Below are positions 1 through 61,643 of a stretch of DNA of 61,643 nucleotides, one piece after another (within the stretch, counting starts at the first letter, position 1; every line of letters starts with the position of its first letter). The stretch is from an uncultured Limosilactobacillus sp. GTDB lineage: Bacteria; Bacillota; Bacilli; Lactobacillales; Lactobacillaceae. The DNA lies in NCBI GenBank assembly GCA_944327195.1, contig CALVGV010000006.1:1-61643 (forward strand), written 5' to 3'. The translations under genes were made by a program, and so were the position numbers. The notes under the pieces are model-generated. The model saw only the letters and a list, made by a program, of their open reading frames with translations. It did not search any database and was not told the DNA's origin.

Positions 1-22
1 GCGTTTTCTATTTTTTACGCGA

Positions 23-65
23 GAAAGCCTAGAGTCGCGGTGGTTAGCCGTGATTCTAGGCTTTC
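23..65. other. 18-bp inverted repeat upstream of the D,D-carboxypeptidase gene
   Basis: Positions 23-40 pair with 48-65 (two G-T wobbles on the plus strand) around a 7-nt loop. No T-run follows on either strand, so it is not a typical intrinsic terminator. It lies 36 bases before the start codon at 102 and would be in the 5' leader, or be the 3' structure of a gene left of the window. An operator is also possible. Confidence 0.55.
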
Positions 66-101
66 AAGTTTCAGTAATTAGAATCAATTCCGGAGAGCTT
101 T

Positions 102-1358
102 ATGTTTCGCAAATTTTTCAAGTCGCTAAAGAAGGCCGCCCGGCCGCTCTTCTTGTTGCTGGTCCTGCTTTCTAGCATCGCCTGCTTCCCGCTGGCGGCC
201 AGCGCCAGCAGCAGCAAGGTCCACGCCCGCGCGGCAATCATGATCGACCAGAAGACCGGCCAGGTCCTCTACTCCAAGAACGCCACCAAGCGCTACCCGG
301 TGGCCTCCTGCATCAAGATCCTCACCCTGCTGGTGATTGAGGACGACATCGCCCACCACCGGCTGAGTTGGAACCAGAAGATCAAGATCAGCAAGGCAAC
401 CGCCAAGATGTCGACCAACTGGCGCTTCTCCAACGTTGAGTTGCTGGCCGGCCACTCCTACACGGTCAAGGCGCTGGTCGAATCGATGATGCTCGTGTCG
501 GCCGACGGTAGCACCGAGGCCCTGGCCCTGGCCTCGGCCGGCAGCACCAAGGCCTTCAACAAGAAGATGCAGAGGATGGCCCACAAGGCCGGGGTCACCG
601 ATGCCAAGATCTACAACATGATCGGCCTCTCCAACGGCGAGCTCGGCAAGCACGGCCTCTCGGGGGTCAAGAGCAGCGCCGAAAACCTGGTCTCGGCCAA
701 GGACATGGCCAAGATCGCCGCCTACCTGCTCAACCACTACCCGAGCGTCACCAAGATTACCAGCACCAAGACCAAGTCCTTCAAGATCTCGAGCAGCCAG
801 GAGTACTCGATGACCAACATTAACTCGATGCTGCCGTCGAACGGGGTCGAGGCCACCAACGGGACGATCGACGGTCTCAAGACCGGTTCGACCGACAAGG
901 CCGGCTACTGCTTCGTCGGCAGCGGGACCTTCTCCGGCCGGCGGGTGATCACCGTCGTCCTCCACGTGCCGGGCAACTACAGCAACCAGTTCACCCAGAC
1001 CCAGAACATGATCAACATCGTCTTGAACCGGTCGCAGCCGGTCAAGCTGAGCGGGGTCAGCCAATTGTCAACGGCGGTGCGCTCAGCCCTGGTCGCCCAC
1101 GGCAAGAAGAAGCACACCGGGGTCAAGGTCAAGTCGACCACCGTCTGGGTGCCGACCAGCCTGGCAAACAAGCACAAGTGGTCGGCCAGCCTCAAGCTCA
1201 GCTCGAAGCTGGTGACGATCACCCACCGCAAGCTCCGCGCCCCGATCAAGAAGGGGGAGCGGATCGGCACGATCACCATCCACCTCAAGGGGATGCCCGA
1301 CTTTAAACTGCCGGCCTACGCCACGAGGACGGTGAAGAAGACCAGCCACTGGTGGTAA
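102..1358 (+). CDS. dacA: D-alanyl-D-alanine carboxypeptidase (penicillin-binding protein, peptidase S11)
   Basis: A 418-residue exported enzyme that should trim the terminal D-Ala from peptidoglycan stem peptides outside the membrane. A hydrophobic stretch at about residues 15-34 ending in an ASA-type site is a signal peptide. The active-site SxxK is S69-C-I-K72 and the KTG triad is at 260-262, followed by the usual C-terminal beta-rich domain. The start has GGAGAG just upstream. One oddity: the SxN triad expected near 133 reads S-A-D, so Asn is replaced by Asp, which may lower activity or reflect a lineage variant. It is a single-gene unit with its own terminator at 1384-1424. The family call is firm; whether it is the main carboxypeptidase is inferred. 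Confidence 0.93.
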   Translation: MFRKFFKSLKKAARPLFLLLVLLSSIACFPLAASASSSKVHARAAIMIDQKTGQVLYSKNATKRYPVASCIKILTLLVIEDDIAHHRLSWNQKIKISKATAKMSTNWRFSNVELLAGHSYTVKALVESMMLVSADGSTEALALASAGSTKAFNKKMQRMAHKAGVTDAKIYNMIGLSNGELGKHGLSGVKSSAENLVSAKDMAKIAAYLLNHYPSVTKITSTKTKSFKISSSQEYSMTNINSMLPSNGVEATNGTIDGLKTGSTDKAGYCFVGSGTFSGRRVITVVLHVPGNYSNQFTQTQNMINIVLNRSQPVKLSGVSQLSTAVRSALVAHGKKKHTGVKVKSTTVWVPTSLANKHKWSASLKLSSKLVTITHRKLRAPIKKGERIGTITIHLKGMPDFKLPAYATRTVKKTSHWW

Positions 1359-1383
1359 TCAGGCAAGATAATCGAAGAGAGCG

Positions 1384-1424
1384 AAAAAGAGGTTGGAAGA
1401 GTTACGGCTCTTCCAACCTCTTTT
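1384..1424. terminator. Bidirectional intrinsic terminator
   Basis: A long stem (1384-1401 with 1408-1424) flanked by A-run and T-run serves the convergent carboxypeptidase gene (+) and the solute-binding protein gene (-). Confidence 0.85.
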
Positions 1425-1445
1425 CTTGTGCTGTGAGGGCGTGGG

Positions 1446-2291
1446 CTACTTGTTGTTTTCGGCGCCGAAGGTCTTGCTGGCCTTTGGTAGCTTGAAGGTG
1501 TCCTCGTACAGATACTTCTTGGTGAGTTTTTCGAGGTAGCCGCTCTTGTAAAGCTTGGTCAGCTCCTTGTTGATTGCCTTGACGGCCTTGCGGTTCTTGG
1601 CACTCTTGTGGAGCAAAAAGTAGCTACTCTCGAGGCCGATCGACTTGGAGGTCGTCAGCTTCTTACCCGCGGCGGTCGAGGCCACCGACTTGTAGGCGGC
1701 GTAGGGGTAGATGGCCACGTCGTACTTGCCGTTGGCGATCTGCTTCAGGGCGTCGCCGGTCGTTTGGTCGCCGATCCCCTTCAGGCTAATCTTGTTCTTG
1801 GGGTGCTGCTGGTTGTAGTTGACGATCACGCTGTAGCGGGCGTCGTCGGTCGACACCGGCTCGAGGGAGAGCTTCTTCTTGGCCACTTCGGCCAGCGAGT
1901 TGGCCTGCTTGCCACCCTTGCGCGTCACTAGGCGGAGGTCATCGAGGCCGGTGGCGTTGGTGTGGAGGTAGTTCTTGAAGCGCTCCTTGTTGTACCAGAA
2001 GTTGGAGAGGGCCAGGTCGTACTTGCCCGACTGGAGGCCGACGAAGACGGCGTTTTGCGAGGTGAAGGTCGTCTTGAACTTGTACTGGGGGAGGTCCTTA
2101 TCGATCTTTTGGATCAGGGCCCCGTAGTAGCCGCCCGGCTTGCCGCCCTTGTTGATGATGTAGGGGGAGTTGCCGTTGGGGGCGGCGACGTTGATCGTGG
2201 TTACCGAGGCGGCCCTGACCGCCGGGGTGGCGAGGGTGAAGGTGGCCAGCCCGGCGAGGGCCAGGCCAGTGATGATTTTCCGTAATTTCAT
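1446..2291 (-). CDS. Polar amino acid ABC transporter, extracellular solute-binding protein (SBP family 3)
   Basis: A 281-residue secreted or lipid-free binding protein. Residues 1-28 are a signal peptide (lysine-rich start, hydrophobic core, AVRAA cleavage region), and the remainder fits the two-lobe family 3 fold that binds polar amino acids. No lipobox cysteine is seen, which is unusual for a Gram-positive binding protein, so it may stay attached through the permease or by its N-terminal segment. It is the last gene of a five-gene operon with two permeases, an ATPase and a methyltransferase. The substrate cannot be read from sequence; the methyltransferase neighbour suggests methionine, S-methylmethionine or another sulfur amino acid (inference). 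Confidence 0.88.
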   Translation of the reverse strand: MKLRKIITGLALAGLATFTLATPAVRAASVTTINVAAPNGNSPYIINKGGKPGGYYGALIQKIDKDLPQYKFKTTFTSQNAVFVGLQSGKYDLALSNFWYNKERFKNYLHTNATGLDDLRLVTRKGGKQANSLAEVAKKKLSLEPVSTDDARYSVIVNYNQQHPKNKISLKGIGDQTTGDALKQIANGKYDVAIYPYAAYKSVASTAAGKKLTTSKSIGLESSYFLLHKSAKNRKAVKAINKELTKLYKSGYLEKLTKKYLYEDTFKLPKASKTFGAENNK

Positions 2292-2306
2292 GGGAATTCT
2301 CCTTTG

Positions 2307-3008
2307 TTAGGCATTGGTGGGACGGCGCCGGCGAACGATGAATTCGCTCAGCTGGAAGAGGCGGGCGATTAGCCAGCAGGTGACGATGTAGACGAGCAGG
2401 GCGTCGAGGTAGGTTTCCAGGTACTTGAAGCCGAGGGCCGAGATGATGTTGGCCTCGCCCATGACCTCAACGATGCCGATGTTGTAAACCAGGGCGGTGT
2501 CCTTGACTAGGTCGAGGACGATGTTGGTCAGGTTGGGCAGCAGGTTGGCGATCAGCTGGGGGACCACGATCCGGCGGATTGCCCGTGCCGGGGGCATCCC
2601 GACCGTCACCGCCGCCTCGTACTGGCCGCGGTCAACCGCGTGGAGGGCGGCGCTGATGCTCTCGGATAGGTTGGCGGCGGCGTTGAGGGCGTAGGCCACG
2701 AAGGCGATCAGGAGTGCCGACAGACCGTCGGGGTCAACCGGCCACCCCCAGCCCTTGAGCACGACCAGCAACTGGGGCAGGCCGTAGTAGACGAGGTAGA
2801 GTTGCACCAGGATCGGGGTTCCGCGGATGAAGGACACCAGGGTGGCAACCAGCGGGGTGACCAGCGGCAGCGGTCGCTCGCGGACGATTACGACCAGGAT
2901 GGCCAGCAGGAGGCCGGCGAGGGTGGCGACCGCCGCGATCAGCAGGGCCATCGGCGTGGCGGCGATGATCTGTGGCAGGGCCTGGCGGGCAAAGGAAAGG
3001 TCAAACAT
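2307..3008 (-). CDS. Amino acid ABC transporter permease (HisM/GlnP family)
   Basis: A 233-residue inner-membrane permease with five or so hydrophobic segments. The EAA cytoplasmic loop that contacts the ATPase is visible around residues 130-150 (YEAAVTVGMPPARAIRRIVVPQ). It follows a second permease by 12 bases and precedes the binding protein by 15 bases, so the genes are co-transcribed. With the neighbouring permease it would form the heterodimeric channel of a polar amino acid importer. Confidence 0.92.
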   Translation of the reverse strand: MFDLSFARQALPQIIAATPMALLIAAVATLAGLLLAILVVIVRERPLPLVTPLVATLVSFIRGTPILVQLYLVYYGLPQLLVVLKGWGWPVDPDGLSALLIAFVAYALNAAANLSESISAALHAVDRGQYEAAVTVGMPPARAIRRIVVPQLIANLLPNLTNIVLDLVKDTALVYNIGIVEVMGEANIISALGFKYLETYLDALLVYIVTCWLIARLFQLSEFIVRRRRPTNA

Positions 3009-3020
3009 TGTGATTCCTCC

Positions 3021-3692
3021 TTAGGCAATGCGCTTGGCGGTCCGCTTTTTGATCTGGCGGAAGCCGGCTTCGATTAGCAGGACCAGCCCCCAGTAGCCAA
3101 GCGCCAGGATGGTGAAGATCTTCAGCTGGTCGACCCCAGCTGTTTGGTTGGAGAGGTTGGTGGCCTGGTTGTAGAGGTCGTAGAGGCCAATCACGTAGAC
3201 CAGCGAGGTGGCCTTGGTCAGGCCGATCAAGAGGTTTTCGATGTTCGGCAGGGCCAGCAGGGCGGCCTGGGGAACGATGATCCGCCAGAAGGCGTGGCGG
3301 TCGCTGATCCCGCTGGCCCGGGCGGCCTCGAGTTGGCCGGGATCGACGGCCAAATAGGCGCTGCGGAAGGCCTCGCTCAAATAGGCGCTCCAGCCGATCG
3401 TCAGGCCGAGGATGCCGAAGGTCAGCCGGGTCCAGTGGTCAATGTTGATCCCGACCGTCTTCAGCAGCACCGGCAGACCGTAGTAGGCCAAGAGGAGCAT
3501 CAAGAGCGGCGGGGTGCCGCGCACCAGGCCGAGGTAGAGGCGGGCCAGGCCTCGGGCGAGCGGGTTTGCCCGTAGGTTCAGCCAGGCCAGGCCGATGCCG
3601 AGGAGGGTCGCCAGGCTGAAGGCGGCCACCAGCAGGGTCAGGGTGGTGGGCAGGCCGGCGAGTAGGGTGGTGATGATCTTGCTTGTTTTCAT
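3021..3692 (-). CDS. Amino acid ABC transporter permease (HisM/GlnP family), second subunit
   Basis: A 223-residue permease related to its downstream neighbour. It begins with a hydrophobic helix, and the EAA loop is near residues 123-142 (LEAARASGISDRHAFWRIIVPQ). It lies 14 bases downstream of the ATPase gene. Two distinct permeases in tandem fit the heterodimeric polar amino acid transporter architecture. Confidence 0.92.
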   Translation of the reverse strand: MKTSKIITTLLAGLPTTLTLLVAAFSLATLLGIGLAWLNLRANPLARGLARLYLGLVRGTPPLLMLLLAYYGLPVLLKTVGINIDHWTRLTFGILGLTIGWSAYLSEAFRSAYLAVDPGQLEAARASGISDRHAFWRIIVPQAALLALPNIENLLIGLTKATSLVYVIGLYDLYNQATNLSNQTAGVDQLKIFTILALGYWGLVLLIEAGFRQIKKRTAKRIA

Positions 3693-3706
3693 TGGCGGTC
3701 ACCTCG

Positions 3707-4450
3707 CTAGTAGTTTTCCGCCAGGGAATTGAGGAAGTGGCGGGTGCGCTCTTCCTTGGGATGGGCAAAGAGGTCCGCCGGGGCGCCCTCTTCGACGACT
3801 CGGCCGTCGGCAAAGAAGACCACCCGGCTGGCCACGTTGCGGGCAAACCACATCTGGTGGGTGACGACCACCATCGGCTGCCCCTGCTTGGCCAGGGCCT
3901 GCATGTCGTTCAGCACCGTTCCCACCAGCTCGGGGTCGAGGGCCGAGGTGGGCTCGTCGAAGAGGATGACTTCGGGGTGGAGGACGGTGGCGCGGGCAAT
4001 CCCGATCCGCTGCTGCTGACCGCCGGAGAGTTCGGCCGGGTAGGCGTCCGCCTGGTCGGCCAACCCCAGCTTGTCCAGGGCAGCGCGGGCCACCCCTTCG
4101 GCTTTTTGGCGGGCCATTCCCTGGCCGTAGATCAGTCCCTCAGCGATGTTTTGCAGGGCGGTCTTGTTCTTGAAGAGGTTGTAGTTTTGAAAGACCATCG
4201 CGGTGTGGCGACGGACCCACTGGACCTGCTGCTTGGTCGGCTTGGCCAGGTCGATCTGTTGGTCTTTAAGCTGCAATTGGCCCCGGTCGGCGTGTTCGAG
4301 GAAGTTGAGGCTCCGCAGGAGGGTGGTTTTCCCTGAGCCCGAGGGGCCGATGATCACGACGACCTCGCCGGCGCCCACGGTCAGGTCGACTCCCCTGAGG
4401 ATTTCCTTGCCCTTGAATTGCTTATGCAGGTTATGAACTTCTAGTACCAT
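3707..4450 (-). CDS. Amino acid ABC transporter ATP-binding protein
   Basis: A 247-residue cytoplasmic ATPase. Walker A is GPSGSGKTT near residues 33-41, the signature is LSGGQQQR, Walker B with the catalytic Glu is VILFDEPTSALD, and the switch His is VVTHQ. The start at 4450 is chosen because AAGGAG lies seven bases upstream; the longer open frame has no such site. It sits 14 bases after the methyltransferase gene and energises the two permeases downstream. Confidence 0.95.
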   Translation of the reverse strand: MVLEVHNLHKQFKGKEILRGVDLTVGAGEVVVIIGPSGSGKTTLLRSLNFLEHADRGQLQLKDQQIDLAKPTKQQVQWVRRHTAMVFQNYNLFKNKTALQNIAEGLIYGQGMARQKAEGVARAALDKLGLADQADAYPAELSGGQQQRIGIARATVLHPEVILFDEPTSALDPELVGTVLNDMQALAKQGQPMVVVTHQMWFARNVASRVVFFADGRVVEEGAPADLFAHPKEERTRHFLNSLAENY

Positions 4451-4464
4451 TGGCGGGCTCCTTT

Positions 4465-5472
4465 TTAAAACTGGTGGGCCGCTTCGATGGCCCACTTGAG
4501 GTGGTCGTAGGGGATGTCGCGGGGGACGGTGCAGTCGGCGCCGAGGATGACCCCGTTGGTGCCGGCCTCGCGAAGCAGGGCGGCCACGGTGGCCTGGATT
4601 TCCTCCTTGCTGCCGGAGTAGAGAACCCCGGCCGTGCTGTTGTCAAAGCCGCCCAGGACCACCCGGTTGCCGAAGAGGCGCTTGCCGGCGCCGAGCGAGT
4701 AGCCGTCGGCCTTGGTGGCCCAGTTGATCACCTGAAGGGGGTAGTCGGTGAACCATTCCAGGTGGTTGGTGGCCCCGTCAAAGCCGCAGATGTGAAGGAT
4801 GTTGGTGGCAAAGGCCCGGTTGATTGCCTCCTGCACTTGCAGGTCAATTGGTTCCATCACGGCGGCGAAGAAGTCGTGGTTGTCGGCCCGCGGGTCCTGG
4901 ATCGACTGGGTGCTGTAGTAGATGCCGTCGATATCGGTTTCCTTCTTCAGGGCGGCGACCACCTTTGCCTGGTCGGTGGCGATGATTTCCAGCACCCGCT
5001 TGATCAATGCGGGGTCCTGCTGGTAGAGGTCGAAGAAGCGCCGGTCGGCCAGGGGCAGCGGTTCCTGGTAGTGGGTGATCAGGGCCCACTTGAGGAGGAT
5101 CAGCGGGGAAAAGACGGTGATGAAGAGTGGCTTGTCGCCGGCAATCTTGCGCTGCTCCTGGGCGAGGCGGACCTGGCCGCTGATCCAGGGATCGTCACTG
5201 GCCAGCGGCCGCAACTTGCGGAGGGCGGCCAGCTGGCGCGGGTCGGTCACGCCGCGGAAGGGGTAGGGGAAGTAGCCGTCGAGCATCGTCTTCACCAGGT
5301 CGACCGGGACCTCCTTCAGGTAGGCGCGGTGGCCGGCCAGGTTGGTTTCGAGCACCTCGGGATGGCGGGCGGCATCGGTGAACTCGTTGTCAGCGAAGTG
5401 GCGCCAGAAGGAAATCGGCACCCCGCTAGTGGCGGAACCGTTGTGCAGGACTTCAAGAATTTGATCACGCAT
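4465..5472 (-). CDS. MtaA/CmuA/UroD-family methyltransferase-like protein
   Basis: A 335-residue soluble protein of the uroporphyrinogen decarboxylase-like TIM-barrel superfamily. It is not a haem enzyme here: it carries the zinc motif of cobalamin- and thiol-linked methyltransferases, H227-x-C229 (LHICG) and C314 (GADCTVP). The reaction is therefore likely transfer of a methyl group to or from a thiol such as homocysteine, but the partner is unknown. The start has AGGAGG seven bases upstream. It is the first gene of an operon with a complete polar amino acid importer, so it probably acts on the imported compound. It is preceded by a structured leader with an internal terminator, implying control by attenuation. 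Confidence 0.8.
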   Translation of the reverse strand: MRDQILEVLHNGSATSGVPISFWRHFADNEFTDAARHPEVLETNLAGHRAYLKEVPVDLVKTMLDGYFPYPFRGVTDPRQLAALRKLRPLASDDPWISGQVRLAQEQRKIAGDKPLFITVFSPLILLKWALITHYQEPLPLADRRFFDLYQQDPALIKRVLEIIATDQAKVVAALKKETDIDGIYYSTQSIQDPRADNHDFFAAVMEPIDLQVQEAINRAFATNILHICGFDGATNHLEWFTDYPLQVINWATKADGYSLGAGKRLFGNRVVLGGFDNSTAGVLYSGSKEEIQATVAALLREAGTNGVILGADCTVPRDIPYDHLKWAIEAAHQF

Positions 5473-5498
5473 GGGAAAACCTCCTAAATTGGGCAAAC

Positions 5499-5755
5499 AA
5501 AAAGGGCTACTGGTCACTGAACATGACCGGCAGCCCTAGTTAGGTGGGGTGGTGGTGAGCGTCCCTAGTGTGGGCACGCATGGAGTAATCGTGCCCTAAA
5601 AGAGACGGTAAACCGAAATCATGTCAGTTCGCCGAATGTTTTCAGGACACATGCAACATGCGCTGGCAAAAAGACGAAGATTGATCATGATTTCGGGGCC
5701 CCCTTTCGGACAATTTATTATGGTGATAATCCTAGCCGGGAAAGTTAAGAATGTC
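5499..5755 (-). promoter_or_regulatory. Promoter and structured attenuator-like leader of the methyltransferase/ABC operon
   Basis: On the minus strand a TTGACA -35 (near 5755) lies 17 bp from TAGGAT. The transcript then contains an 11-bp long-range stem (5686-5696 with 5613-5623) enclosing 62 nt, a 7-bp hairpin (5572-5578 with 5590-5596), and a strong intrinsic terminator (stem 5504-5536, U-run 5499-5503) about 27 nt before the start codon. A terminator between promoter and first gene points to a riboswitch or protein-controlled attenuator. I find no T-box sequence, S-box or SMK core that I recognise. Confidence 0.7.
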
Positions 5756-5820
5756 AATGGTTTTTGATGAGATTTCTTTAATTTTCTTCAAAAAGCTTGC
5801 CATGGCGGCCGTCGTGGGGC

Positions 5821-5886
5821 TTGGCCAATCCGCGGCGCGGGGGGATAATGGGACAAAAAGGGCCCGCTCAAGCAGAGCGCGGGCCC
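5821..5886 (+). promoter_or_regulatory. Promoter and 5'-end hairpin of the GNAT gene
   Basis: TTGGCC (5821-5826), 17 bp, GATAAT (5844-5849). The predicted transcript starts at about 5856, right at a GC-rich hairpin (5860-5869 with 5875-5886) that ends against the ribosome-binding site. On the minus strand the same hairpin is followed by five T residues and would stop antisense transcription. Confidence 0.5.
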
Positions 5887-5900
5887 AGGGGGATGACGAG

Positions 5901-6368
5901 ATGGAAGAAGAGCAATTGGAGATGCGCTGGTTGACGAACGACGACCTGGCCGCCCTGGGAAAATTGCTGGCCGATCCGGACCTGGTGGCCGCCGCCGGCA
6001 TGGAGATCACCACCGACCCGACGATGCGGACCTGGGCCTTTCAGGGTTGGCTGGGCCAGGGCTCGCTCTTTGGCCTTTGGGCTGGGGAGGAGCTGGTCGG
6101 GCTGATCGACTGGTTCCAGCTCCAGCCGGGGGTCGGCGAACTGGGCTACGTCCTCCAGGAGGCCTACCGCGGCCGGGGCTGGATGACCCGGGCGGTGGCT
6201 GCCTTCCTCGCCCAGGCGCCGGTGCCGGTCTTCAAGGCCGAGGTGGCTCGCAAGAACCGGGCCTCGCAGCGGGTGCTGGAAAAGAACGGCTTCCGGCTGG
6301 TCAAGCGCTGGGGTGGCAGCTACCACTACCAGTGGGACCAACCGGCGGCCCCCGCTGAGAAGAACTAG
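5901..6368 (+). CDS. GNAT-family N-acetyltransferase
   Basis: A 155-residue GCN5-like acyltransferase. The acetyl-CoA binding region is the EAYRGRGWMTRAV segment (Q/RxxGxG/A type) in the second half, followed by the C-terminal RASQRVLEKNGF motif typical of ribosomal-protein or small-molecule acetyltransferases of the RimJ/RimL group. I start at 5901 because a GGGGGA ribosome site lies upstream; the longer frame would run through the promoter and hairpin. The substrate is unknown. It is a single gene with no clear partner. Confidence 0.85.
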   Translation: MEEEQLEMRWLTNDDLAALGKLLADPDLVAAAGMEITTDPTMRTWAFQGWLGQGSLFGLWAGEELVGLIDWFQLQPGVGELGYVLQEAYRGRGWMTRAVAAFLAQAPVPVFKAEVARKNRASQRVLEKNGFRLVKRWGGSYHYQWDQPAAPAEKN

Positions 6369-6780
6369 TTTTGAAAACCGGCTTCGCTGGTCCAAAAAAT
6401 CAGCGGACTGACGGCCCCACTTGCCCGGGTGGAACGGTCCAAACCATAAATAAAAAATAATTTTGTCCGCCTGGCTTTCGATTCTAAGAAGAAAATGGCC
6501 CCCGTTCTTAGAAATCTGAAGTTTGCCCGGGTCGCGGAGGCAAATTATAACGGAAGCGGGGCGGCCAAACCGCGGTCGCACCGGCCTTCTCGCCGGGGGA
6601 GGCGCTTCCCCGTCAAATCAGGGGGGATAATGGCTCATAAATGGCTTAGAATCGCCTGCTTTTCGCCCCCCTTTCCTCATCGAAACGTTAGCCAATTATT
6701 AGTGGTCTTTGGGGCAAAGGGCTGTTAGGATAATGGTGGAAACAAGGAAGGGGACATGGTTCCCCAAACAAATAAATAAA
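6369..6780. other. Intergenic stretch without a convincing long gene
   Basis: About 410 bases between the GNAT gene and a tiny ORF. It holds an imperfect inverted repeat around 6478-6516 and a GATAAT -10-like hexamer at 6729-6734 followed by a small hairpin (about 6750-6765), which probably drive the small membrane peptide at 6795. An open frame at 6495-6728 has no ribosome site and a composition unlike a protein, so I do not call it. Confidence 0.5.
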
Positions 6781-6794
6781 AAGGAGTGTTCAAT

Positions 6795-6890
6795 ATGATG
6801 TCAACGATGAGTAATGTTATTGCAATTGTGGGGTTAGTTGTACTGATTATTGTGTCCTTCTCGCACGGGCTCCGCACCCGGTTTAACTAG
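6795..6890 (+). CDS. 31-residue small membrane peptide
   Basis: A short frame preceded by a very good ribosome site (AAGGAGTG, 6781-6788). It encodes a short polar start, one clear hydrophobic helix (about residues 8-21: V-I-A-I-V-G-L-V-V-L-I-I-V) and a basic tail ending HGLRTRFN. It is followed by a strong terminator at 6913-6947 and preceded by a GATAAT -10-like site, so it has the layout of a complete single-gene unit. I do not recognise the family; it could be a single-span regulatory peptide or a type I toxin-like peptide. Confidence 0.6.
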   Translation: MMSTMSNVIAIVGLVVLIIVSFSHGLRTRFN

Positions 6891-6912
6891 CGAAGAGGAA
6901 GCACCCCGAATG

Positions 6913-6947
6913 AAAAAGCCCCCGGGAACGGATCCCGGGGGCTTTTT
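6913..6947. terminator. Bidirectional intrinsic terminator
   Basis: A perfect GC-rich stem bordered by five A and five T residues serves the small peptide gene (+) and azlD (-). Confidence 0.9.
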
Positions 6948-6951
6948 GGGT

Positions 6952-7278
6952 TCACAGCAAGGTGAGGAGCAGCATGTAGATCAGGGTACCGGCAATCAGC
7001 GACACGAAGAGCTGGCGCCACTTGAGGTGGATCAAAACGGTGGCCAGGCCGGCCAGGGTTTCCGGCAGGCCGTGGGTCGGGCCGGTCCAGTCGACCTCGC
7101 GGAAGCAGTAGACCACCAGCATCGCCATGATCGCTCCCGGCAGGAAGTCGCCGAGGGCGCGGATGAAGCGGGGCGGGGTCTTGTCGCTGCGCTTGAAGAG
7201 GGCGAAGGGTAGCAGGCGGGTGAGGAAGTTGGCCACCGCGGCCAGGGCAATCGTTGCCAGGTGTTGAACGAGGGTCAT
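6952..7278 (-). CDS. azlD: AzlD branched-chain amino acid transport subunit
   Basis: A 108-residue membrane protein of the AzlD family, with about four hydrophobic segments and the conserved N-terminal FLTRLLPFALF motif. AzlD works with the larger AzlC as an exporter of branched-chain amino acids. Its start overlaps the azlC stop by four bases, so the two are translationally coupled. Because azlC carries an internal stop codon, AzlD may lack its partner in this strain. Confidence 0.88.
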   Translation of the reverse strand: MTLVQHLATIALAAVANFLTRLLPFALFKRSDKTPPRFIRALGDFLPGAIMAMLVVYCFREVDWTGPTHGLPETLAGLATVLIHLKWRQLFVSLIAGTLIYMLLLTLL

Positions 7279-7970
7279 GAGCGCTTGCCCCCCTTCTGGC
7301 GGGCGCGGTCAACCAGGGCAAACTCGGCGACCGGGATCACCAGGGTGGCCAGCAGAAAGTAGGTCTTGCCGACCAGCACTAGGCAGAGGATGGTGACCAC
7401 GAAGCCGCTGATCGTGCTGAGGTGGTTCTCTTCGCGGAGGAACTGGTTGAGGCAGAGGACGATGAAGAGGGCGGTCATCACGAAGTCGAGCCCCGGCAGC
7501 TTGATCGCCAGGGTGGTTCCCAGGATGCCGCCGACCAGGGCGCCGCTGACCCAGTAGCAGTAGTTGAAGAGCGACAGCCAGCTGTAGCACTGCTGGCGGT
7601 CAATCCCTTCGGGCACGTGAAGGGTGTAGTTGACGACGAAGGTTTCGTCGCAGAGACCAAAGATCTGGATGAACTTGGCCAGCCCCTTGCCGTCGTAGCG
7701 GTTGAGCATCGACACCCCGTAGAAAAACTAGCGAAAGCCCACCACGAAGGTGATCACCAGGACGGTTAGCGGAGCGAAGTGCTGGGTGAGCATGGTGGCG
7801 ATCACGAACTCGACCGAGCCCCCGAAGATGGTGGCGGCCATTAGCGGTGGGTACCACCAGGAAAAGCCAAGGTTGTGCATGTAGAGGCCGTAACCAACCC
7901 CGAGAATCAGGAAGCCAAGCATCACCGGGGTGGAGGCTTGGAAGGCAACGGCCCGGGCAGAGCGGGGCAT
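7275..7970 (-). pseudogene. azlC: azlC interrupted by an in-frame amber codon
   Basis: The two halves together encode a normal-length (about 231-residue) AzlC permease in one frame. The first 80 residues (7728-7970) hold the first helices. A single TAG at 7728-7730 then splits the conserved N-x-R-x-x-F-Y-G region: the text reads G-F-R-stop-F-F-Y-G. The remaining helices continue in frame to 7275. One base change from a CAG codon would explain it. The GTG at 7715 could in principle restart translation but has no ribosome site. The start ATG at 7970 has GGAGGG upstream. Recent pseudogene, sequencing error and amber read-through are all possible. Confidence 0.8.
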
Positions 7971-8015
7971 GCGGATCCCTCCTTTAATCGATTAAATTGG
8001 CTCTTCTCCCGTTTG

Positions 8016-8071
8016 CTCATCTTCGCTTGGGGGCGGCGAGTGGATATGTAGGGCTCCCAAGCGAAAATGAG
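8016..8071 (-). promoter_or_regulatory. azlCD leader with long hairpin
   Basis: In the minus-strand leader, 8056-8071 pairs with 8016-8031 over 16 bp with a single G-U wobble around a 24-nt loop. A TATAAT-like -10 lies upstream (near 8094-8099). No U-run follows the stem, so it is not a terminator; it may be an RNA control element or a regulator site for the branched-chain amino acid exporter. Confidence 0.5.
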
Positions 8072-8114
8072 AAAAGAATGAGAAGTGCCTATTCATTATA
8101 CCCTTGCCTAGGGC

Positions 8115-8154
8115 AAAAGAAAAGGGCGGGAAGGCCGGCTGGCCCTTCCCGCCC
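8115..8154 (-). terminator. Intrinsic terminator of the serine hydrolase gene
   Basis: A stem of 13 bp (8124-8153) is followed on the minus strand by an interrupted T-run. Confidence 0.85.
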
Positions 8155-8168
8155 CAATGAAGGCGTCC

Positions 8169-9071
8169 TTAGTTGTCCTTGGCAAATTCGGTCATGATCT
8201 TTCGCGTGTCCTTGGCGAAGCTTTCGATCAGTGATTCCCCCTCGCTCATCGAGGAGTTGCCGTCGGTGTAAACGGCGATCGTGTAGCGGTTGTCGCCGCT
8301 GCCCTGGATGTAGCCGATGCTGTTGATGATCCACTTGCGCGAACCGTAGGGCAGCCAGCCGTTCTTGATGGCGTAGTTGGAGCTGCCGGCCGAGATCCCC
8401 CAGCGCTGGTCGGCTTCAACGTTTTCCATCAGGCCCTTGATGTAGGACCGCTCGGACTTGGTCAGCTTGTCGGAGCTGAAGAAGATGTTGTTGAGCAGGC
8501 GCACCTGGTCGGCGGCGGTGGTCGAGGTCAGCCCCCAGGAGCTACCGGCGGTGGAGTGGGTCATCTGGAAGGTGTCGAAGACCTTCTGCAGCCCCTCCTT
8601 GCCGCCGAGGTAGTCCTGGAAGAGTTCGGTGGTGGCGTCGTTGTTCGAGTTTTCAATCATTTCGGTGGCCAGTTCCTGCTCGGTGCTGTCGAGGTCGCCG
8701 TTTTCCTTGATCATCAGCCCGGCCAGGATCGAGACCTTGACCGTGCTGGCGGTGTAGAACTTGTGCTTGCTGGCGTTGGTGGCCGAGTAGGTTTGCCCGG
8801 TCTTGGCCGAGTAAACGGCGATCGACACGTTCTGGTCGGTATCCTTCAGCCGCTTCTTCCAGGCCTTTTGGAGCTTGGAGTCGAGGTTAGTTGAGGAGTA
8901 GATGTTCTTCACCGCCTTTAGCAGGTGGGAGGTGGACTGGTTGGGGTTCTTGTTGGTGATCGTGAGCACCCCAATCAGGGCGAGGGCACATAGAATGAAG
9001 GTGAGGGCGAGCAAGTGGGTAAGGTGACCGCGCTTGCGGGGAGACTTTTCTCCATTTGAACGACGAGGCAT
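8169..9071 (-). CDS. Membrane-anchored serine hydrolase of the class A beta-lactamase fold
   Basis: A 300-residue protein with a basic N-terminus, one membrane helix (about residues 18-38) and an extracellular penicillin-recognising domain. The nucleophile motif is S109-T-V-K112 and the second motif is S142-N-N144. The third motif, normally KTG, reads K236-N-G238, which argues against a classical beta-lactamase and for a cell-wall related or substrate-binding role. Many lactobacilli carry such proteins with unknown substrates. The start at 9071 has AAAGGAG seven bases upstream. It is a single gene with a strong terminator. Confidence 0.85.
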   Translation of the reverse strand: MPRRSNGEKSPRKRGHLTHLLALTFILCALALIGVLTITNKNPNQSTSHLLKAVKNIYSSTNLDSKLQKAWKKRLKDTDQNVSIAVYSAKTGQTYSATNASKHKFYTASTVKVSILAGLMIKENGDLDSTEQELATEMIENSNNDATTELFQDYLGGKEGLQKVFDTFQMTHSTAGSSWGLTSTTAADQVRLLNNIFFSSDKLTKSERSYIKGLMENVEADQRWGISAGSSNYAIKNGWLPYGSRKWIINSIGYIQGSGDNRYTIAVYTDGNSSMSEGESLIESFAKDTRKIMTEFAKDN

Positions 9072-9262
9072 TACCCGACTCCTTTCCAAATTTCAAAAAT
9101 CTCCCCAATTTTAACACAAGATGAACCGAAAAGATCACAAAGGGCGGTGAAGGGAAAATGAAATTTAATTGACCGACAAGCGGGTGACCGTAACACCTTA
9201 TTCTTAATCTTTTCCTTTCTGTTAAAAAATCCTCTATAATGGAGGAAAAGGGGGTGGACGGT

Positions 9263-9409
9263 GTGAAAAAGGACTGGTGGAAACGGTTCAAAACTGCCTT
9301 TGCCCGCAACTTCTTTGCCCTGCTCGACCTCTTTGCCCAGGAGGATGACTTCATCCACGGCCGCAAGAAGGGCAAGGAGTCAAAGAAGGGCCAGGAGGGC
9401 GGCAAGTGA
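9263..9409 (+). CDS. 48-residue small basic protein
   Basis: A GTG-started frame encoding an aromatic and basic N-terminal half (KKDWWKRFKTAF, then NFFALLDLF) and a Lys/Gly-rich tail. A TATAAT lies at 9235-9240; if it is the -10, the transcript begins near 9247 and the ribosome site is the GGGGG run before 9263. An in-frame GTG at 9254 with GGAGG upstream is an alternative start. Its last 30 bases overlap the end of the convergent gene. I do not recognise the family; the amphipathic N-terminus suggests membrane or nucleic-acid contact. Confidence 0.5.
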   Translation: MKKDWWKRFKTAFARNFFALLDLFAQEDDFIHGRKKGKESKKGQEGGK

Positions 9410-9973
9410 TTCCACCCGCGGGTTGGTGTCCCAGCGGGCTTCCTGGTGGTAATCGGCAAAGTCGTAGTAGGCGGAAAGCACCGCCCGGCCGCTCTTGGTC
9501 AGGAGGAGGCGCTGGTCCCGGTAGCGCACCAGCAATAGGTGGTGGGCCCGCAATTCGGCGAACCGGGCGCTGACCGCCGCCGGCAGCGCCTGGCCGTCGA
9601 GGGTAGTTGCGTCGCCGGTGACCGTCAGCTGGTGGGGGGCCTGGTTGGCCTTTTCGGCCAGGGCCAGGGCGGCGAAGGCTTCCCAGGGCAGGGCCCAGCC
9701 GGCCGCTTCCTGCTCGAGGGTGGCCCGCATCGCCCGGATCAGTGCTTGCCGGTTGGGGTAGGCCAGCAGGTTGAAGGAGGCCGAGTCGTCACTAGTGGCC
9801 GGGTGGGCGGCCAGCCGCAGGGAATAGAGGCGGCCGCCGCGCTCGATCGTCAAATAGGAGCTTTCGCTTTGCTTGGAATGGTGGCTAAAGAGGAGGTTGA
9901 CCGCCGGGTCGGCGGTGAGGCTGGCGGTCAGGCGGGCAACTTCGGCCTGCCAGTCGCTTGCGGAAACGGGCAT
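9380..9973 (-). CDS. Hypothetical protein
   Basis: A 197-residue soluble protein, Ala- and Leu-rich, without signal peptide, membrane helix or catalytic motif that I recognise. The C-terminal part (TKSGRAVLSAYYDFADYHQEARWDTN) looks like a compact alpha-helical domain. The start has an AGGAG site upstream. It is transcribed away from the polyphosphate kinase gene, with only about 65 bases between their starts, so the two may share a control region. No function is offered. Confidence 0.7.
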   Translation of the reverse strand: MPVSASDWQAEVARLTASLTADPAVNLLFSHHSKQSESSYLTIERGGRLYSLRLAAHPATSDDSASFNLLAYPNRQALIRAMRATLEQEAAGWALPWEAFAALALAEKANQAPHQLTVTGDATTLDGQALPAAVSARFAELRAHHLLLVRYRDQRLLLTKSGRAVLSAYYDFADYHQEARWDTNPRVESLAALLALL

Positions 9974-10038
9974 CGGGCTGCTCCTTTCTCTTGGAAATTA
10001 CTACTACATAATTTTAGGCGCGAATTGGAGGAATGACC

Positions 10039-10914
10039 ATGGATTTAACGCAATTTCGCAACCAGAACGACCACTTCAAGATCAAGGCGGCGCCGACCAG
10101 CTACGACCTCGGCCTCAAGCACCGCGAGATCAAGGACCGGCTGGCGGAAACGATGATCGCCATCAAGGAGGAGCAGCGCAAGCTCTTCGCCGACCGCCGC
10201 TACGGGATCGTCGTCGTTCTTCAGGCGATGGACGCCGCCGGCAAGGACAGCCTGATCAGCCACGTCTTTTCCCAGGTCAACCCCGGCGGGCTGCGGGTGG
10301 CCAACTTCAAGCGGCCCTCGAGCACCGAAATGGCCCACGACTACCTCTGGCGGGTCTCGGCCCAGCTGCCGGAGCGGGGGGAGATCGGCGTCTTGAACCG
10401 GTCGCACTACGAGGACGTCCTCGTGTCGCGGGTCCACCCCGAGTTGATTGCCAAGGCCAAGCTGCCGGGGATCGACTCGGTTGCCGACGTCACCCCGGCC
10501 CTCTTTGACCAGCGTTATCAAGACATCGTCAACTACGAGCAGTACCTGACCCACAACGGCTTCGTGATCCTCAAGTTCTTCCTCCACGTCTCCAAGGCCG
10601 AGCAGAAGCAGCGCTTCTTGGCCCGGATCGAGCAGCCGGAGAAGAACTGGAAGTTTGAACAGGCCGACATCAACGAGCGTCGCTACTGGGACGACTATCA
10701 GCGCGCCTACCAGGCGGCGATCCGCGCCACCTCCACCAAGGCCAACCCCTGGTACATCATCCCGGCCGACGACAAGTGGACCAGCCGGCTGATCGTGGCC
10801 CGGATCATGGTCGAGCGGCTCAAGCAGCTCAAGCTGGCCTTCCCGGTGACCGCCGCCGACCAGGAGAAGATGATGAAGGCGGCGATGGCAAGCCTGGCCA
10901 AGGAAAAGGACTAG
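10039..10914 (+). CDS. ppk2: PPK2-family polyphosphate:nucleotide phosphotransferase
   Basis: A 291-residue cytoplasmic kinase that moves phosphate between polyphosphate and nucleoside mono- or diphosphates. The Walker A-type loop is AMDAAGKDS (63-71), the lid region has the basic K-R-P (91-93), and the Walker B-type segment is GVLNRSHYEDVLV (117-129). Length and motifs fit single-domain PPK2 enzymes such as those that convert AMP or ADP to ATP. The start at 10039 is preferred to 10033, as GGAGG is seven bases upstream of the former and only one from the latter. Confidence 0.92.
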   Translation: MDLTQFRNQNDHFKIKAAPTSYDLGLKHREIKDRLAETMIAIKEEQRKLFADRRYGIVVVLQAMDAAGKDSLISHVFSQVNPGGLRVANFKRPSSTEMAHDYLWRVSAQLPERGEIGVLNRSHYEDVLVSRVHPELIAKAKLPGIDSVADVTPALFDQRYQDIVNYEQYLTHNGFVILKFFLHVSKAEQKQRFLARIEQPEKNWKFEQADINERRYWDDYQRAYQAAIRATSTKANPWYIIPADDKWTSRLIVARIMVERLKQLKLAFPVTAADQEKMMKAAMASLAKEKD

Positions 10915-11076
10915 CCCGACCGGCCGAGGATTGTGGTACAATCTGTTAGTCTCAACAAAGCGGGTTTTAATTCCAAGGGGGAGACAGTTTTAATCAGATA
11001 ACGATTTTTTGAACAAGTCCCGTTAAGGGGACCAGACAGGATTAAGCGGGCGGCTCGCCCACGGGAGGATTACAAG

Positions 11077-11967
11077 ATGCTACTGCGCCAATTGGATTAT
11101 TTTATTAAGGTGGTTGATAACAAGAGTTTCACCAAGGCGGCGGACGCGGCCTTCATTTCCCAATCGGCGGTTTCCCAGCAGGTGAGCGCCCTCGAACAGG
11201 AGCTAGGGGTCAAGCTCCTCAAGCGCCACCACCGTAGCTTCTCCCTGACCAACGCCGGCGAGTACCTCTACCGCCACGGGCCTCAACTGCTGGCGGCGGC
11301 TGATTCCCTCCAGCAGGCGACGATCAACGTCGGCAAGAGCGAAACCACCGAGCTGACGATCGGCTACCCGCTCGGCTACTACGGCCGCGAGCTGCGCCAG
11401 GTGGTGGCCCGCTTCAGCCACCTCAACCCTCAGCTGCAGCTGGAAGTGGTGGCCAAGGACCACGCCGACCTCTTGCGGGCCCTGGAAAACGAGGAGGTTG
11501 ACCTGGCCCTGATCGACTGCCGCGACGATCTGCCGGCCAACCTGGCCAAGCAACCGCTGGTGGCCGCCCGCCGCTACGCGGAGCTGGCCGCCGACAACCC
11601 CCTGGCCAAGCAGGCCAGCCTCCGGGTCAGCGACCTGGCCAAGCTAACCTGCATCGTGATCTGCGCCAGCCAGCGGGCGGTGGAGGAGGCCAGCTACCTG
11701 CGCGAAAGCATGGGAGTGCAAAGCGAGTTTCGCTTCGCCACCAACCCGGAGGCGGCCCGGATGCTGGTGGCCGCCAACCAAGGCTACCTGCTGGTTGATC
11801 AGGCCGGCAACTGGCCGACCGGCGATGCCCTGACCCACCGGGTCGGCCTGGTCGACGAGAACGCCACCGCCCTGACCCAGGAGTACGGCCTGGTCTGGTC
11901 CGACCACTCGCCGGCGGCGGTCCAGGAGTTCACCCGCCTCTTTGCCGACCAGCTCCACAAGAGCTAA
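11077..11967 (+). CDS. LysR-family transcriptional regulator
   Basis: A 296-residue DNA-binding regulator. Residues 1-60 form the winged helix-turn-helix (SFTKAADAAFISQSAVSQQVSALE), followed by a two-lobe effector-binding domain from about residue 90. It has an extended -10 (TGGTACAAT near 10934-10942) and a leader of about 130 nt. The target is unknown; the gene lies between ppk2 and a D-2-hydroxyacid dehydrogenase, both in the same direction, rather than divergent from an obvious target. Confidence 0.9.
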   Translation: MLLRQLDYFIKVVDNKSFTKAADAAFISQSAVSQQVSALEQELGVKLLKRHHRSFSLTNAGEYLYRHGPQLLAAADSLQQATINVGKSETTELTIGYPLGYYGRELRQVVARFSHLNPQLQLEVVAKDHADLLRALENEEVDLALIDCRDDLPANLAKQPLVAARRYAELAADNPLAKQASLRVSDLAKLTCIVICASQRAVEEASYLRESMGVQSEFRFATNPEAARMLVAANQGYLLVDQAGNWPTGDALTHRVGLVDENATALTQEYGLVWSDHSPAAVQEFTRLFADQLHKS

Positions 11968-11982
11968 CTATTAATTTTTTAG

Positions 11983-12097
11983 TTAACATTTGGAAGCGGT
12001 GCCATTATAATTGGAAGTAGGAAAAAGCCGACGGCGCCAAGGGCAACCCTGGTCCGGCACAAGCCAGGACTTGCTCTTGCGCCGCCTTTTCTTTTTT
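11983..12097 (+). promoter_or_regulatory. Strong promoter followed by a terminator hairpin: attenuator or small RNA
   Basis: TTAACA (11983-11988), 17 bp, TATAAT (12006-12011). A transcript from about 12018 runs into a long, nearly perfect hairpin (12033-12083, about 18 pairs) and an interrupted T-run (12087-12097). The dehydrogenase gene starts 25 bases later with AGGGGAGG. Either the gene is controlled by attenuation or the unit makes an independent RNA of about 80 nt. It is not the signal recognition particle RNA: the conserved domain IV loop is absent. Confidence 0.7.
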
Positions 12098-12122
12098 AGC
12101 GACAATTAAAGGGGAGGATAAA

Positions 12123-13082
12123 ATGGCACGCGTATACATTACGGCCCCGCTTCCGGCCCGGGCCACGGAAATTTTGGACAAGGCGCAGGTCGCCTACGAG
12201 GCCTTCGCCGGTCCCGGCCTGATCGATAAGCAAACCCTGCTTGCTCACGTTGGCGACTACGAGGTGCTGATCACCCCGCTGTCGACCCAGGTGGACGAGG
12301 AGGTGTTGGCGGCGGCGCCAAAGCTGAAGCTGATCGCCAACTTCGGCGCCGGCACCAACAACATCGCCACCGCGGCCGCCCGCAAGCGGGGGATCGCGGT
12401 TACCAACACCCCCTTCGTTTCCTCGGTCTCGACGGCCGAAGTGGCCTGCGGGCTGATGGTTAGCCTCGCCCACCGGGTGGTGGAGGGGGACCAGCTGATG
12501 CGGACGACCGGCTTTGCCGGCTGGGCCCCGCTCTTCTTCCTTGGCCACCAGCTGGCCGGCAAGACCGTCGGGATCGTCGGCCTCGGTGATATCGGCCGCA
12601 ACGTTGCCCAGCGGATGGCCGCCTTCGACATGAAGATCGTCTACACCCAGCGCCACCGGCTGGACCCGGCAACGGAGGCCCACTACCACGCCACCTACCT
12701 GCCGCTTGACGACCTGCTCAAGGTCAGCGACGTGGTGACCCTCCACTGCCCGTTAACCGATGAAACCCACCACCTGCTGGCGGCGCCGCAGTTTGCGGAG
12801 ATGAAGGAGAGCGCCCTGCTGATCAACTGCGCCCGCGGGCCGGTGATCAGCGAGGCCGACTTGCTGGATGCCCTGCAGGAAAAGCAACTGGCCGGGGCGG
12901 CCCTGGACGTCTACGAGAAGGAACCGGCGGTGGCCGACGGCTTCAAGCAGCTGAAGAACGTCATCCTGACCCCGCACGTCGGCAACGCCACCGTCGAGGC
13001 CCGCGACGCGATGGCGGCGATCGTGGCCGAAAACGCGGTTGCCTGCCTGACGGGGGAGGAGCCCCGCTACGTGGTGAACTAG
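12123..13082 (+). CDS. NAD(P)-dependent D-2-hydroxyacid dehydrogenase
   Basis: A 319-residue cytoplasmic oxidoreductase of the D-isomer-specific family, probably reducing a 2-oxoacid such as glyoxylate, hydroxypyruvate or a branched 2-oxoacid. The Rossmann motif is GLGDIG (153-158). The catalytic residues are Arg in CARGP (R238), Glu within DVYEKEP (about 265-267) and His in TPHVGNA (H285). The dehydrogenase lies behind a promoter with an attenuator-like hairpin and ends at a strong terminator. Substrate specificity cannot be read safely. Confidence 0.92.
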   Translation: MARVYITAPLPARATEILDKAQVAYEAFAGPGLIDKQTLLAHVGDYEVLITPLSTQVDEEVLAAAPKLKLIANFGAGTNNIATAAARKRGIAVTNTPFVSSVSTAEVACGLMVSLAHRVVEGDQLMRTTGFAGWAPLFFLGHQLAGKTVGIVGLGDIGRNVAQRMAAFDMKIVYTQRHRLDPATEAHYHATYLPLDDLLKVSDVVTLHCPLTDETHHLLAAPQFAEMKESALLINCARGPVISEADLLDALQEKQLAGAALDVYEKEPAVADGFKQLKNVILTPHVGNATVEARDAMAAIVAENAVACLTGEEPRYVVN

Positions 13083-13097
13083 CAACGAGGAAAATTG

Positions 13098-13154
13098 AAA
13101 AGCGTTCAGCCCGGAACCGCCGGAAAATGGCGGCGCCAGGCTGAACGCTTTTTT
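13098..13154. terminator. Bidirectional intrinsic terminator
   Basis: A 13-bp outer stem (AAAAGCGTTCAGC with its complement) with an inner hairpin, followed by a T-run. It serves the dehydrogenase (+) and the MFS gene (-). Confidence 0.88.
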
Positions 13155-13166
13155 GATTGGTATTAA

Positions 13167-14408
13167 TTAGGCCCGCTTAACTTGCAGGGAGCGGATCCCC
13201 GGCAGGGAGAGCATGATCGCGAAGCTAAAGAGGTAGAGGGCGGCCAGGCAGCCCATCGTTACCCCAAGGGTGAAGTGGTCCATCAAAATCCCGATCACCA
13301 CCGAGGAGAAGCCACCAATCGCCCGGCCGGTGTTCATGATGATGCTGTTGGCCGTGGCGCGGATTTCGGTTGGGTAGAGGCGGCTGATCACCGCCCCGTA
13401 GCCGCCGAACATCCCGTTGGAGAAGAAGCCGATCAAAGCACCGGCCAGGATCAGGGTCAGGCTAGTGCGGGCGAAGAGGATCGAGAACATCACGATTGCC
13501 GACCCCGGCAGGAAGATCCCGAAGGCCCAGCGCGGCCCGAGCTTGTCCATCAGGGTACCGAAGACAACCATCCCGAGGCTCATCCCGAGGATCGTGGCGA
13601 TCATCCAGATGGAGGAACCGGAAACCGACAGGCCCTGCTGCTTCTGGGCGATCGACGGCAGCCAGTTCATCAGGCCGAAGTAGCCGGCGATTTGCACGAT
13701 CGTCATCCCCATCAGGCCAAGGGTTTGCAGGGCCAGGTGCGGCGTCTTGAAGAGGCGGGAAACGGCGATCTTCTTCTTGCCGGCGGCCGCCGCGGCGTGG
13801 GCCTTGAGGAACTGGTCGCTTTCCTGAACGTGGCGCCGGATGAAGAAGATGATCACCACCGGCACGATCCCGAGCAGGAAGAGGGCGTTCCAGCCGGCCG
13901 TCGGGATGATGACCGCCGCGGCCAGGGCGGCAAAGATCGCCCCGACCTGGCCGCCGATCGCGGCGATGGAGGTCATCCGGCCGATCCGGTTGGCCGGGAA
14001 GTTTTCGGCGATCAGGGCAATCCCGACGCCGTATTCCCCGCCGGCGCCAATTCCGGCCAGGAAGCGGAGGGCGTAGATCACCGGCAGGCTGTGGGCGAAG
14101 AACATCGCCGCGGTGGCGAAGGCAAAAATAAAGATCGTGTAAGAGAACGTCTTAACACGACCGAGCCGATCACCGACAAGCCCGAAGAGCGCGCCCCCGG
14201 CGAGCATCCCGAGGTTGGTGAGCGACCCGATCCAGCCGGCGGCCGCACTGGAAATGTGTAGGTCGGCGATGATTGGGGTCAAGGCAAAGGACAGGAACAT
14301 GATGTCCATGTTCTCGAGGGAGAAGCCGGCGGCGGTGGAGGCCATCACCCACCGCTCGTTGCTTTCCTGCGCAGTCCGCGCCACCATTGCATTGCTTGTC
14401 TGTTGCAT
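13167..14408 (-). CDS. MFS transporter (sugar/organic acid:H+ symporter type)
   Basis: A 413-residue, 12-helix major facilitator. The loop 2-3 signature GDRLGRVKTF is clear and the N-terminal region resembles aromatic acid and metabolite:H+ symporters (ENMDIMFLSFALTPI). The C-terminal half has the RLYPTEIRATANS segment common in this group. The start at 14408 has GGAGG eight bases upstream. The promoter is TTGCTT-17-CATAAT on the minus strand, divergent from the alcohol dehydrogenase. Substrate unknown. Confidence 0.88.
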   Translation of the reverse strand: MQQTSNAMVARTAQESNERWVMASTAAGFSLENMDIMFLSFALTPIIADLHISSAAAGWIGSLTNLGMLAGGALFGLVGDRLGRVKTFSYTIFIFAFATAAMFFAHSLPVIYALRFLAGIGAGGEYGVGIALIAENFPANRIGRMTSIAAIGGQVGAIFAALAAAVIIPTAGWNALFLLGIVPVVIIFFIRRHVQESDQFLKAHAAAAAGKKKIAVSRLFKTPHLALQTLGLMGMTIVQIAGYFGLMNWLPSIAQKQQGLSVSGSSIWMIATILGMSLGMVVFGTLMDKLGPRWAFGIFLPGSAIVMFSILFARTSLTLILAGALIGFFSNGMFGGYGAVISRLYPTEIRATANSIIMNTGRAIGGFSSVVIGILMDHFTLGVTMGCLAALYLFSFAIMLSLPGIRSLQVKRA

Positions 14409-14563
14409 ATTTAATTCCTCCAAAATTGAAACTCACGGGTTCCCTTTATTTTGTTGTTGGCAATTATGCACCCGGGATTGTTAAAAAGCAAGCAAAGTGG
14501 CCGGAATTTTTTCCGCCCACCGCCCCCAGCCGGCTATAATGAAAGCGAAAGGAAGTTGAGAAA

Positions 14564-15592
14564 ATGAGTGAAGCAATTCCGAAAACGATGCGTGCCTGGC
14601 AGGTAACCACCCCGGGGCCGATTGACGGCGATCCGGCCCCGCTGGCCCTGGTGGAAAAGCCGGTGCCAACCCCGGCGGCCGGTGAGGTGCTGGTGAAGGT
14701 GCTGGCCTGCGGGGTCTGCCACACCGACCTTCACGTTACCGAGGGCGACCTGCCGGTGCACCAGGAGCACGTTACCCCCGGTCACGAGATCGTCGGCCGG
14801 GTGGTGGCCCGGGGGACGGGGACCCGGCGCTTTGATCTCGGCGACCGGATCGGGATTCCCTGGTTCCGCCACGCCTGCGGGGTCTGCCGCTTCTGCCGGG
14901 CCGGCAAGGAGAACCTCTGCCCGCACTCGGTCTACACCGGCTGGGACCACGACGGTGGCTACGCCGAGTACGTGACCGTCCCGGAGGGCTTCGCCTACCG
15001 CCTGCCGGCCGCCTTTGACGACGTCACCGCCGCCCCGCTGCTCTGCGCCGGGATCATCGGCTACCGCTCCTACTTGCGGGCAAACATCCCCGCCGGCGGC
15101 CGCCTCGGCCTCTACGGCTTCGGTGGGTCGGCCCACCTGGCAGCCCAGCTGGCGCTCAAGCAGGGGATCGAGGTCCACGTCTTCACCCGTGGCAAGCACG
15201 CCCAGGAGGCGGCGCTGGCGATGGGTTGCGCCTCGGCCCAGGGGGCCTACGACCACAGCCCGGTCCCGCTCGATTCGGGAATCCTCTTCTCGCCGGCCGG
15301 GGCGATGGTGCCACCGGCCCTGGAGAACCTGACCCCGGGTGGCACCCTGGCCCTGGCCGGGATTCACCTCTCCGACGTGCCGGCGATAGCCTACCAGGAC
15401 CACCTCTTCCACGAAAAGGTGCTGACCAGCGTTGAGAGCAACACCCGCCGCGACGGCGAGGAGTTCCTCACCCTGGCCGCCCGGTTGCAAATCCGTCCCC
15501 ACGTTACCACCTACCCCTTCACCGAGGCGTTGGCGGCCCTGCGGCGGGTTAAGCGGGGGGACCTCGACGGTGCCTGCGTGCTGACCTTTTAG
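14564..15592 (+). CDS. Zinc-dependent alcohol dehydrogenase (MDR family)
   Basis: A 342-residue medium-chain dehydrogenase. The catalytic zinc ligands are the Cys in CGVCHTD and the His-Glu in GHEIVG, and the structural zinc site is CGVCRFCRAGKENLC. The nucleotide-binding region (GLYGFGGSAH) has lost the textbook GxGxxG spacing but keeps the glycines. It likely reduces aldehydes to alcohols for NAD(P)H reoxidation. A TATAAT -10 lies at 14535-14540 and GGAAG serves as ribosome site. Confidence 0.9.
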   Translation: MSEAIPKTMRAWQVTTPGPIDGDPAPLALVEKPVPTPAAGEVLVKVLACGVCHTDLHVTEGDLPVHQEHVTPGHEIVGRVVARGTGTRRFDLGDRIGIPWFRHACGVCRFCRAGKENLCPHSVYTGWDHDGGYAEYVTVPEGFAYRLPAAFDDVTAAPLLCAGIIGYRSYLRANIPAGGRLGLYGFGGSAHLAAQLALKQGIEVHVFTRGKHAQEAALAMGCASAQGAYDHSPVPLDSGILFSPAGAMVPPALENLTPGGTLALAGIHLSDVPAIAYQDHLFHEKVLTSVESNTRRDGEEFLTLAARLQIRPHVTTYPFTEALAALRRVKRGDLDGACVLTF

Positions 15593-15662
15593 AAATGCCC
15601 GCCGGAAGCCCGGTGACCATGGTAGAATAGGAAGCACACTGAATGAGATAGGAGAGAACCTA

Positions 15663-16247
15663 ATGTCATATCCACAACTCGCCTTGGACCAGGTATCCGG
15701 CCCGAAGGCAACGATCAAGACGACGATGGGGGAGATTGAACTCCAACTCTTCCCCAAGCAGGCCCCGAAGACGGTCGAAAACTTCATCGCCCTCGCCAAG
15801 CAGGGCTACTACAAGGGCGTGCTCTTTCACCGGGTGATCCCGGACTTCATGGTGCAAACCGGCGACCCAACCGGGACCGGGGCCGGCGGCGAAAGCAGCT
15901 TCGGGCACCCCTTTGAGGACGAATTCTCGCCGGAGCTCTTCAACCTCAAGGGGGCGGTGTCGATGGCCAACGCCGGCCCGAACACCAACGGCAGCCAGTT
16001 CTTCATCGTCACCAACCGCAACCTGACCACCAACCTGGTGGAACAGATGCAGGCGGCCGGCTACCCGGAAGAAGTGATTGACGCCTACCGCCAGGGGGGC
16101 ACCCCGTGGCTGGACCACCACCACACCGTCTTTGGCCAGGTGACCAAGGGGCTGGACGTGGCGATTGAGATCAGCAAGGCCAAGCGCAACCTCCAGGACC
16201 GGCCGGAAGAGGACATCAAGATCGTTGACGTGGTGATCGCCGACTAG
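15663..16247 (+). CDS. Cyclophilin-type peptidyl-prolyl cis-trans isomerase
   Basis: A 194-residue cytoplasmic cyclophilin, with no signal peptide. It has the active-site Arg in FHRVIPDFMVQTGDP, the GSQFFI strand and the DHHHTVFGQV loop, so it should be catalytically competent in protein folding. An extended -10 (TGGTAGAAT, about 15621-15629) and GGAGAG precede it. Its terminator is at 16315-16347. Confidence 0.95.
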   Translation: MSYPQLALDQVSGPKATIKTTMGEIELQLFPKQAPKTVENFIALAKQGYYKGVLFHRVIPDFMVQTGDPTGTGAGGESSFGHPFEDEFSPELFNLKGAVSMANAGPNTNGSQFFIVTNRNLTTNLVEQMQAAGYPEEVIDAYRQGGTPWLDHHHTVFGQVTKGLDVAIEISKAKRNLQDRPEEDIKIVDVVIAD

Positions 16248-16314
16248 GCAACGGTCCGTGGCCTTGCCCGTTCGCAACCGGGGCCCGGCCACCCACTAGT
16301 TAAAGCGTAATTTT

Positions 16315-16347
16315 GGGACCAGGGAAGTTGCCTGGTCCTTTTATTTT
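16315..16347 (+). terminator. Intrinsic terminator of the cyclophilin gene
   Basis: GGACCAGG pairs with CCTGGTCC around a 7-nt loop, followed by TTTTATTTTT. Confidence 0.88.
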
Positions 16348-16414
16348 TGCGACCCGGCCAAGACGACTGTTCGCTTTTTTAGTGATTTTCCTTGTGCCTA
16401 ACCCATAAAATTTG

Positions 16415-16442
16415 TGGTATAGTCAATATGTAAGCGCTTTAT
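16415..16442 (+). promoter_or_regulatory. Extended -10 promoter with cre-like site
   Basis: TGGTATAGT (16415-16423) is an extended -10. Six bases downstream, TGTAAGCGCTTTAT (16429-16442) is close to the palindromic CcpA cre consensus. Covering the transcription start, it would repress the alcohol dehydrogenase when preferred sugars are present. Confidence 0.65.
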
Positions 16443-16468
16443 GAATTTTTGACAAGGAGATGGGTTTA

Positions 16469-17590
16469 ATGAAAATCACTGCTGCGGTTGTTGATCAAAT
16501 GGGGAGCGACTTTGAGCTCCGCGACGACGTTGAACTAGCCCCGATGCAGGCCGACGACCTCCAAATCCACATGGTCGCCTCGGGAATCTGCCACTCCGAC
16601 GAGGCCCTGCGCAAGGGGGACGCCACGATCGACTACCCGATCGTCCTCGGCCACGAGGGGGCCGGGATCGTCGAGAAGGTCGGCCCGGAAGTCAAGAACT
16701 TCAAGCCCGGCGACCACGTGATCCTCTCCTTCTACGGTTGTGGCAACTGCATCAACTGCCTGAAGGGGATGCCAACCAAGTGCCTCAACTACGCCGCCAA
16801 CAACCTCTCCGGGGTGCGGCCGGACGGGAGCGCCCACTTCACCGAAAACGGCAAGCCGGTGGCCGACATGTTCGACCAGTCTTCCTTCACCACCACCACC
16901 GTCGTCCGCGAACGCAACGCGGTCAAGGTGCCGAAGGAACTCGACCTGCGCAAGCTCGGCCCGCTCGGCTGCGGCTACGTCACCGGGTCGGGGACGGTCT
17001 TCAACACTCTCAAGCCGGAACCGGGCTCGACGATCGCCGTTACCGGGACCGGGGCGGTCGGCCTGGCGGCGATGATGGCCGGCAAGATTTCCGGCTGCCT
17101 GAAGGTGATCGCCGTTGACCGGATGCCGGAGCGGCTGGCCCTGGCCAAGGAACTGGGCGCCACCGACACGGTGGACACCACCAAGGAGGACATGGTCAAG
17201 GCGATCCAGGACCTGACCGACGGCAAGGGGGCCGACTACATCGTTGACACGACCGGGGTCACCAAGGTGGAGGAGGACGCCGTGGCCGCCCTCGCCCAGG
17301 GGGGCACCCTGGCGGCGATCGCGGTGACCGCCAACCACATCGACATCAACACCTGGGACGACCTCTGCCCGGCCGACAAGACGATCGTCGGCGTCAACAT
17401 GGGCGACTCGATCCCGCAGGTCGACATCCCGCGGCTGATCAAGTTCTACCAGGCCGGCCAGTTCGACTTCGACAAGACGGAGAAGTTCTACTCCTTCGCC
17501 CAGATCAACGAGGCCAATGCCGACTCGGTTTCCGGCAAGACGATCAAGCCGGTGCTGATCATCGACCCGGACTACGAACCGGGGAAGTAG
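16469..17590 (+). CDS. NAD-dependent zinc alcohol dehydrogenase (class III/aryl-alcohol type)
   Basis: A 373-residue medium-chain dehydrogenase of the longer subtype related to aryl-alcohol and glutathione-dependent dehydrogenases. Catalytic zinc residues are in GICHSDE and GHEGAG. The structural zinc loop CGNCINCLKGMPTKC has all four Cys. The NAD motif is GTGAVGLAA. The start at 16469 has AAGGAG nine bases upstream; an ATG at 16460 touches that site and is rejected. A cre site over the promoter suggests catabolite repression, fitting a role in redox balance or alcohol use. Confidence 0.92.
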   Translation: MKITAAVVDQMGSDFELRDDVELAPMQADDLQIHMVASGICHSDEALRKGDATIDYPIVLGHEGAGIVEKVGPEVKNFKPGDHVILSFYGCGNCINCLKGMPTKCLNYAANNLSGVRPDGSAHFTENGKPVADMFDQSSFTTTTVVRERNAVKVPKELDLRKLGPLGCGYVTGSGTVFNTLKPEPGSTIAVTGTGAVGLAAMMAGKISGCLKVIAVDRMPERLALAKELGATDTVDTTKEDMVKAIQDLTDGKGADYIVDTTGVTKVEEDAVAALAQGGTLAAIAVTANHIDINTWDDLCPADKTIVGVNMGDSIPQVDIPRLIKFYQAGQFDFDKTEKFYSFAQINEANADSVSGKTIKPVLIIDPDYEPGK

Positions 17591-17613
17591 GCGCAAGGAT
17601 TAACAAATCAACG

Positions 17614-17655
17614 AAAGAGGGGCTCCCCGCTAGCCAGTGGGGAACCCCTCTTTGT
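17614..17655. terminator. Bidirectional intrinsic terminator
   Basis: AAAGAGGGG...CCCCTCTTT stem with inner GCTCCCC/GGGGAAC pairing between the convergent alcohol dehydrogenase and TetR genes. Confidence 0.85.
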
Positions 17656-17671
17656 GCTTTCCTTAACAATT

Positions 17672-18274
17672 TTACAGATCGATCCCCAGCACCTGCAGGT
17701 GGCCGAAGAGGGCGAGCTCGATCAGCAGGTGGGTCAGCTTCTGGGCGCTCATCTGCCGCTCCTTGCCCTTGTGGAGCCACCAGGAGAGGACGTTGGTGAA
17801 GATACCGACGATGTAGTTGAGCACCAGCTCCTCGGGGATCTCGCTCCGTTCGGTGATGCCAAACTCGTTCAGGATTGAGCCGATATTGGATGCCAGCAGG
17901 GGGGAGAGCTGGGTCTGGAGGCGGCGCGGCGGCGTCTTGTCGATCATCAAGAGCAGGATCCCGCGGTGGGCGGCGCAGTCCTCCAGCACCGCCGTCAGGG
18001 TCTTTTCCAGCTGGTCGAACATCACCTCGCGGCTGACGAAGAGGAGCGGGTTGCGCAGCGGGGTGAAGATGCCGACCGCCTGCTTGAAGACCTGGTCGGC
18101 CAGGTCCTGCTTGTCGTGGTAGTGGGCGTAGAAGGTGGCCCGGTTGATCATCGCCCGGTCGGCAATCTCCTGGACGGTGATCGCGTCGAGGTTCTTTTCC
18201 TCGCTCAGGGCCACGTAGGCGTTGATGATGTTTTGCTTGGTCCGGCGAACGCGCATGTCTTCCTTAACCGTCAT
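17672..18274 (-). CDS. TetR/AcrR-family transcriptional regulator
   Basis: A 200-residue regulator with an N-terminal helix-turn-helix (ITVQEIADRAMINRATFYAHYHDK, residues about 33-56) and a helical ligand domain of the type that carries a conserved C-terminal half in Firmicutes. It is divergent from the dehydratase activator-like gene. The spacer carries a repeated ATCCAACAC (about 18296-18304 and 18325-18333, roughly 30 bp apart), which may be operator half-sites. Control of the neighbour is inferred. Confidence 0.88.
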   Translation of the reverse strand: MTVKEDMRVRRTKQNIINAYVALSEEKNLDAITVQEIADRAMINRATFYAHYHDKQDLADQVFKQAVGIFTPLRNPLLFVSREVMFDQLEKTLTAVLEDCAAHRGILLLMIDKTPPRRLQTQLSPLLASNIGSILNEFGITERSEIPEELVLNYIVGIFTNVLSWWLHKGKERQMSAQKLTHLLIELALFGHLQVLGIDL

Positions 18275-18435
18275 GTGAAACCCTCCTCAAATGCCATCCA
18301 ACACAATGTCGGAATTCGTTGTCTATCCAACACCCACCAAAATTTTGATGATTGATCGTAACCGGTTTCGGCGCCAAGATATAATTAATAATACTATACA
18401 CGTTGTTGTAAAAAAAGCTCGGGGAGGCAAAGATT

Positions 18436-21400
18436 ATGGGAGAACAACTCTACGGCGGGATTGACGTGGGTTCCACCACGGTCAAGCTCGTGATCATGAA
18501 CGCGGCCCATCAGCTGCTCTTTTCCCGCTACGAACGCCACTACGCGGACGTCAAGGCGGCCAGCGAACGGGTCATCAGGGAAGCAATCGCGGAAATCGGC
18601 GGTGACCAACCAATTTCCTTCACCATCACCGGCTCCGGCGGGATCGGCCTGGCCAACCTGCTCAAGCTCAAGTTCGTCCAGGAGGTGATCGCCTGCACCA
18701 AGACGGTCGAAACCCTGATTCCCCAAACCGACGTGGCGATCGAGCTCGGCGGCGAGGACGCCAAGATCACCTTCTTCGGTGACTCGCTCGAGCAACGGAT
18801 GAACGGGAGCTGTGCCGGCGGGACCGGGGCCTTCATCGACCAGATGGCGGTCCTGCTCGACACCGACGCCGCCGGGCTGAACAAGTTGGCCCGCCAGGCG
18901 GAAAAGATCTACCCGATCGCCAGCCGCTGCGGGGTCTTCGCCAAGACCGACGTCCAGCCGCTGATCAACGACGGCGCCCGCAAGGAGGACATCGCCGCCA
19001 GCATCTTCCAGGCGGTGGTCAACCAAACCATCTCCGGCTTGGCGGCCGGCCACAAGATCCGCGGCCACGTGGCCTTCCTCGGCGGCCCGCTCTACTTCAT
19101 GGACCAGCTGCGCTACCGCTTCATCCAGACGCTGAACCTGACCGAAGACGAGGTCGTCTTCCCGGACAGCCCGCAGCTCTTCGTTGCCGAGGGGGCGGCC
19201 CTTTACGCCCTTGACCAGCCAGTCCTCTCCCTTGACGTGATCCTCGACCGCCTCCTCCACGGGGATTCGACCCTGCTGGCGCCGTCGCACTCGCTGGAGC
19301 CGCTCTTCAAGGATGAAGACGAGCTGGCGGCCTTCCGCAAGCGCCACGCCAAGGACCGGGTCGAGGCCGGCGACCTGGCCCACTACCAGGGGACGGCCTT
19401 TCTCGGCATCGACGCCGGCTCGACGACCACCAAGATCGTGCTGATGTCGGCCGACCACAAGTTGCTTTTCACCGAGTACGACAACAACGACGGCGACCCG
19501 CTGGAAAAGGTCAAGCAGATGCTGCGCGACCTGCAAAAGAAGATGCCGACCAAAGTGACGATCGGCAAGGCCTGCGTCACCGGCTACGGCGAGCACCTGA
19601 TCAAGAACGCCCTCAACGTCGACATCGGCGAGGTCGAAACCGTTGCCCACTACCAGGCGGCCCACTACTTTCAGCCCGACGTCGACTTCATCTTAGACAT
19701 CGGCGGCCAGGACATGAAGGCGATGGCGGTCAAGAACGGCGCCCTGGTCGAGATCAAGCTCAACGAGGCCTGCTCCTCGGGCTGCGGGTCCTTCCTCGAG
19801 ACCTTCGCCACCGGCCTCCAGTACGACATCAAGGACTTCGCCCAGGAGGCGTTGTTGGCCAAGCACCCGGCCGACCTCGGTTAGCGCTGCACGGTCTTCA
19901 TGAACTCCAAGGTCAAGCAGGTCCAAAAGGAGGGGGCCACGATCGGCGACATCTCGGCCGGCCTCTCCTTCTCGATCATCAAGAACGCCCTCTTCAAGGT
20001 GATCAAGATGCGCAGCGCCGAGGAGCTCGGCAGTCACATCGTCTGCCAGGGGGGGACCTTCTACAACGACGCCGTCCTGCGCGTCTTTGAAAAGATCGCC
20101 GGCGTCGACGTCATCCGGCCAAACATTGCCGGTTTGATGGGGGCCTACGGGGCGGCTTTGATTGCCGAAAAGAACTACCAGGCCGGCGACCAGACGAGCC
20201 TGCTCTCGGTGGCCGAGATGGCCAAGCTGACCTTTGAAAAGGAATACATGCACTGCGGTGGCTGCGCCAACAACTGCGAGCTGACGCTGACGATCTTCAA
20301 CGACGGCCGCAAGTTCGTCACCGGGAACCGCTGCGAACGCGGCGAGGACCGCGCCCTCCGTCTCCACGGCCAGCGCCCGCGCAACAACGGCCGGGTCAAC
20401 CTGGTCGAACGCAAGTACAAGGAACTCTTCAAGTACCGCTCCCTGCGGCGCAAGGAGGCCAAGTACGGCACGGTCGGCCTGCCGCGGGTGCTCAACATGT
20501 ACGAGGACTACCCGCTCTGGGCGACCTTCTTTAAGGAGCTGGGCTTCCGGGTGATCCTCTCGCCGCGCGGCAGCAAGGACCAGTACGAAAAGGGGATGGA
20601 GACGATCCCGTCGGACACGGTCTGCTACCCGGCAAAGAACGTTCACGGCCACATCCAGGCCCTGATCGCCAACAAGCACGTCGACCGGATCTTCTACCCG
20701 GCGGTTGTCTACGAGCTCCAGGAAAAGAAGGCCGCCAACAACCACTTCAACTGCCCGATCGTCCAGTCCTACCCGGAAGTGATCAGAAACAACGTCGACG
20801 AGATCCGCTCCGGCCAGGTCGACTACCGCGATCCCTTCCTCAACCTCGCCGACCACAAGTCGACGGCCACGAACCTCTACGAGTGCTTCAAGGACCTCGG
20901 CGTCACCAAGGCTGAAGTCAAGCGAGCGCTGGCGGCCGGCTACCAGGAACTGGATCGCTTCCACCAGATGGTCCACAACTGGGGGGAGGACACGCTGACG
21001 ATGCTCAAGCAAAAGGGCGAGCACGGCGTCGTGCTGGCCGGGCGCCCCTACCACCTCGACCCGATGATCAACCACGGGATCTCGCAGATGATCACCGCCG
21101 CCGGCTTCCACGTGCTGACCGAGGACTCGATCGCCCACCTCGGCGACGTCCAGGGCCTGCGGGTGGTCAACCAGTGGTCCTACCACTCCCGCCTCTACGC
21201 CGCCGCCCGGATCGCCGCCAAGACGCCGGAGCTCGAGTTCGTTCAACTCAACTCCTTCGGCTGCGGGCTGGACGCGATCGACACCGACCAGGTCGAGGAG
21301 ATCATGAGCCAGTACAACCGCCTCTATACCTGCCTGAAGATCGACGAGGGGGACAACCTCGGTGCCATCCGGATCCGGATCCGCTCGCTCAAGGCGGCGA

Positions 21401-22746
21401 TCAAGGAGCGGACCGAAAAGCAACTCCACCCGGAGAAGCTCTACGACAACCCGACCCCGGTCAAGTTTACCAAGGAAATGAAGCAGGAGCACTACACCCT
21501 ACTCTTGCCGATGCTTTCGCCGATTCACCAGCACAACCTGGTCGACGTGGCCCTCAAGGCCTCGGGCTACAACGTGGTCAACCTGCCGATCAAGGACCGG
21601 CGCTCGGTCGACGTCGGCACCCGCTTCGTCAACAACGACGCCTGCTACCCGGCGATCATCTCGATCGGCCAGATGATCGAGGCCCTGCAAAGCGGCAAGT
21701 ACGACCTCGACCACACGGCGGTGATGATGAGCCAGACCGGGGGTGGCTGCCGGGCCACCAACTACATCCCGCTGATCAGAAAGGCGCTCAAGGACGCCGG
21801 CTTCGGTCAGGTGCCGGTGGTCTCGATCTCGCTGGGCAACCAGGGGGTCGAAACCACGCCGGGCTTCACCTTCACCCTGCCGCTGGTCAAGCGGGCCTCC
21901 CTGGCCTTCCTCTACGGCGACCTCTTCGAGCGGCTGGTCTACCACACCCGGCCGTACGAGGTGAAGAAGGGGAGCACCAACGCCCTCTACGAAGACTGGC
22001 TGAAGCGGGTACGGCCAAACGTCGAGAACGGCAGCTTCAAGGAATTCAAGAAGAACGTCAAGGCGATCGTCCACGACTTCGACACCCTGCCGGTCCGCAA
22101 GGTCGTCAAGCCGAAGGTCGGCGTGGTCGGCGAAATCCTGGTCAAGTACTCGCCGATTGCCAACAATGACATCGTCGGCACCCTGGAAAAGGAGGGGGCC
22201 GAGGCGGTCGTGCCCGACATCGTTGGCTTCATGAATTACTCGCTCTACAACCAGGTCTACCGCCACCGCCACCTCGGCGCCAAGGCCGGGGCCGAGGTCT
22301 TCGCCGAGGTCCTGCTGCGGCTGATCAAGCAGGCGCAAAAGCCGATGGACGAGGCCCTGCGCGCTTCCACGCACTTCGAGGGGATCACCCCGTGGGAAGA
22401 AGTGGTTGCCGGGGCCAAGCCGGTGCTCTCGCTCGGGAACATGACCGGGGAAGGTTGGTTCCTGCCGGGCGAAATGGTTGAACTGTTGCGCAGCGGGGTC
22501 AACAACATCGTCTGCATGCAACCGTTCGGCTGCCTGCCGAACCACATTGTCGGCAAGGGGATGCTCAAGGAGCTTCGGCGCCAGTACAAGGGTGCCAACC
22601 TGATGCCGATTGACTACGACCCGGGTGCCTCGGTGGTTAACCAGCTCAACCGGATCCGGCTGATGATGGCGACCGCCAAGAAGCGGGTTGCCGAGGAGCA
22701 AGGCAGTGCTCGCCCGGCAACCATCGCTGCTACTGCCGCCCTGTAG
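18436..22746 (+). pseudogene. 2-hydroxyacyl-CoA dehydratase activator-like protein, interrupted by an in-frame amber codon
   Basis: The two open frames (18436-19884 and 19900-22746) form one continuous coding frame of about 1,436 codons, the usual size of the fused activator found in lactobacilli. Order: two tandem ASKHA ATPase domains (BadF/BcrA type), a DUF2229-like part with HCGGCANNC-type cysteines, then an HgdB-like dehydratase-related part. Each ATPase half has cysteine pairs that in HgdC hold a 4Fe-4S cluster: SCAGGTG and SRCGVF in the first, ACSSGCG and RCTVF in the second. A TAG at 19882-19884 replaces the residue just before the last of these; by comparison with the first half it should be Ser (TCG to TAG, one base). 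No ribosome site precedes the ATG at 19900. Function in lactobacilli is unknown. Confidence 0.82.
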
Positions 22747-22750
22747 TGGG

Positions 22751-22900
22751 GGGCCTCCGCTCCGCGAAAATTGCGGGCCGTGACGATGGTGGGCACAACT
22801 TTGAGCCCCTCCGGGTCTCAAAGCTTGGCCTTTCACTAGGCGGTAAACCGCCAAGTGAAATCTCACCATCTTGGCCCGCATTTTCGTTCCGCTCCGGCCC
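22751..22900 (+). repeat. Structured dispersed repeat, family 1, copy 1
   Basis: Starts four bases after the stop codon at 22746. Pairings: P1 22765-22779 with 22873-22886; P2 22785-22791 with 22864-22870; P3 22799-22805 with 22817-22823; P4 22831-22837/22839-22843 with 22848-22852/22854-22860, closed by a TAAA loop. P1 and P2 enclose the two hairpins P3 and P4, giving a closed branched shape. There is no T-run at the end. A weaker shared tail (GGCARC ... GGCCRCAACC) continues to about 22950. Confidence 0.85.
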
Positions 22901-23011
22901 GGCAACTTGACGGACGGGTGGCCGCGGTTTGAGTAGTGGCCGCAACCCTCTTTTCGATTACTATGTAACGGATAAAGATGCCACAAACCGTGGTGTTCCA
23001 TTTCATTGCAA

Positions 23012-23057
23012 GTCAAAACACCCTTAGTGCTGCGAGCTTTTGTAGCACTAAGGGTGT
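23012..23057 (-). terminator. Terminator between convergent transcription units
   Basis: A 15-bp stem (AACACCCTTAGTGCT with its complement). On the minus strand it is followed by TTTT, so it best serves the LysR gene that ends at 23392; on the plus strand only TTT follows. Confidence 0.7.
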
Positions 23058-23192
23058 TTCCCGTTATATATGAATGTACCGGTCAGATTAGGGGGCGGTA
23101 ATGAAAGTAACGTCTTGCGGCCGTGTGAAATTAGCGGGGAGGCGGGGGTTGTGGCCTTATCGCAATCAGCGGCCACTACTGCACTATAGTTG

Positions 23193-23386
23193 CCGGGGGC
23201 GGAGCGGGGGAGACCCGGAACCTCAGGGGTAGCGGGTTTCCCGCTTAGACCAAGGCCGAGCTTGAAGACCCGGCGGGGCTTCAAGTCGTGCCCACCCCGT
23301 TCCAGTGTTCCGGAAGCTCCCCCGCGGAGCCCCCTCTCTAACGTCACTATCGTCACGGTCCCGCCCCGTTCGCGGAGCGGAGGCCC
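23193..23386 (-). repeat. Structured dispersed repeat, family 1, copy 4 (divergent, composite)
   Basis: Read on the minus strand it begins six bases after the LysR stop codon with the same GGGCCTCCGCTCCGCG head. It keeps the P3 hairpin (CTTGAAG ... CTTCAAG) and a P4-position hairpin with another sequence (AGCGGG/CCCGCT). It also contains an inserted segment (GCTTCCGG ... ACTGGAACGGGGTGGGC) shared with the extra head unit of copy 2, so it looks like a recombined or nested element. The 645 bases between 22747 and 23391 hold this, copy 1 and one terminator but no gene. Confidence 0.7.
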
Positions 23387-23391
23387 TCCAC

Positions 23392-24291
23392 CTAGCGCCG
23401 CTCGGCCGACTTCGCCAGCCCATCCCAGAGGGCCTGCTTGGTCGGGGTCATCGGCACCGTCGTCCGGGTAACCGCCGAAACCAGGAAGGCCGGTTGCTCG
23501 GGGTCGGTCAGCGGAACCCTGACCACGTTATCCGAATCCAGCACCGCAAGGTCGGTCAGGTAGGCGATCCCCAAGTTGTCGGCAACCATCGACTTGAGGA
23601 TGTGGACGTCGTTGGTCTGGTAGAGCTTGCGCGGGCGGAAGTGGTTGTGCTGGGCCAAAAAGCGCAGCGCCTGCTGGTGAATGAACTCGTTTTCCCGGGC
23701 GAGGGTGAGGAAGGACTCGTTCTTCAGCTCGGCAAAGGCGACCCCGGTCTCGCGGCGCTTGGCCAGCGGGTGGTTCTTGGCGACGATGATCTCGATCGGG
23801 TAGGAGGCCAGCACCTCGGCGTGAAGGCGCGGGTAGGCCAGCGGGGCGGTCGAGCCGAGGAGGGCCATGTCGAGGTCCCCCTGCTGGACCATCTTTAATA
23901 GGTGGGCCGACCCGTACTCGAAGGACTCGATCTTGGGCATGATCCCGGCCTTCATCAGCTGGGGGGTCAGCGGCGGGAAGTAGTAGTTGCCGATGATCGG
24001 CGGCAGGCCGAAGCGGATGTTGGCCTCCTTGGAGTGGGCGATTTCCTTGCGGGCAACGGCAATCTCGTTCAAGATCGCCTGGGCGTGGAGGTAGAACTGC
24101 TGGCCGTCGCCGGTCACCCGCAACTCGCGGTGGGACTGGTCGCGGATGAAGAAGGCGGTCGCAAACTCCTTTTCCAGCCGCTTGATTGCCATCGTGATCG
24201 TCGGCTGGCTGACGCCAAATTTTTCGGCGACCTTAGAAAAATTTTTCAGTTCCACCAGGGCGCAATAATATTTGATGTCCTTTACGTTCAT
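23392..24291 (-). CDS. LysR-family regulator, likely MleR-type
   Basis: A 299-residue regulator with an N-terminal winged helix-turn-helix (NFSKVAEKFGVSQPTITMAIKRLE) and a LysR substrate-binding domain. It is divergent from two malolactic enzyme genes, the classic position of MleR, which activates malolactic fermentation in response to malate. The start at 24291 has GAGGTG seven bases upstream. The functional link is inferred from position. Confidence 0.88.
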   Translation of the reverse strand: MNVKDIKYYCALVELKNFSKVAEKFGVSQPTITMAIKRLEKEFATAFFIRDQSHRELRVTGDGQQFYLHAQAILNEIAVARKEIAHSKEANIRFGLPPIIGNYYFPPLTPQLMKAGIMPKIESFEYGSAHLLKMVQQGDLDMALLGSTAPLAYPRLHAEVLASYPIEIIVAKNHPLAKRRETGVAFAELKNESFLTLARENEFIHQQALRFLAQHNHFRPRKLYQTNDVHILKSMVADNLGIAYLTDLAVLDSDNVVRVPLTDPEQPAFLVSAVTRTTVPMTPTKQALWDGLAKSAERR

Positions 24292-24433
24292 CGGAAAACA
24301 CCTCAATTCCGGGATTTATCGCTGGTCATATCAACTATTATTATACCACGCGGCGTGGTTGACTATCCCTTTTTCCCGGGGCTAGACTGTGGGCGTTAAT
24401 TGGTTACGCGATTTGGAAAAAGAGGTAATTAGC

Positions 24434-26059
24434 ATGTCAAAAGCGATGGAAATCTTGAACAACCCCTTCATTAACAAGGGGACGGCCTTCACCCTGGAGG
24501 AACGCAAGCAGCTCGGCCTGCTCGGCGCCCTGCCGGCCAAGGTGCGGACCCTGCCGCAACAGGCCGAAGAGACCTACGCCCAGTTCAAGGACAAGCAACC
24601 GGGGATTGAGCAACGCAAGTTCTTGATGGAAGTCTTCAACACCAACCGGACCCTCTTCTTCTACCTGATGGGCCAACACATCGTTGAGTTCATGCCGGTG
24701 ATCTACGACCCGGTGATCGCCGAATCGATCGAAAACTACAGCGAACTCTTTATCCAACCGCAACAGGCGGCCTTCCTTTCGATTGACGACCCCGACGACG
24801 TCAAGGATCGGCTGAAGAACGCCGCCGACGGCCGGGACATCCAGCTGATCGTTGTCACCGACGGGGAGGGGATCCTCGGCATTGGTGACTGGGGGATCAA
24901 CGGGGTCGACATCTCGGTCGGCAAGCTGATGGTCTACACCGCCGCCGCCGGGATCGACCCGGCCAAGGTGCTGGCCGTCGGCATCGACGCCGGGACCAAC
25001 AACGAACTCCTCCTCAAGGACCCCGAATACCTGGGGCTCAAGCACAAGCGGGTCACCGGCGAGCGCTACTACGCCCTGGTCGACGAATTCGTTAAGGCCG
25101 CCAAGGAACTCTTCCCGGAGGCCCTCCTCCACTTCGAGGACTTCGGCCGCGACAACGCCGCCGTCATTCTCAACAAGTACAAGGACCAAATGATGGTCTT
25201 CAACGACGACATCCAGGGGACCGGGATCATTTCCCTGGCCGGGGTGCTCGGCGCCCTCAACATCTCCAAGGAAAAGCTGGCCGACCAGAAGTTCCTCACC
25301 TTCGGCGCCGGCACCGCCGGGATGGGGATCGCCAAGATGCTCTTTGACGAACTGGTTCGCCAGGGGATGGCGCCGGCCGAGGCCAAGAAGCACTTCTACC
25401 TGGTCGACGTCCAGGGCCTGCTCTTCGACGACACCGAGGGGCTGACGCCGGAACAAAAGCAGTTCACCCGCCAGCGGAGCGAATTTGCCAACGCCGATCA
25501 GCTGACCGACCTGCTTTCAATCGTCAAGGCGGTTCAACCGACGGTGATGATCGGGACCTCCAAGCAACCGGGCGCCTTCACCGAAGAAGTGGTTAAGGAA
25601 ATGGCCGCCCACACGGACCGGCCGATCATCTTCCCGATCTCCAACCCAACCAAGCTGATCGAGGCCCAACCAAAGGACATCCTCAAGTGGACCGACGGCA
25701 AGGCCCTGGTGGCCGCCGGGATTCCGGTGCCAAACGTCGAATTGAACGGCGTCACCTACCAGATCGGCCAGGCCAACAACGCCCTCGTTTACCCGGGGGT
25801 TGGCTTCGGGGCGATCGCGGCCAAGACCAAGGTGGTCAACGAAAAGATGCTGGCGGCGGCCGCCCACGCCCTCGGTGGGATCGTCGACCCCGACCAAGCC
25901 GGCGCCGCCGTCCTGCCGCCGGTGGCCAAGCTGCAATCCTTCACCACCAGGGTGGCCGAGATCGTGGCCCAGTCGGCCATCGACCAGGGGCTGGCCGACC
26001 CGAGCGTCACCGACGCCAAGCAGGCGGTGGCCGCACTGAAGTGGGAACCAAAGTACTAA
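24434..26059 (+). CDS. mleS: Malolactic enzyme (first of tandem pair)
   Basis: A 541-residue cytoplasmic NAD- and Mn-dependent enzyme that converts L-malate to L-lactate and CO2. It has the malolactic hallmarks: VIYDP with the catalytic Tyr (Y91), [13 protein letters not shown] (W153), metal ligands in HFEDFGRDN and FNDDIQGTG, and the Rossmann segment FGAGTAGMG. Length equals the known malolactic enzymes. The start at 24434 has AGAGGT upstream. A second, closely similar gene follows after 29 bases, so the two are probably one operon. No malate permease gene lies next to them. Confidence 0.93.
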
Positions 26060-26088
26060 ATTTTAAATTGGGGGAGTAGGCGAAGAAC

Positions 26089-27714
26089 ATGTCAAAAGCG
26101 ATGGAAATCTTGAACAACCCCTTCCTCAATAAGGGGACGGCCTTCACGGTCGAGGAACGGCGGCAACTGGGCCTCCTGGGCGCCCTGCCGCCGACGGTCC
26201 GGACCCTCCAGCAACAGGCGGAGGAAACCTACGCCCAATTCAAGGAAAAGGCCGCCGGGATCGAACAGCGCCAGTTCCTGATGGAGGTCTTCAACACCAA
26301 CCGGACCCTCTTCTTCTACCTGATGCGCCACCACATCGTCGAGTTCATGCCGGTGATCTACGCGCCGGTGATCGCCGAATCGATCGAAAACTACAGTGAC
26401 CTCTTCATCCAACCGCAACAGGCGGCCTTTCTCTCGATTGACGACCCGGCCGGGGTCCGCGACCGGCTGAAGAACGCCGCCGACGGCCGGGAGATCAAGT
26501 TGATCGTCGTCACCGACGGGGAGGGGATCCTCGGGATTGGCGACTGTGGGATCAACGGGGTCGACATCTCGATCGGCAAGCTGATGGTCTACACCGCGGC
26601 CGCCGGGATCGACCCGGCCAAGGTGCTGGCCGTCGGCATCGACGCCGGCACCAACAACCAGGCCCTCCTCAAGGACCCCGAATACCTGGGGCTCAAGCAC
26701 GAGCGGGTTACCGGCGCCAAGTACGACGCCCTGATCGACGAGTTCGTGACGGCCACCAAGGAGCTCTTCCCCGGGGCAATGCTCCACTTTGAGGACTTCG
26801 GCCGCGACAACGCCACCGTCATCTTAAACAAGTACCAAAACGAAGCCAAGGTCTACAACGACGACATCCAGGGGACCGGGATAGTCACCCTGGCGGCGGT
26901 GCTCGGCGCCCTCAACATTTCCAAGGAAAAGTTGGCCGACCAGAAGTTCTTGACCTTCGGGGCCGGCACCTCCGGGATGGGGATCGCCCGGATGCTCTAC
27001 GACGAGCTGGTTCGCCAGGGGATGGACCCGGCCGAGGCCAAGCAGCACTTCTACCTGGTCGACATCCAGGGCCTCCTCTTTGACGACACTGCGGGGCTGA
27101 CCCCGGAGCAGAAGCAGTTCACCCGCCAGCGGAGTGAGTTTGCCAACGCCGACGAATTGACCGACCTGCTCGCGATCGTCAAGGCGGTAAAGCCGACGGT
27201 GATGATCGGCACCTCGATGCAGGGGGGCGCCTTCACCGAAGCAGTGGTCAAGGAAATGGCAGCCCACACCGAGCGGCCGATCATCTTCCCAATCTCCAAC
27301 CCGACCAAGCTGATCGAGGCCCAGCCAAAGGACCTCCTCAAGTGGACCGACGGCAAGGCCCTGGTGGCCGCCGGAATTCCGGTGCCGGACGTGACGGTCA
27401 ACGGGGTGACCTACCGGATCGGCCAGGCCAACAACGCCCTCGTCTTCCCCGGGGTGGGCCTCGGGGCGATTGCGGCCAAGGCCAAGGTGGTCAACGGCAA
27501 GATGACCGCCGCGGCGGCCCACGCCCTCGGCGGGATCGTCGACCCGGACCAACCGGGCGCCGCCGTCCTGCCGCCGGTGGCCAAGCTCCAGTCCTTCACC
27601 ACCAAGGTGGCCGAGGTGGTGGCCCAGTCGGCAATCGACCAGGGCCTGGCCGACCCGAGCGTCACCGACGCCAAGCAGGCGGTGGCGGCACTGAAGTGGG
27701 AGCCGAAGTACTAG
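26089..27714 (+). CDS. Malolactic enzyme paralogue (second of tandem pair)
   Basis: Also 541 residues and nearly identical to its upstream neighbour along the whole length, so it arose by tandem duplication. The metal ligands ([18 protein letters not shown]) and the nucleotide-binding loop FGAGTSGMG remain. Two positions near the active site differ from the first copy: Asp92 after the catalytic Tyr is Ala (YAP), and Trp153 of GDWG is Cys (GDCG). These may change substrate preference or weaken the enzyme. It has GGGGG and a 5' spacer of 29 bases. It ends at a terminator at 27750-27790. Confidence 0.9.
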   Translation: MSKAMEILNNPFLNKGTAFTVEERRQLGLLGALPPTVRTLQQQAEETYAQFKEKAAGIEQRQFLMEVFNTNRTLFFYLMRHHIVEFMPVIYAPVIAESIENYSDLFIQPQQAAFLSIDDPAGVRDRLKNAADGREIKLIVVTDGEGILGIGDCGINGVDISIGKLMVYTAAAGIDPAKVLAVGIDAGTNNQALLKDPEYLGLKHERVTGAKYDALIDEFVTATKELFPGAMLHFEDFGRDNATVILNKYQNEAKVYNDDIQGTGIVTLAAVLGALNISKEKLADQKFLTFGAGTSGMGIARMLYDELVRQGMDPAEAKQHFYLVDIQGLLFDDTAGLTPEQKQFTRQRSEFANADELTDLLAIVKAVKPTVMIGTSMQGGAFTEAVVKEMAAHTERPIIFPISNPTKLIEAQPKDLLKWTDGKALVAAGIPVPDVTVNGVTYRIGQANNALVFPGVGLGAIAAKAKVVNGKMTAAAAHALGGIVDPDQPGAAVLPPVAKLQSFTTKVAEVVAQSAIDQGLADPSVTDAKQAVAALKWEPKY

Positions 27715-27749
27715 CTGCCGCTTAAACCCTCCCAATGAATAATGATTCC

Positions 27750-27790
27750 AAGCACCTCCAGGAACCGGGCGTTTCTGGGGGTGCTTTTTT
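27750..27790 (+). terminator. Intrinsic terminator of the malolactic operon
   Basis: AAGCACCTCCAG pairs with CTGGGGGTGCTT, then TTTTTT. Confidence 0.9.
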
Positions 27791-27834
27791 GGTTGCTGGC
27801 GGGGGAACTTTGGGGCGGAAAAGGCCGGTCGAAA

Positions 27835-27909
27835 TCTAAAGAGAGTCTAAAAGAAGTGTAAAAGAGAAAAATGAAGTCTAAAGCAGGTGTAAAAGAGGTG
27901 TAAAAAAAG
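27835..27909. promoter_or_regulatory. Array of six helically phased hexamers (TTTACA/TTTAGA on the minus strand)
   Basis: On the plus strand TCTAAA or TGTAAA occurs at 27835, 27846, 27857, 27877, 27888 and 27899. The steps are 11, 11, 20, 11 and 11 bases. Read on the minus strand these are TTTA(C/G)A boxes with five-base spacers, the layout bound by OmpR-type response regulators such as PhoP. The local DNA is AT-rich in a GC-rich genome. The nearest downstream genes are thrE (+, 259 bases on) and none on the minus strand, so the target is unclear. Confidence 0.55.
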
Positions 27910-28135
27910 ACGAGTGGATACTCTTGGCAGATAAGACAGTCGGCACCGGATTGAAGGAGTCAGACGAGGAAGAAAATCCGCTCTGGCTGGAAACTTATTC
28001 AAAACAGCTTGCTTGTTCTGTTGCTGGTAAAAACAGATTCCGCTTTCACATCTAAGTCGCGCAAAACTTGTCCTAAAATTGACGCACGCTTACATCCAAA
28101 GTCACCCGGCCAGCTCCGCCAAATTCTCGTATAAT
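27910..28135. promoter_or_regulatory. Remaining spacer upstream of thrE
   Basis: No convincing gene. A TATAAT (28130-28135) close to the start codon is the likely -10 for thrE; the -35 is weak. Between 28006 and 28051 an AAAACAG...CTGTT...AAACAG motif recurs. Confidence 0.4.
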
Positions 28136-28167
28136 AGGAAGCGAGTTTTTGAAATGGAGGCAGAAAA

Positions 28168-29505
28168 ATGGCAACCGAAGAAGCGGGGAATCAGTACCAG
28201 CACCACATGGCGATTCCCTGGCATGATTTTGTTACCGACGACAACGTTACTCCCGCCCGGGCGGCCAACATCGTTGAGCGCTCGGCGATCGTTGGCCGGA
28301 TTGGCCTGATGATGCTCGGCTGCGGCACCGGGGCCTGGCGGGTGCGTAACTCGATGAACGTCGCCGCCGAGACCCTGGGGATGACCTGCTCGGCCGACAT
28401 CGGCCTGGTTTCGATCGAATACACCTGCATGGACCACCACCGCAGCTACACCCAGGCCCTCTCCCTCCCCGGCACCGGGGTCAACACCGCCCGCCTCAAC
28501 GCCCTGGAGAACTACGTCCGCGACTTCGAGAAGAACGGTCACGACTGGACGACCGGCGAGATCCACCAGGCGCTCAACAAGATCGAGCACATCGGCGGCC
28601 TCTACGCTCCCTGGATGGTGGGCCTGGCAGCGGCGCTGGCCTGCTCGGCCTTCGTTTTCCTCCTCGGCGGCGGCCCGGTCGAGATGCTCTGCTCCTTTTG
28701 CGGGGCCGGCCTGGGCAACTTCGTCCGCCGCAAGATGATCGACCACAAGCTGACCCTCTTTGCCTGCATCGCCGTCGCCGTGGCGGCCGCCTGCGTGACC
28801 TACGCCGGCTGCTTCAGCCTGGTCCTGCACTTCTTGCACGTCAATTCCCACCACGAGGCTGGCTACATCGGGGCGATGCTCTTCGTCATTCCCGGCTTCC
28901 CCTTCATCACCAGCGGGCTTGACCTTTCCAAGCTCGACATGCGGTCCGGCCTGGAGCGGGGAGCCTTTGCCCTGATCGTGATCACCGTCGCCACCCTGGT
29001 CGGCTGGGTGGTGGCGATGGTCATGCACCTGCAACCGGAAAACTTCATCCCGCTGGCCCTCTCGCCGCTGACCTACCTGCTCTTGCGGCTGGTCTTCAGC
29101 TTCTGCGGGGTCTTCGGCTTCTCGATCATGTTCAACTCCAGCCCGAAGATGGCCGCCACCGCCGGCCTGATCGGCGCCCTGGCCAACACCCTGCGGCTGG
29201 AAATGGTCGACCTCTGGAACGTTCCCGCCGGACCGGCCGCCTTCACCGGGGCGCTGCTGGCCGGCCTGCTGGCCTCGCTGGCCCGCAGCCGGGTCGGCTA
29301 CCCGCGGATTGCGATCACCGTGCCGTCAATCGTCATCATGGTGCCTGGCCTCTACATGTACTCGGCCGTCTACAACATCGGCCTCAACTCGCTCAACGTC
29401 GGTGCCACCTGGATGGCCAAGGCGGCCTTGATCATCGTCTTTTTGCCGCTCGGCCTGATTGCCGCCCGGATCATCACCGACCCGAAGTGGCGCTACAAGA
29501 GCTAG
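28168..29505 (+). CDS. ThrE-family threonine/serine exporter
   Basis: A 445-residue membrane protein. The N-terminal cytoplasmic/ThrE domain holds the TCSADIGLVSIEYTC-type region and the segment HDWTTGEIHQALNKIEH, followed by about ten helices that cover the ThrE and ThrE_2 parts in one chain. In other organisms these can be two genes; here they are fused, as in ThrE of actinobacteria. It should export threonine and serine driven by the proton gradient. GGAGG lies seven bases before the start. The next gene begins 12 bases on. Confidence 0.88.
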   Translation: MATEEAGNQYQHHMAIPWHDFVTDDNVTPARAANIVERSAIVGRIGLMMLGCGTGAWRVRNSMNVAAETLGMTCSADIGLVSIEYTCMDHHRSYTQALSLPGTGVNTARLNALENYVRDFEKNGHDWTTGEIHQALNKIEHIGGLYAPWMVGLAAALACSAFVFLLGGGPVEMLCSFCGAGLGNFVRRKMIDHKLTLFACIAVAVAAACVTYAGCFSLVLHFLHVNSHHEAGYIGAMLFVIPGFPFITSGLDLSKLDMRSGLERGAFALIVITVATLVGWVVAMVMHLQPENFIPLALSPLTYLLLRLVFSFCGVFGFSIMFNSSPKMAATAGLIGALANTLRLEMVDLWNVPAGPAAFTGALLAGLLASLARSRVGYPRIAITVPSIVIMVPGLYMYSAVYNIGLNSLNVGATWMAKAALIIVFLPLGLIAARIITDPKWRYKS

Positions 29506-29517
29506 GGGGAACTTATC

Positions 29518-30168
29518 ATGCAAATTCACTATCCCCAAGCCCTGGTTGACCGGGTGCGCCGGGCAACCACCGGCCGCAAGCTGACCGGCGAGTACGTGCC
29601 GGGGGAGGGACCGGTCCCGGCCAAGCTGGCCCTGATCGGCGAGGCCCCGGGCCGCACCGAAATTGCGACCGGCCACCCCTTCGTCGGCGCCGCCGGCAAG
29701 GAGCTCGACCGCAACCTCGCCCTGGCCAGCCTGACCCGCCCGGAAATCTTCATCACCAGCGTCGTCCGCGCCCGGCCTTACAGCCGCCCCAAGGCCAAGG
29801 CAACCGCGCCGGTCACCGCCCTGCCCAACCGGACGCCGACCAAGAAGGAGGTGGCCGCCTTCGCTCCGCTCTTTGACTGGGAGCTGGCGGCCATTGGCGC
29901 CCCCGTTTTGGTGGTGATGGGCAACACCGCCCTCCAGCGCCTCCTCGGCCCGACGGCCACGATCGGCACCCTCCACGGCCAGGTCCTCCACCAGCCGGTC
30001 CTCGAGTGGCGGGCGGGAAAATATTGCCCGGGAAATAAGTCCTACTGGCTGGTGCCGATGTACCACCCGGCGGCCACCCTCTACGCCCGCAAGCTGACGC
30101 CAACCGTTGAGGCCGACTGGCGGGCCCTGGGGGAGTGGCTGAAGAAGCACCCGCTGGCGGATACCTGA
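29518..30168 (+). CDS. Uracil-DNA glycosylase-like protein
   Basis: A 216-residue protein of the uracil-DNA glycosylase superfamily. Motif 1 is GEAPGRTEIATGHPFVG and the His-containing motif near the C-terminus is MYHPAA. The cysteines that bind the 4Fe-4S cluster in family 4 enzymes are absent (only one Cys is seen), so it belongs to a cluster-free branch common in lactobacilli. It would remove uracil or deaminated bases from DNA. It is probably co-transcribed with thrE, with no functional link evident. Confidence 0.82.
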   Translation: MQIHYPQALVDRVRRATTGRKLTGEYVPGEGPVPAKLALIGEAPGRTEIATGHPFVGAAGKELDRNLALASLTRPEIFITSVVRARPYSRPKAKATAPVTALPNRTPTKKEVAAFAPLFDWELAAIGAPVLVVMGNTALQRLLGPTATIGTLHGQVLHQPVLEWRAGKYCPGNKSYWLVPMYHPAATLYARKLTPTVEADWRALGEWLKKHPLADT

Positions 30169-30228
30169 TCACCCCGCCAGTTACAAAGAATTACCCTGGT
30201 GGCCCATCGCCGGCCGCCTCAAGGACGA

Positions 30229-30260
30229 GGGGGAGCGCTCGGTAGCTCCCCCTTGCCTTT
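30229..30260 (+). terminator. Intrinsic terminator
   Basis: GGGGGAGC pairs with GCTCCCCC around an 8-nt loop, followed by a weak T-rich stretch, before the MFS gene. Confidence 0.65.
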
Positions 30261-30288
30261 GCCTACACCAACAAGAGGAGATTTTAAA

Positions 30289-31767
30289 TTGAAACTTGCC
30301 CACCGCCGCTTGATTACCTTTGCCCTCCTGCTATCCAACATCATGGCCGGGATGGACGGGACGATCGTCAACACGGCCCTGCCCGCCATCACCAGCGCCC
30401 TCCACGGCCTCCAGTACACCGGTTGGATCGTGGCCACCTTCCTCTTTGGGATGTCGGTGGCCACCCCCTTCTGGAGTAAGTTCGGCGAACACAAGGGGAA
30501 CCGGGTCGCCTACGTGACCGCCACCACCCTCTTCGGCCTCGGCGCGATCTTCCAGGCCCAGGCCCCCTCGATCACCTGGTTCATTATCGCCCGCACCCTG
30601 ATGGGGATCGGCGCCGGCGGGATGAACACGATCCCCTTCATCGTCTTCGCCCACCTCTACCCCGACCTCAAGCAGCGCTCCCAGGTGGTTGGCCTGGCCA
30701 GCGCCTGCTTCGGGACCGCCTCGATCATCGGCCCCCTGCTCGGTGGCTGGATCGTCGACAACCTCACCTGGCACTGGGTCTTCTACGTCAACCTGCCGGT
30801 GGCGGTCGTCGCCATCGCCGTCGTCGGCCTCTTCTACCGCGAGCAGAAGGGGGCCGCGGCCGGCCGGCAGATCGACTACCGCGGCGGCACCTGCCTGGTT
30901 GCCGGCTTGACGATGCTGCTGTGCGCAATCGAGCTGGTCGGCACCAGCCCGCTCTGGCTGGTGGCCCTCCTGCTGGTGGCCAGCGGCCTGACCCTCTACC
31001 TGCTTGGCAAGGTCGAGGCCGGGGCGGCCGACCCGATCGTCCCCAACCGCCTCTTCAAGAACCGCGAGCTGATGGTCGACTTCACCCTTTTCGTCATCAT
31101 CTGGGGCTCCTTCATCGCCTTCGTGACCTACGTGCCGATGTGGGCCCAGGGGGTGCTCGGCCTGAGCGCTCTGATCGGGGGGGTCACCCAGATTCCGGGG
31201 GCCTTCACCGACTTCATCGGCTCCGAGCTGGTGCCCTACATCCAGCACCGGGTCGCCAAGTACACCCTGGTCCTGGTCGGCGTCCTCTGCATCCTGGTGG
31301 CCTTCTTGGGGATCCTCCTCTGCGGCCAGCACACCTCCTTTGGCCTGCTCCTCTTTCTCGGGTCCTTTGAGGGCTTCGGGGTCGGGATGATCTTCAACCT
31401 CCTCCAGGTCAGCGTTCAGACCGACGTTGCCGTCGAGGACGTGCCGATTGCCACCTCGCTGGCCTACCTGGTGCGGATCCTCAGCCAAACGATGATGTCG
31501 GCCGTCTACGGGGTGATCCTGAACCTCTCGCTTAGCCACGGTGTAGCCACTCACCACGGGATCACCCTGACGATGCTCAACGAACTGAGCAACGCCCAGA
31601 CCGCCAAGCACCTCCCCAAGGCCCTCTTGCCCGAGATGCGGCGGATCCTCTACTCTGGCTACTACAACATCGTCATTGCCGCCTTTGTCCTGATCGTGAT
31701 TTCCCTCGTCTTGGTGCTGGTCGTCCGCCGGCGCCAGGGGGGAAAGAAAGGTGCTAATCCGGCCTAG
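30289..31767 (+). CDS. MFS drug:H+ antiporter (DHA2, 14 helices)
   Basis: A 492-residue exporter of the EmrB/QacA group. The DHA2 opening motif AGMDGTIVNTALPAI and the motif C-like GPLLGGWIVDNLTWHWVFYVNLP are clear. I start at a TTG codon (30289) because AGGAG lies eight bases upstream and the protein then begins KLAHRRLITFALLLSN; the longer frame would read through a terminator hairpin. Substrates are likely hydrophobic drugs or toxic metabolites. No regulator is adjacent. Confidence 0.9.
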   Translation: MKLAHRRLITFALLLSNIMAGMDGTIVNTALPAITSALHGLQYTGWIVATFLFGMSVATPFWSKFGEHKGNRVAYVTATTLFGLGAIFQAQAPSITWFIIARTLMGIGAGGMNTIPFIVFAHLYPDLKQRSQVVGLASACFGTASIIGPLLGGWIVDNLTWHWVFYVNLPVAVVAIAVVGLFYREQKGAAAGRQIDYRGGTCLVAGLTMLLCAIELVGTSPLWLVALLLVASGLTLYLLGKVEAGAADPIVPNRLFKNRELMVDFTLFVIIWGSFIAFVTYVPMWAQGVLGLSALIGGVTQIPGAFTDFIGSELVPYIQHRVAKYTLVLVGVLCILVAFLGILLCGQHTSFGLLLFLGSFEGFGVGMIFNLLQVSVQTDVAVEDVPIATSLAYLVRILSQTMMSAVYGVILNLSLSHGVATHHGITLTMLNELSNAQTAKHLPKALLPEMRRILYSGYYNIVIAAFVLIVISLVLVLVVRRRQGGKKGANPA

Positions 31768-31799
31768 TCGTGATACGATAGGGCAAAGGAATGGTGACA

Positions 31800-32795
31800 A
31801 TGAAAAAGGATTACGTAATCGACCAGCAGACCATCCGCGATCTGGCTGGCAACCTCAAAACCAGCGTTGTTGAGCTCACCAAGTGCGGCCAGCACCGCTC
31901 CCGCCAGGCAACGATGGTCGGCCTCGGCCTCCAGCTGTCGGGCCTCAAGCGCCAGCTGGCCGACCCGCGCCAGCGGGCCAAACTGCTGGCGCGGGCCAAG
32001 CAGGACCAGTTTGCCCTCCCCAAGGGACTGACCCTGACCAGCCCGGTCCAGGAGTTCCGCCTTGCTGGTCGCAAGGTGATCACCCTCAACGACCGCGACG
32101 CCCAGCAGCCGGTGATCGTCTACCTCTACGGCGGCGCCTACCTCCTGCCGCCGGCCAAGCAGCACTGGCTCTTCTTGGACCGGCTGGCCCAGCGGTCGGG
32201 CGCCCGGATCCTGGTGCCCGACTACCCGCACCTGCCGGAGGCGAGCGCCCAGGACGCCTTGGCCTACCTGCGGCGACTGAGCGCGGCCCTGGCCGACCAG
32301 ACGCCGGTTTCCCAGATCACCCTGATGGGCGACTCGGCCGGCGGTGGCCTGGCGGCGGCTTTGGTAGAGGACCTCGGCCGCGATCATTTACCGATGCCCG
32401 GTCACCTGGTCCTGCTGTCGCCCTGGCTGGACCTGAGCCTGCAAAACCCGGCCCTGGCCCGCTACAACAAGCGTGACCTCCTCTTGGACCTCGGGGGATT
32501 GCAGGCGCTGGGCAAGCAGTTTGCCGGCGCGCTTTCGCCGAGTGACCCGCGGGTTTCGCCCCTCTACGGCCCGGTGACCAACCTACGCGACGTTCACCTT
32601 TTCGTTGGCACCCGCGAATTGATGTGCCTGGATTCAATTGAATTTGCCAACCGGCTGACCGAGGCGGAGGTCCCGGTCAAGTTGGCGATTGGCCGCGGCC
32701 TCTACCACGCCTACCCGCTCTACCAAACCCCGGAGGGCGCGGCGGCGCTGAAGCAGATTGCGGCCGTAGTGAAGGGAGAAGATAATTATGACTAG
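31800..32795 (+). CDS. Alpha/beta hydrolase (hormone-sensitive lipase-like, fold 3)
   Basis: A 331-residue esterase-type enzyme. The oxyanion segment reads YLYGGAY (the usual HGGG is altered), and the nucleophile elbow is GDSAGGG. An Asp-containing strand (LFVGTRELM region) and a C-terminal His (YHAYPLY) can complete the triad. No signal peptide, so it is cytoplasmic. The start at 31800 has AAAGGA nine bases upstream. It overlaps the DJ-1 gene by eight bases, indicating coupling. Confidence 0.87.
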   Translation: MKKDYVIDQQTIRDLAGNLKTSVVELTKCGQHRSRQATMVGLGLQLSGLKRQLADPRQRAKLLARAKQDQFALPKGLTLTSPVQEFRLAGRKVITLNDRDAQQPVIVYLYGGAYLLPPAKQHWLFLDRLAQRSGARILVPDYPHLPEASAQDALAYLRRLSAALADQTPVSQITLMGDSAGGGLAAALVEDLGRDHLPMPGHLVLLSPWLDLSLQNPALARYNKRDLLLDLGGLQALGKQFAGALSPSDPRVSPLYGPVTNLRDVHLFVGTRELMCLDSIEFANRLTEAEVPVKLAIGRGLYHAYPLYQTPEGAAALKQIAAVVKGEDNYD

Positions 32796-33360
32796 GATTG
32801 CGGTAGTACTGGCAGACGGCTGCGAGGAGATCGAGGCCCTGACCCCGATCGACGTTTTCCGCCGCCTCGGGATTGAAACCACGATCGTCGGCCTGACCAG
32901 CCTGACGGTGACCGGGGCCCACCAGATCCCGCTGACCGCCCAGGAAACACTGACCAGCGGCCTGGTGGACTACGACTGCGTGGTCTTCCCCGGCGGTTCG
33001 GTCGGCGCGGCCAACCTGCGCGATAGCGACGAGCTGATGAAGCTGATGCGGGCTCGCCAGCAGGCCGGCAAGTGGAACGCGGCGATGTGCGCCGCCCCGC
33101 TGGCCTTCGCCCGCTACGGCCTGCTGGACGGCCACCGCTTTACCTGCTACCCGGGAGTGGAGGAAGAAATCGCCAAGACCAACCCGGCGGCCACCTTTGA
33201 CCCGGCGATCACGGTGGTTGACGAGGCCGGCCACCTGATCACCAGCCGCGGCCCGGCCACCGCCCTGGCCTTTGCCTACCGGATTGCCCAAACCCTCGGC
33301 GTGGCAACGGCCGACCTCGAGGACGGGATGCTCTACACTTACCTCAAGCAAAATATTTAA
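32788..33360 (+). CDS. DJ-1/PfpI-family protein
   Basis: A 190-residue protein of the DJ-1 branch. The reactive Cys lies in the nucleophile elbow AAMCAAPLA (about residue 100) and the conserved Glu is in GCEEIEA (about residues 12-18), the pair that tunes Cys reactivity. Proposed roles of this family include glyoxalase, deglycase and stress response; the sequence does not decide. It is coupled to the upstream hydrolase and ends at a terminator at 33363-33401. Confidence 0.9.
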   Translation: MTRIAVVLADGCEEIEALTPIDVFRRLGIETTIVGLTSLTVTGAHQIPLTAQETLTSGLVDYDCVVFPGGSVGAANLRDSDELMKLMRARQQAGKWNAAMCAAPLAFARYGLLDGHRFTCYPGVEEEIAKTNPAATFDPAITVVDEAGHLITSRGPATALAFAYRIAQTLGVATADLEDGMLYTYLKQNI

Positions 33361-33362
33361 GG

Positions 33363-33401
33363 AAAATCCGCCCGGCAGCGAAATTGCCCGGGCGGATTTT
33401 G
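33363..33401 (+). terminator. Intrinsic terminator of the hydrolase/DJ-1 operon
   Basis: AAAATCCGCCCGG pairs with CCGGGCGGATTTT. Confidence 0.9.
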
Positions 33402-33446
33402 CTAAGTGGACCTATAATGGAACAAACAGATTGTGGAGGGATTACA

Positions 33447-34292
33447 ATGACTGACATCTCACAAGAATACTTCACCCTTGCCGACGGCCACCGCCTGCCC
33501 AAGGAGGGCTTCGGCGTCTACAAGCTCGAGGACCAGGCGGCAATGGACACGGCAATTGCCAGCGCCTACCAAACCGGCTACCGCCTCTTCGACACCGCCC
33601 AGCTCTACCAAAACGAGGACCTGCTGGGCAATGCGCTGAAGAAGCTCGGCGTCGCCCGCGACCAGTACTTCGTCACCACCAAGGTGGCCGAGGCCAACCA
33701 GGGCTACCAGGCGGCAATCGCCTCGGTCAAGGAGTCGCTGCAAAAGCTCCAACTCGACTACGTTGACCTCCTGCTGGTCCACTGGCCGGTCTACGCCCAC
33801 TTCTTTGAAACCTGGCGCGCCTTTGAGGACCTCAAGAAGATGGGGCTGACCAAGTCGATCGGCGTCTCCAACTTCGGCATTGCCCACCTCGAGCTGCTCA
33901 ACACCCAGGCCAGCGAGCGGCCGGTCCTTGACCAGGTGGAACGCCACCCCGGCCTCAACCAGCTGGCCCTGCTCAAGTACGCCCAGGATCACGGCCTCCA
34001 GCTCCAGGCCTGGTCACCGCTGGCCCGCGGCAAGTTCATGGAAACGCCGGCCCTGAAGGAGATCGCCGCCGCCCACAACAAGAGCGTGGCCCAGGTGATC
34101 CTCCGTTGGCACCTCCAGCAGGGGGTTGCCATCATCCCGAAGTCGGCCCACCCGGAGCGGATCGCCGCCAACGCCGCCCTCTTTGACTTCGAACTGACCG
34201 CGGCCGAGATGGACAAGATCAACGGCCTCAACCAGTTCGCCCGCGACGGCCGCGAGCCCGAGCTGGTCTTCGAAAACGGCTACCAGTACTAA
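33447..34292 (+). CDS. Aldo/keto reductase (2,5-diketogluconate reductase type)
   Basis: A 281-residue NADPH-dependent reductase. The catalytic Asp and Tyr lie in LFDTAQLYQNE, Lys in FVTTKV and His in LLVHWPVY. The C-terminal coenzyme motif IPKSAHPERIAAN is intact. It should reduce aldehydes or diketones. The start has GGAGGG seven bases upstream, and TATAAT lies near 33411-33416. A second member of the family is at 37326. Confidence 0.93.
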   Translation: MTDISQEYFTLADGHRLPKEGFGVYKLEDQAAMDTAIASAYQTGYRLFDTAQLYQNEDLLGNALKKLGVARDQYFVTTKVAEANQGYQAAIASVKESLQKLQLDYVDLLLVHWPVYAHFFETWRAFEDLKKMGLTKSIGVSNFGIAHLELLNTQASERPVLDQVERHPGLNQLALLKYAQDHGLQLQAWSPLARGKFMETPALKEIAAAHNKSVAQVILRWHLQQGVAIIPKSAHPERIAANAALFDFELTAAEMDKINGLNQFARDGREPELVFENGYQY

Positions 34293-34308
34293 ATCCCAAT
34301 TGCCTCCC

Positions 34309-34352
34309 CGGCCCGCTTGCGCCCCTGTTGCGCGGCGGGCCGCTTTCTTTTC
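34309..34352 (+). terminator. Intrinsic terminator
   Basis: CGGCCCGC pairs with GCGGGCCG with further inner pairing, then a T-rich run. Confidence 0.75.
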
Positions 34353-34358
34353 CCCCGA

Positions 34359-34401
34359 TTGACAGCCTCCTTCAATTACTTTTATAATGGAAACGGTTCC
34401 A
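34359..34401 (+). promoter_or_regulatory. Promoter with cre-like palindrome for the nucleoside phosphorylase gene
   Basis: TTGACA (34359-34364), 18 bp, TATAAT (34383-34388). A perfect palindrome TGGAAACGGTTCCA (34388-34401) covers the transcription start. It matches the cre core, so CcpA repression is likely; another LacI-family protein is possible. Confidence 0.75.
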
Positions 34402-34433
34402 AAATTCTTTCTTTTTTAAGGAGGCGACTATTG

Positions 34434-35732
34434 ATGCGAATGGTGGATGTGATTGATAAGAAGCGCCAGGGTGGGGAACTGACCGCGGCCGAGCTCCAGT
34501 TCTTTGTCGACGGGGTGGTGCAAAAAACGATCCCCGACTACCAGGTTTCGGCCCTTTTGATGGCGATCTACTTTCAAGGGATGACCGCCCGCGAGCAGAC
34601 CACCCTCACGATGACGATGATGAACTCCGGCGACCACCTCGACCTCTCGCCGATCCCGGGAATCAAGGTCGACAAGCACTCGACCGGCGGGGTTGGCGAC
34701 AAGACCAGCCTGCCGCTGGCGGCGATGGTGGCCGCCCTCGGGATTCCGGTGCCGATGATCTCCGGGCGCGGCCTCGGCCACACCGGCGGCACCCTCGACA
34801 AGCTCGAGGCAATCCCCGGCTTCCAGGTCGACCTCAGCGAGGCGGCCTTCATCAACCAGGTCAAGGAGATCGGCCTAGCGATCGTCGGCGCCACCGGCGA
34901 GGTTGCCCCGGCCGACAAGCGCATCTACGCCCTCCGCGACGTCACCGACACGGTCGATTCGATCCCGCTGATTGCTAGCTCGATCATGAGCAAGAAGATC
35001 GCCTCCGGCACCGATGCCCTGGTGATCGACGTCAAGACCGGGGCCGGCGCCTTCATGAAGCAGACGGCCGACGCCAAGAAGCTGGCCACCGCTTTGGTGG
35101 AAATCGGCCGCCAGGCGGGGCTCGACTGCAAGGCGATCATTTCCGACATGAACCAGCCGCTCGGCCACAAGGTCGGCAACGCCCTGGAAATCGAGGAGAC
35201 CCTCGACCTACTCAAGGGCAAGGGGCCGGCCGACCTGCTGGAGCTGGTGCTGACCCTCGGCAGCGAGATGGCGGTGATGGGCAAGAAGGCCGCCAATCGC
35301 GAGGCCGGTCAGAAGCTCCTGGAGGAGACGATCGCCGACGGCAGCGCCCTGGCCAAGTTCAAGCAGATGATCATCGCCCAGGGCGGCGACGGCCGGGTGG
35401 TGGATGACTACTCCCTGTTGCCGCACGCCAAGGACCAGGTGGTGGTGACCGCCGACCGGGCCGGGGTGATCAGCCAGCTGACCGCCGACGAGATCGGCGT
35501 GGCGGCGATGCTGCTCGGCGGCGGCCGGCAAACGGCAAGCGACCAGCTCGACTACGGGGTCGGGATTGAGGTCCACCACAAGCTCGGCGACCGGGTGGCG
35601 GTGGGCGACCCGCTCTTTACCATCCACAGCAACCAGGCGGACCTGACCGAGGTGAAGGCCCTGCTGGCCAAGAGCCTGCGGATTGGTGACCAGGCACCGC
35701 GTCTGCCGCTGGTCTACGAATGGGTTGACTAG
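34434..35732 (+). CDS. pdp: Pyrimidine-nucleoside phosphorylase
   Basis: A 432-residue cytoplasmic enzyme that splits uridine, thymidine or deoxyuridine with phosphate. Signature features are the KHSTGGVGDKTSLPLA loop (about residues 80-95), the phosphate-binding region and SGRGLGHTGGTLDKLE. The length and the Lys-rich insert (KKIASGTDALVIDVKTGAGAF) match Firmicute enzymes. The start has AAGGAGG upstream. It stands alone rather than in the usual deoxynucleoside operon, under a probable cre site. Confidence 0.95.
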   Translation: MRMVDVIDKKRQGGELTAAELQFFVDGVVQKTIPDYQVSALLMAIYFQGMTAREQTTLTMTMMNSGDHLDLSPIPGIKVDKHSTGGVGDKTSLPLAAMVAALGIPVPMISGRGLGHTGGTLDKLEAIPGFQVDLSEAAFINQVKEIGLAIVGATGEVAPADKRIYALRDVTDTVDSIPLIASSIMSKKIASGTDALVIDVKTGAGAFMKQTADAKKLATALVEIGRQAGLDCKAIISDMNQPLGHKVGNALEIEETLDLLKGKGPADLLELVLTLGSEMAVMGKKAANREAGQKLLEETIADGSALAKFKQMIIAQGGDGRVVDDYSLLPHAKDQVVVTADRAGVISQLTADEIGVAAMLLGGGRQTASDQLDYGVGIEVHHKLGDRVAVGDPLFTIHSNQADLTEVKALLAKSLRIGDQAPRLPLVYEWVD

Positions 35733-35753
35733 AATCGGAGGAATCGGAAAACA

Positions 35754-35935
35754 AGAGGCTGGGAAGAGACTCATCTCTTCCCAGCCTCTTTCTGCCTTCT
35801 TCTAATGTTACTCTGCAATCGCGGAAAAAAGGGCGCTCCTAGCAGCTAAGCCAGAACGAACTCCGGCCCGGTCCCCGTGCCAAAGCCCGTTCTCACTTAG
35901 CTGTACGGAGCGCTTAGAACCTTTTCCCAGCCTCT
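35754..35935 (+). repeat. Dispersed 3' repeat module, family 2, copy A
   Basis: A terminator (GAGGCTGGGAAGAG, 35755-35768, with 35775-35788) is followed by a conserved core (35801-35925) and by a second CCCAGCCTC arm (35926-35934) that could also pair with the first arm. Within the core GCGCTCC/GGAGCGC, AGCTAAG/CTTAGCT and AGAACG/CGTTCT are nested complementary segments forming a long hairpin. On the minus strand the core stem is followed by six T residues. Almost the same module occurs at 52598-52775. Confidence 0.8.
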
Positions 35936-36369
35936 TTTCTGCTGGGCGGGGCCCCAATTTCGCGAAGAAAGTGTGCCCCAGCCGCGAAGACCGCGCGGCG
36001 AAAGGGTTAAGGAAGGTTGACAACAGGCGGGTGACAGTCGCAACTTGTTTGTAACAAAAGCGGAAAAATGGCCAAAGTTGAAGCTAATTTCGCCGAATCG
36101 CAAAAAAAGTTCCGCAAATTTGGCCTTTTTTTGGCGGAAGCGAGGCCGCCCGGAAGAAATTTTTCGGGGTCCCGAAACTGGGCGGGGTGATGGGAAGGAG
36201 CCAACCTGCCAATGATTTGCCAGTGAGGGAATGTTACAAAAGATTACAATCCGGCCCGGCCAGCGGGGGCCAGCGCAAAACCGTTGTTATCTGTTCGTAA
36301 TCTTCACCGGTTATTATAGAAACCGTCGAAAATATGAACGAACGAAGAAAAGGATGGTAAAGTTACCTT
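35936..36369. other. Long non-coding region upstream of the Apf-type gene
   Basis: About 430 bases without a convincing gene. It includes AT-rich runs, direct GTTACAAAAGATTACA sequence near 36233-36248 and a TATAGA-like -10 near 36316. The Apf gene has an unusually long upstream region, which is common for abundant surface proteins. An in-frame small ORF at 36231 reads through the Apf start in another frame and is not supported. Confidence 0.4.
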
Positions 36370-37170
36370 ATGTTAAAGAAGAGCATGTTAACAACTGCAG
36401 CAACGCTTGGTATCGCCGCTTTGGGGATGGCCGCCGGAACGAAGGTTGCAAGTGCCGACACGACTTACACCGTTCAATCTGGTGACACCCTGTCCGGGAT
36501 CGTAAACCGCCTCGGCAAGGACTACTCCCTGGTTAACAAGCTGGCTCAAGACAACAACATCCAAAACAAGGACCTGATCTACGTCGGGCAAAAGATCACC
36601 ATCAAGGACGATGGCGACGTTGTTCTCCCGGTAAGCCAAGGTTCCGCCGCAACGGTGATCACAACCGCTGACTCCGCTTCGGCAAGCCAAGCCCCGGTTT
36701 CCGCCGCTACTAGCGCAACCAGCGCCACCAGTGCGGTAAGCGCCAGCGCAACCGTTTCGGCTGCTCCGGTTGCCTCCGCATCTGCCCAAAGCGCTGCTTC
36801 GGCAAGCCAAGCTCCGGCCCAATCCGCCGCTCCGCAAGCTAGCCAGGCTCCGCAATCGGCTGCTCCGGTAGCCACTCCGGCTCAGTCCTCCGCTACGTCG
36901 GCAGTTACTACCAAGGTAGCGGTTCAAAACACCACTTCCTCGAACTCCGCTGAAGAAGCAGCGCGGCTGTGGATCATGGGGAAGGAATCCAGTGGTAACT
37001 ACTCCGCTTCTAACGGGAGCTACTACGGGGCATACCAACTCGACCGGGCTTACCTGAACGGCGACTACTCCGCGGCCAACCAAGACAAGGTTGCCAACAA
37101 CTACGTTACTAGCCGCTACGGTTCCTGGACCGCTGCCAAGGCTTACTGGCAACAACACGGTTGGTACTAA
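36370..37170 (+). CDS. LysM-containing Apf-type (aggregation-promoting factor-like) surface protein
   Basis: A 266-residue secreted cell-wall protein. Residues 1-28 are a signal peptide. A LysM domain that binds peptidoglycan follows (about 31-75: TYTVQSGDTLSGI ... IYVGQKITI). A long Ala/Ser/Gln/Pro-rich linker spans about 95-190. The C-terminal module (LWIMGKESSGNYSASNGSYYGAYQL ... WTAAKAYWQQHGWY) is the lysozyme-like Apf domain with its conserved Glu. Codon use has more T-ending codons than the neighbours, consistent with very high expression. It likely affects cell shape, wall turnover or aggregation. Confidence 0.92.
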   Translation: MLKKSMLTTAATLGIAALGMAAGTKVASADTTYTVQSGDTLSGIVNRLGKDYSLVNKLAQDNNIQNKDLIYVGQKITIKDDGDVVLPVSQGSAATVITTADSASASQAPVSAATSATSATSAVSASATVSAAPVASASAQSAASASQAPAQSAAPQASQAPQSAAPVATPAQSSATSAVTTKVAVQNTTSSNSAEEAARLWIMGKESSGNYSASNGSYYGAYQLDRAYLNGDYSAANQDKVANNYVTSRYGSWTAAKAYWQQHGWY

Positions 37171-37198
37171 AATCAACCATTAATATCAACTTATCCGC

Positions 37199-37236
37199 AA
37201 AGGAGCTAGGAAGAGCGATCTTCCCGGCTCCTTTTG
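37199..37236 (+). terminator. Intrinsic terminator of the Apf-type gene
   Basis: AAAGGAGC pairs with GCTCCTTTT, with an inner GGAAGA/TCTTCC stem. Confidence 0.85.
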
Positions 37237-37325
37237 CGTTGCGGCGGGGAAAGATGTTTGAAGCAGCGCTTTCACCGGGGGTAGAATAGGGAAATAAGAC
37301 CATGATCACAAGTGAGGGATTGAGA

Positions 37326-38147
37326 ATGGAAACAGTAACCTTAAACAACGGAATGGAAATGCCCCTGCTCGGCTTCGGTACCTACCAGCTGGACGAGAAC
37401 GCGACCGCCGCGGCCGTGCTGGCGGCGCTGAAGACGGGCTACCGGCTGATCGACACCGCCCAGTACTACGGCAACGAGCAGACGGTCGGCCAGGCGATCC
37501 GCCAGAGCGGCATTGGTCGCGACCAGCTCTTCATCACCACTAAGACCCCGCTCAGCGGCTACGCCGAGGCCAAGGCGGGGGTCGACGATTCGCTAATGGC
37601 CTGCGGGGTTGATTACCTCGACCTGATGCTGATCCACTGGCCGGTGCCCAACTTCATGGAAACCTACGAGGCGCTCGAGGACACGGTCAAGGAGGGCAAG
37701 GTCCGCGCCCTCGGCCTGAGCAACTTCAACGCCGCCCAGGTCCAGCGGGTGCTCGACGAGGCCCGGGTCAAGCCGGTCTTGGACCAGGTGGAAACCCACC
37801 TCCTCTGGCAACAGGCCAAGCTCCACGCCTACCTGACCGAGCACGACCTGGTCCACCAAGCGTGGTCGCCCCTTGGCCAGGGGACGCCGGCGATCCTGAA
37901 CTCGCCGGCCCTGCTTGCCCTCGGCGCCAAGTACCACAAGACCCCGGCCCAGGTGGCTCTCCGCTTTCTAATCGAGGAGGGGGTCGCGGTGATCCCCAAG
38001 GCCCAGCACCTGGCCCACCTCAAGGAAAACCTGGCCGTCTTCGACTTCCAGCTCACGGAAGAGGAACGCGCCCAGCTCCGCCAGGCCGACCAACGGCGTT
38101 CGGTCGAGGGCTGGCCGCAGTCGATGCAGGTTGAAGCCGACTACTAA
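37326..38147 (+). CDS. Aldo/keto reductase
   Basis: A 273-residue NADPH-dependent reductase of the same subfamily as the protein at 33447. Catalytic residues are Asp/Tyr in LIDTAQYYGNE, Lys in FITTKTP and His in MLIHWPVP. The cofactor motif is VIPKAQHLAHLKEN. The start at 37326 has GAGGG seven bases upstream, and TAGAAT near 37282 is the likely -10. The substrate is unknown. Confidence 0.92.
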   Translation: METVTLNNGMEMPLLGFGTYQLDENATAAAVLAALKTGYRLIDTAQYYGNEQTVGQAIRQSGIGRDQLFITTKTPLSGYAEAKAGVDDSLMACGVDYLDLMLIHWPVPNFMETYEALEDTVKEGKVRALGLSNFNAAQVQRVLDEARVKPVLDQVETHLLWQQAKLHAYLTEHDLVHQAWSPLGQGTPAILNSPALLALGAKYHKTPAQVALRFLIEEGVAVIPKAQHLAHLKENLAVFDFQLTEEERAQLRQADQRRSVEGWPQSMQVEADY

Positions 38148-38165
38148 GAAGCAAATAACCGGCGC

Positions 38166-38202
38166 AGCCCGGGGAAGGCACCATCTTCCCCGGGCTGTTT
38201 TT
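38166..38202 (+). terminator. Intrinsic terminator of the aldo/keto reductase gene
   Basis: AGCCCGGGGAAG pairs with CTTCCCCGGGCT, then GTTTTT. Confidence 0.9.
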
Positions 38203-38203
38203 A

Positions 38204-38245
38204 AACAAAAAAGCGGCCGCCTCCCGAGCACGGGATGGCGGCCGC
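38204..38245 (-). terminator. Intrinsic terminator of the pseudouridine synthase gene
   Basis: AAGCGGCCGCC pairs with GGCGGCCGCTT; on the minus strand a TTTTTT run follows. Confidence 0.9.
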
Positions 38246-38253
38246 TTGCTTGC

Positions 38254-39138
38254 TTATTTCACTTGCTCCCACAGGGCGGCCAGGGCGGCCGGCAGCGGGG
38301 CGGTCAGGGCTAATGGCTGTTCGCTGAAGGGGTCGGTGAAGGCCAGCCGGGTGGCGTGGAGGGCCTGGTAGGCCAGCAGGGGACTGGCCTGGCCGTAGAG
38401 GGGGTCACCGACCAGCGGGTTGCCCAGCCAGGCCAGGTGGACACGGATCTGGTGGGTCCGGCCAGAGTGGAGGCGGAGCCGCACCAGGCTGTGGTCGGTG
38501 CCAGCTTCTTCCAGCCAGTACTCGGTCCTGGCCGGCTGGCCGGCGGGGTCGACCACCCGGGCGGCCTGGTCCTTGACCCGCAGGATCGGCTGGTCAATCA
38601 TGCCGTGATCTTGCGGCAACTTGCCCTCGACGATCGCCAGGTATTCCTTGACCACGGCGCGGCTTTCCAGCTGCTGGCTGATCATGCTGGCGGCGACGCG
38701 GTGCTTGGCCACCAGCAAGAGACCGGAGGTGAAGCGGTCGAGGCGGGTGATCAGGTGGGGCCGCAGGTCGGGGGAGTCCTTGGCAACCAGGTAGCCCTTG
38801 ACCCGGTTGAGGACGGTGTCTTCGGCCTCGCTTGGCCCCGGGACCGAGGAGAGGCCGGCCGGCTTGTTGATCACCAGCCAGTTGGCGTCCTCGTAAACCA
38901 CGGTCAGGGGCCCCTCGCTCACCGCCACCGTTGGGTCGGGGACTTCCGGGGCGACGGTGATCGTCAGCGGCTGGTTGGGGAGGAGCTTGGTGGTCGGCCG
39001 CACCGGCCGGTGGTCAACTTGGATCGCCCCCTCCTCGTGCTTGATATCGTTGAAGAGGCGGTGGCCCATCCCGAGCGACTGGAGGTAACGCTTGATCTTG
39101 ATTGGTTCACTGCCGCGGTAAACCCAGGTGTTTTCCAT
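38254..39138 (-). CDS. RluA-family pseudouridine synthase
   Basis: A 294-residue rRNA or tRNA modifying enzyme. The N-terminal part resembles an S4-like RNA-binding segment (IKRYLQSLGMGHRLFNDIK). The catalytic Asp lies in the HLITRLDRFTSGLLL motif (about residues 128-142), and the C-terminal part carries RTHQIRVHLAWLGNPLVGDPLYG. Target site unknown. It is monocistronic, and its start lies about 80 bases left of the tRNA-Asp gene. Confidence 0.93.
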   Translation of the reverse strand: MENTWVYRGSEPIKIKRYLQSLGMGHRLFNDIKHEEGAIQVDHRPVRPTTKLLPNQPLTITVAPEVPDPTVAVSEGPLTVVYEDANWLVINKPAGLSSVPGPSEAEDTVLNRVKGYLVAKDSPDLRPHLITRLDRFTSGLLLVAKHRVAASMISQQLESRAVVKEYLAIVEGKLPQDHGMIDQPILRVKDQAARVVDPAGQPARTEYWLEEAGTDHSLVRLRLHSGRTHQIRVHLAWLGNPLVGDPLYGQASPLLAYQALHATRLAFTDPFSEQPLALTAPLPAALAALWEQVK

Positions 39139-39169
39139 GATGAATGCTTCCTTTCGCGAGGCGGTTTTT

Positions 39170-39209
39170 GCAACAAAAAAGCGGCTGGGAAATTAATCCC
39201 AACCGCTTA
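39170..39209 (-). terminator. Terminator of the tRNA-Asp gene
   Basis: AAGCGGTTGGGATT pairs with its complement on the minus strand, followed by TTTTTT. Confidence 0.88.
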
Positions 39210-39216
39210 CCAGTGA

Positions 39217-39293
39217 CGGTCCATACGAGACTCGAACTCGTGATCTCATCCGTGACAGGGATGCGTCCTAACCAAAAACTAGACCAATGGACC
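39217..39293 (-). tRNA. tRNA-Asp (anticodon GTC)
   Basis: On the minus strand all four arms pair: acceptor GGTCCAT/ATGGACC, D stem GTCT/GGAC, anticodon stem CATCC/GGATG around CTGTCAC, and T stem ACGAG/CTCGT with TTCGAGT loop. The discriminator is G and CCA is not encoded. The D loop has 12 bases with five consecutive T (AGTTTTTGGTTA), longer than the usual 8-9 bases in this tRNA. It stands alone, with its own promoter and terminator. Confidence 0.95.
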
Positions 39294-39313
39294 AAATCTT
39301 AAGCACAAATAAT

Positions 39314-39342
39314 AATATACCGGAAGGGGCCGGTGGCGTCAA
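39314..39342 (-). promoter_or_regulatory. Promoter of tRNA-Asp
   Basis: On the minus strand TTGACG, 17 bp, TATATT, with the tRNA starting about 20 bases downstream. Confidence 0.8.
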
Positions 39343-39360
39343 CACGTTTGCGCAAAATAA

Positions 39361-39399
39361 TCAAAAAATCGGGTGAGCGTCATTGCTCCCCCGATTTAA
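39361..39399 (-). terminator. Intrinsic terminator of the 109-residue protein gene
   Basis: AAATCGGGGGAGC pairs with GCTCACCCGATTT on the minus strand, then TTTTT. Confidence 0.85.
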
Positions 39400-39411
39400 T
39401 TATGTGGTTGA

Positions 39412-39741
39412 TTAGAAGGTCGGCAACTGGGCGTGCCGGGCCGCTTGCCATTCTTCCCAGCTGGTTTCCGGTTGGCCGTTGGCGGCAAATTCCATCCCGG
39501 TCTTGGCGAGCACCTTGGCAAAGAGGCCGCCGACCAGCGATTGGCTCAGGTCAACCAAGGCGTCGACCGTCAGGAAGTTGTTTTCTTCCAGCACGTGGTT
39601 GATCATTGCCAGTTCGCTGTCGCTGGCCACCCCGGTGAGCACTTCCATGTCAGTTTGCTTGAAGTGCCGAATGTAGTAGGTCACAAAGGACTTTTGGGCG
39701 CTGGCCTTTGCTTCGTCAGTCAATTCATTAAATGCTACCAT
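39412..39741 (-). CDS. Hypothetical protein (109 residues)
   Basis: A small acidic, helical soluble protein without signal peptide, membrane segment or motif that I recognise. It starts MVAFNELTDEAKASAQ and ends in a Trp-containing helix (SWEEWQAARHAQLPTF). It has its own terminator and lies between tRNA-Asp and the MerR regulator, all on the minus strand. No function is proposed. Confidence 0.72.
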   Translation of the reverse strand: MVAFNELTDEAKASAQKSFVTYYIRHFKQTDMEVLTGVASDSELAMINHVLEENNFLTVDALVDLSQSLVGGLFAKVLAKTGMEFAANGQPETSWEEWQAARHAQLPTF

Positions 39742-39802
39742 TACTATCCATCCTCTTCAATTTTCTTTCAGTTTCTAGGATAGCACTTCGCAACCGGTTT
39801 CG

Positions 39803-40246
39803 TTAATCCAGCGGTTGATGTTTTTTCAGTTTTATCTCAACCGGCTTGCCCGGCACCACGCTGGCGACCACGACCTTGGTTTGGTCGCCGCTCAGCGGGC
39901 CGAGGTTGATTTCGATGCTCTGGTCGGTTTGGTCGACCGCCACTAGCCGCTCCCGGTAGAAGCGCCGCAGGGCCCGCAGGAGGTCCTTGTACTTGTCCAG
40001 CTTTTCGCCGGCCGCCTGGAGGGTGAAGCCCTGGTCGAGGTAGTCCTTGATCCGCATCGCGTCGAGGATGGCGAAGATGGTGAACTTGTGGTTGGCGTTC
40101 TTGCCGTCCTGGTGGGACTTCAAGAGCCCCTTCTTTTCCCAGTAGCGCACCTGGCGCGGGGTCACCCCCGCCAGGCGGGCCACCTCCGAGAGGGGAAGCT
40201 GGATTGCCCCCATGATCTCCTTTGAGTTCTTTGGAAATAAGCGCAT
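39803..40246 (-). CDS. MerR-family transcriptional regulator
   Basis: A 147-residue regulator with an N-terminal MerR helix-turn-helix (LSEVARLAGVTPRQVRYWEKKGLL, residues about 18-41) and a short helical region after it. The C-terminal half lacks the cysteines of metal-sensing MerR proteins, so it may sense a drug or another signal. Its start has GGAGGAGG upstream. It is divergent from a DHA2-type exporter; the shared spacer carries a palindrome over the exporter's -35, so control of the exporter is likely. Confidence 0.88.
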   Translation of the reverse strand: MRLFPKNSKEIMGAIQLPLSEVARLAGVTPRQVRYWEKKGLLKSHQDGKNANHKFTIFAILDAMRIKDYLDQGFTLQAAGEKLDKYKDLLRALRRFYRERLVAVDQTDQSIEINLGPLSGDQTKVVVASVVPGKPVEIKLKKHQPLD

Positions 40247-40299
40247 TTGTTCCTCCTCCTTTTCGTTCCAGGAATGATTGTAAAATTTTTCGCCAATAG

Positions 40300-40339
40300 T
40301 GTCAAATTATTTGACAATCGATCCGCGACGGAGTAAATT
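40300..40339 (+). promoter_or_regulatory. Exporter promoter with palindromic operator
   Basis: TTGACA (40311-40316), 17 bp, TAAATT (40334-40339). The near-perfect palindrome TGTCAAATTATTTGACA (40300-40316) covers the -35. It lies between the MerR-family gene and the exporter and is the likely regulator site. Confidence 0.7.
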
Positions 40340-40357
40340 AATTCCTGTTGAAATTTT

Positions 40358-41866
40358 ATGGAGAAAGAAGTGATTATTCCCATGACTGCTAAAGATGCGG
40401 TAGTGGATGTGAACGGGAAGCCCTACAACCGGACCCTGATGGTTGCGGTCCTGACGATGGGCTCCTTCTTTACCATGCTGACCGGGACCTTCCTGGCGAC
40501 GGCCTACCCGTCGATCATGAAGTCCTTTGACATCTCGACCTCGACGGTGCAGTGGCTGACGACGGCCTTCATGCTGACCAACGGGATCATGATTCCGGTT
40601 TCGGCCTGGCTGATTAACAAGTTTAATTCGCGGACGATGTACATTGGGGCAATGACCACCTTCTTGATCGGGACGATCATCGCCTTTTGCGCCCCGAACT
40701 TCGGCGTGCTGATCTGCGCCCGGATCGTCCAGGCGCTGGCGGTCGGGGTAACGATGCCGCTCAACCAAACCGTCCTCCTGTCCGTCTTCCCGATGGAGCA
40801 ACGCGGGGCGGCAATGGGGACGGTCGGGATCGCGATGGGGCTCGCCCCGGCGATCGGGCCAACTTTGTCCGGGTTCGTGGTTGATAACTACTCCTGGCGG
40901 GTCCTCTTCGGGATCATCATTCCCTTCATCGTCATCATTCTCCTGCTGGCCATCTTTGCGATGAAGCCGGTCCTGCGGGTTCACCAGCAACCGCTCGACA
41001 TCTGGTCGGTGATCAGCTCGACCGCCGGTTTCGGCGGATTGCTCTACGGGGTGTCGGAGGCCTCCAGCCGCGGCTGGGGGGACGCTTTGGTGCTCTCCTT
41101 CATCATCGGCGGGCTGATCTTCATCACCCTCTTCATCCTGCGCCAGCTCAAGCTCGACGATCCCTTCCTCGACATGCGGGTCTTCAAGCACCCGGAATTT
41201 GCCCTGGCGGCGGTTCTCTCCAGTACCGTTAACCTGGCGATGATCGGGGTTGAAATGCTGCTGCCAACCTACATCCAAAACATCCGCGGCGAGTCGGCCT
41301 TCCACTCCGGGCTGATGCTCCTGCCGGGGGCCCTGATGCTGGGGGTAATGCAGCCAATCACCGGGCGGATCTTTGACCGCTACGGGGCCCGCCGGCTGGC
41401 GATCGTCGGCCTGACCCTGCTGGTGGTCGGCACGATCCCGTTCTTCACCCTGACCGACAAGACGCCGGTCCTGGCGATCGTGGTCTTCTACGCCATCCGC
41501 CTCTTCGGGGTGTCGATGGTCTTCATGCCGGTGACGACCTCGGGGATGAACGTCCTGCCAGTGGAGGAAATGTCGCACGGGACGGCGGTTAACAACACCT
41601 TCCGCCAGGTAATGAGCTCGATCGGGACGGCGATCATGACCACCACCCTGACCAACGTCCAGGACGCCACCAAGCCGGCCCACCACCTGCTGACCAGTTC
41701 GCCGCTGGTTTACAAGGACCGGGCGATCGACGCTGCCTTGAACGGCTTCCACGCCGCCTTCGCGGTCTCGGCCCTCTTCGCGGTGGTTGCCTTCGTGTTG
41801 ACCTTCAAGCTCAAGAAGTCCAACCCGGCTCGCCGGGTCGCTGTTTCCGGAAAGGAGGACGCCTAG
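40358..41866 (+). CDS. MFS multidrug exporter (DHA2, EmrB/LmrB-like)
   Basis: An up to 502-residue, 14-helix drug:H+ antiporter. Features: FLATAYPSIMKSFDISTSTVQWLTTAFML in the first helices, RIVQALAVGVTMPL (motif B-like), and GLAPAIGPTLSGFVVDNYSWRVLF (motif C). The start is uncertain: ATG 40358 has no clear ribosome site, while ATG 40382 gives a protein starting MTAKDAV with a weak GAAG. It is followed immediately by a DUF4811-type gene, a pairing often seen with this exporter type in lactobacilli, and is divergent from MerR. Confidence 0.9.
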   Translation: MEKEVIIPMTAKDAVVDVNGKPYNRTLMVAVLTMGSFFTMLTGTFLATAYPSIMKSFDISTSTVQWLTTAFMLTNGIMIPVSAWLINKFNSRTMYIGAMTTFLIGTIIAFCAPNFGVLICARIVQALAVGVTMPLNQTVLLSVFPMEQRGAAMGTVGIAMGLAPAIGPTLSGFVVDNYSWRVLFGIIIPFIVIILLLAIFAMKPVLRVHQQPLDIWSVISSTAGFGGLLYGVSEASSRGWGDALVLSFIIGGLIFITLFILRQLKLDDPFLDMRVFKHPEFALAAVLSSTVNLAMIGVEMLLPTYIQNIRGESAFHSGLMLLPGALMLGVMQPITGRIFDRYGARRLAIVGLTLLVVGTIPFFTLTDKTPVLAIVVFYAIRLFGVSMVFMPVTTSGMNVLPVEEMSHGTAVNNTFRQVMSSIGTAIMTTTLTNVQDATKPAHHLLTSSPLVYKDRAIDAALNGFHAAFAVSALFAVVAFVLTFKLKKSNPARRVAVSGKEDA

Positions 41867-42568
41867 ATGATTATCCTCTTAGTGATCCTTAGCGCCGCCT
41901 TCTTCTACCTTTTCGGCGCCGTGTGGGTTGAACACAAGTCGCACCTGGTTTGGTCGATCCTCTCGCTAGTGGTGCTGATTGCCTCGGTGGCGGCCTTTGC
42001 CCTCCACGACGTCAACCACCTCGGGATGAAGACCGAGACCACCACCAAGACGGTCAAGCTGGCCTCGATCAGCAAGACGGCCAACCTGCTGGTCTACAAG
42101 CAATTGGGGACCGGTAGCGAGAAGGTCTACGTCTACAAGACGACTAATAATAGTAAGAAGCACCACACCTGGGTTGACAAGGACGCCAAGGTGAAGGTAT
42201 CGACGACCACCGGCGCGGCCAAGCTAGTGATCAAGAAGCAACAGTACGTTTACAAGAACGGCTTCTCCAAGCTGATGTTTGGCGTCCTTGGCGACAACAA
42301 GGAAACCAAGCAGATCAGCTACAACTTCAAGCTGAACTCGACTTGGGTTTCCCTGTCGACCAGCCAGGCCAAGAAGCTGGCGGCGGCAATGAAGAACTCG
42401 ACCAACCAGGCCCAGCTCCAAACCGCCATTGCCAGTCAGGTGAAGGCCAAGCTAACGGCTGCTTTGACCGAGAACCCGACCATGTCGGCGGCCGAGCAGG
42501 CCAAGCTGCAGACCAAGTACACCAACGAGGCCAAGGCCCAAGCCATTCGCAGCCTGCTTAACAAGTAA
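41867..42568 (+). CDS. DUF4811-type membrane protein
   Basis: A 233-residue protein starting right after the exporter's stop codon, so it is translationally coupled. Two hydrophobic helices at the N-terminus (about residues 1-18 and 26-46) are followed by an extracellular, Lys/Thr-rich domain with beta-strand character (VYVYKTTNNSKKHHTW) and a helical tail. It matches the kind of protein placed behind DHA2 exporters in lactobacilli, probably an accessory factor. The biochemical role is unknown. Confidence 0.8.
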   Translation: MIILLVILSAAFFYLFGAVWVEHKSHLVWSILSLVVLIASVAAFALHDVNHLGMKTETTTKTVKLASISKTANLLVYKQLGTGSEKVYVYKTTNNSKKHHTWVDKDAKVKVSTTTGAAKLVIKKQQYVYKNGFSKLMFGVLGDNKETKQISYNFKLNSTWVSLSTSQAKKLAAAMKNSTNQAQLQTAIASQVKAKLTAALTENPTMSAAEQAKLQTKYTNEAKAQAIRSLLNK

Positions 42569-42574
42569 TTTTCA

Positions 42575-42600
42575 AGCTCCGGTTTTGCCGGGGCTTTTTA
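42575..42600 (+). terminator. Intrinsic terminator of the exporter operon
   Basis: AGCTCCGG pairs with CCGGGGCT around a 5-nt loop, followed by TTTTTA. Confidence 0.85.
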
Positions 42601-42611
42601 CATAGGAGCGG

Positions 42612-42801
42612 GGGCCTCCGCTCCGCAGCTTCCGGGAGACTGGAACGGGGTGGGCCTCCGCTCCGCGAAAATCGGGGGCCGTAACGATGGTGGGCACGAC
42701 TTTGAGCCCCTCCGGGTCTCAAAGCTCGGCCTTTCACTAGGCGATAAATCGCCAAGTGAAACTTCACCATCTTGGCCCCCGTTTTCGCTCCGCTCCGGCC
42801 C
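42612..42801 (+). repeat. Structured dispersed repeat, family 1, copy 2 (with an extra head unit)
   Basis: The complete copy spans 42652-42801. P1 is CGAAAA-T-CGGGGGCC with GGCCCCCG-TTTTCG, P2 GATGGTG/CACCATC, P3 CTTTGAG/CTCAAAG, P4 TTTCACT-A-GGCGA-TAAA-TCGCC-A-AGTGAAA. Relative to copy 1, two P1 pairs and one P4 pair are changed on both sides. A partial head (42612-42651) precedes it and is shared with the insert of copy 4. It lies 43 bases after the exporter operon stop codon, behind a terminator. No gene is seen in 42569-43343. Confidence 0.85.
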
Positions 42802-43343
42802 CGGCAGCATGCTGCAGAGGTGGCAACGGCTTGTGGTCAGGCGGCAACCCACTCTTCTAATGGTTCTGGGGGATGATTTTGCGGGATTCCGCCTTCTTGT
42901 TTCGGCCGCTTGCTTCGCTCCGGCCGCTCGCGCCAAACCAGTTGGTGAGGTTAGGGACAATGGTATCGCTGGCTAATTCCGTGGTGGTTTAGGGGGAGGG
43001 CTCCATTAGTTAACCGGGAGAAAGGAGTGGGGAGCGCACAATACCGAACATTGCCACCGCCAATCATTAGGGAAGGGGCGGCGCCAACGGCCAAATCCTG
43101 CTTCGTCAATTACCCCTTCCCCCGCCCGCCTCTCACTACCAATCAAATTTCCGTTGTGGTAAAATATTTTCAGATTATTCTGAACGAACAAGTAGCGTCT
43201 CCCGGCGACCCGTGCGGTCTTTCCGGTGGGATACCGGTCTTACCCAGCCGGCCAAAATAGCCACCCGTCTTTGCCAACCCACAAGGCCCGGGGCGTTATC
43301 ATGCACGCAATTCACACTATTAAGGAAGAGGATAAATCAAGCA
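42802..43343. other. Long non-coding region upstream of RNase J
   Basis: No supported gene in about 540 bases. An extended -10 (TGGTAAAAT, about 43158-43166) suggests the RNase J promoter, giving a leader of about 170 nt with several short GC-rich hairpins. A frame upstream of and in phase with RNase J (43212-43343) lacks a ribosome site and reads as leader, not protein. Confidence 0.45.
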
Positions 43344-45134
43344 ATGACAAAACTAAATATCAAGAATAACGAAGTCGCCTTCTACGCTGTCGGGGGATTG
43401 GGCGAAATCGGCAAGAACATGTACTGCGTTCAGTTCCAAGACGAAATCGTGATCATCGACTGCGGGGTGCTCTTCCCCGAAGACGAACTGCTCGGCGTCG
43501 ACTACGTGATCCAAAACTACGACTACCTGGTCGAAAACAAGGAAAAGATCAAGGGGATCTTCATCACCCACGGCCACGAAGACCACATCGGCGGCCTGCC
43601 CTTCTTCTTGCAAAAGGTCAACGTGCCGATCTACGCCGGCCCCTTTGCCATGTCGCTGATCCGCGGCAAGCTCGACGAAAAGCACCTCCTGCGCGACGCC
43701 GAGCTCCACGAAATCAACGAGTTCGACACCGTTCACTTCAAGAAGCTCTGGGTCAGCTTTTTCCGCACCACCCACTCGATCCCGGACACCCTCGGGGTTG
43801 CCGTTCACACCCCGCAGGGGACGATCGTCCAAACCGGGGACTTCAAGTTCGACCTGACCCCGGTTGGCCACCTGCCGGCGCCGAACTTCCAGCAAATGGC
43901 CAAGCTCGGCGAGGAGGGGGTCCTGCTCCTGACCTCGGACTCGACCAACGCCGAACGGCCGGAGTTCACCAAGTCGGAACGTTGGGTTGACATCCACATC
44001 CGGCGGATCTTCGAACGGATCAAGGGGCGGATCATCTTCGCCTCCTTCGCCTCCAACGTCTACCGCCTCCGCGAGGCCAGCGACGCCGCCATCAAGCAGG
44101 GCCGCAAGATCGCCGTCTTCGGCCGCAGCATGGAAAACGCGATCGCGGCCGGCCAGGCCCTGGGCTACCTGAAGATCCCAGAAGAGTCGCTGATTGACCC
44201 GAACGAAATCAACAAGTACGCCCCCGAAGACGTGATGATCATGTGTACCGGGTCGCAGGGGGAACCGATGGCCGCCCTGTCGCGAATTGCCAACGGGACC
44301 CACCGCCAGATCTCGATCCAGCCGGGCGACACGGTTGTCTTCTCCTCCAACCCGATTCCGGGGAACACGACCAGCGTCAACGCCCTGATCAACAAGCTGG
44401 AAGAGGGCGGTGCCGAGGTCATCCACGGCTACGTCAACAACATCCACACCTCCGGGCACGGGGGTCAGGTCGACGAGGAACTGATGCTCCGCTTGATGAA
44501 GCCGAAGTTCTTCGCCCCGGTCCACGGGGAATACCGGATGCAAAAGATCCACACTAAGTTGGCCGAGCTGACCGGGGTGCCGCGCGAGAACTCCTTCATC
44601 CTCGCCAACGGGGACGTCCTGGCCCTGACCAAGGACACTTGCCGGATCGCTGACCACATCGACTCGATGGGCGATGTTTACATCGACGGCCGCGACGTCG
44701 ACGATTCCGTCGGCAGTCCGGAAATCCGCGAACGCCGCCTCCTCTCCGAGGAAGGGGTGGTCACGGCGATCGCCGTCGTCGACCTCAAGGACTACCAGAT
44801 CGTGGCCGGGCCGGACATCGTTTCCCGCGGCTTCGTTTACATGCACGAGTCGCAGGAACTGATCAAGGCGGCCAACCACGAGGTCTTCTGGGCAATCCTC
44901 AACACCTTCAAGAACCACAAGAAGGTCGACCGGCGGGCAATCAACCGGACGATCGTTTCCCGCCTCCAGCGCCTACTGTACGAGCGGACCGGCCGGCGCC
45001 CGGTCATCATCCCGATGGTGACGATCCTAAACGCCGACGCCCAGCCGGCGGAAAACCCGGCCAACGAAAAGGCCAAGGAAAACCACCGTCACCGCAACCA
45101 CCACAAGCGGCCGGCCAAGGCGGAAGCCAAGTAG
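43344..45134 (+). CDS. rnj: Ribonuclease J
   Basis: A 596-residue metallo-beta-lactamase/beta-CASP ribonuclease for mRNA decay and rRNA processing. The zinc motif is HGHEDH (76-81), with further ligands in TTHSIPD and TGDFKFD. The beta-CASP region includes FASNVYRLREAS and the C-terminal part a GSQGEPMAALSRI loop and an HTSGHGGQ. The tail is His/Lys-rich and unstructured. No RNA polymerase epsilon gene lies upstream, which would be usual for RNase J1, so this may be the J2-like copy; sequence alone does not settle it. Confidence 0.94.
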   Translation: MTKLNIKNNEVAFYAVGGLGEIGKNMYCVQFQDEIVIIDCGVLFPEDELLGVDYVIQNYDYLVENKEKIKGIFITHGHEDHIGGLPFFLQKVNVPIYAGPFAMSLIRGKLDEKHLLRDAELHEINEFDTVHFKKLWVSFFRTTHSIPDTLGVAVHTPQGTIVQTGDFKFDLTPVGHLPAPNFQQMAKLGEEGVLLLTSDSTNAERPEFTKSERWVDIHIRRIFERIKGRIIFASFASNVYRLREASDAAIKQGRKIAVFGRSMENAIAAGQALGYLKIPEESLIDPNEINKYAPEDVMIMCTGSQGEPMAALSRIANGTHRQISIQPGDTVVFSSNPIPGNTTSVNALINKLEEGGAEVIHGYVNNIHTSGHGGQVDEELMLRLMKPKFFAPVHGEYRMQKIHTKLAELTGVPRENSFILANGDVLALTKDTCRIADHIDSMGDVYIDGRDVDDSVGSPEIRERRLLSEEGVVTAIAVVDLKDYQIVAGPDIVSRGFVYMHESQELIKAANHEVFWAILNTFKNHKKVDRRAINRTIVSRLQRLLYERTGRRPVIIPMVTILNADAQPAENPANEKAKENHRHRNHHKRPAKAEAK

Positions 45135-45159
45135 GTGCTAGGAAAATAAAATTACAATT

Positions 45160-45192
45160 AAAGGCGACGGGCCTGGTCCCGCCGCCTTTCCT
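45160..45192 (+). terminator. Intrinsic terminator of RNase J
   Basis: AAAGGCGACGGG pairs with CCCGCCGCCTTT, followed by a T-rich stretch. Confidence 0.75.
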
Positions 45193-45312
45193 GCTTTTCG
45201 GGGGCGGGGAGGGCCGAAGAATTCTGGATTTATTTGGCAGGTCCTTTTTTCGCCCCGGGGATTTTGTTAGGATAGAAGAGAAAACGATTAGAATTTGACT
45301 GGAGGAAAAGCA

Positions 45313-46536
45313 ATGTCTGGAAAAGACTATCTCCAAATTTGGTACCGGGCGCAGGCCGCAATTGCCCTCTTTTGCGTTTGCGTAATCGCCGGGTGGGAAG
45401 TGGTGCACGGCCTGCCGTACATCCGCATGTTTGCTGTGATGGGGTTGATCCTCGTCTTGGCCCTGGTGGCCGAGGCGGTGCGGTTGCCGCGTTGGCTGGA
45501 GCTAAGTAACCGCTGGTTGCAGTGCTTGGCCCAGCCGGTGATCATGGTGGTGGTCTGGGCAATTATGTCCCGGGAAATAATTGTCCGTCTCCAGCTGCCG
45601 GCCCGCGGGGTGATGATCATGACGATGGCCTACTTCGTCGTCATGTTTGCCCCTTTGGCCGGGATTGTCGGCGGTGAGCTGAAGAACGTGGTTGCCCGCA
45701 TCTTTTACCCCTTCTGGTGGTTTGCCATCCTAACGAGCCTTTTGGGGGCAATCTACCCGGAAAAGTTTGCCGGGCCACAGTTCTTTGTCCTCCTGATCGG
45801 CACCGGGGCCCTCGGCGCGCTGGCCTTCTTCTTGATGGCGGTAGCGGCGATGCGCTCCTGGGAGCTGTCCTGGCCGGGGATCAAGCCCCAGTTTGGCCGC
45901 GGCTTTAGCTGGTGGTCCTTCTGCTTTCTGATGGTGGTGGCCCTGGTCTTCATCGCCCTCAACGCCCTCGGCGGGATCACCTCCTGGAGCGACCTGGTGG
46001 CCACCCTCGGGCCCCACAACCTGCTGAGCAACCACGAGTACCTGCTGAGCGCCTTTGAGGCCGGGGTGGCCGAGGAAACCCTCTGCCGCTTCGTGATCCT
46101 CGGTGCCCTGCTGGTGGCCTTCCGCAACCTGGCCCAGCAGCTGCCGCTGGCGGTGGTGGCCAGCGCCCTCCTCTTTGCCCTGATGCACCTGGGCAACATG
46201 CTGGCCCAGCCGGTTTCGACCACCCTCTTGCAGGTGCTCGGCACCTTTGGCCTCGGCCTCTTCTTCGCCGTGGTCTACCTCTACACCGGCCAACTCTGGC
46301 TAGCGATGCTCCTCCACTTTCTGCTGGACTGGACCGCCTTTGCGGCCAGCGGGTCAACCACGATGAACACCGTGCCGACGACCAGCGAGTGGATCGCGGT
46401 TGGCGTTGAAGTGGTCGTCTTCATCGGGATCACCGTCTGGATGCTAACCGGCGATCGCCGGCTAGTGGTCGACCGCCATGCCCGCCGGCTGACCGGGGCC
46501 GACCAACACTTTGGCTACCGCCTCAGCTTCGATTAA
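45313..46536 (+). CDS. CPBP-family intramembrane metalloprotease
   Basis: A 407-residue membrane protein with about ten helices. The family's motifs are present: EE in GVAEETLCRF (E254-E255 with Arg downstream), FALMHLGN with His, and LLHFLLDW with His, the likely metal site. Related proteins in Gram-positive bacteria process prenylated or peptide substrates or confer bacteriocin self-immunity. The start at 45313 has GGAGG seven bases upstream. It stands alone; no bacteriocin gene is visible. Confidence 0.87.
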   Translation: MSGKDYLQIWYRAQAAIALFCVCVIAGWEVVHGLPYIRMFAVMGLILVLALVAEAVRLPRWLELSNRWLQCLAQPVIMVVVWAIMSREIIVRLQLPARGVMIMTMAYFVVMFAPLAGIVGGELKNVVARIFYPFWWFAILTSLLGAIYPEKFAGPQFFVLLIGTGALGALAFFLMAVAAMRSWELSWPGIKPQFGRGFSWWSFCFLMVVALVFIALNALGGITSWSDLVATLGPHNLLSNHEYLLSAFEAGVAEETLCRFVILGALLVAFRNLAQQLPLAVVASALLFALMHLGNMLAQPVSTTLLQVLGTFGLGLFFAVVYLYTGQLWLAMLLHFLLDWTAFAASGSTTMNTVPTTSEWIAVGVEVVVFIGITVWMLTGDRRLVVDRHARRLTGADQHFGYRLSFD

Positions 46537-46553
46537 CAAGTTACGCTCTTTTG

Positions 46554-46584
46554 AACCGGTCAGGGTGCCTCCTGACCGGTTTTT
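46554..46584 (+). terminator. Intrinsic terminator of the CPBP protease gene
   Basis: AACCGGTCAGG pairs with CCTGACCGGTT, then TTT. Confidence 0.88.
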
Positions 46585-46709
46585 GAATGGCTGAGTAAAA
46601 ATAGTTTAGGCAAACTGAAAAAATAATATTTACAATTGAAAAATATGGGGTAACATAAGTATGAAGCTAGCGAGCCCCCAGGGTTCAAAAAGAGAGGAGC
46701 TAGGATTTT

Positions 46710-47183
46710 ATGTTTGAAATTAAGGCGAAGAAGTTCAAGCGCATCTTGGTCGGGGTCGACGACGCCCCCGACGCGCGGGCAGCGTTCTCCTACGCCGTTG
46801 ATAAGGCAAAGCGGGACGGGTCGGAACTGGGGATCGTTTCGATCTTTGAAACCGACGAAGTCAACGTCTACCAATACCTGGATAAGGACTTCACCCACTC
46901 CAGCCAAGAAGAGCTGGAAAAGCGGATTGACCAGTACGTCAAGGCCGCCATCGATTACGGGGTCGACGCCAAGAAGATCACCGCGATCGTTGACCAGGGG
47001 GACCGGCCGGCGGAACGGATCTGCAACCACGTCATTCCGCAATTCCAACCGGACCTGCTGATCGTCGGTTCGATCGGCAAGTGGGGGAGCCGGAAGACGG
47101 TCGGGTCGCAGGCGGCTTACATGACCAAGCACGCCGGGACCTCGGTCTTCGTAATCCGGACCAACGAAGAACAACCGGACTAA
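46710..47183 (+). CDS. Universal stress protein (UspA family)
   Basis: A 157-residue cytoplasmic protein with the alpha/beta fold of the family. The N-terminal strand FKRILVGVDDAPDARAAF and the C-terminal ATP-binding region (IVGSIGKWGSRKTVGSQAAYM, G-2x-G-9x-G-S/T type) are intact, so it likely binds ATP. Stress-linked regulation is assumed from the family. TTTACA about 16 bp from TAACAT forms a possible promoter, and AGAGAGGAGC serves as ribosome site. Confidence 0.93.
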   Translation: MFEIKAKKFKRILVGVDDAPDARAAFSYAVDKAKRDGSELGIVSIFETDEVNVYQYLDKDFTHSSQEELEKRIDQYVKAAIDYGVDAKKITAIVDQGDRPAERICNHVIPQFQPDLLIVGSIGKWGSRKTVGSQAAYMTKHAGTSVFVIRTNEEQPD

Positions 47184-47201
47184 TCGCCGGTAAAAACAGA
47201 C

Positions 47202-47246
47202 AAGAATGGATCACCGCGATTAGTTCGGGGGCGATCCATTCTTTTA
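47202..47246 (+). terminator. Intrinsic terminator of the universal stress protein gene
   Basis: AAGAATGGATC pairs with GATCCATTCTT, then TTA. Confidence 0.85.
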
Positions 47247-47290
47247 CTTATAGCGACTCTAATTAATTTTGGAATATCGAGTCATTCTAG

Positions 47291-47318
47291 TTGATTCTCT
47301 TTTTCTCTAGTTTATAAT
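47291..47318 (+). promoter_or_regulatory. Promoter of the VIT transporter pair
   Basis: TTGATT (47291-47296), 16 bp, TATAAT (47313-47318), with the first start codon 34 bases downstream. Confidence 0.65.
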
Positions 47319-47351
47319 GATTATAAACAGTGACAGAGGAGGAGATTGGTT

Positions 47352-48035
47352 ATGGCAAAAAAGATGTCTTTGGCCCAGCGGGTGAACGTCCTGCGGGCGA
47401 TCGTAATGGGGGCCAACGACGGGATCATCTCGGTGGCCGGGATCGTAATCGGGGTGGCCGCCGCCACCAACAACACCTACGCGATCCTGATTTCCGGCCT
47501 GTCGGGGGTCCTGGCCGGAATGATCTCGATGTGCATGGGGGAGTACGTGTCGGTAAGCACCCAAAAGGACTCCCAACGGCGGGCCCAGCTCGACGAGCAG
47601 CGGCGCCTGAAGGAGGACTTTGATGGCGAGTACCGCTTCGTGAAGCAAAAGTACCTCGACCAAGACATCGCCCCGGCCCTGGCCGAAGAGGCGACCCAGG
47701 AACTGATGAGCAACGACCCCCTGAACGTGGCCGTGCAGGAGCGCTACGGCTTCAACCCGCGGGACCTCACCAGTCCCTACGCAGCGGCGATTGCCTCCTT
47801 CATTTCCTTCCCCCTCGGCTCGATTCTGCCGATGGTGGCGGTCACGACCGCGCCGGCAACGGTCCGGATCGGGGTCACGATGGTCGGCGTCCTCTTGGCC
47901 CTGGTCTTGACCGGCTACTGCGGGGCGGTTCTCGGCAACAACCCGCGCTGGGGTAAGGCGATCCTGCGCAACGTCGCCGCCGGCCTACTGACGATGGGGG
48001 TCACCTTCGTGATCGGCCAACTTTTCCGTGGTTAA
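47352..48035 (+). CDS. VIT1/CCC1-family transporter
   Basis: A 227-residue membrane protein of the vacuolar iron transporter-like family. It has the N-terminal GANDGIISVAGIVIGVAAAT motif, a second helix with GEYVSVSTQKD, a cytoplasmic helical metal-binding region, and three C-terminal helices. Such proteins move Fe2+ or Mn2+ out of the cytoplasm. GAGGAGGAG lies seven bases before the start. A related gene follows after 16 bases, so a homo- or heterodimer is possible. Confidence 0.9.
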   Translation: MAKKMSLAQRVNVLRAIVMGANDGIISVAGIVIGVAAATNNTYAILISGLSGVLAGMISMCMGEYVSVSTQKDSQRRAQLDEQRRLKEDFDGEYRFVKQKYLDQDIAPALAEEATQELMSNDPLNVAVQERYGFNPRDLTSPYAAAIASFISFPLGSILPMVAVTTAPATVRIGVTMVGVLLALVLTGYCGAVLGNNPRWGKAILRNVAAGLLTMGVTFVIGQLFRG

Positions 48036-48051
48036 TAAGGAGGGATGAGCA

Positions 48052-48750
48052 ATGGATATTCGGGTTAAGAAGATTGATCAACGCGAACAGACGATGGAAG
48101 AAAAGCTCAACACCCTCCGGGCGGGGGTGCTGGGCTCCAACGACGGGATCCTGACGGTTGTTGGGGTGCTGGTTTCGGTGGCCGCGGCGACGACCAACGA
48201 GTTCACCATCTTCATTGCCGGCCTGTCGGACCTCTTGGCCTGCGCCTTCTCGATGGCGGCCGGCGAGTACGCCTCGGTTTCGGCCCAAAAGGAAACCGAG
48301 CGCTCGGCGGTCGAAAAAGAGGAGCGCCTGCTCAAGACCAACTGGGAAGACCAGCTGGCGGTCGTCAAGCAACACTACGTTGACCGCGGGGTTCGCGAGG
48401 ACACGGCGGCCAAGATCGCAGCCGACCTGATGCAAAAGAAGCCCCTGGCAACGGTGGTGCGGGTCAAGTACGACATCGAACTGGGCCACTACCTCAACCC
48501 CTGGGACGCCTCCTTTGCCTCCCTCTTTGCGGCGGCCCTCGGCGGGCTCTTGCCGCTGATGGCGATGACCTTCGTCACCGGGCCGCTGAAGTGGGGAGCC
48601 ACCATCCTGGCGGTTGCCCTCGCCTCGGCTTTGACCGGCTTCATCTCGGCCAAGCTTGGTGACGGCCTGGTAAAGCGGGCGGTCATCCGTAACATCATCA
48701 TCGGCCTGATCACGATCACCATCCACTACGGGGTCGGTAAGCTCTTCTAG
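48052..48750 (+). CDS. VIT1/CCC1-family transporter (second of pair)
   Basis: A 232-residue paralogue of its upstream neighbour, with LGSNDGILTVVGVLVSVAAAT in the first helix, the AAGEYASVSAQKE segment and the charged metal-binding helices (EKEERLLKTNWEDQLAVVKQ). The two genes share one operon, a common arrangement in lactobacilli. AAGGAGGG lies upstream. A DtxR/MntR-type regulator lies 2.4 kb downstream and might control the pair (inference). Confidence 0.9.
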   Translation: MDIRVKKIDQREQTMEEKLNTLRAGVLGSNDGILTVVGVLVSVAAATTNEFTIFIAGLSDLLACAFSMAAGEYASVSAQKETERSAVEKEERLLKTNWEDQLAVVKQHYVDRGVREDTAAKIAADLMQKKPLATVVRVKYDIELGHYLNPWDASFASLFAAALGGLLPLMAMTFVTGPLKWGATILAVALASALTGFISAKLGDGLVKRAVIRNIIIGLITITIHYGVGKLF

Positions 48751-48774
48751 CAAGCGGTTGAATCAGCAAATTGT

Positions 48775-48814
48775 AAGGAACCGGTAGGGAATTTCTCCCG
48801 CCGGTTCCTTTTTG
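48775..48814 (+). terminator. Intrinsic terminator of the VIT operon
   Basis: AAGGAACCGG pairs with CCGGTTCCTT, then TTTG. Confidence 0.9.
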
Positions 48815-48882
48815 TGATCCCGCGTCCCCCAAGCGATTGCAGCGGCCGTACCAAATTTTTTTCGCATTTTCGCCATTTTTGC

Positions 48883-48943
48883 TTGCCAATTTATCTGGTT
48901 GGTTATATAGTTAGTTACACAAGTGATTAACCAGTTAACTAAC
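48883..48943 (+). promoter_or_regulatory. Promoter and operator of the GntR-ABC operon
   Basis: TTGCCA (48883-48888), 17 bp, TATAGT (48906-48911). Downstream, GTTAGTTA (48910-48917) and TAACTAAC (48936-48943) form an inverted repeat with a second palindrome TTAACCAGTTAA (48927-48938) inside. This matches the layout of self-regulating YtrA-type GntR systems. Confidence 0.7.
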
Positions 48944-48956
48944 AAGGAGGTGCCCC

Positions 48957-49334
48957 ATGCAATTCGAATTTGACCAATCGGCGCCCCTCTACCAGCAGCT
49001 CGCCGATCAGCTGGCCGAGATGATCTTCACCGGCCTCTTCGCCGAGGGGGAGCAGGTGCCGTCAACCACCCAGCTCTCCCAGGAGCTCCAAATCAACCCA
49101 GCCACCGTCCTCAAGGGGATGAACCAGCTGGTCGATGAGCAATTGCTGGAGAAGAAGCGCGGCCGGGGGATGTTCGTCCGCGCCGGTGCCCAGGAGCGCT
49201 TGACCACCAAGCGCCGCGAAGACTTTTACCACGACTACGTGGTCAGCCTGGTTGCCGAGGCCAAGAAGCTCGGCATCGAGGAAGCACACTTACTAGACCT
49301 AATCAAACGGGGGTATGATCATGGACAAGTTTAA
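48957..49334 (+). CDS. YtrA-type GntR regulator
   Basis: A 125-residue short GntR-family repressor. The winged helix-turn-helix covers residues 10-70 (YQQLADQLAEMIFTGLFAEGEQVPSTTQLSQELQINPATVLKGMNQL), and only a short dimerisation tail follows, as in YtrA. These regulate the ABC transporter in their own operon, often in response to cell-envelope stress. AAGGAGGT precedes the start. Its 3' end overlaps the ATPase start. Confidence 0.92.
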   Translation: MQFEFDQSAPLYQQLADQLAEMIFTGLFAEGEQVPSTTQLSQELQINPATVLKGMNQLVDEQLLEKKRGRGMFVRAGAQERLTTKRREDFYHDYVVSLVAEAKKLGIEEAHLLDLIKRGYDHGQV

Positions 49335-50181
49335 AGTACGGGGGATCAGCAAGCGCTACGGCAAGAAGCGGGTCCTCGACAACCTTTCATTTGAGCTCGA
49401 GCCGGCCAAGATTTACGGCCTGCTGGGGCGCAACGGGGCCGGCAAGACGACCCTGCTCAACATCATCACCGACCGGATCTTCGCCAATTCGGGCCAGGTC
49501 CTGCTCGGTGACGCCACCGTCGCCGGCAACCGGGCGGCCCTTGCGCAAATCTACCTGATGAGCGAGGCCGACCTGGTGGCCAAGCACACCAAGTTCAGCG
49601 AGCTGGCGACCGTCCTCGACGCCACCTACGGCTTTGACTTCACCGAGGCGCGGCGGATGCTGGCCGGCTTCGACCTCGACGACCAGGCCGTCCTGGCCAA
49701 GCTCTCAACCGGGCTCAAGACCGCGGCCAAGCTGGTGCTGGCCCTCAACGTCCGCGCCAACTACGTCTTCCTCGACGAGCCGACCCTCGGTCTCGACGCC
49801 AACCACCGCGAACTCTTCTACCAGGAACTGATGAAGACCTACGAGGCGCGGCCGCGGACCTTCGTGATCTCGACCCACCTGATCAACGAGGTTCAGCAGC
49901 TACTCGAGGGGGTCATCATCCTCGACGACAGCAAGATCATCAAGGACCAGCCGGTGGCCGACCTGCTGGCCAACGCCTACGAAATCAGCGGCCCGGCCGC
50001 CAAGGTCGACGAGTACACCGCCGGGCTGACGGTCCTGACCAGCCGCCAGCTGGGCAAGATCAAGACCGTGACCGTGGTCGAGCCATTGCCGGACCAACGG
50101 GTGATCCCGGACCAGGTCAAGCTCGCCCACCTCGACTTACAACACACCTTTACCGCACTCACGAATAAGGGGGGAAACTAA
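49321..50181 (+). CDS. ABC transporter ATP-binding protein
   Basis: A 286-residue ATPase. Walker A is LLGRNGAGKTT, Walker B YVFLDEPTLGLD, and the switch His is STHLI. The signature is LSTGLKT rather than LSGGQ, a variant found in YtrB-like transporters. The C-terminal part (about 210-286) is an extra domain. The start at 49321 has GGGGG eight bases upstream; an in-frame ATG at 49315 is only three from it. It pairs with the following membrane protein as an exporter, substrate unknown. Confidence 0.9.
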   Translation: MDKFKVRGISKRYGKKRVLDNLSFELEPAKIYGLLGRNGAGKTTLLNIITDRIFANSGQVLLGDATVAGNRAALAQIYLMSEADLVAKHTKFSELATVLDATYGFDFTEARRMLAGFDLDDQAVLAKLSTGLKTAAKLVLALNVRANYVFLDEPTLGLDANHRELFYQELMKTYEARPRTFVISTHLINEVQQLLEGVIILDDSKIIKDQPVADLLANAYEISGPAAKVDEYTAGLTVLTSRQLGKIKTVTVVEPLPDQRVIPDQVKLAHLDLQHTFTALTNKGGN

Positions 50182-50182
50182 C

Positions 50183-50896
50183 ATGAACAAGCAAGTATTA
50201 ACTTTAACCAAGTGGCAGGGGAAGGCGATCGCCAAGGCGGTTGCCGTCGCCCTAGCAATCATCATCGGCCTCGACCTGCTCTTTGGCCTGATCGGTCTGA
50301 TCGGCGGGGCCTCCATCGGCAGCTGGACGAGCATGCTCACCAACTTCCTCGGCACCCTGAGCGGGATCCTCGGCTTCATCGCCTTCTTCTGGGCCCTCTG
50401 CTTCCCCTACCAGCTCTTCAAGAGCGGGATGGCGGTCGGCGCCACCCGCAAGGGGATCTGGGGGGCCAACGCCATCCTCTTGGCGGTGATGGTGGTGCTG
50501 ATCTGGCTGGTTGACCTCTTAAAGGACCTGGTCCTCTATGCCTCCAAGGGCTTGAGCAACTTCGCTGACGGGGCCGGGATCAGCCTGGCGACCGCTTTTG
50601 CCGGCCTGGCAACGGTGGCGGCAGTCGGGGCCGGCTTTGCCCTCCTCAGCCGCCGTGGCAAGCTGCTGGTCGGCGTCGGCCTGCCAACGGTGCTGATCTT
50701 CCTCGGCATCGTGGCCCTGCGGGTGCTGGTGGCCGTGGTCGACAAGGACCCGAACCGCTTTAACAACCACGCCCTCCTTTCACTGAGTGGTGCGGCGGGG
50801 ACGGCCCTCTTCTGGGCCGGCTTGATCGGCTGGTTCCTGCTGATGACCGCACTCAACTACTGGTTCTTTACCCGGACGCAGCTGCGGCGCGACTAA
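50183..50896 (+). CDS. ABC transporter membrane protein of the GntR-ABC operon
   Basis: A 237-residue integral membrane protein with about six hydrophobic segments (near residues 15-40, 50-75, 90-120, 130-155, 165-185 and 205-230). It starts one base after the ATPase stop codon. I recognise no specific permease family, but its place behind the ATPase makes it the transport subunit. A terminator follows at 50934-50976. Confidence 0.75.
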   Translation: MNKQVLTLTKWQGKAIAKAVAVALAIIIGLDLLFGLIGLIGGASIGSWTSMLTNFLGTLSGILGFIAFFWALCFPYQLFKSGMAVGATRKGIWGANAILLAVMVVLIWLVDLLKDLVLYASKGLSNFADGAGISLATAFAGLATVAAVGAGFALLSRRGKLLVGVGLPTVLIFLGIVALRVLVAVVDKDPNRFNNHALLSLSGAAGTALFWAGLIGWFLLMTALNYWFFTRTQLRRD

Positions 50897-50933
50897 TTAA
50901 CAAATAAATTTTGGGTGGGAGCGGTTTCCGCCC

Positions 50934-50976
50934 GTGGCCGGACAAGGAAGATTTTTCTTTGCCCGGCCTTTTTCTT
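50934..50976 (+). terminator. Intrinsic terminator of the GntR-ABC operon
   Basis: GGCCGG pairs with CCGGCC around an AT-rich loop, then TTTTTCTT. Confidence 0.7.
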
Positions 50977-51163
50977 AACTTTGGGTTAACTGGAAAATTT
51001 CGCTTGCCAGGACCACAAAAAAGGTGGTTTAATGCTATAATCGTAACAGTTAAGCGATGATCAATTGAAGGCGCTTCCCCTTCGGTTCTTGCCGGGCCAG
51101 CTTGGCCTTGCGGCGGGGCCAATGGAGCGCTAATTTTTAAGAAAGAGGGTTTCGGGCGGAAAA

Positions 51164-51832
51164 ATGACGCCAATGAAGGAAGACTATTTGAAGATTATCT
51201 TTGAACTAGGGAGCGGGGAGAAGCAGGTTACCAACAAGCAAATCTCGCTCGGCCTCGGGATCGCCGCCGGGTCGGTGACCGAAATGGTGGCCAAACTCGA
51301 CGACGAAGGCCTGGTGGCCCACGAACCTTACGCCGGGATTTCCTTGACCCCGGCCGGCAAGAAGTACGCCGCCGAACTGGTTCGCAAGCACCGCCTGTGG
51401 GAAACCTTTATGGTCGATAAGCTGGGTTACAGCGTGGCCGACGTCCACTCCGAAGCCGAGGTCCTCGAGCACCAAACCAGCGACCGGCTAGCCACCGCCC
51501 TCGACGACTTCCTTGGCCATCCGCACAACTGCCCGCATGGTGGGGTCATCCCGAGTGCGGCCGGCGAGTTCGACAAGGGGAGCCAACGCCTGCTGGCCGA
51601 CGCGGCCGACGGCGAGACGGTGACGATCGAGCGCTTCCTGGACAACCACGAGCTCCTGACCTACCTCAACGAACTGGGGATCAAGCTCAATGAGCAACTG
51701 GAAATCATCAAGCACGAACCCTTCGAGGGCCCGCTGGTGGTGAAGCGGCTGAGCGACGGGGCCGAATTGAACGTGTCCTTCAAGGCCGCCCACAACATCT
51801 TCATCGGCGAACCGGCCAACAAAAAAGATTAA
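51164..51832 (+). CDS. DtxR/MntR-family metal-dependent regulator
   Basis: A 222-residue manganese- or iron-responsive repressor. The helix-turn-helix lies at about residues 20-50 (VTNKQISLGLGIAAGSVTEMVAKL). The metal-binding and dimerisation domain has the Glu/His/Cys-type residues in VHSEAEVLEHQTSD and GHPHNCPHG. A C-terminal SH3-like domain (about 150-220) shows it is the longer DtxR form. It likely represses metal uptake or activates efflux; the VIT pair at 47352 is a candidate target. TATAAT near 51036-51041 fits a -10, with a leader of about 120 nt. Confidence 0.92.
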   Translation: MTPMKEDYLKIIFELGSGEKQVTNKQISLGLGIAAGSVTEMVAKLDDEGLVAHEPYAGISLTPAGKKYAAELVRKHRLWETFMVDKLGYSVADVHSEAEVLEHQTSDRLATALDDFLGHPHNCPHGGVIPSAAGEFDKGSQRLLADAADGETVTIERFLDNHELLTYLNELGIKLNEQLEIIKHEPFEGPLVVKRLSDGAELNVSFKAAHNIFIGEPANKKD

Positions 51833-51915
51833 AAAATCGTGAACTTCCCCAATTGGGGGGCGGTTCTGTGCTATCGTTAAGGCAATCATTCTAATACTAG
51901 TACTAGGAGAGCAAT

Positions 51916-52590
51916 ATGCTGATTGAACAAGATTCAAACCGGTGGCAGCGGCTCCTGGTCAGCGCGGTTCTCTTCGTGGTCATCGCGGCGATGATCTACA
52001 AGAATACGATGCTGATCGGGACGCTCGATTCGGTGCTGCAGACCCTGTTTACCAATAACCACCCTAACGCGGAGAGTGGGATGAAGACCTTCATGAAGGT
52101 CGTTTCCTTCATCGCGAGCCCGAAGATGGATATCTTCTGGACCTGCCTGATCGCCTTCCTCCTGTGGGGCTTCAAGTACAAGATCCCGGCCCTCTGGTCG
52201 CTGTGCCTGGTGGCCGGCGGGGACGTCCTCGGGGCGATTGCCAAGCACCTGGTGCAACGGGCACGGCCGGCACAACACATGAGCAGTGACAGCGGCTACT
52301 CCTTCCCGAGTGGTCACACCCTCGGGATCTTCCTGGTGGCGGCCATCCTGCTCCTGCTGGTAATCCCGCTGATCCAGCGGGCGGCCATCCGGGTGATCTG
52401 CCAGCTGCTGGTGATCTTCTTCGTCGTCCTGCTGGCAATCTCGCGGGTGTACTTATACGCCCACTACCCGTTCGACACGATCGGCGCCATGCTCCTGGGT
52501 TACGCCTGGGTGCAGGTGGCCGAGTACCTCTACCGGGCCCTGGCCCCGCGGCTGAGTAGCTGGCGGCTGGTCCGCAATTCATACTACTAA
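51916..52590 (+). CDS. PAP2-family membrane phosphatase
   Basis: A 224-residue integral membrane phosphatase. Conserved motifs: KxxxxxxRP (KHLVQRARP), PSGH (YSFPSGHT) and SRxxxxxHxxxD (SRVYLYAHYPFD). Likely substrates are undecaprenyl diphosphate or phosphatidic acid on the outer face of the membrane. It is monocistronic and ends before a family 2 repeat module. AGGAGAG lies upstream. Confidence 0.93.
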   Translation: MLIEQDSNRWQRLLVSAVLFVVIAAMIYKNTMLIGTLDSVLQTLFTNNHPNAESGMKTFMKVVSFIASPKMDIFWTCLIAFLLWGFKYKIPALWSLCLVAGGDVLGAIAKHLVQRARPAQHMSSDSGYSFPSGHTLGIFLVAAILLLLVIPLIQRAAIRVICQLLVIFFVVLLAISRVYLYAHYPFDTIGAMLLGYAWVQVAEYLYRALAPRLSSWRLVRNSYY

Positions 52591-52597
52591 TAACAAG

Positions 52598-52775
52598 GAG
52601 GCTGGGAAGAAGCTTATTTCTTTCCAGCCTTTTTCTTCTCCTAATATTACTCTGCAATCGCGGTAAAAAAGGGCGCTCCTAGCAGCTGCGCAAGAACGAA
52701 CTCCGGCCCGGTCCCCGTGCCAAAGCCCGTTCTCACTTAGCTATACGGAGCGCTTAGAACCTTTTTTACCAGCTT
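52598..52775 (+). repeat. Dispersed 3' repeat module, family 2, copy B
   Basis: The same layout as the module at 35754: terminator GGCTGGGAAGA.../TTTCCAGCC (52600-52630), core from CTAATATTACTCTGC (52641) to GCTTAGAACC (about 52762). The core differs from copy A at few positions (for example AGCTGCGCAAG for AGCTAAGCCAG). That change breaks one inner pairing. It follows the PAP2 gene by seven bases. Confidence 0.8.
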
Positions 52776-52811
52776 CTTTTTTTTCCAGCCAAGCGCGGAG
52801 CGGGGGACGAT

Positions 52812-52874
52812 GGTATAATGGAATTAATTGCAAGCCGCAACTTGCACCGGCCGGGAAACGGGGGGTTTCCCGGG
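52812..52874 (+). promoter_or_regulatory. Promoter and leader hairpin of the LacI-family gene
   Basis: A TATAAT (52814-52819) is followed by TTGCAAG...CTTGCA (about 52828-52846), which resembles the operators upstream of the permease and could mediate self-control. A hairpin (CCGGGAAAC/GTTTCCCGG, 52851-52873) precedes the ribosome site. Confidence 0.5.
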
Positions 52875-52897
52875 AAATACTTCAGGGAGGAATAACA

Positions 52898-53869
52898 ATG
52901 GCAACGATTAAGGATGTGGCGGCGGCGGCCGGCGTCTCGGTCTCGACGGCCTCGCGCGCCCTCAACGATAACCCGCGGATCAGCACGGCCACGGTTGCCA
53001 AGGTTAAGGCGGCCGCGGCCCAGCTCAACTACCAGCCCAACCGCCTGGCCCGCACCCTCTCGACCGGGGAGGCGCGGATGGTGGGGGCGATCTTCCCGGT
53101 CACCGGCGAAACCGCCCCGGCCAACCCCTTCCAGTTGGACATTATCCGCGGGGCCAACTCGCTCTTGGCCGACCGCGACTACGTGTTGGCAACGGCGATC
53201 TGCCAGGACGAGGAGAGCCTTCTCCACAACGTGCGGGCGATGGTCGAGCAGGCCAAGATCCACAACTTCCTCGTCCTCTACACCAAGCAGGCCGACCCGG
53301 TGACCGCCTACCTGCGCAAGACCGGGCAAAACTTCGTCATCATTGGCCAGCCGGCCGAGGAGGAGGACCGTTACATTAACAACGACAACGTCCTCGCTGG
53401 CCAGAAGGCGACCCACCACCTCTGCGCCGACCACCGGGTCCACCAGCCGGTGCTGATCCGCAGCGCCAACGGCTGGGCCTACGAGCTCGACCGCGAACGC
53501 GGCTTTCGCGCCGAGCTGGCCCAGTACGGCCGGGTGCCGCTGGTCTTCCAATTGACGGTCGACGATCCGACGGCCTTCTTTGCCGCCCACCCGGAAGTGG
53601 ACGGCCTGCTGGCGACCGACGACATCAGCATGCTGACCTTCTTCAACCAGCTGGGGAGCGCCCAGTTGCGGGCGCCGCTGACCTGGCCGGCGGTCTGCTT
53701 TAACCGCAGCCGCCTGCTCAGCCTGGCCAGCCCCCAGGTCGATAAGGTCGATATGCTGCCACGTCAGCTGGGGGCCAGGGCGGTTGACCTGCTCTTCGAT
53801 CGCCAGCGCACCCACCAGCTGGTCGGCTTCAAGATCCTCGAGGCCGACGAGGCCGAATCGCTTGCCTGA
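52898..53869 (+). CDS. malR: LacI-family regulator of the maltose operon
   Basis: A 323-residue repressor. The helix-turn-helix opens the protein (ATIKDVAAAAGVSVSTASRALNDNPRI) and is followed by the hinge and a periplasmic-binding-like sugar domain. It precedes the maltose permease and enzymes, and LacI-type palindromes lie between it and them. Control by maltose or maltodextrin is inferred from the context. AGGGAGG lies upstream. Confidence 0.9.
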   Translation: MATIKDVAAAAGVSVSTASRALNDNPRISTATVAKVKAAAAQLNYQPNRLARTLSTGEARMVGAIFPVTGETAPANPFQLDIIRGANSLLADRDYVLATAICQDEESLLHNVRAMVEQAKIHNFLVLYTKQADPVTAYLRKTGQNFVIIGQPAEEEDRYINNDNVLAGQKATHHLCADHRVHQPVLIRSANGWAYELDRERGFRAELAQYGRVPLVFQLTVDDPTAFFAAHPEVDGLLATDDISMLTFFNQLGSAQLRAPLTWPAVCFNRSRLLSLASPQVDKVDMLPRQLGARAVDLLFDRQRTHQLVGFKILEADEAESLA

Positions 53870-53904
53870 CAAGCGGTTGACACAAATTGAAAGCAAAAAA
53901 ATTT

Positions 53905-53966
53905 CCCGGCACCGGGGCGCCCCACAAATTCAAGCGGGGCAAGCACCGGCGCCGGGTTTTTCTTTT
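53905..53966 (+). terminator. Intrinsic terminator of malR
   Basis: CCCGGC pairs with GCCGGG, with inner GGGGC/GCCCC pairing, then TTTTTCTTTT. Confidence 0.8.
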
Positions 53967-53974
53967 GAAAATCG

Positions 53975-54063
53975 TGCAATCGCTTGCAAAAGTTTTGTGC
54001 AAACGGTTGCGCAAATTGGGTGATTTTGCTATATTATTAACCGAAAGATTTCTGAAGCGCTTC
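53975..54063 (+). promoter_or_regulatory. Promoter and operators of the maltose operon
   Basis: TTGCGC (54007-54012), 17 bp, TATATT (54030-54035). Two similar LacI-type palindromes, TGCAATCGCTTGCA (53975-53988) and TGCAAACGGTTGCG (53998-54011), are centred 23 bp apart and the second overlaps the -35. A third, GAAGCGCTTC (54054-54063), lies downstream of the start and is also close to cre. Joint control by the adjacent LacI protein and CcpA is likely. Confidence 0.75.
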
Positions 54064-54153
54064 CACAAATCTCTTGCAATTATTCTTTGTTGAATTACTC
54101 AATGGATTCAAAGCCTGGTCTGACCGGCTTTGACTTGGAGGAAATGAACTGTT

Positions 54154-55503
54154 ATGGATGCAAAAAAAGGTAAAAAGCAATTACCATCATTAGCGTTCTC
54201 GACGTTGATGCTGATGACCTTCGGGAACCTCGGTACTTCCATGGCCTTCGCTTTGCAAAGTTCAAACATGGGGCGGATCTTCCAAACCCTGGGTGCGGAC
54301 CCAACGAAGCTCGGCTTCTTCTTCATCTTGCCACCGCTGGCCGGGATGGTTGTTCAACCATTAGTTGGTTACTTCTCTGACCGGACCTGGGCACCAAAGC
54401 TCGGTGGCCGGCGGCTTCCGTACCTGATCTTGGGGACGATCGTTGCCGTTATCGTGATGTGCCTGTTGCCAAACTCCGGGAGCTTCGGCTTTAAGACGAC
54501 CGCCGCTCTCTGGTTCGGGGCCGTTTCGATCCTCTTCATGGACCTCTCCTCGAACATGTCGATGCAACCATTCAAGATGATGATCTCGGACATGGTTAAC
54601 GACGAGCAAAAGGACCAGGCATGGTCTTGGCAAACGATCTGGGGGAACATCGGGTCCGTCGCTGCCGACCTCTTCCCGTTCTTCCTGACCTTCCTCGGGG
54701 TTGCCAACGTGGCCTCCGCCGGGGAACTGCCGGACTCCGTTAAGTGGTCCTTCTACATCGGGGCAGCCCTGCTGGTGATCACTTCGGCCTTCACGATTTG
54801 GAAGGTTGACGAATACGACCCGAAGACTTACGCCAAGTACCACGGGTTGGACGAAAACGAAGAAGTCAGTGGCAACATTTGGGAAATCGTTAAGAACGCG
54901 CCAAAGGTATTCTGGACGCTTGGGTTAGTTGAATTCTTTAGTTGGGCTGCTTTCCAGTACCTGTGGACTTACGGGACCGGGACGGTTGCCCAAAACATCT
55001 GGCACACGACCAAGGCCGCCTCGGCTGCTTACCAAGAAGCCGGGAACTGGTTCGGGGTTCTGTCCGCCGTTGAAGTTGGGGTCGCCATTATTTGGGGGCT
55101 GGTTCTTTCCCGGCTCAACGACAAGCTGCGTAAGCCGGCCTACTCCTTCGGGTTGGTTGTGGGGGCCCTTGGTTTCTGGGGCCTGGCCGTTGCACCAACC
55201 AAGCTGTGGTCCTTCATTGCCTTCATCGCAATCGGGATGTGCTGGGTTTCAATCAACTCAATTCCGTTCACCATCCTTACCAACGCCCTCGACGGGAAGC
55301 ACGACGGGACTTACATGGGGCTCTTCAACAGTTGGATCTGCCTGCCGCAAATCTGTGCCTCAATTATTTCCTTCGCCCTCTACCCGGCCCTCGGCAACTA
55401 CATGCCACACATGCTGACCACTTCAGCAATTCTGGCACTCTGCGGGGCAGTTGCGGTCTTCGTTGTTAAGGAAACCTCAGTTGAAAAAGGGGACATTGAC
55501 TAA
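54154..55503 (+). CDS. MFS/GPH-like maltose or oligosaccharide transporter (SLC45-like)
   Basis: A 449-residue, 12-helix transporter. The YFSDRTWAPKLGGRRLPY loop (motif A-like) and the NMSMQPFKMMISDMV helix resemble SLC45-type sugar:H+ symporters. It is the first gene of an operon with GH13, GH65 and beta-PGM, so maltose or maltodextrin import is likely. It uses more T-ending codons than most neighbours, in line with strong expression. The GH13 gene starts two bases after its stop codon. Confidence 0.88.
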   Translation: MDAKKGKKQLPSLAFSTLMLMTFGNLGTSMAFALQSSNMGRIFQTLGADPTKLGFFFILPPLAGMVVQPLVGYFSDRTWAPKLGGRRLPYLILGTIVAVIVMCLLPNSGSFGFKTTAALWFGAVSILFMDLSSNMSMQPFKMMISDMVNDEQKDQAWSWQTIWGNIGSVAADLFPFFLTFLGVANVASAGELPDSVKWSFYIGAALLVITSAFTIWKVDEYDPKTYAKYHGLDENEEVSGNIWEIVKNAPKVFWTLGLVEFFSWAAFQYLWTYGTGTVAQNIWHTTKAASAAYQEAGNWFGVLSAVEVGVAIIWGLVLSRLNDKLRKPAYSFGLVVGALGFWGLAVAPTKLWSFIAFIAIGMCWVSINSIPFTILTNALDGKHDGTYMGLFNSWICLPQICASIISFALYPALGNYMPHMLTTSAILALCGAVAVFVVKETSVEKGDID

Positions 55504-55505
55504 CC

Positions 55506-57275
55506 ATGAACTTTGCGGGAATTTACCACCGGCCAGAAAGCGAAATGGCCTTCCTCTATGATGCGGAGACGATGCGGATTCGCTTGCGGACGGAAAAAGA
55601 CGATGTAAAAGAAGTCAACCTACTTCACGGTGACCCATACAGCTTACGAAGCTTGGCGGGAATTAAGCCGCCCTTTTATTCGGCCCCGACGCCGATGCAA
55701 AAGATCCTGAGTGATGGCACTTTCGATTACTGGCAACTGGCGGTAAAGGAACCCAAGCGACGGTTAGCCTACGCCTTTGACCTCACCGGCGTGGACGGCA
55801 GTCACTGGATTTACACCGACAAGGGCTTCATTCAGCCAACCGACAAGAAGCTGTTGGATGACATGAACACCTACTTCCGGATGCCCTTCTTCCAGGACAT
55901 TGACGCCTTCCACGCGCCGGAATGGGTTAAGGACACGGTCTGGTACCAAATTTTCCCGGAGCGGTTTGCCAACGGTGATCAAAGCAACGATCCGGAAGGT
56001 GCCAAGCCGTGGAACGCAAGCGACCACCCCGGTCGGCAAGACTTTTACGGGGGTGACTTGCAAGGGGTGCTCGACCACCTCGATCACCTGGTTGACCTGG
56101 GGGTAAACGGGATTTACTTCAACCCGATCTTCAAGTCACCAACGAACCACAAGTACGATACGGAAGACTACTTCCAAATTGATCCCCACTTCGGGAATGC
56201 GGAGCTGTTCAAGAAGCTGGTTCAGGAGGCCCATAAGCGGGGGATCAAGGTGATGCTCGACGCCGTTTTCAACCACATTGGTGATCAATCGCCGCAGTGG
56301 CAAGACGTGCTGAAGAATGGGGAGCAATCGCAGTACGCCGATTGGTTCCACGTTCACCAGTTCCCGGCGACCTACACGCCGACGGAGAACTTCGAATTCA
56401 CCCCTGACGCTACCTACGACACCTTCGACTACACCCCGCACATGCCGAAGCTAAACACGGCAACGCCGGCGGTGCAGGAGTACCTGTTGAAGATTGCCCG
56501 CTACTGGGTGGAAGAATTCGACATTGATGCTTGGCGGCTCGACGTGGCCAACGAAATTGACCACCACTTCTGGCGGCGGTTCCACCAGGAAATGGTCAGC
56601 TTGAAACCGGACTTCTACATCTTGGGGGAAATCTGGACCACGTCCCAGCCGTGGCTGAACGGCGACGAGTTCAGCGCGGTAATGAACTACAGTTACACGG
56701 GAGCAATCCTCAACCACTTCATCGACCACAGCCTTGATGCCAAGCAGATGGTGGAAGAACTAAGTAGCCTGCTGATGACCTACCGCGACCAAACGAACCA
56801 GCTGATGTTCAACGTCTTGGACTCCCACGATACCGCGCGGATCAAGACGTTGGCGCACGACAACGAGGACCTGGTTCGTCAGACCTTTGCCTTCACCTTC
56901 TTGCAACCGGGGGTTCCGTCGATCTATTACGGGACGGAGTACGGGATGACTGGGGAAAACGACCCCGATTGCCGGAAGCCGATGAACTGGCAGCCGAACG
57001 AGGCCGCAAAGGCGATGTTTGCCTCCCTGCAAACCCTGGTCAAGTTCCGCCACGATTACTGGCAAGAAATTGAAGAGGGCACGATTCAATTTACGGTTCA
57101 GGATGACGGCTTACTGGTAGTCCGCCGCAGGCTGGCTAACCGGGAATTGGTTGGCTACTTCAACACGACCGGCAAGCCACTTGCGGTCCCGGAAAGCGGG
57201 GAAGCGGTGGTCAGCCAAAACCTTGATGGAAAGCAACTCGCAGCAGACGGCTTCGTAGTCTACAAGAACAACTAG
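55506..57275 (+). CDS. GH13 alpha-glucosidase/neopullulanase-type enzyme
   Basis: A 589-residue cytoplasmic enzyme, no signal peptide, for cutting maltodextrins. An N-terminal carbohydrate-binding domain (about 1-125) precedes the catalytic barrel. The catalytic residues are nucleophile Asp in WRLDVANE (D346), acid/base Glu in LGEIW (E375) and Asp in LDSHDTAR (D439). These fit the maltogenic amylase/neopullulanase subfamily. Its products would feed the maltose phosphorylase downstream. Confidence 0.92.
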   Translation: MNFAGIYHRPESEMAFLYDAETMRIRLRTEKDDVKEVNLLHGDPYSLRSLAGIKPPFYSAPTPMQKILSDGTFDYWQLAVKEPKRRLAYAFDLTGVDGSHWIYTDKGFIQPTDKKLLDDMNTYFRMPFFQDIDAFHAPEWVKDTVWYQIFPERFANGDQSNDPEGAKPWNASDHPGRQDFYGGDLQGVLDHLDHLVDLGVNGIYFNPIFKSPTNHKYDTEDYFQIDPHFGNAELFKKLVQEAHKRGIKVMLDAVFNHIGDQSPQWQDVLKNGEQSQYADWFHVHQFPATYTPTENFEFTPDATYDTFDYTPHMPKLNTATPAVQEYLLKIARYWVEEFDIDAWRLDVANEIDHHFWRRFHQEMVSLKPDFYILGEIWTTSQPWLNGDEFSAVMNYSYTGAILNHFIDHSLDAKQMVEELSSLLMTYRDQTNQLMFNVLDSHDTARIKTLAHDNEDLVRQTFAFTFLQPGVPSIYYGTEYGMTGENDPDCRKPMNWQPNEAAKAMFASLQTLVKFRHDYWQEIEEGTIQFTVQDDGLLVVRRRLANRELVGYFNTTGKPLAVPESGEAVVSQNLDGKQLAADGFVVYKNN

Positions 57276-57296
57276 TGAAAGGGAAGAGTGTTACAC

Positions 57297-59549
57297 ATGA
57301 AACAAACTTTTGACATTGCGCCATGGCACGTGAAGACGACCAAGTGGGCGCCAGAAGACAAGCGGCTCCAGGAATCGATGACCAGCCTGGCCAACGAAAA
57401 CCTGGGGATGCGGGGCTTCTTTGAAGAAGGTTACTCCGGCGACTGCATGGAAGGGGTCTACCTCGGCGGCGTTTGGTTCCCGGACAAGACCCGGGTCGGC
57501 TGGTGGAAGAACGGCTACCCGAAGTACTTCGGCAAGATGATCAACGCGGTCAACTTCCTCAAGTTGCCAATCAGCGTCAACGGCGAGGCCCTCGACCTGG
57601 CCAAGCAGGAACCGAGTGACTTCGCCCTCGACCTCGACATGAAGGCCGGCACCTTCACCCGTTCCTTCACCGCCGAAGTTGGCGGCGCCAAGCTCCACTT
57701 CGAGTTTGTCCGCTTCGTTTCCGCCGTTCAAAAGGAACTGGTTGGCCAAAAGGTCACCATCAAGAACCTCAGCGACCAGCCGGTTAAGCTGGAGGTAACC
57801 AGCGAAATCGACGGCGACGTTTACAACGAAGACGCCAACTACGACGAACAATTCTGGGATGTTCTGGACGCCAAGGCCGACGGCAAGCACGCCCTGCTGG
57901 TTTCCAAGACCAAGCCAAACGACTTCGGCACCCCGCAGTTCACGGTTGCCATGAAGACGACCACCCTGACCGACCTCGCCCACGCCAGCGACCAGGCCGC
58001 GGGCAAGAGCGCGGCCAACCTCTTTGCCGGCGAACTGGCCGCCGGGGCCGAAACGGTGGTGGAAAAGCGGACCGTCGTTGCCACCTCCCGTGACTTTGAC
58101 ACCCAAGAAGAACTGGTTGCCCGGGTCGACGAACTGACCAAGACGCTTGACGACCAGGCCTTCGCCGACCTGCTCAAGGCCCACGAAGCCGAATGGCAAT
58201 CCCGCTGGGACAAGTCCGACGTCAAGATCAACGGCGACGAAGGGGCCCAACAGGGGATTCGCTTCAACCTCTTCCAGCTCTTTTCGACTTACTACGGCAA
58301 CGACTACCGCCTCAACATCAGTCCAAAGGGCTTCACCGGCGAGAAGTACGGTGGGGCAACCTACTGGGACACCGAGGCCTACTGCCTGCCGGTTTACCTC
58401 GGGGTTTCCAACGCCGAGATCTCGCGCAACCTCTTGATGTACCGCTATAACCAACTCGACGGCGCCTACGTCAACGCCAAGGAACAGGGGCTCAAGGGGG
58501 CCCTCTACCCGATGGTTACCTTCAACGGGATCGAATGCCACAACGAATGGGAAATCACCTTTGAAGAAATCCACCGCAACGGCGACATCGCCTACGCCAT
58601 CTACAACTACACCAACTACACCGGCGACAAGTCCTACGTCCTCCACGAAGGGGCCAAGGTGCTGACCGAAATTTCCCGCTTCTGGGCCGACCGGGTTCAC
58701 TACTCACAACGGGCCAACAAGTACATGCTCCACGGGGTTACCGGGCCAGACGAATACGACAACAACGTCAACAACGACTGGTACACCAACCTCCTTTGCC
58801 AATGGACGCTCAAGTACACCCTCGAAATCCTGGAAGAAGTCGACGCCGACGTGGCGGCCGACCTGGCAGTCAGCGAGGACGAAAAGCGCAAGTGGAAGTC
58901 AATCGTTGACAACATGTACCTGCCGTACGACGAAGAACGGCGGATCTTCCCGGAAAACGACGGCTTCATGGACAAGGACCTCGTGCCAGTTGGCGAAATC
59001 CCGAGCGACCAACTGCCGCTCAACCAAAACTGGTCGTGGGACAAGATCCTTCGCTCCCCGTACGTTAAGCAGGGGGACGTCATCCAGGGGATCTGGGACT
59101 TCATGGACGACTACACCTACGAAGAAAAGAAGCGCAACTTCGACTTCTACGAACAGTTCACCGTCCACGAATCCAGCCTGTCGGCCTCGGTTTACTCCGT
59201 TATTGCCGCTGACATTGGCTACGAGGACAAGGCCGTGGAAATGTACGAACGCTCGGCCCGGCTCGACCTTGACAACTACAACAACGACACGGCCGACGGG
59301 CTCCACATCACTTCGATGACCGGGAGCTGGATCGACATCGTGCAGGGCTTCGCCGGGATGCGGGTTCGCGACGGCAAGCTCCACTACGCCCCGTTCCTAC
59401 CGAAGAAGTGGGATTCCTACCAATTCCGTCAGCAGTTCCGTGGCCGGGTAATCGAAGTCACGGTCGACAAGGACGGCGCCAAGGCCGAACTGATCAGTGG
59501 GGAACCGCTGGTAATCGACATGGCCGGCAAGGACCTCGAACTCAAGTAG
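57297..59549 (+). CDS. mapA: Maltose phosphorylase (GH65)
   Basis: A 750-residue cytoplasmic enzyme that splits maltose with phosphate to glucose and beta-glucose 1-phosphate, saving ATP. The general acid Glu is in GVTGPDEYDNNVNND (E486). The substrate-recognition segment GATYWDTEAYCLPVYL and the C-terminal beta-sheet domain are present. The start at 57297 has GGAAGAG upstream; a TTG at 57288 is less likely. It precedes the beta-phosphoglucomutase that uses its product. Other GH65 phosphorylases (kojibiose, trehalose) are possible but the context favours maltose. Confidence 0.93.
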   Translation: MKQTFDIAPWHVKTTKWAPEDKRLQESMTSLANENLGMRGFFEEGYSGDCMEGVYLGGVWFPDKTRVGWWKNGYPKYFGKMINAVNFLKLPISVNGEALDLAKQEPSDFALDLDMKAGTFTRSFTAEVGGAKLHFEFVRFVSAVQKELVGQKVTIKNLSDQPVKLEVTSEIDGDVYNEDANYDEQFWDVLDAKADGKHALLVSKTKPNDFGTPQFTVAMKTTTLTDLAHASDQAAGKSAANLFAGELAAGAETVVEKRTVVATSRDFDTQEELVARVDELTKTLDDQAFADLLKAHEAEWQSRWDKSDVKINGDEGAQQGIRFNLFQLFSTYYGNDYRLNISPKGFTGEKYGGATYWDTEAYCLPVYLGVSNAEISRNLLMYRYNQLDGAYVNAKEQGLKGALYPMVTFNGIECHNEWEITFEEIHRNGDIAYAIYNYTNYTGDKSYVLHEGAKVLTEISRFWADRVHYSQRANKYMLHGVTGPDEYDNNVNNDWYTNLLCQWTLKYTLEILEEVDADVAADLAVSEDEKRKWKSIVDNMYLPYDEERRIFPENDGFMDKDLVPVGEIPSDQLPLNQNWSWDKILRSPYVKQGDVIQGIWDFMDDYTYEEKKRNFDFYEQFTVHESSLSASVYSVIAADIGYEDKAVEMYERSARLDLDNYNNDTADGLHITSMTGSWIDIVQGFAGMRVRDGKLHYAPFLPKKWDSYQFRQQFRGRVIEVTVDKDGAKAELISGEPLVIDMAGKDLELK

Positions 59550-59675
59550 GATTACGACGCAAATACCAATCAAGTTAAGTTCCGCCGGATGCATCGACAA
59601 CCTTTCCATTCGGGGACGAAGGGAAAGCGGGCCGCGCGCGGTGCCGCTTTTCCGCAGTTTAAGGAGGAGAATACC

Positions 59676-60338
59676 ATGAAGTTTGCAGATTTGAAGGGCT
59701 TTGCCTTTGACCTCGACGGCGTGATCGCCGACACCGCCAAGTTCCACAGCCAGGCCTGGCACCAAACGGCCGACAAGGTGGGCACCACCTGGACGCCGGA
59801 ATTGCAAGAGGCCCTGAAGGGGGTCAGCCGGATGGACTCGCTGGAAATGATCCTGAAGGCCGGCGGCCACGAAAGCGACTACACCCAGGAAGAAAAGGAA
59901 GCCCTGGCGGCCGAAAAGAACGACAACTACGGCAAGCTGATCGCCACTTTGACCCCGGCCGACATCCTGCCGGGGATGCAGGCCTTCCTCGACGAGCTGC
60001 GCGAAAAGGGCTACAAGCTCTCGCTGGCCTCGGCCTCCAAGAACGCGCCGAAGATCCTCAAGTACCTCGGTTTGACCGACTACTTCGTCGGCGTGGTTGA
60101 CCCGGCAACCCTTTCCGCCGGCAAACCGGACCCGGAAATCTTCGCCCGGGCGGCCGAAATTCTCGACCTGCCAGCCAACCAGGTTGCGGGGCTGGAAGAC
60201 TCCGCCGCCGGGATCAAGTCGATCAACGGCGCCAGCGAGCTTTCGATTGGGATTGGCGATCAACTGAGCGAGGCCGCGGTTCGCTTCAGCGACACCTCGC
60301 AGGTTAGCCTGGCGAACATTGAGGCTGCTTTGCGGTAG
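59676..60338 (+). CDS. pgmB: Beta-phosphoglucomutase (HAD family)
   Basis: A 220-residue enzyme converting beta-glucose 1-phosphate to glucose 6-phosphate. The HAD motif FDLDGVIADT (with nucleophile and acid/base Asp) is at residues 10-19, the cap domain follows, and the motifs with Ser, Lys and Asp (SASKN, GKPDPE, LEDSAAG) are intact. GGAGGAG lies upstream. It links maltose phosphorolysis to glycolysis. Its stop codon abuts a family 1 repeat. Confidence 0.95.
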   Translation: MKFADLKGFAFDLDGVIADTAKFHSQAWHQTADKVGTTWTPELQEALKGVSRMDSLEMILKAGGHESDYTQEEKEALAAEKNDNYGKLIATLTPADILPGMQAFLDELREKGYKLSLASASKNAPKILKYLGLTDYFVGVVDPATLSAGKPDPEIFARAAEILDLPANQVAGLEDSAAGIKSINGASELSIGIGDQLSEAAVRFSDTSQVSLANIEAALR

Positions 60339-60487
60339 GCCTCCGCTCCGCGAAAATTGCGGGCCGTGACGATGGTGGGCACAACTTGAAGCCCCGTTCC
60401 GGGTCTTCAAGCTTGGCCTTTCACTAGGCGATAAATCGCCAAGTGAAATTTCACCATCTTGGCCCGCATTTTCGCTCCGCTCCGGCC
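60338..60487 (+). repeat. Structured dispersed repeat, family 1, copy 3
   Basis: Begins at the last base of the beta-PGM stop codon. P1 matches copy 1 (CGAAAATTGCGGGCC with GGCCCGCATTTTCG), P4 matches copy 2 (GGCGA-TAAA-TCGCC), and P3 has changed on both sides to CTTGAAG/CTTCAAG. With the tail and the terminator at 60601-60650 this fills the 343 bases to the next gene. Confidence 0.85.
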
Positions 60488-60600
60488 GGCAGCGTGGTGC
60501 TTCTTCGGCGGCTGCTTGGCTCTTGGCCACAACCGCTACTGGGGTGGAGCGTAATCTCTAATTTTCCTTTTTTCCTTGTAATCAATCATTTGACCAAACT

Positions 60601-60650
60601 AAAGCGGCACCCGTTACCGGTGATTTCACCGGGCGGGTGCCGCTTTGTGG
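60601..60650 (-). terminator. Intrinsic terminator of the alpha/beta hydrolase gene
   Basis: AAAGCGGCACCCG pairs with CGGGTGCCGCTTT with an inner CCGGTGA/TCACCGG stem; on the minus strand TTTAG follows, so the run is short. Confidence 0.75.
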
Positions 60651-60681
60651 TCTTACCCTATTTTCCCGAAGGCGAGGGGGA

Positions 60682-61503
60682 CTAGTCCTTGAACTGGCGG
60701 TGGTCACCGTGCATCCACTCCGTCGCCATCTCCACCCAGTGGGCCACGTGGGGTTGGTTGCCGTCCTCGTGGTGGGCTACCAACTGGTTGGCGATGTCCA
60801 TTCCGTGGGGACCGTGCTCGAAGAGGTGAATTTCCTGGAAAATATTTTCCTTTTGCTGGGCCAGGAAATAATTGAGGCTGTTTTGGGCCGGCACCACCGG
60901 GTCGTCGACCGTTGCCCAGATGAAGGTCGGCCGGTTGCTGGCGGTCACGTGCTGGCTGGCACTGTACTTTTCCGGGTCGTCCGTCCACTTTGCCCGGGTG
61001 GCGGCGGTGGTCGGGAAACCGGCACTAAAGTCGATCACCGGGTAGCCGAGCACCAGATCGGCGAAGTCCCGTCTTTCCTTCGGTAGGCCGCTGGCGTCTT
61101 CCAGCCACTCGCTGTCCCAGTAGTCGTTGTAGAGGGCCCCGATTTGGCCGCCGGCCGAGAAACAAAGCAGGTGCAGGCGGTCGACCAACTGCCAGTCCGA
61201 CAAGTGCTGTTTGATGGTGCCGATTGCCAGGGCGAGGTCGATCAGCGGGGCCGGGTAGAGGGGCGCTTGCTCAGAGAGAAAGGAGTAGCGGAGGACGAAG
61301 ACCTGAAAGCCGCGGGCGGCAAAGGCGAGGGCCGTCTTCTCGGTTTCTTCCTCCGGGATGTGGGTCATCGAGCCGCCGGGAACGATCAGCAAGGGCTCGA
61401 AGGCCTGGACCGGGCTCTTGGGGGTCGGCGTCTGCAGGTAGGCGGTCAGGGTCGCCCGGGTTTGGTGGCCGGCGGTGGCCAGCGGCAGGGTGGTAATCTT
61501 CAT
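60682..61503 (-). CDS. Alpha/beta hydrolase (acetyl-xylan esterase/lipase-like)
   Basis: A 273-residue esterase-type enzyme. The nucleophile Ser is in CFSAGGQIG, the Asp in ATVDDPVVP and the His in FEHGPHGMD. The oxyanion segment is IVPGGSMTHIPEEE. No signal peptide, so cytoplasmic. The start at 61503 has AGAGG nine bases upstream. A TATAAT on the minus strand near 61537-61542 is the likely -10. Its substrate and its relation to the maltose locus are unknown. Confidence 0.88.
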   Translation of the reverse strand: MKITTLPLATAGHQTRATLTAYLQTPTPKSPVQAFEPLLIVPGGSMTHIPEEETEKTALAFAARGFQVFVLRYSFLSEQAPLYPAPLIDLALAIGTIKQHLSDWQLVDRLHLLCFSAGGQIGALYNDYWDSEWLEDASGLPKERRDFADLVLGYPVIDFSAGFPTTAATRAKWTDDPEKYSASQHVTASNRPTFIWATVDDPVVPAQNSLNYFLAQQKENIFQEIHLFEHGPHGMDIANQLVAHHEDGNQPHVAHWVEMATEWMHGDHRQFKD

Positions 61504-61643
61504 CAAAATCAACCTCTTTTTCGTTATTTGAAGTCAATTATAGGGCAGCGGGCGGGTCAACAAAAGCGGGGTAGTGTAATGTTTTCATAGGTTGAGATGA
61601 ATAATTCATTTCTGAGGATGATTCTCTCACCTAGACCAATTTA

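What the first reader, a model, noticed from the sequence alone, without database searches (positions are those of the whole stretch)
22751..60487. Dispersed structured repeat (family 1) placed right after stop codons, with covarying stems
Copies at 22751-22900 (+), 42652-42801 (+), 60338-60487 (+) and a divergent one at 23386-23193 (-). Each runs in the direction of the gene before it and starts 0-6 bases after the stop codon, or 43-84 bases after it behind a terminator. Three copies fold into the same closed shape, an outer stem (P1, P2) around two hairpins (P3, P4). Differences between copies are compensated on both sides: P1 TGCGGGCC/GGCCCGCA against CGGGGGCC/GGCCCCCG (two pairs), P4 GGCGG/CCGCC against GGCGA/TCGCC (one pair, TAAA loop kept), P3 CTTTGAG/CTCAAAG against CTTGAAG/CTTCAAG (two pairs). 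Selection on structure, not sequence drift, fits best. It may be a 3' RNA element, a REP-like element moved by an unseen enzyme, or a new non-coding RNA class.
Basis: seen in the sequence. Interest (0 to 1): 0.88.

Follow-up and report, generated by a model that had tools for sequence, protein, structure and literature searches.

The report
Folded ends of a lactobacillus transposon
The repeats are folded, inward-facing ends of short jumping DNA elements found in many lactobacilli; in the best-studied group the elements insert into the stop signals behind genes, which would explain why copies lie just after genes.

Summary
The repeat is real and structured. The window's genome (G000) has 83 covariance-model hits; 96 of 397 genomes of its family have it; Rfam does not name it. 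28 of 50 base pairs carry compensated changes; 0 of 500 shuffles reach that.

It is not a gene-directed 3' RNA. Close neighbours face each other in 74 of 86 cases and face away in 0; in tandem gene gaps orientation is even, 43:40. The unit is a short transposon with two folded, inward-facing ends. In Companilactobacillus-type genome G173 some units have outer repeats matching a rare ISL3-family insertion sequence, 7-8 bp target duplications, and sit in terminator-like hairpins; one site is empty and intact in three relatives. The window copy at 60337 is absent from the same gene end in 11 of 11 relatives read.

Open: the mover in G000 (the ISL3 enzyme matched 3 of 397 genomes) and what the fold does. 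G-U and A-C cells are 103:133 against 12:0 in tRNAs, so selection on the sense RNA is unsupported. Verdict: new variant of a MITE-like element.

The parts
22751..22900 (+). Intact end module (subtype GGCCTCCGCTCCGCGAA), 4 nt after the TAG stop of the gene at 19900-22746
22901..23195 (.). Interior between the two facing modules
23016..23061 (.). Terminator-like hairpin in the interior (15-bp arm, 7 G-C pairs); a loose count of such hairpins in the 17 interiors of this genome does not exceed shuffles
23196..23333 (-). Diverged second end module (subtype GGGGCTCCGCGGGGGAGC), facing the first
   Evidence: 70.1 bits, E 8.9e-13
23340..23391 (-). 5' fragment of a module just outside the second module; its outer end touches the stop codon of the gene at 23392-24291 (-). 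Inner limit approximate
42575..42599 (+). Terminator of the upstream gene (stop 42568), by eye
42610..42651 (+). 5' fragment of another module subtype, directly before the intact copy
42652..42801 (+). Intact end module; no second module found within 1 kb
60337..60488 (+). Intact end module overlapping the TAG stop (60336-60338) of the gene before it; absent at this gene end in 11 of 11 relatives read

Best explanation
The repeat is the end module of a family of short non-autonomous transposons (MITE-like). The two-ended unit has a left and a right module of about 140-165 nt that differ in sequence but share one fold (a long stem carrying two hairpins), both pointing inward, around a short interior. 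Single modules, 5' fragments and nested copies are taken as remnants or rearrangements (inferred). In Companilactobacillus-type genome G173 the unit lies between outer inverted repeats; it was most likely moved in trans by an ISL3-family transposase that inserts into intrinsic-terminator hairpins and makes 7-8 bp duplications. Shown from sequence: matching ends, duplications, target, empty site. Inferred: that this enzyme moved them. Gene 3' ends are thus hit preferentially and insertions elsewhere are lost (inferred). In the window's genome similar two-ended units lie behind stop codons or terminators; their mover is unknown. The fold is kept by selection at both ends; since neither strand is clearly favoured it more likely acts as folded DNA, for example for an end-binding protein, than as sense RNA (inferred, the weakest step).
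For: Facing pairs: 37 of 42, 20 of 20 and 17 of 24 close neighbours convergent, 0 of 86 divergent. Left and right modules of one G173 element are 63-77% identical yet share the fold, 36 of 55 pairs compensated. Outer repeats at both ends in 11 of 40 G173 loci; of these, 7-8 bp exact duplications in 4, 5 bp in 2. Two ISL3-family IS with the same ends, duplications GTTTTGCC and CATCTGA, also in terminator-like hairpins; transposase 608-609 aa, NF033550 E 1e-71 and 5e-67. Empty site of L257 with intact terminator in 3 relatives. Window copy at 60337 absent in 11 of 11 relatives read. Split hairpin above the 95% control level in 8 of 13 sites, above 99% in 5. Kept mismatches: A.A in P4 37 of 37, TCC/TCC loop 36 of 37.
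Against: 29 of 40 G173 loci lack recognisable outer repeats at both ends, and 5 of the 11 that have them show no duplication. The transposase matched only 3 of 397 genomes, one a fragment with a stop, all in one genus, not G000. The two ISL3 elements carry no module of their own, so the module is not needed by that enzyme in cis. No outer repeats or duplications could be made out for G000 pairs (by eye) and hardly any outside Companilactobacillus. 12 of 86 close neighbours point the same way. Interior terminator hairpins are only partly supported: 14 of 20 in G173 against 99 of 200 shuffled, 17 of 17 in G000 against 147 of 170.
Confidence: 0.72

Rival explanations
1. A cis-acting RNA in the 3' untranslated region: transcripts of the upstream gene run into the module, which folds and protects or processes the mRNA end.
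For: 17 of 80 G000 hits start within 15 nt of a same-strand stop; gaps between convergent genes hold 21 hits, between divergent genes 5; strong covariation.
Against: Orientation even in tandem gaps, 43:40; facing pairs; G-U not above A-C, 103:133 against 12:0 in tRNAs; absent at the orthologous gene end in 11 of 11 relatives.
Confidence: 0.08
2. An insulator part of transposons: modules face inward so that transcription coming from outside is stopped or its RNA made unreadable before it reaches the transposase or the neighbour gene.
For: Inward orientation; a module lies between end and transposase gene of an ISLre2-type IS; terminator-like hairpins in many G173 interiors, 12 of 20 with 16-bp arms.
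Against: Predicts a sense-RNA excess of G-U, not seen; the ISL3 IS do without modules.
Confidence: 0.2
3. REP-like elements moved as single-stranded DNA by a RAYT (Y1) transposase.
For: Intergenic hairpin repeats, often as inverted pairs; no clear strand preference.
Against: Target duplications and ISL3-type ends in G173; modules of about 150 nt are much longer than REPs (length of REPs recalled). RAYT genes were not searched for.
Confidence: 0.06
4. Compensated changes arise only from palindrome correction during replication, without selection.
For: Near-equal G-U and A-C cells.
Against: Specific mismatches and loops are kept: A.A 37 of 37, TCC/TCC 36 of 37; same fold at ends 63-77% identical.
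Confidence: 0.05

Closest known systems
BOX, RUP and SPRITE repeats of Streptococcus pneumoniae (PMC3049150, passages seen)
   Same: Small interspersed, strongly folded intergenic repeats, over-represented between convergent genes, taken as non-autonomous mobile elements; RUP proposed to be moved in trans by an IS; elements inserted into one another (PMC10969869, passages seen).
   Different: Here two facing modules of different sequence share a two-hairpin fold with compensated changes across 12 genera; one group sits in terminator hairpins and matches ISL3 ends. No sequence comparison with BOX, RUP or SPRITE was made.
MITEs in general (PMC10969869, passages seen)
   Same: Short, no transposase of their own, terminal inverted repeats, target duplications, AT-rich intergenic sites, related to an IS (G173).
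   Different: The folded subterminal modules are conserved across genera where the outer repeats are not.
ISL3 family insertion sequences (Pfam PF01610, NCBIfam NF033550)
   Same: Matching outer repeats, 7-8 bp duplications and terminator-like target in G269 and G312.
   Different: The transposase is 608-609 aa (the NCBIfam model has 370 positions) and the IS carries no module.
ISLre2-type IS annotated ISLca4 (plasmid NZ_CP033886.1)
   Same: Carries one module just inside its end, facing inward.
   Different: Different transposase; only one end has a module.
Parvovirus (AAV) terminal repeats (recalled)
   Same: About 145 nt, a stem with two side hairpins, inverted at the two ends.
   Different: Analogy of shape only; no shared sequence or machinery shown.

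Membership tests
MITE | No transposase gene of its own | tested here: met
   0 of 134 modules overlap a called gene; G173 units read are about 400-740 bp; long-spaced pairs L194 and L122 hold no transposase by gene call
MITE | Terminal inverted repeats like those of an IS | tested here: met
   G173 only: 11 of 40 loci, matching the ISL3 IS of G269 and G312. Not seen in G000 and hardly outside Companilactobacillus
MITE | Target site duplication | tested here: met
   G173: 7-8 bp in 4 of 11, 5 bp in 2, none in 5. Not made out in G000
MITE | Empty sites in relatives | tested here: met
   One G173 locus, 3 relatives; window 60337, absent in 11 of 11
ISL3 family (for the proposed mover) | ISL3 transposase domain | tested here: met
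   PF01610 95 and 83 bits, NF033550 over its cut-off in both
ISL3 family (for the proposed mover) | Movement of the elements by this enzyme | not testable with these tools
   Only ends, duplications and target compared
REP/RAYT | Y1 (RAYT) transposase in the genome | not tested
   No search for it was made
Known RNA family (Rfam 15) | Match over the gathering score | tested here: not met
   Window and 14 other loci: hits only to tRNA and T-box outside the module
Sense-strand structured RNA | G-U pairs clearly above A-C mismatches | tested here: not met
   103:133 over 135 modules, 10:14 in G000 without one invariant G-U pair, 94:68 in G173, 40 of the G-U from one invariant pair; tRNA control 12:0

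The most novel reading that the evidence does not exclude
A folded end module (one stem, two hairpins, in outline like a parvovirus terminal repeat) is a portable part shared by unrelated bacterial transposons: ISL3-driven short elements, an ISLre2-type IS, and the unassigned elements of the window's genome. It would be read as folded DNA by a common host or element factor, a kind of end recognition I know of in no such bacterial transposon.
Probability: 0.22. Interest if true: 0.85.

Novelty: new variant of a known kind. Interest (0 to 1): 0.6.

Why it matters
It would name a common structured repeat of Lactobacillaceae (96 of 397 genomes sampled), show that strong covariation within a dispersed repeat can mark transposon ends rather than an RNA gene, and give a testable case of transposons that land in intrinsic-terminator hairpins. 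If the fold is needed for movement, it would be a new kind of end recognition.

Tried and rejected
Rfam: no family over the module. Phages: no match; viral contigs: 0 for one pattern. ISLre2 transposase (PF06782) in 13 genomes of the G173 genus: 0, but the control rang nowhere, so inconclusive. Long-spaced pairs as autonomous elements: L194 and L122 hold no transposase by gene call. Outer repeats outside Companilactobacillus: mostly chance-level alignments. Palindrome repair as sole cause: rejected, mismatches are kept. First split-terminator test was crude: 13 of 13 observed but 78% of controls also had 8 or more pairs across the junction (means 20.8 and 14.9); one search replaced it. First tRNA control by aragorn (G-U 7, A-C 5, other 15 of 119 cells) was unreliable because ends were misplaced; one search replaced it. 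Interior terminators: count barely or not above shuffles. A whole G173 element found no plasmid match; the ISL3 transposase matched 6 plasmids at 25-26% identity, none of Lactobacillaceae.

Literature: nine searches listed no paper whose title or abstract start describes this family. I saw passages only of PMC10969869, PMC3049150 and PMC2267715 (it treats Lactobacillus johnsonii among 40 genomes; its families were not compared with ours). Most subscription papers are not held.

Rows dropped: 3 weakest of 83 G000 hits (one search used 80); 1 of 135 named hits, cut by a contig end (one search used 134); 8 of 99 G173 hits not listed by the tool (one search used 91). Of 51 G173 hits without a close partner I fetched 20. 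One search used 30 of 55 tRNA hits, 21 distinct. One search read 11 of the 39 relatives matched.
Full report
1. The observation. It is a 5' fragment plus a diverged module at 23196-23333 (-). One copy as BLAST query found 47 matches in the window's genome (1.79 Mb, 52 contigs). A covariance model from 37 copies of this genome and one plasmid copy found 83 hits at E <= 0.01.

2. The fold. The consensus has 50 pairs: an outer stem with TCC/TCC internal loops, an asymmetric inner loop, and two hairpins. 28 of 50 pairs carry compensated changes and 97.9% of cells pair; none of 500 shuffles reaches either value. In G173 the left and right modules of one element are only 63-77% identical but share the fold; 36 of 55 pairs are compensated over 40 modules. 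Unpaired positions are kept too: the A.A mismatch in P4 in 37 of 37, one TCC/TCC loop in 36 of 37.

3. Distribution. By the model, 5 of 50 genomes of the same genus, G000 included, and 96 of 397 of the family, 12 of 40 genera. The named scan returned 80 loci from Companilactobacillus, Levilactobacillus, Lacticaseibacillus, Schleiferilactobacillus, Pediococcus, Lactiplantibacillus and uncultured Lactobacillus; that the family is Lactobacillaceae follows from these names. G196, of the same genus as G173, has a hit on a contig of the same length and at the same position as a named Companilactobacillus suantsaicola contig, so I call that genus Companilactobacillus (inference). The genus of G000 was not determined. 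No match in phages or, for one pattern, in viral contigs. In plasmids two matches: one lies inside an IS annotated as ISLre2-like ISLca4, between its end and the transposase gene, facing inward; the other shares the flanking sequence read, but no transposase is annotated there. Two chromosomal copies have the same flanks (L067, L071).

4. The unit is two-ended. Among neighbouring hits within 1 kb the left-right orientation is convergent in 37 of 42 (named loci), 20 of 20 (G173) and 17 of 24 (G000); the other 12 point the same way and none of 86 is divergent. By eye the two modules of a pair differ in subtype in G173 and in 11 of 17 G000 pairs. A G173 locus counted as single can hide a damaged second module: L257 does. 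Interiors: 12 of 20 in G173 hold a hairpin with 16-bp arms followed by T; the looser count is 14 of 20 against 99 of 200 shuffled, and 17 of 17 in G000 against 147 of 170, so interior terminators are likely in G173 and not established in G000.

5. Position relative to genes. With my own gene caller, 0 of 134 named hits overlap a gene by more than 60 nt. Gaps between convergent genes hold 21 hits, between divergent genes 5, against 56 and 57 such gaps. In tandem gaps the hit follows the stop in 43 and faces the start in 40. In G000 50 of 80 follow a same-strand gene and 30 do not; 17 lie within 15 nt of a stop, 13 of these TAG (called genes 93 of 184; p 0.03).

6. Movement. In G173, 11 of 40 loci have recognisable outer repeats at both ends (GGTTCTTTCTTAAG...). 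Exact 7-8 bp duplications flank four of them (two in register, two shifted by 1-2 nt), 5 bp two, and five show none. For L257 the pre-insertion site is unbroken, with its terminator hairpin, in three relatives (G237, G424, G284; 89-91% over 518-520 query bases); more distant ones have another terminator there. In the window, the copy at 60337 overlaps the stop of a gene whose orthologues in 11 of 11 relatives read show no module and an ordinary gene end; 40 of 50 genomes, G000 included, had matched the gene.

7. Target. The rejoined sites look like intrinsic terminators: AAAA within 45 nt on the left in 12 of 13 and TTTT within 45 nt on the right in 12 of 13 (11 elements, 2 IS; weak criteria in AT-rich DNA). 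A hairpin at the junction scores above the 95% level of swapped flanks in 8 of 13 and above 99% in 5.

8. The likely mover. Among ISL3-family hits in 13 genomes of that genus, two loci (G269, G312) have the same ends as the elements, duplications GTTTTGCC and CATCTGA, and themselves split terminator-like hairpins. The transposase is 608-609 aa, ISL3 by Pfam and NCBIfam. In the family sample it matched 3 of 397 genomes, one a fragment, all in that genus, so it can explain one genus only. Neither IS contains a module; a weak hit (E 0.046) lies beside the IS in L282.

9. Which strand. If the sense RNA were under selection, G-U should far exceed A-C. Over 135 modules: 103 and 133 (p 0.06); G000: 10 and 14 apart from one invariant G-U pair; G173: 94 and 68, 40 of the G-U from one invariant pair. 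21 tRNAs of G173 gave 12 and 0 in two stems. Cells are not independent; P2 leans to G-U (21:11), P1 and P4 to A-C (24:45 and 6:31). No clear strand is favoured; a DNA-level role is the likelier reading, not proven.

10. Prior work. Nine full-text searches listed no description of this family. Nearest are BOX, RUP and SPRITE (passages) and MITEs in general (passages). Statements on REP length and AAV ends are recalled.

Noticed in passing
G000 contigs C5:48694, C10:37055, C14:54194, C31:4330, C33:19253 (loci L113, L038, L041, L029, L039): A second structured stretch of about 120 nt (TGCGAATGTTACTTAG...GGCGAACCGC) interrupts hairpin P3 at the same place in five copies.
   Followed up: partly
window 42610-42651 and about fifteen other G000 places: 5'-only fragments of about 40 nt, cut near GGT/GGGC, stand directly before full copies without the rest of the old copy downstream (number by eye).
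   Followed up: no
G000 copies, just inside the module's 3' end: Two kinds of sequence follow the module: GGCAAC...CTGCTTGTGA...CAACAACC, and GGTGGTACC, the latter resembling the T-box motif (motif recalled).
   Followed up: no
L283 800-2925: The ISL3-type IS seems inserted in a terminator-like hairpin inside another element: a second pair of similar outer repeats surrounds it.
   Followed up: no
window 35825-35925 and 52665-52765: A 101-nt direct repeat, 96% identical, not part of this family.
   Followed up: no
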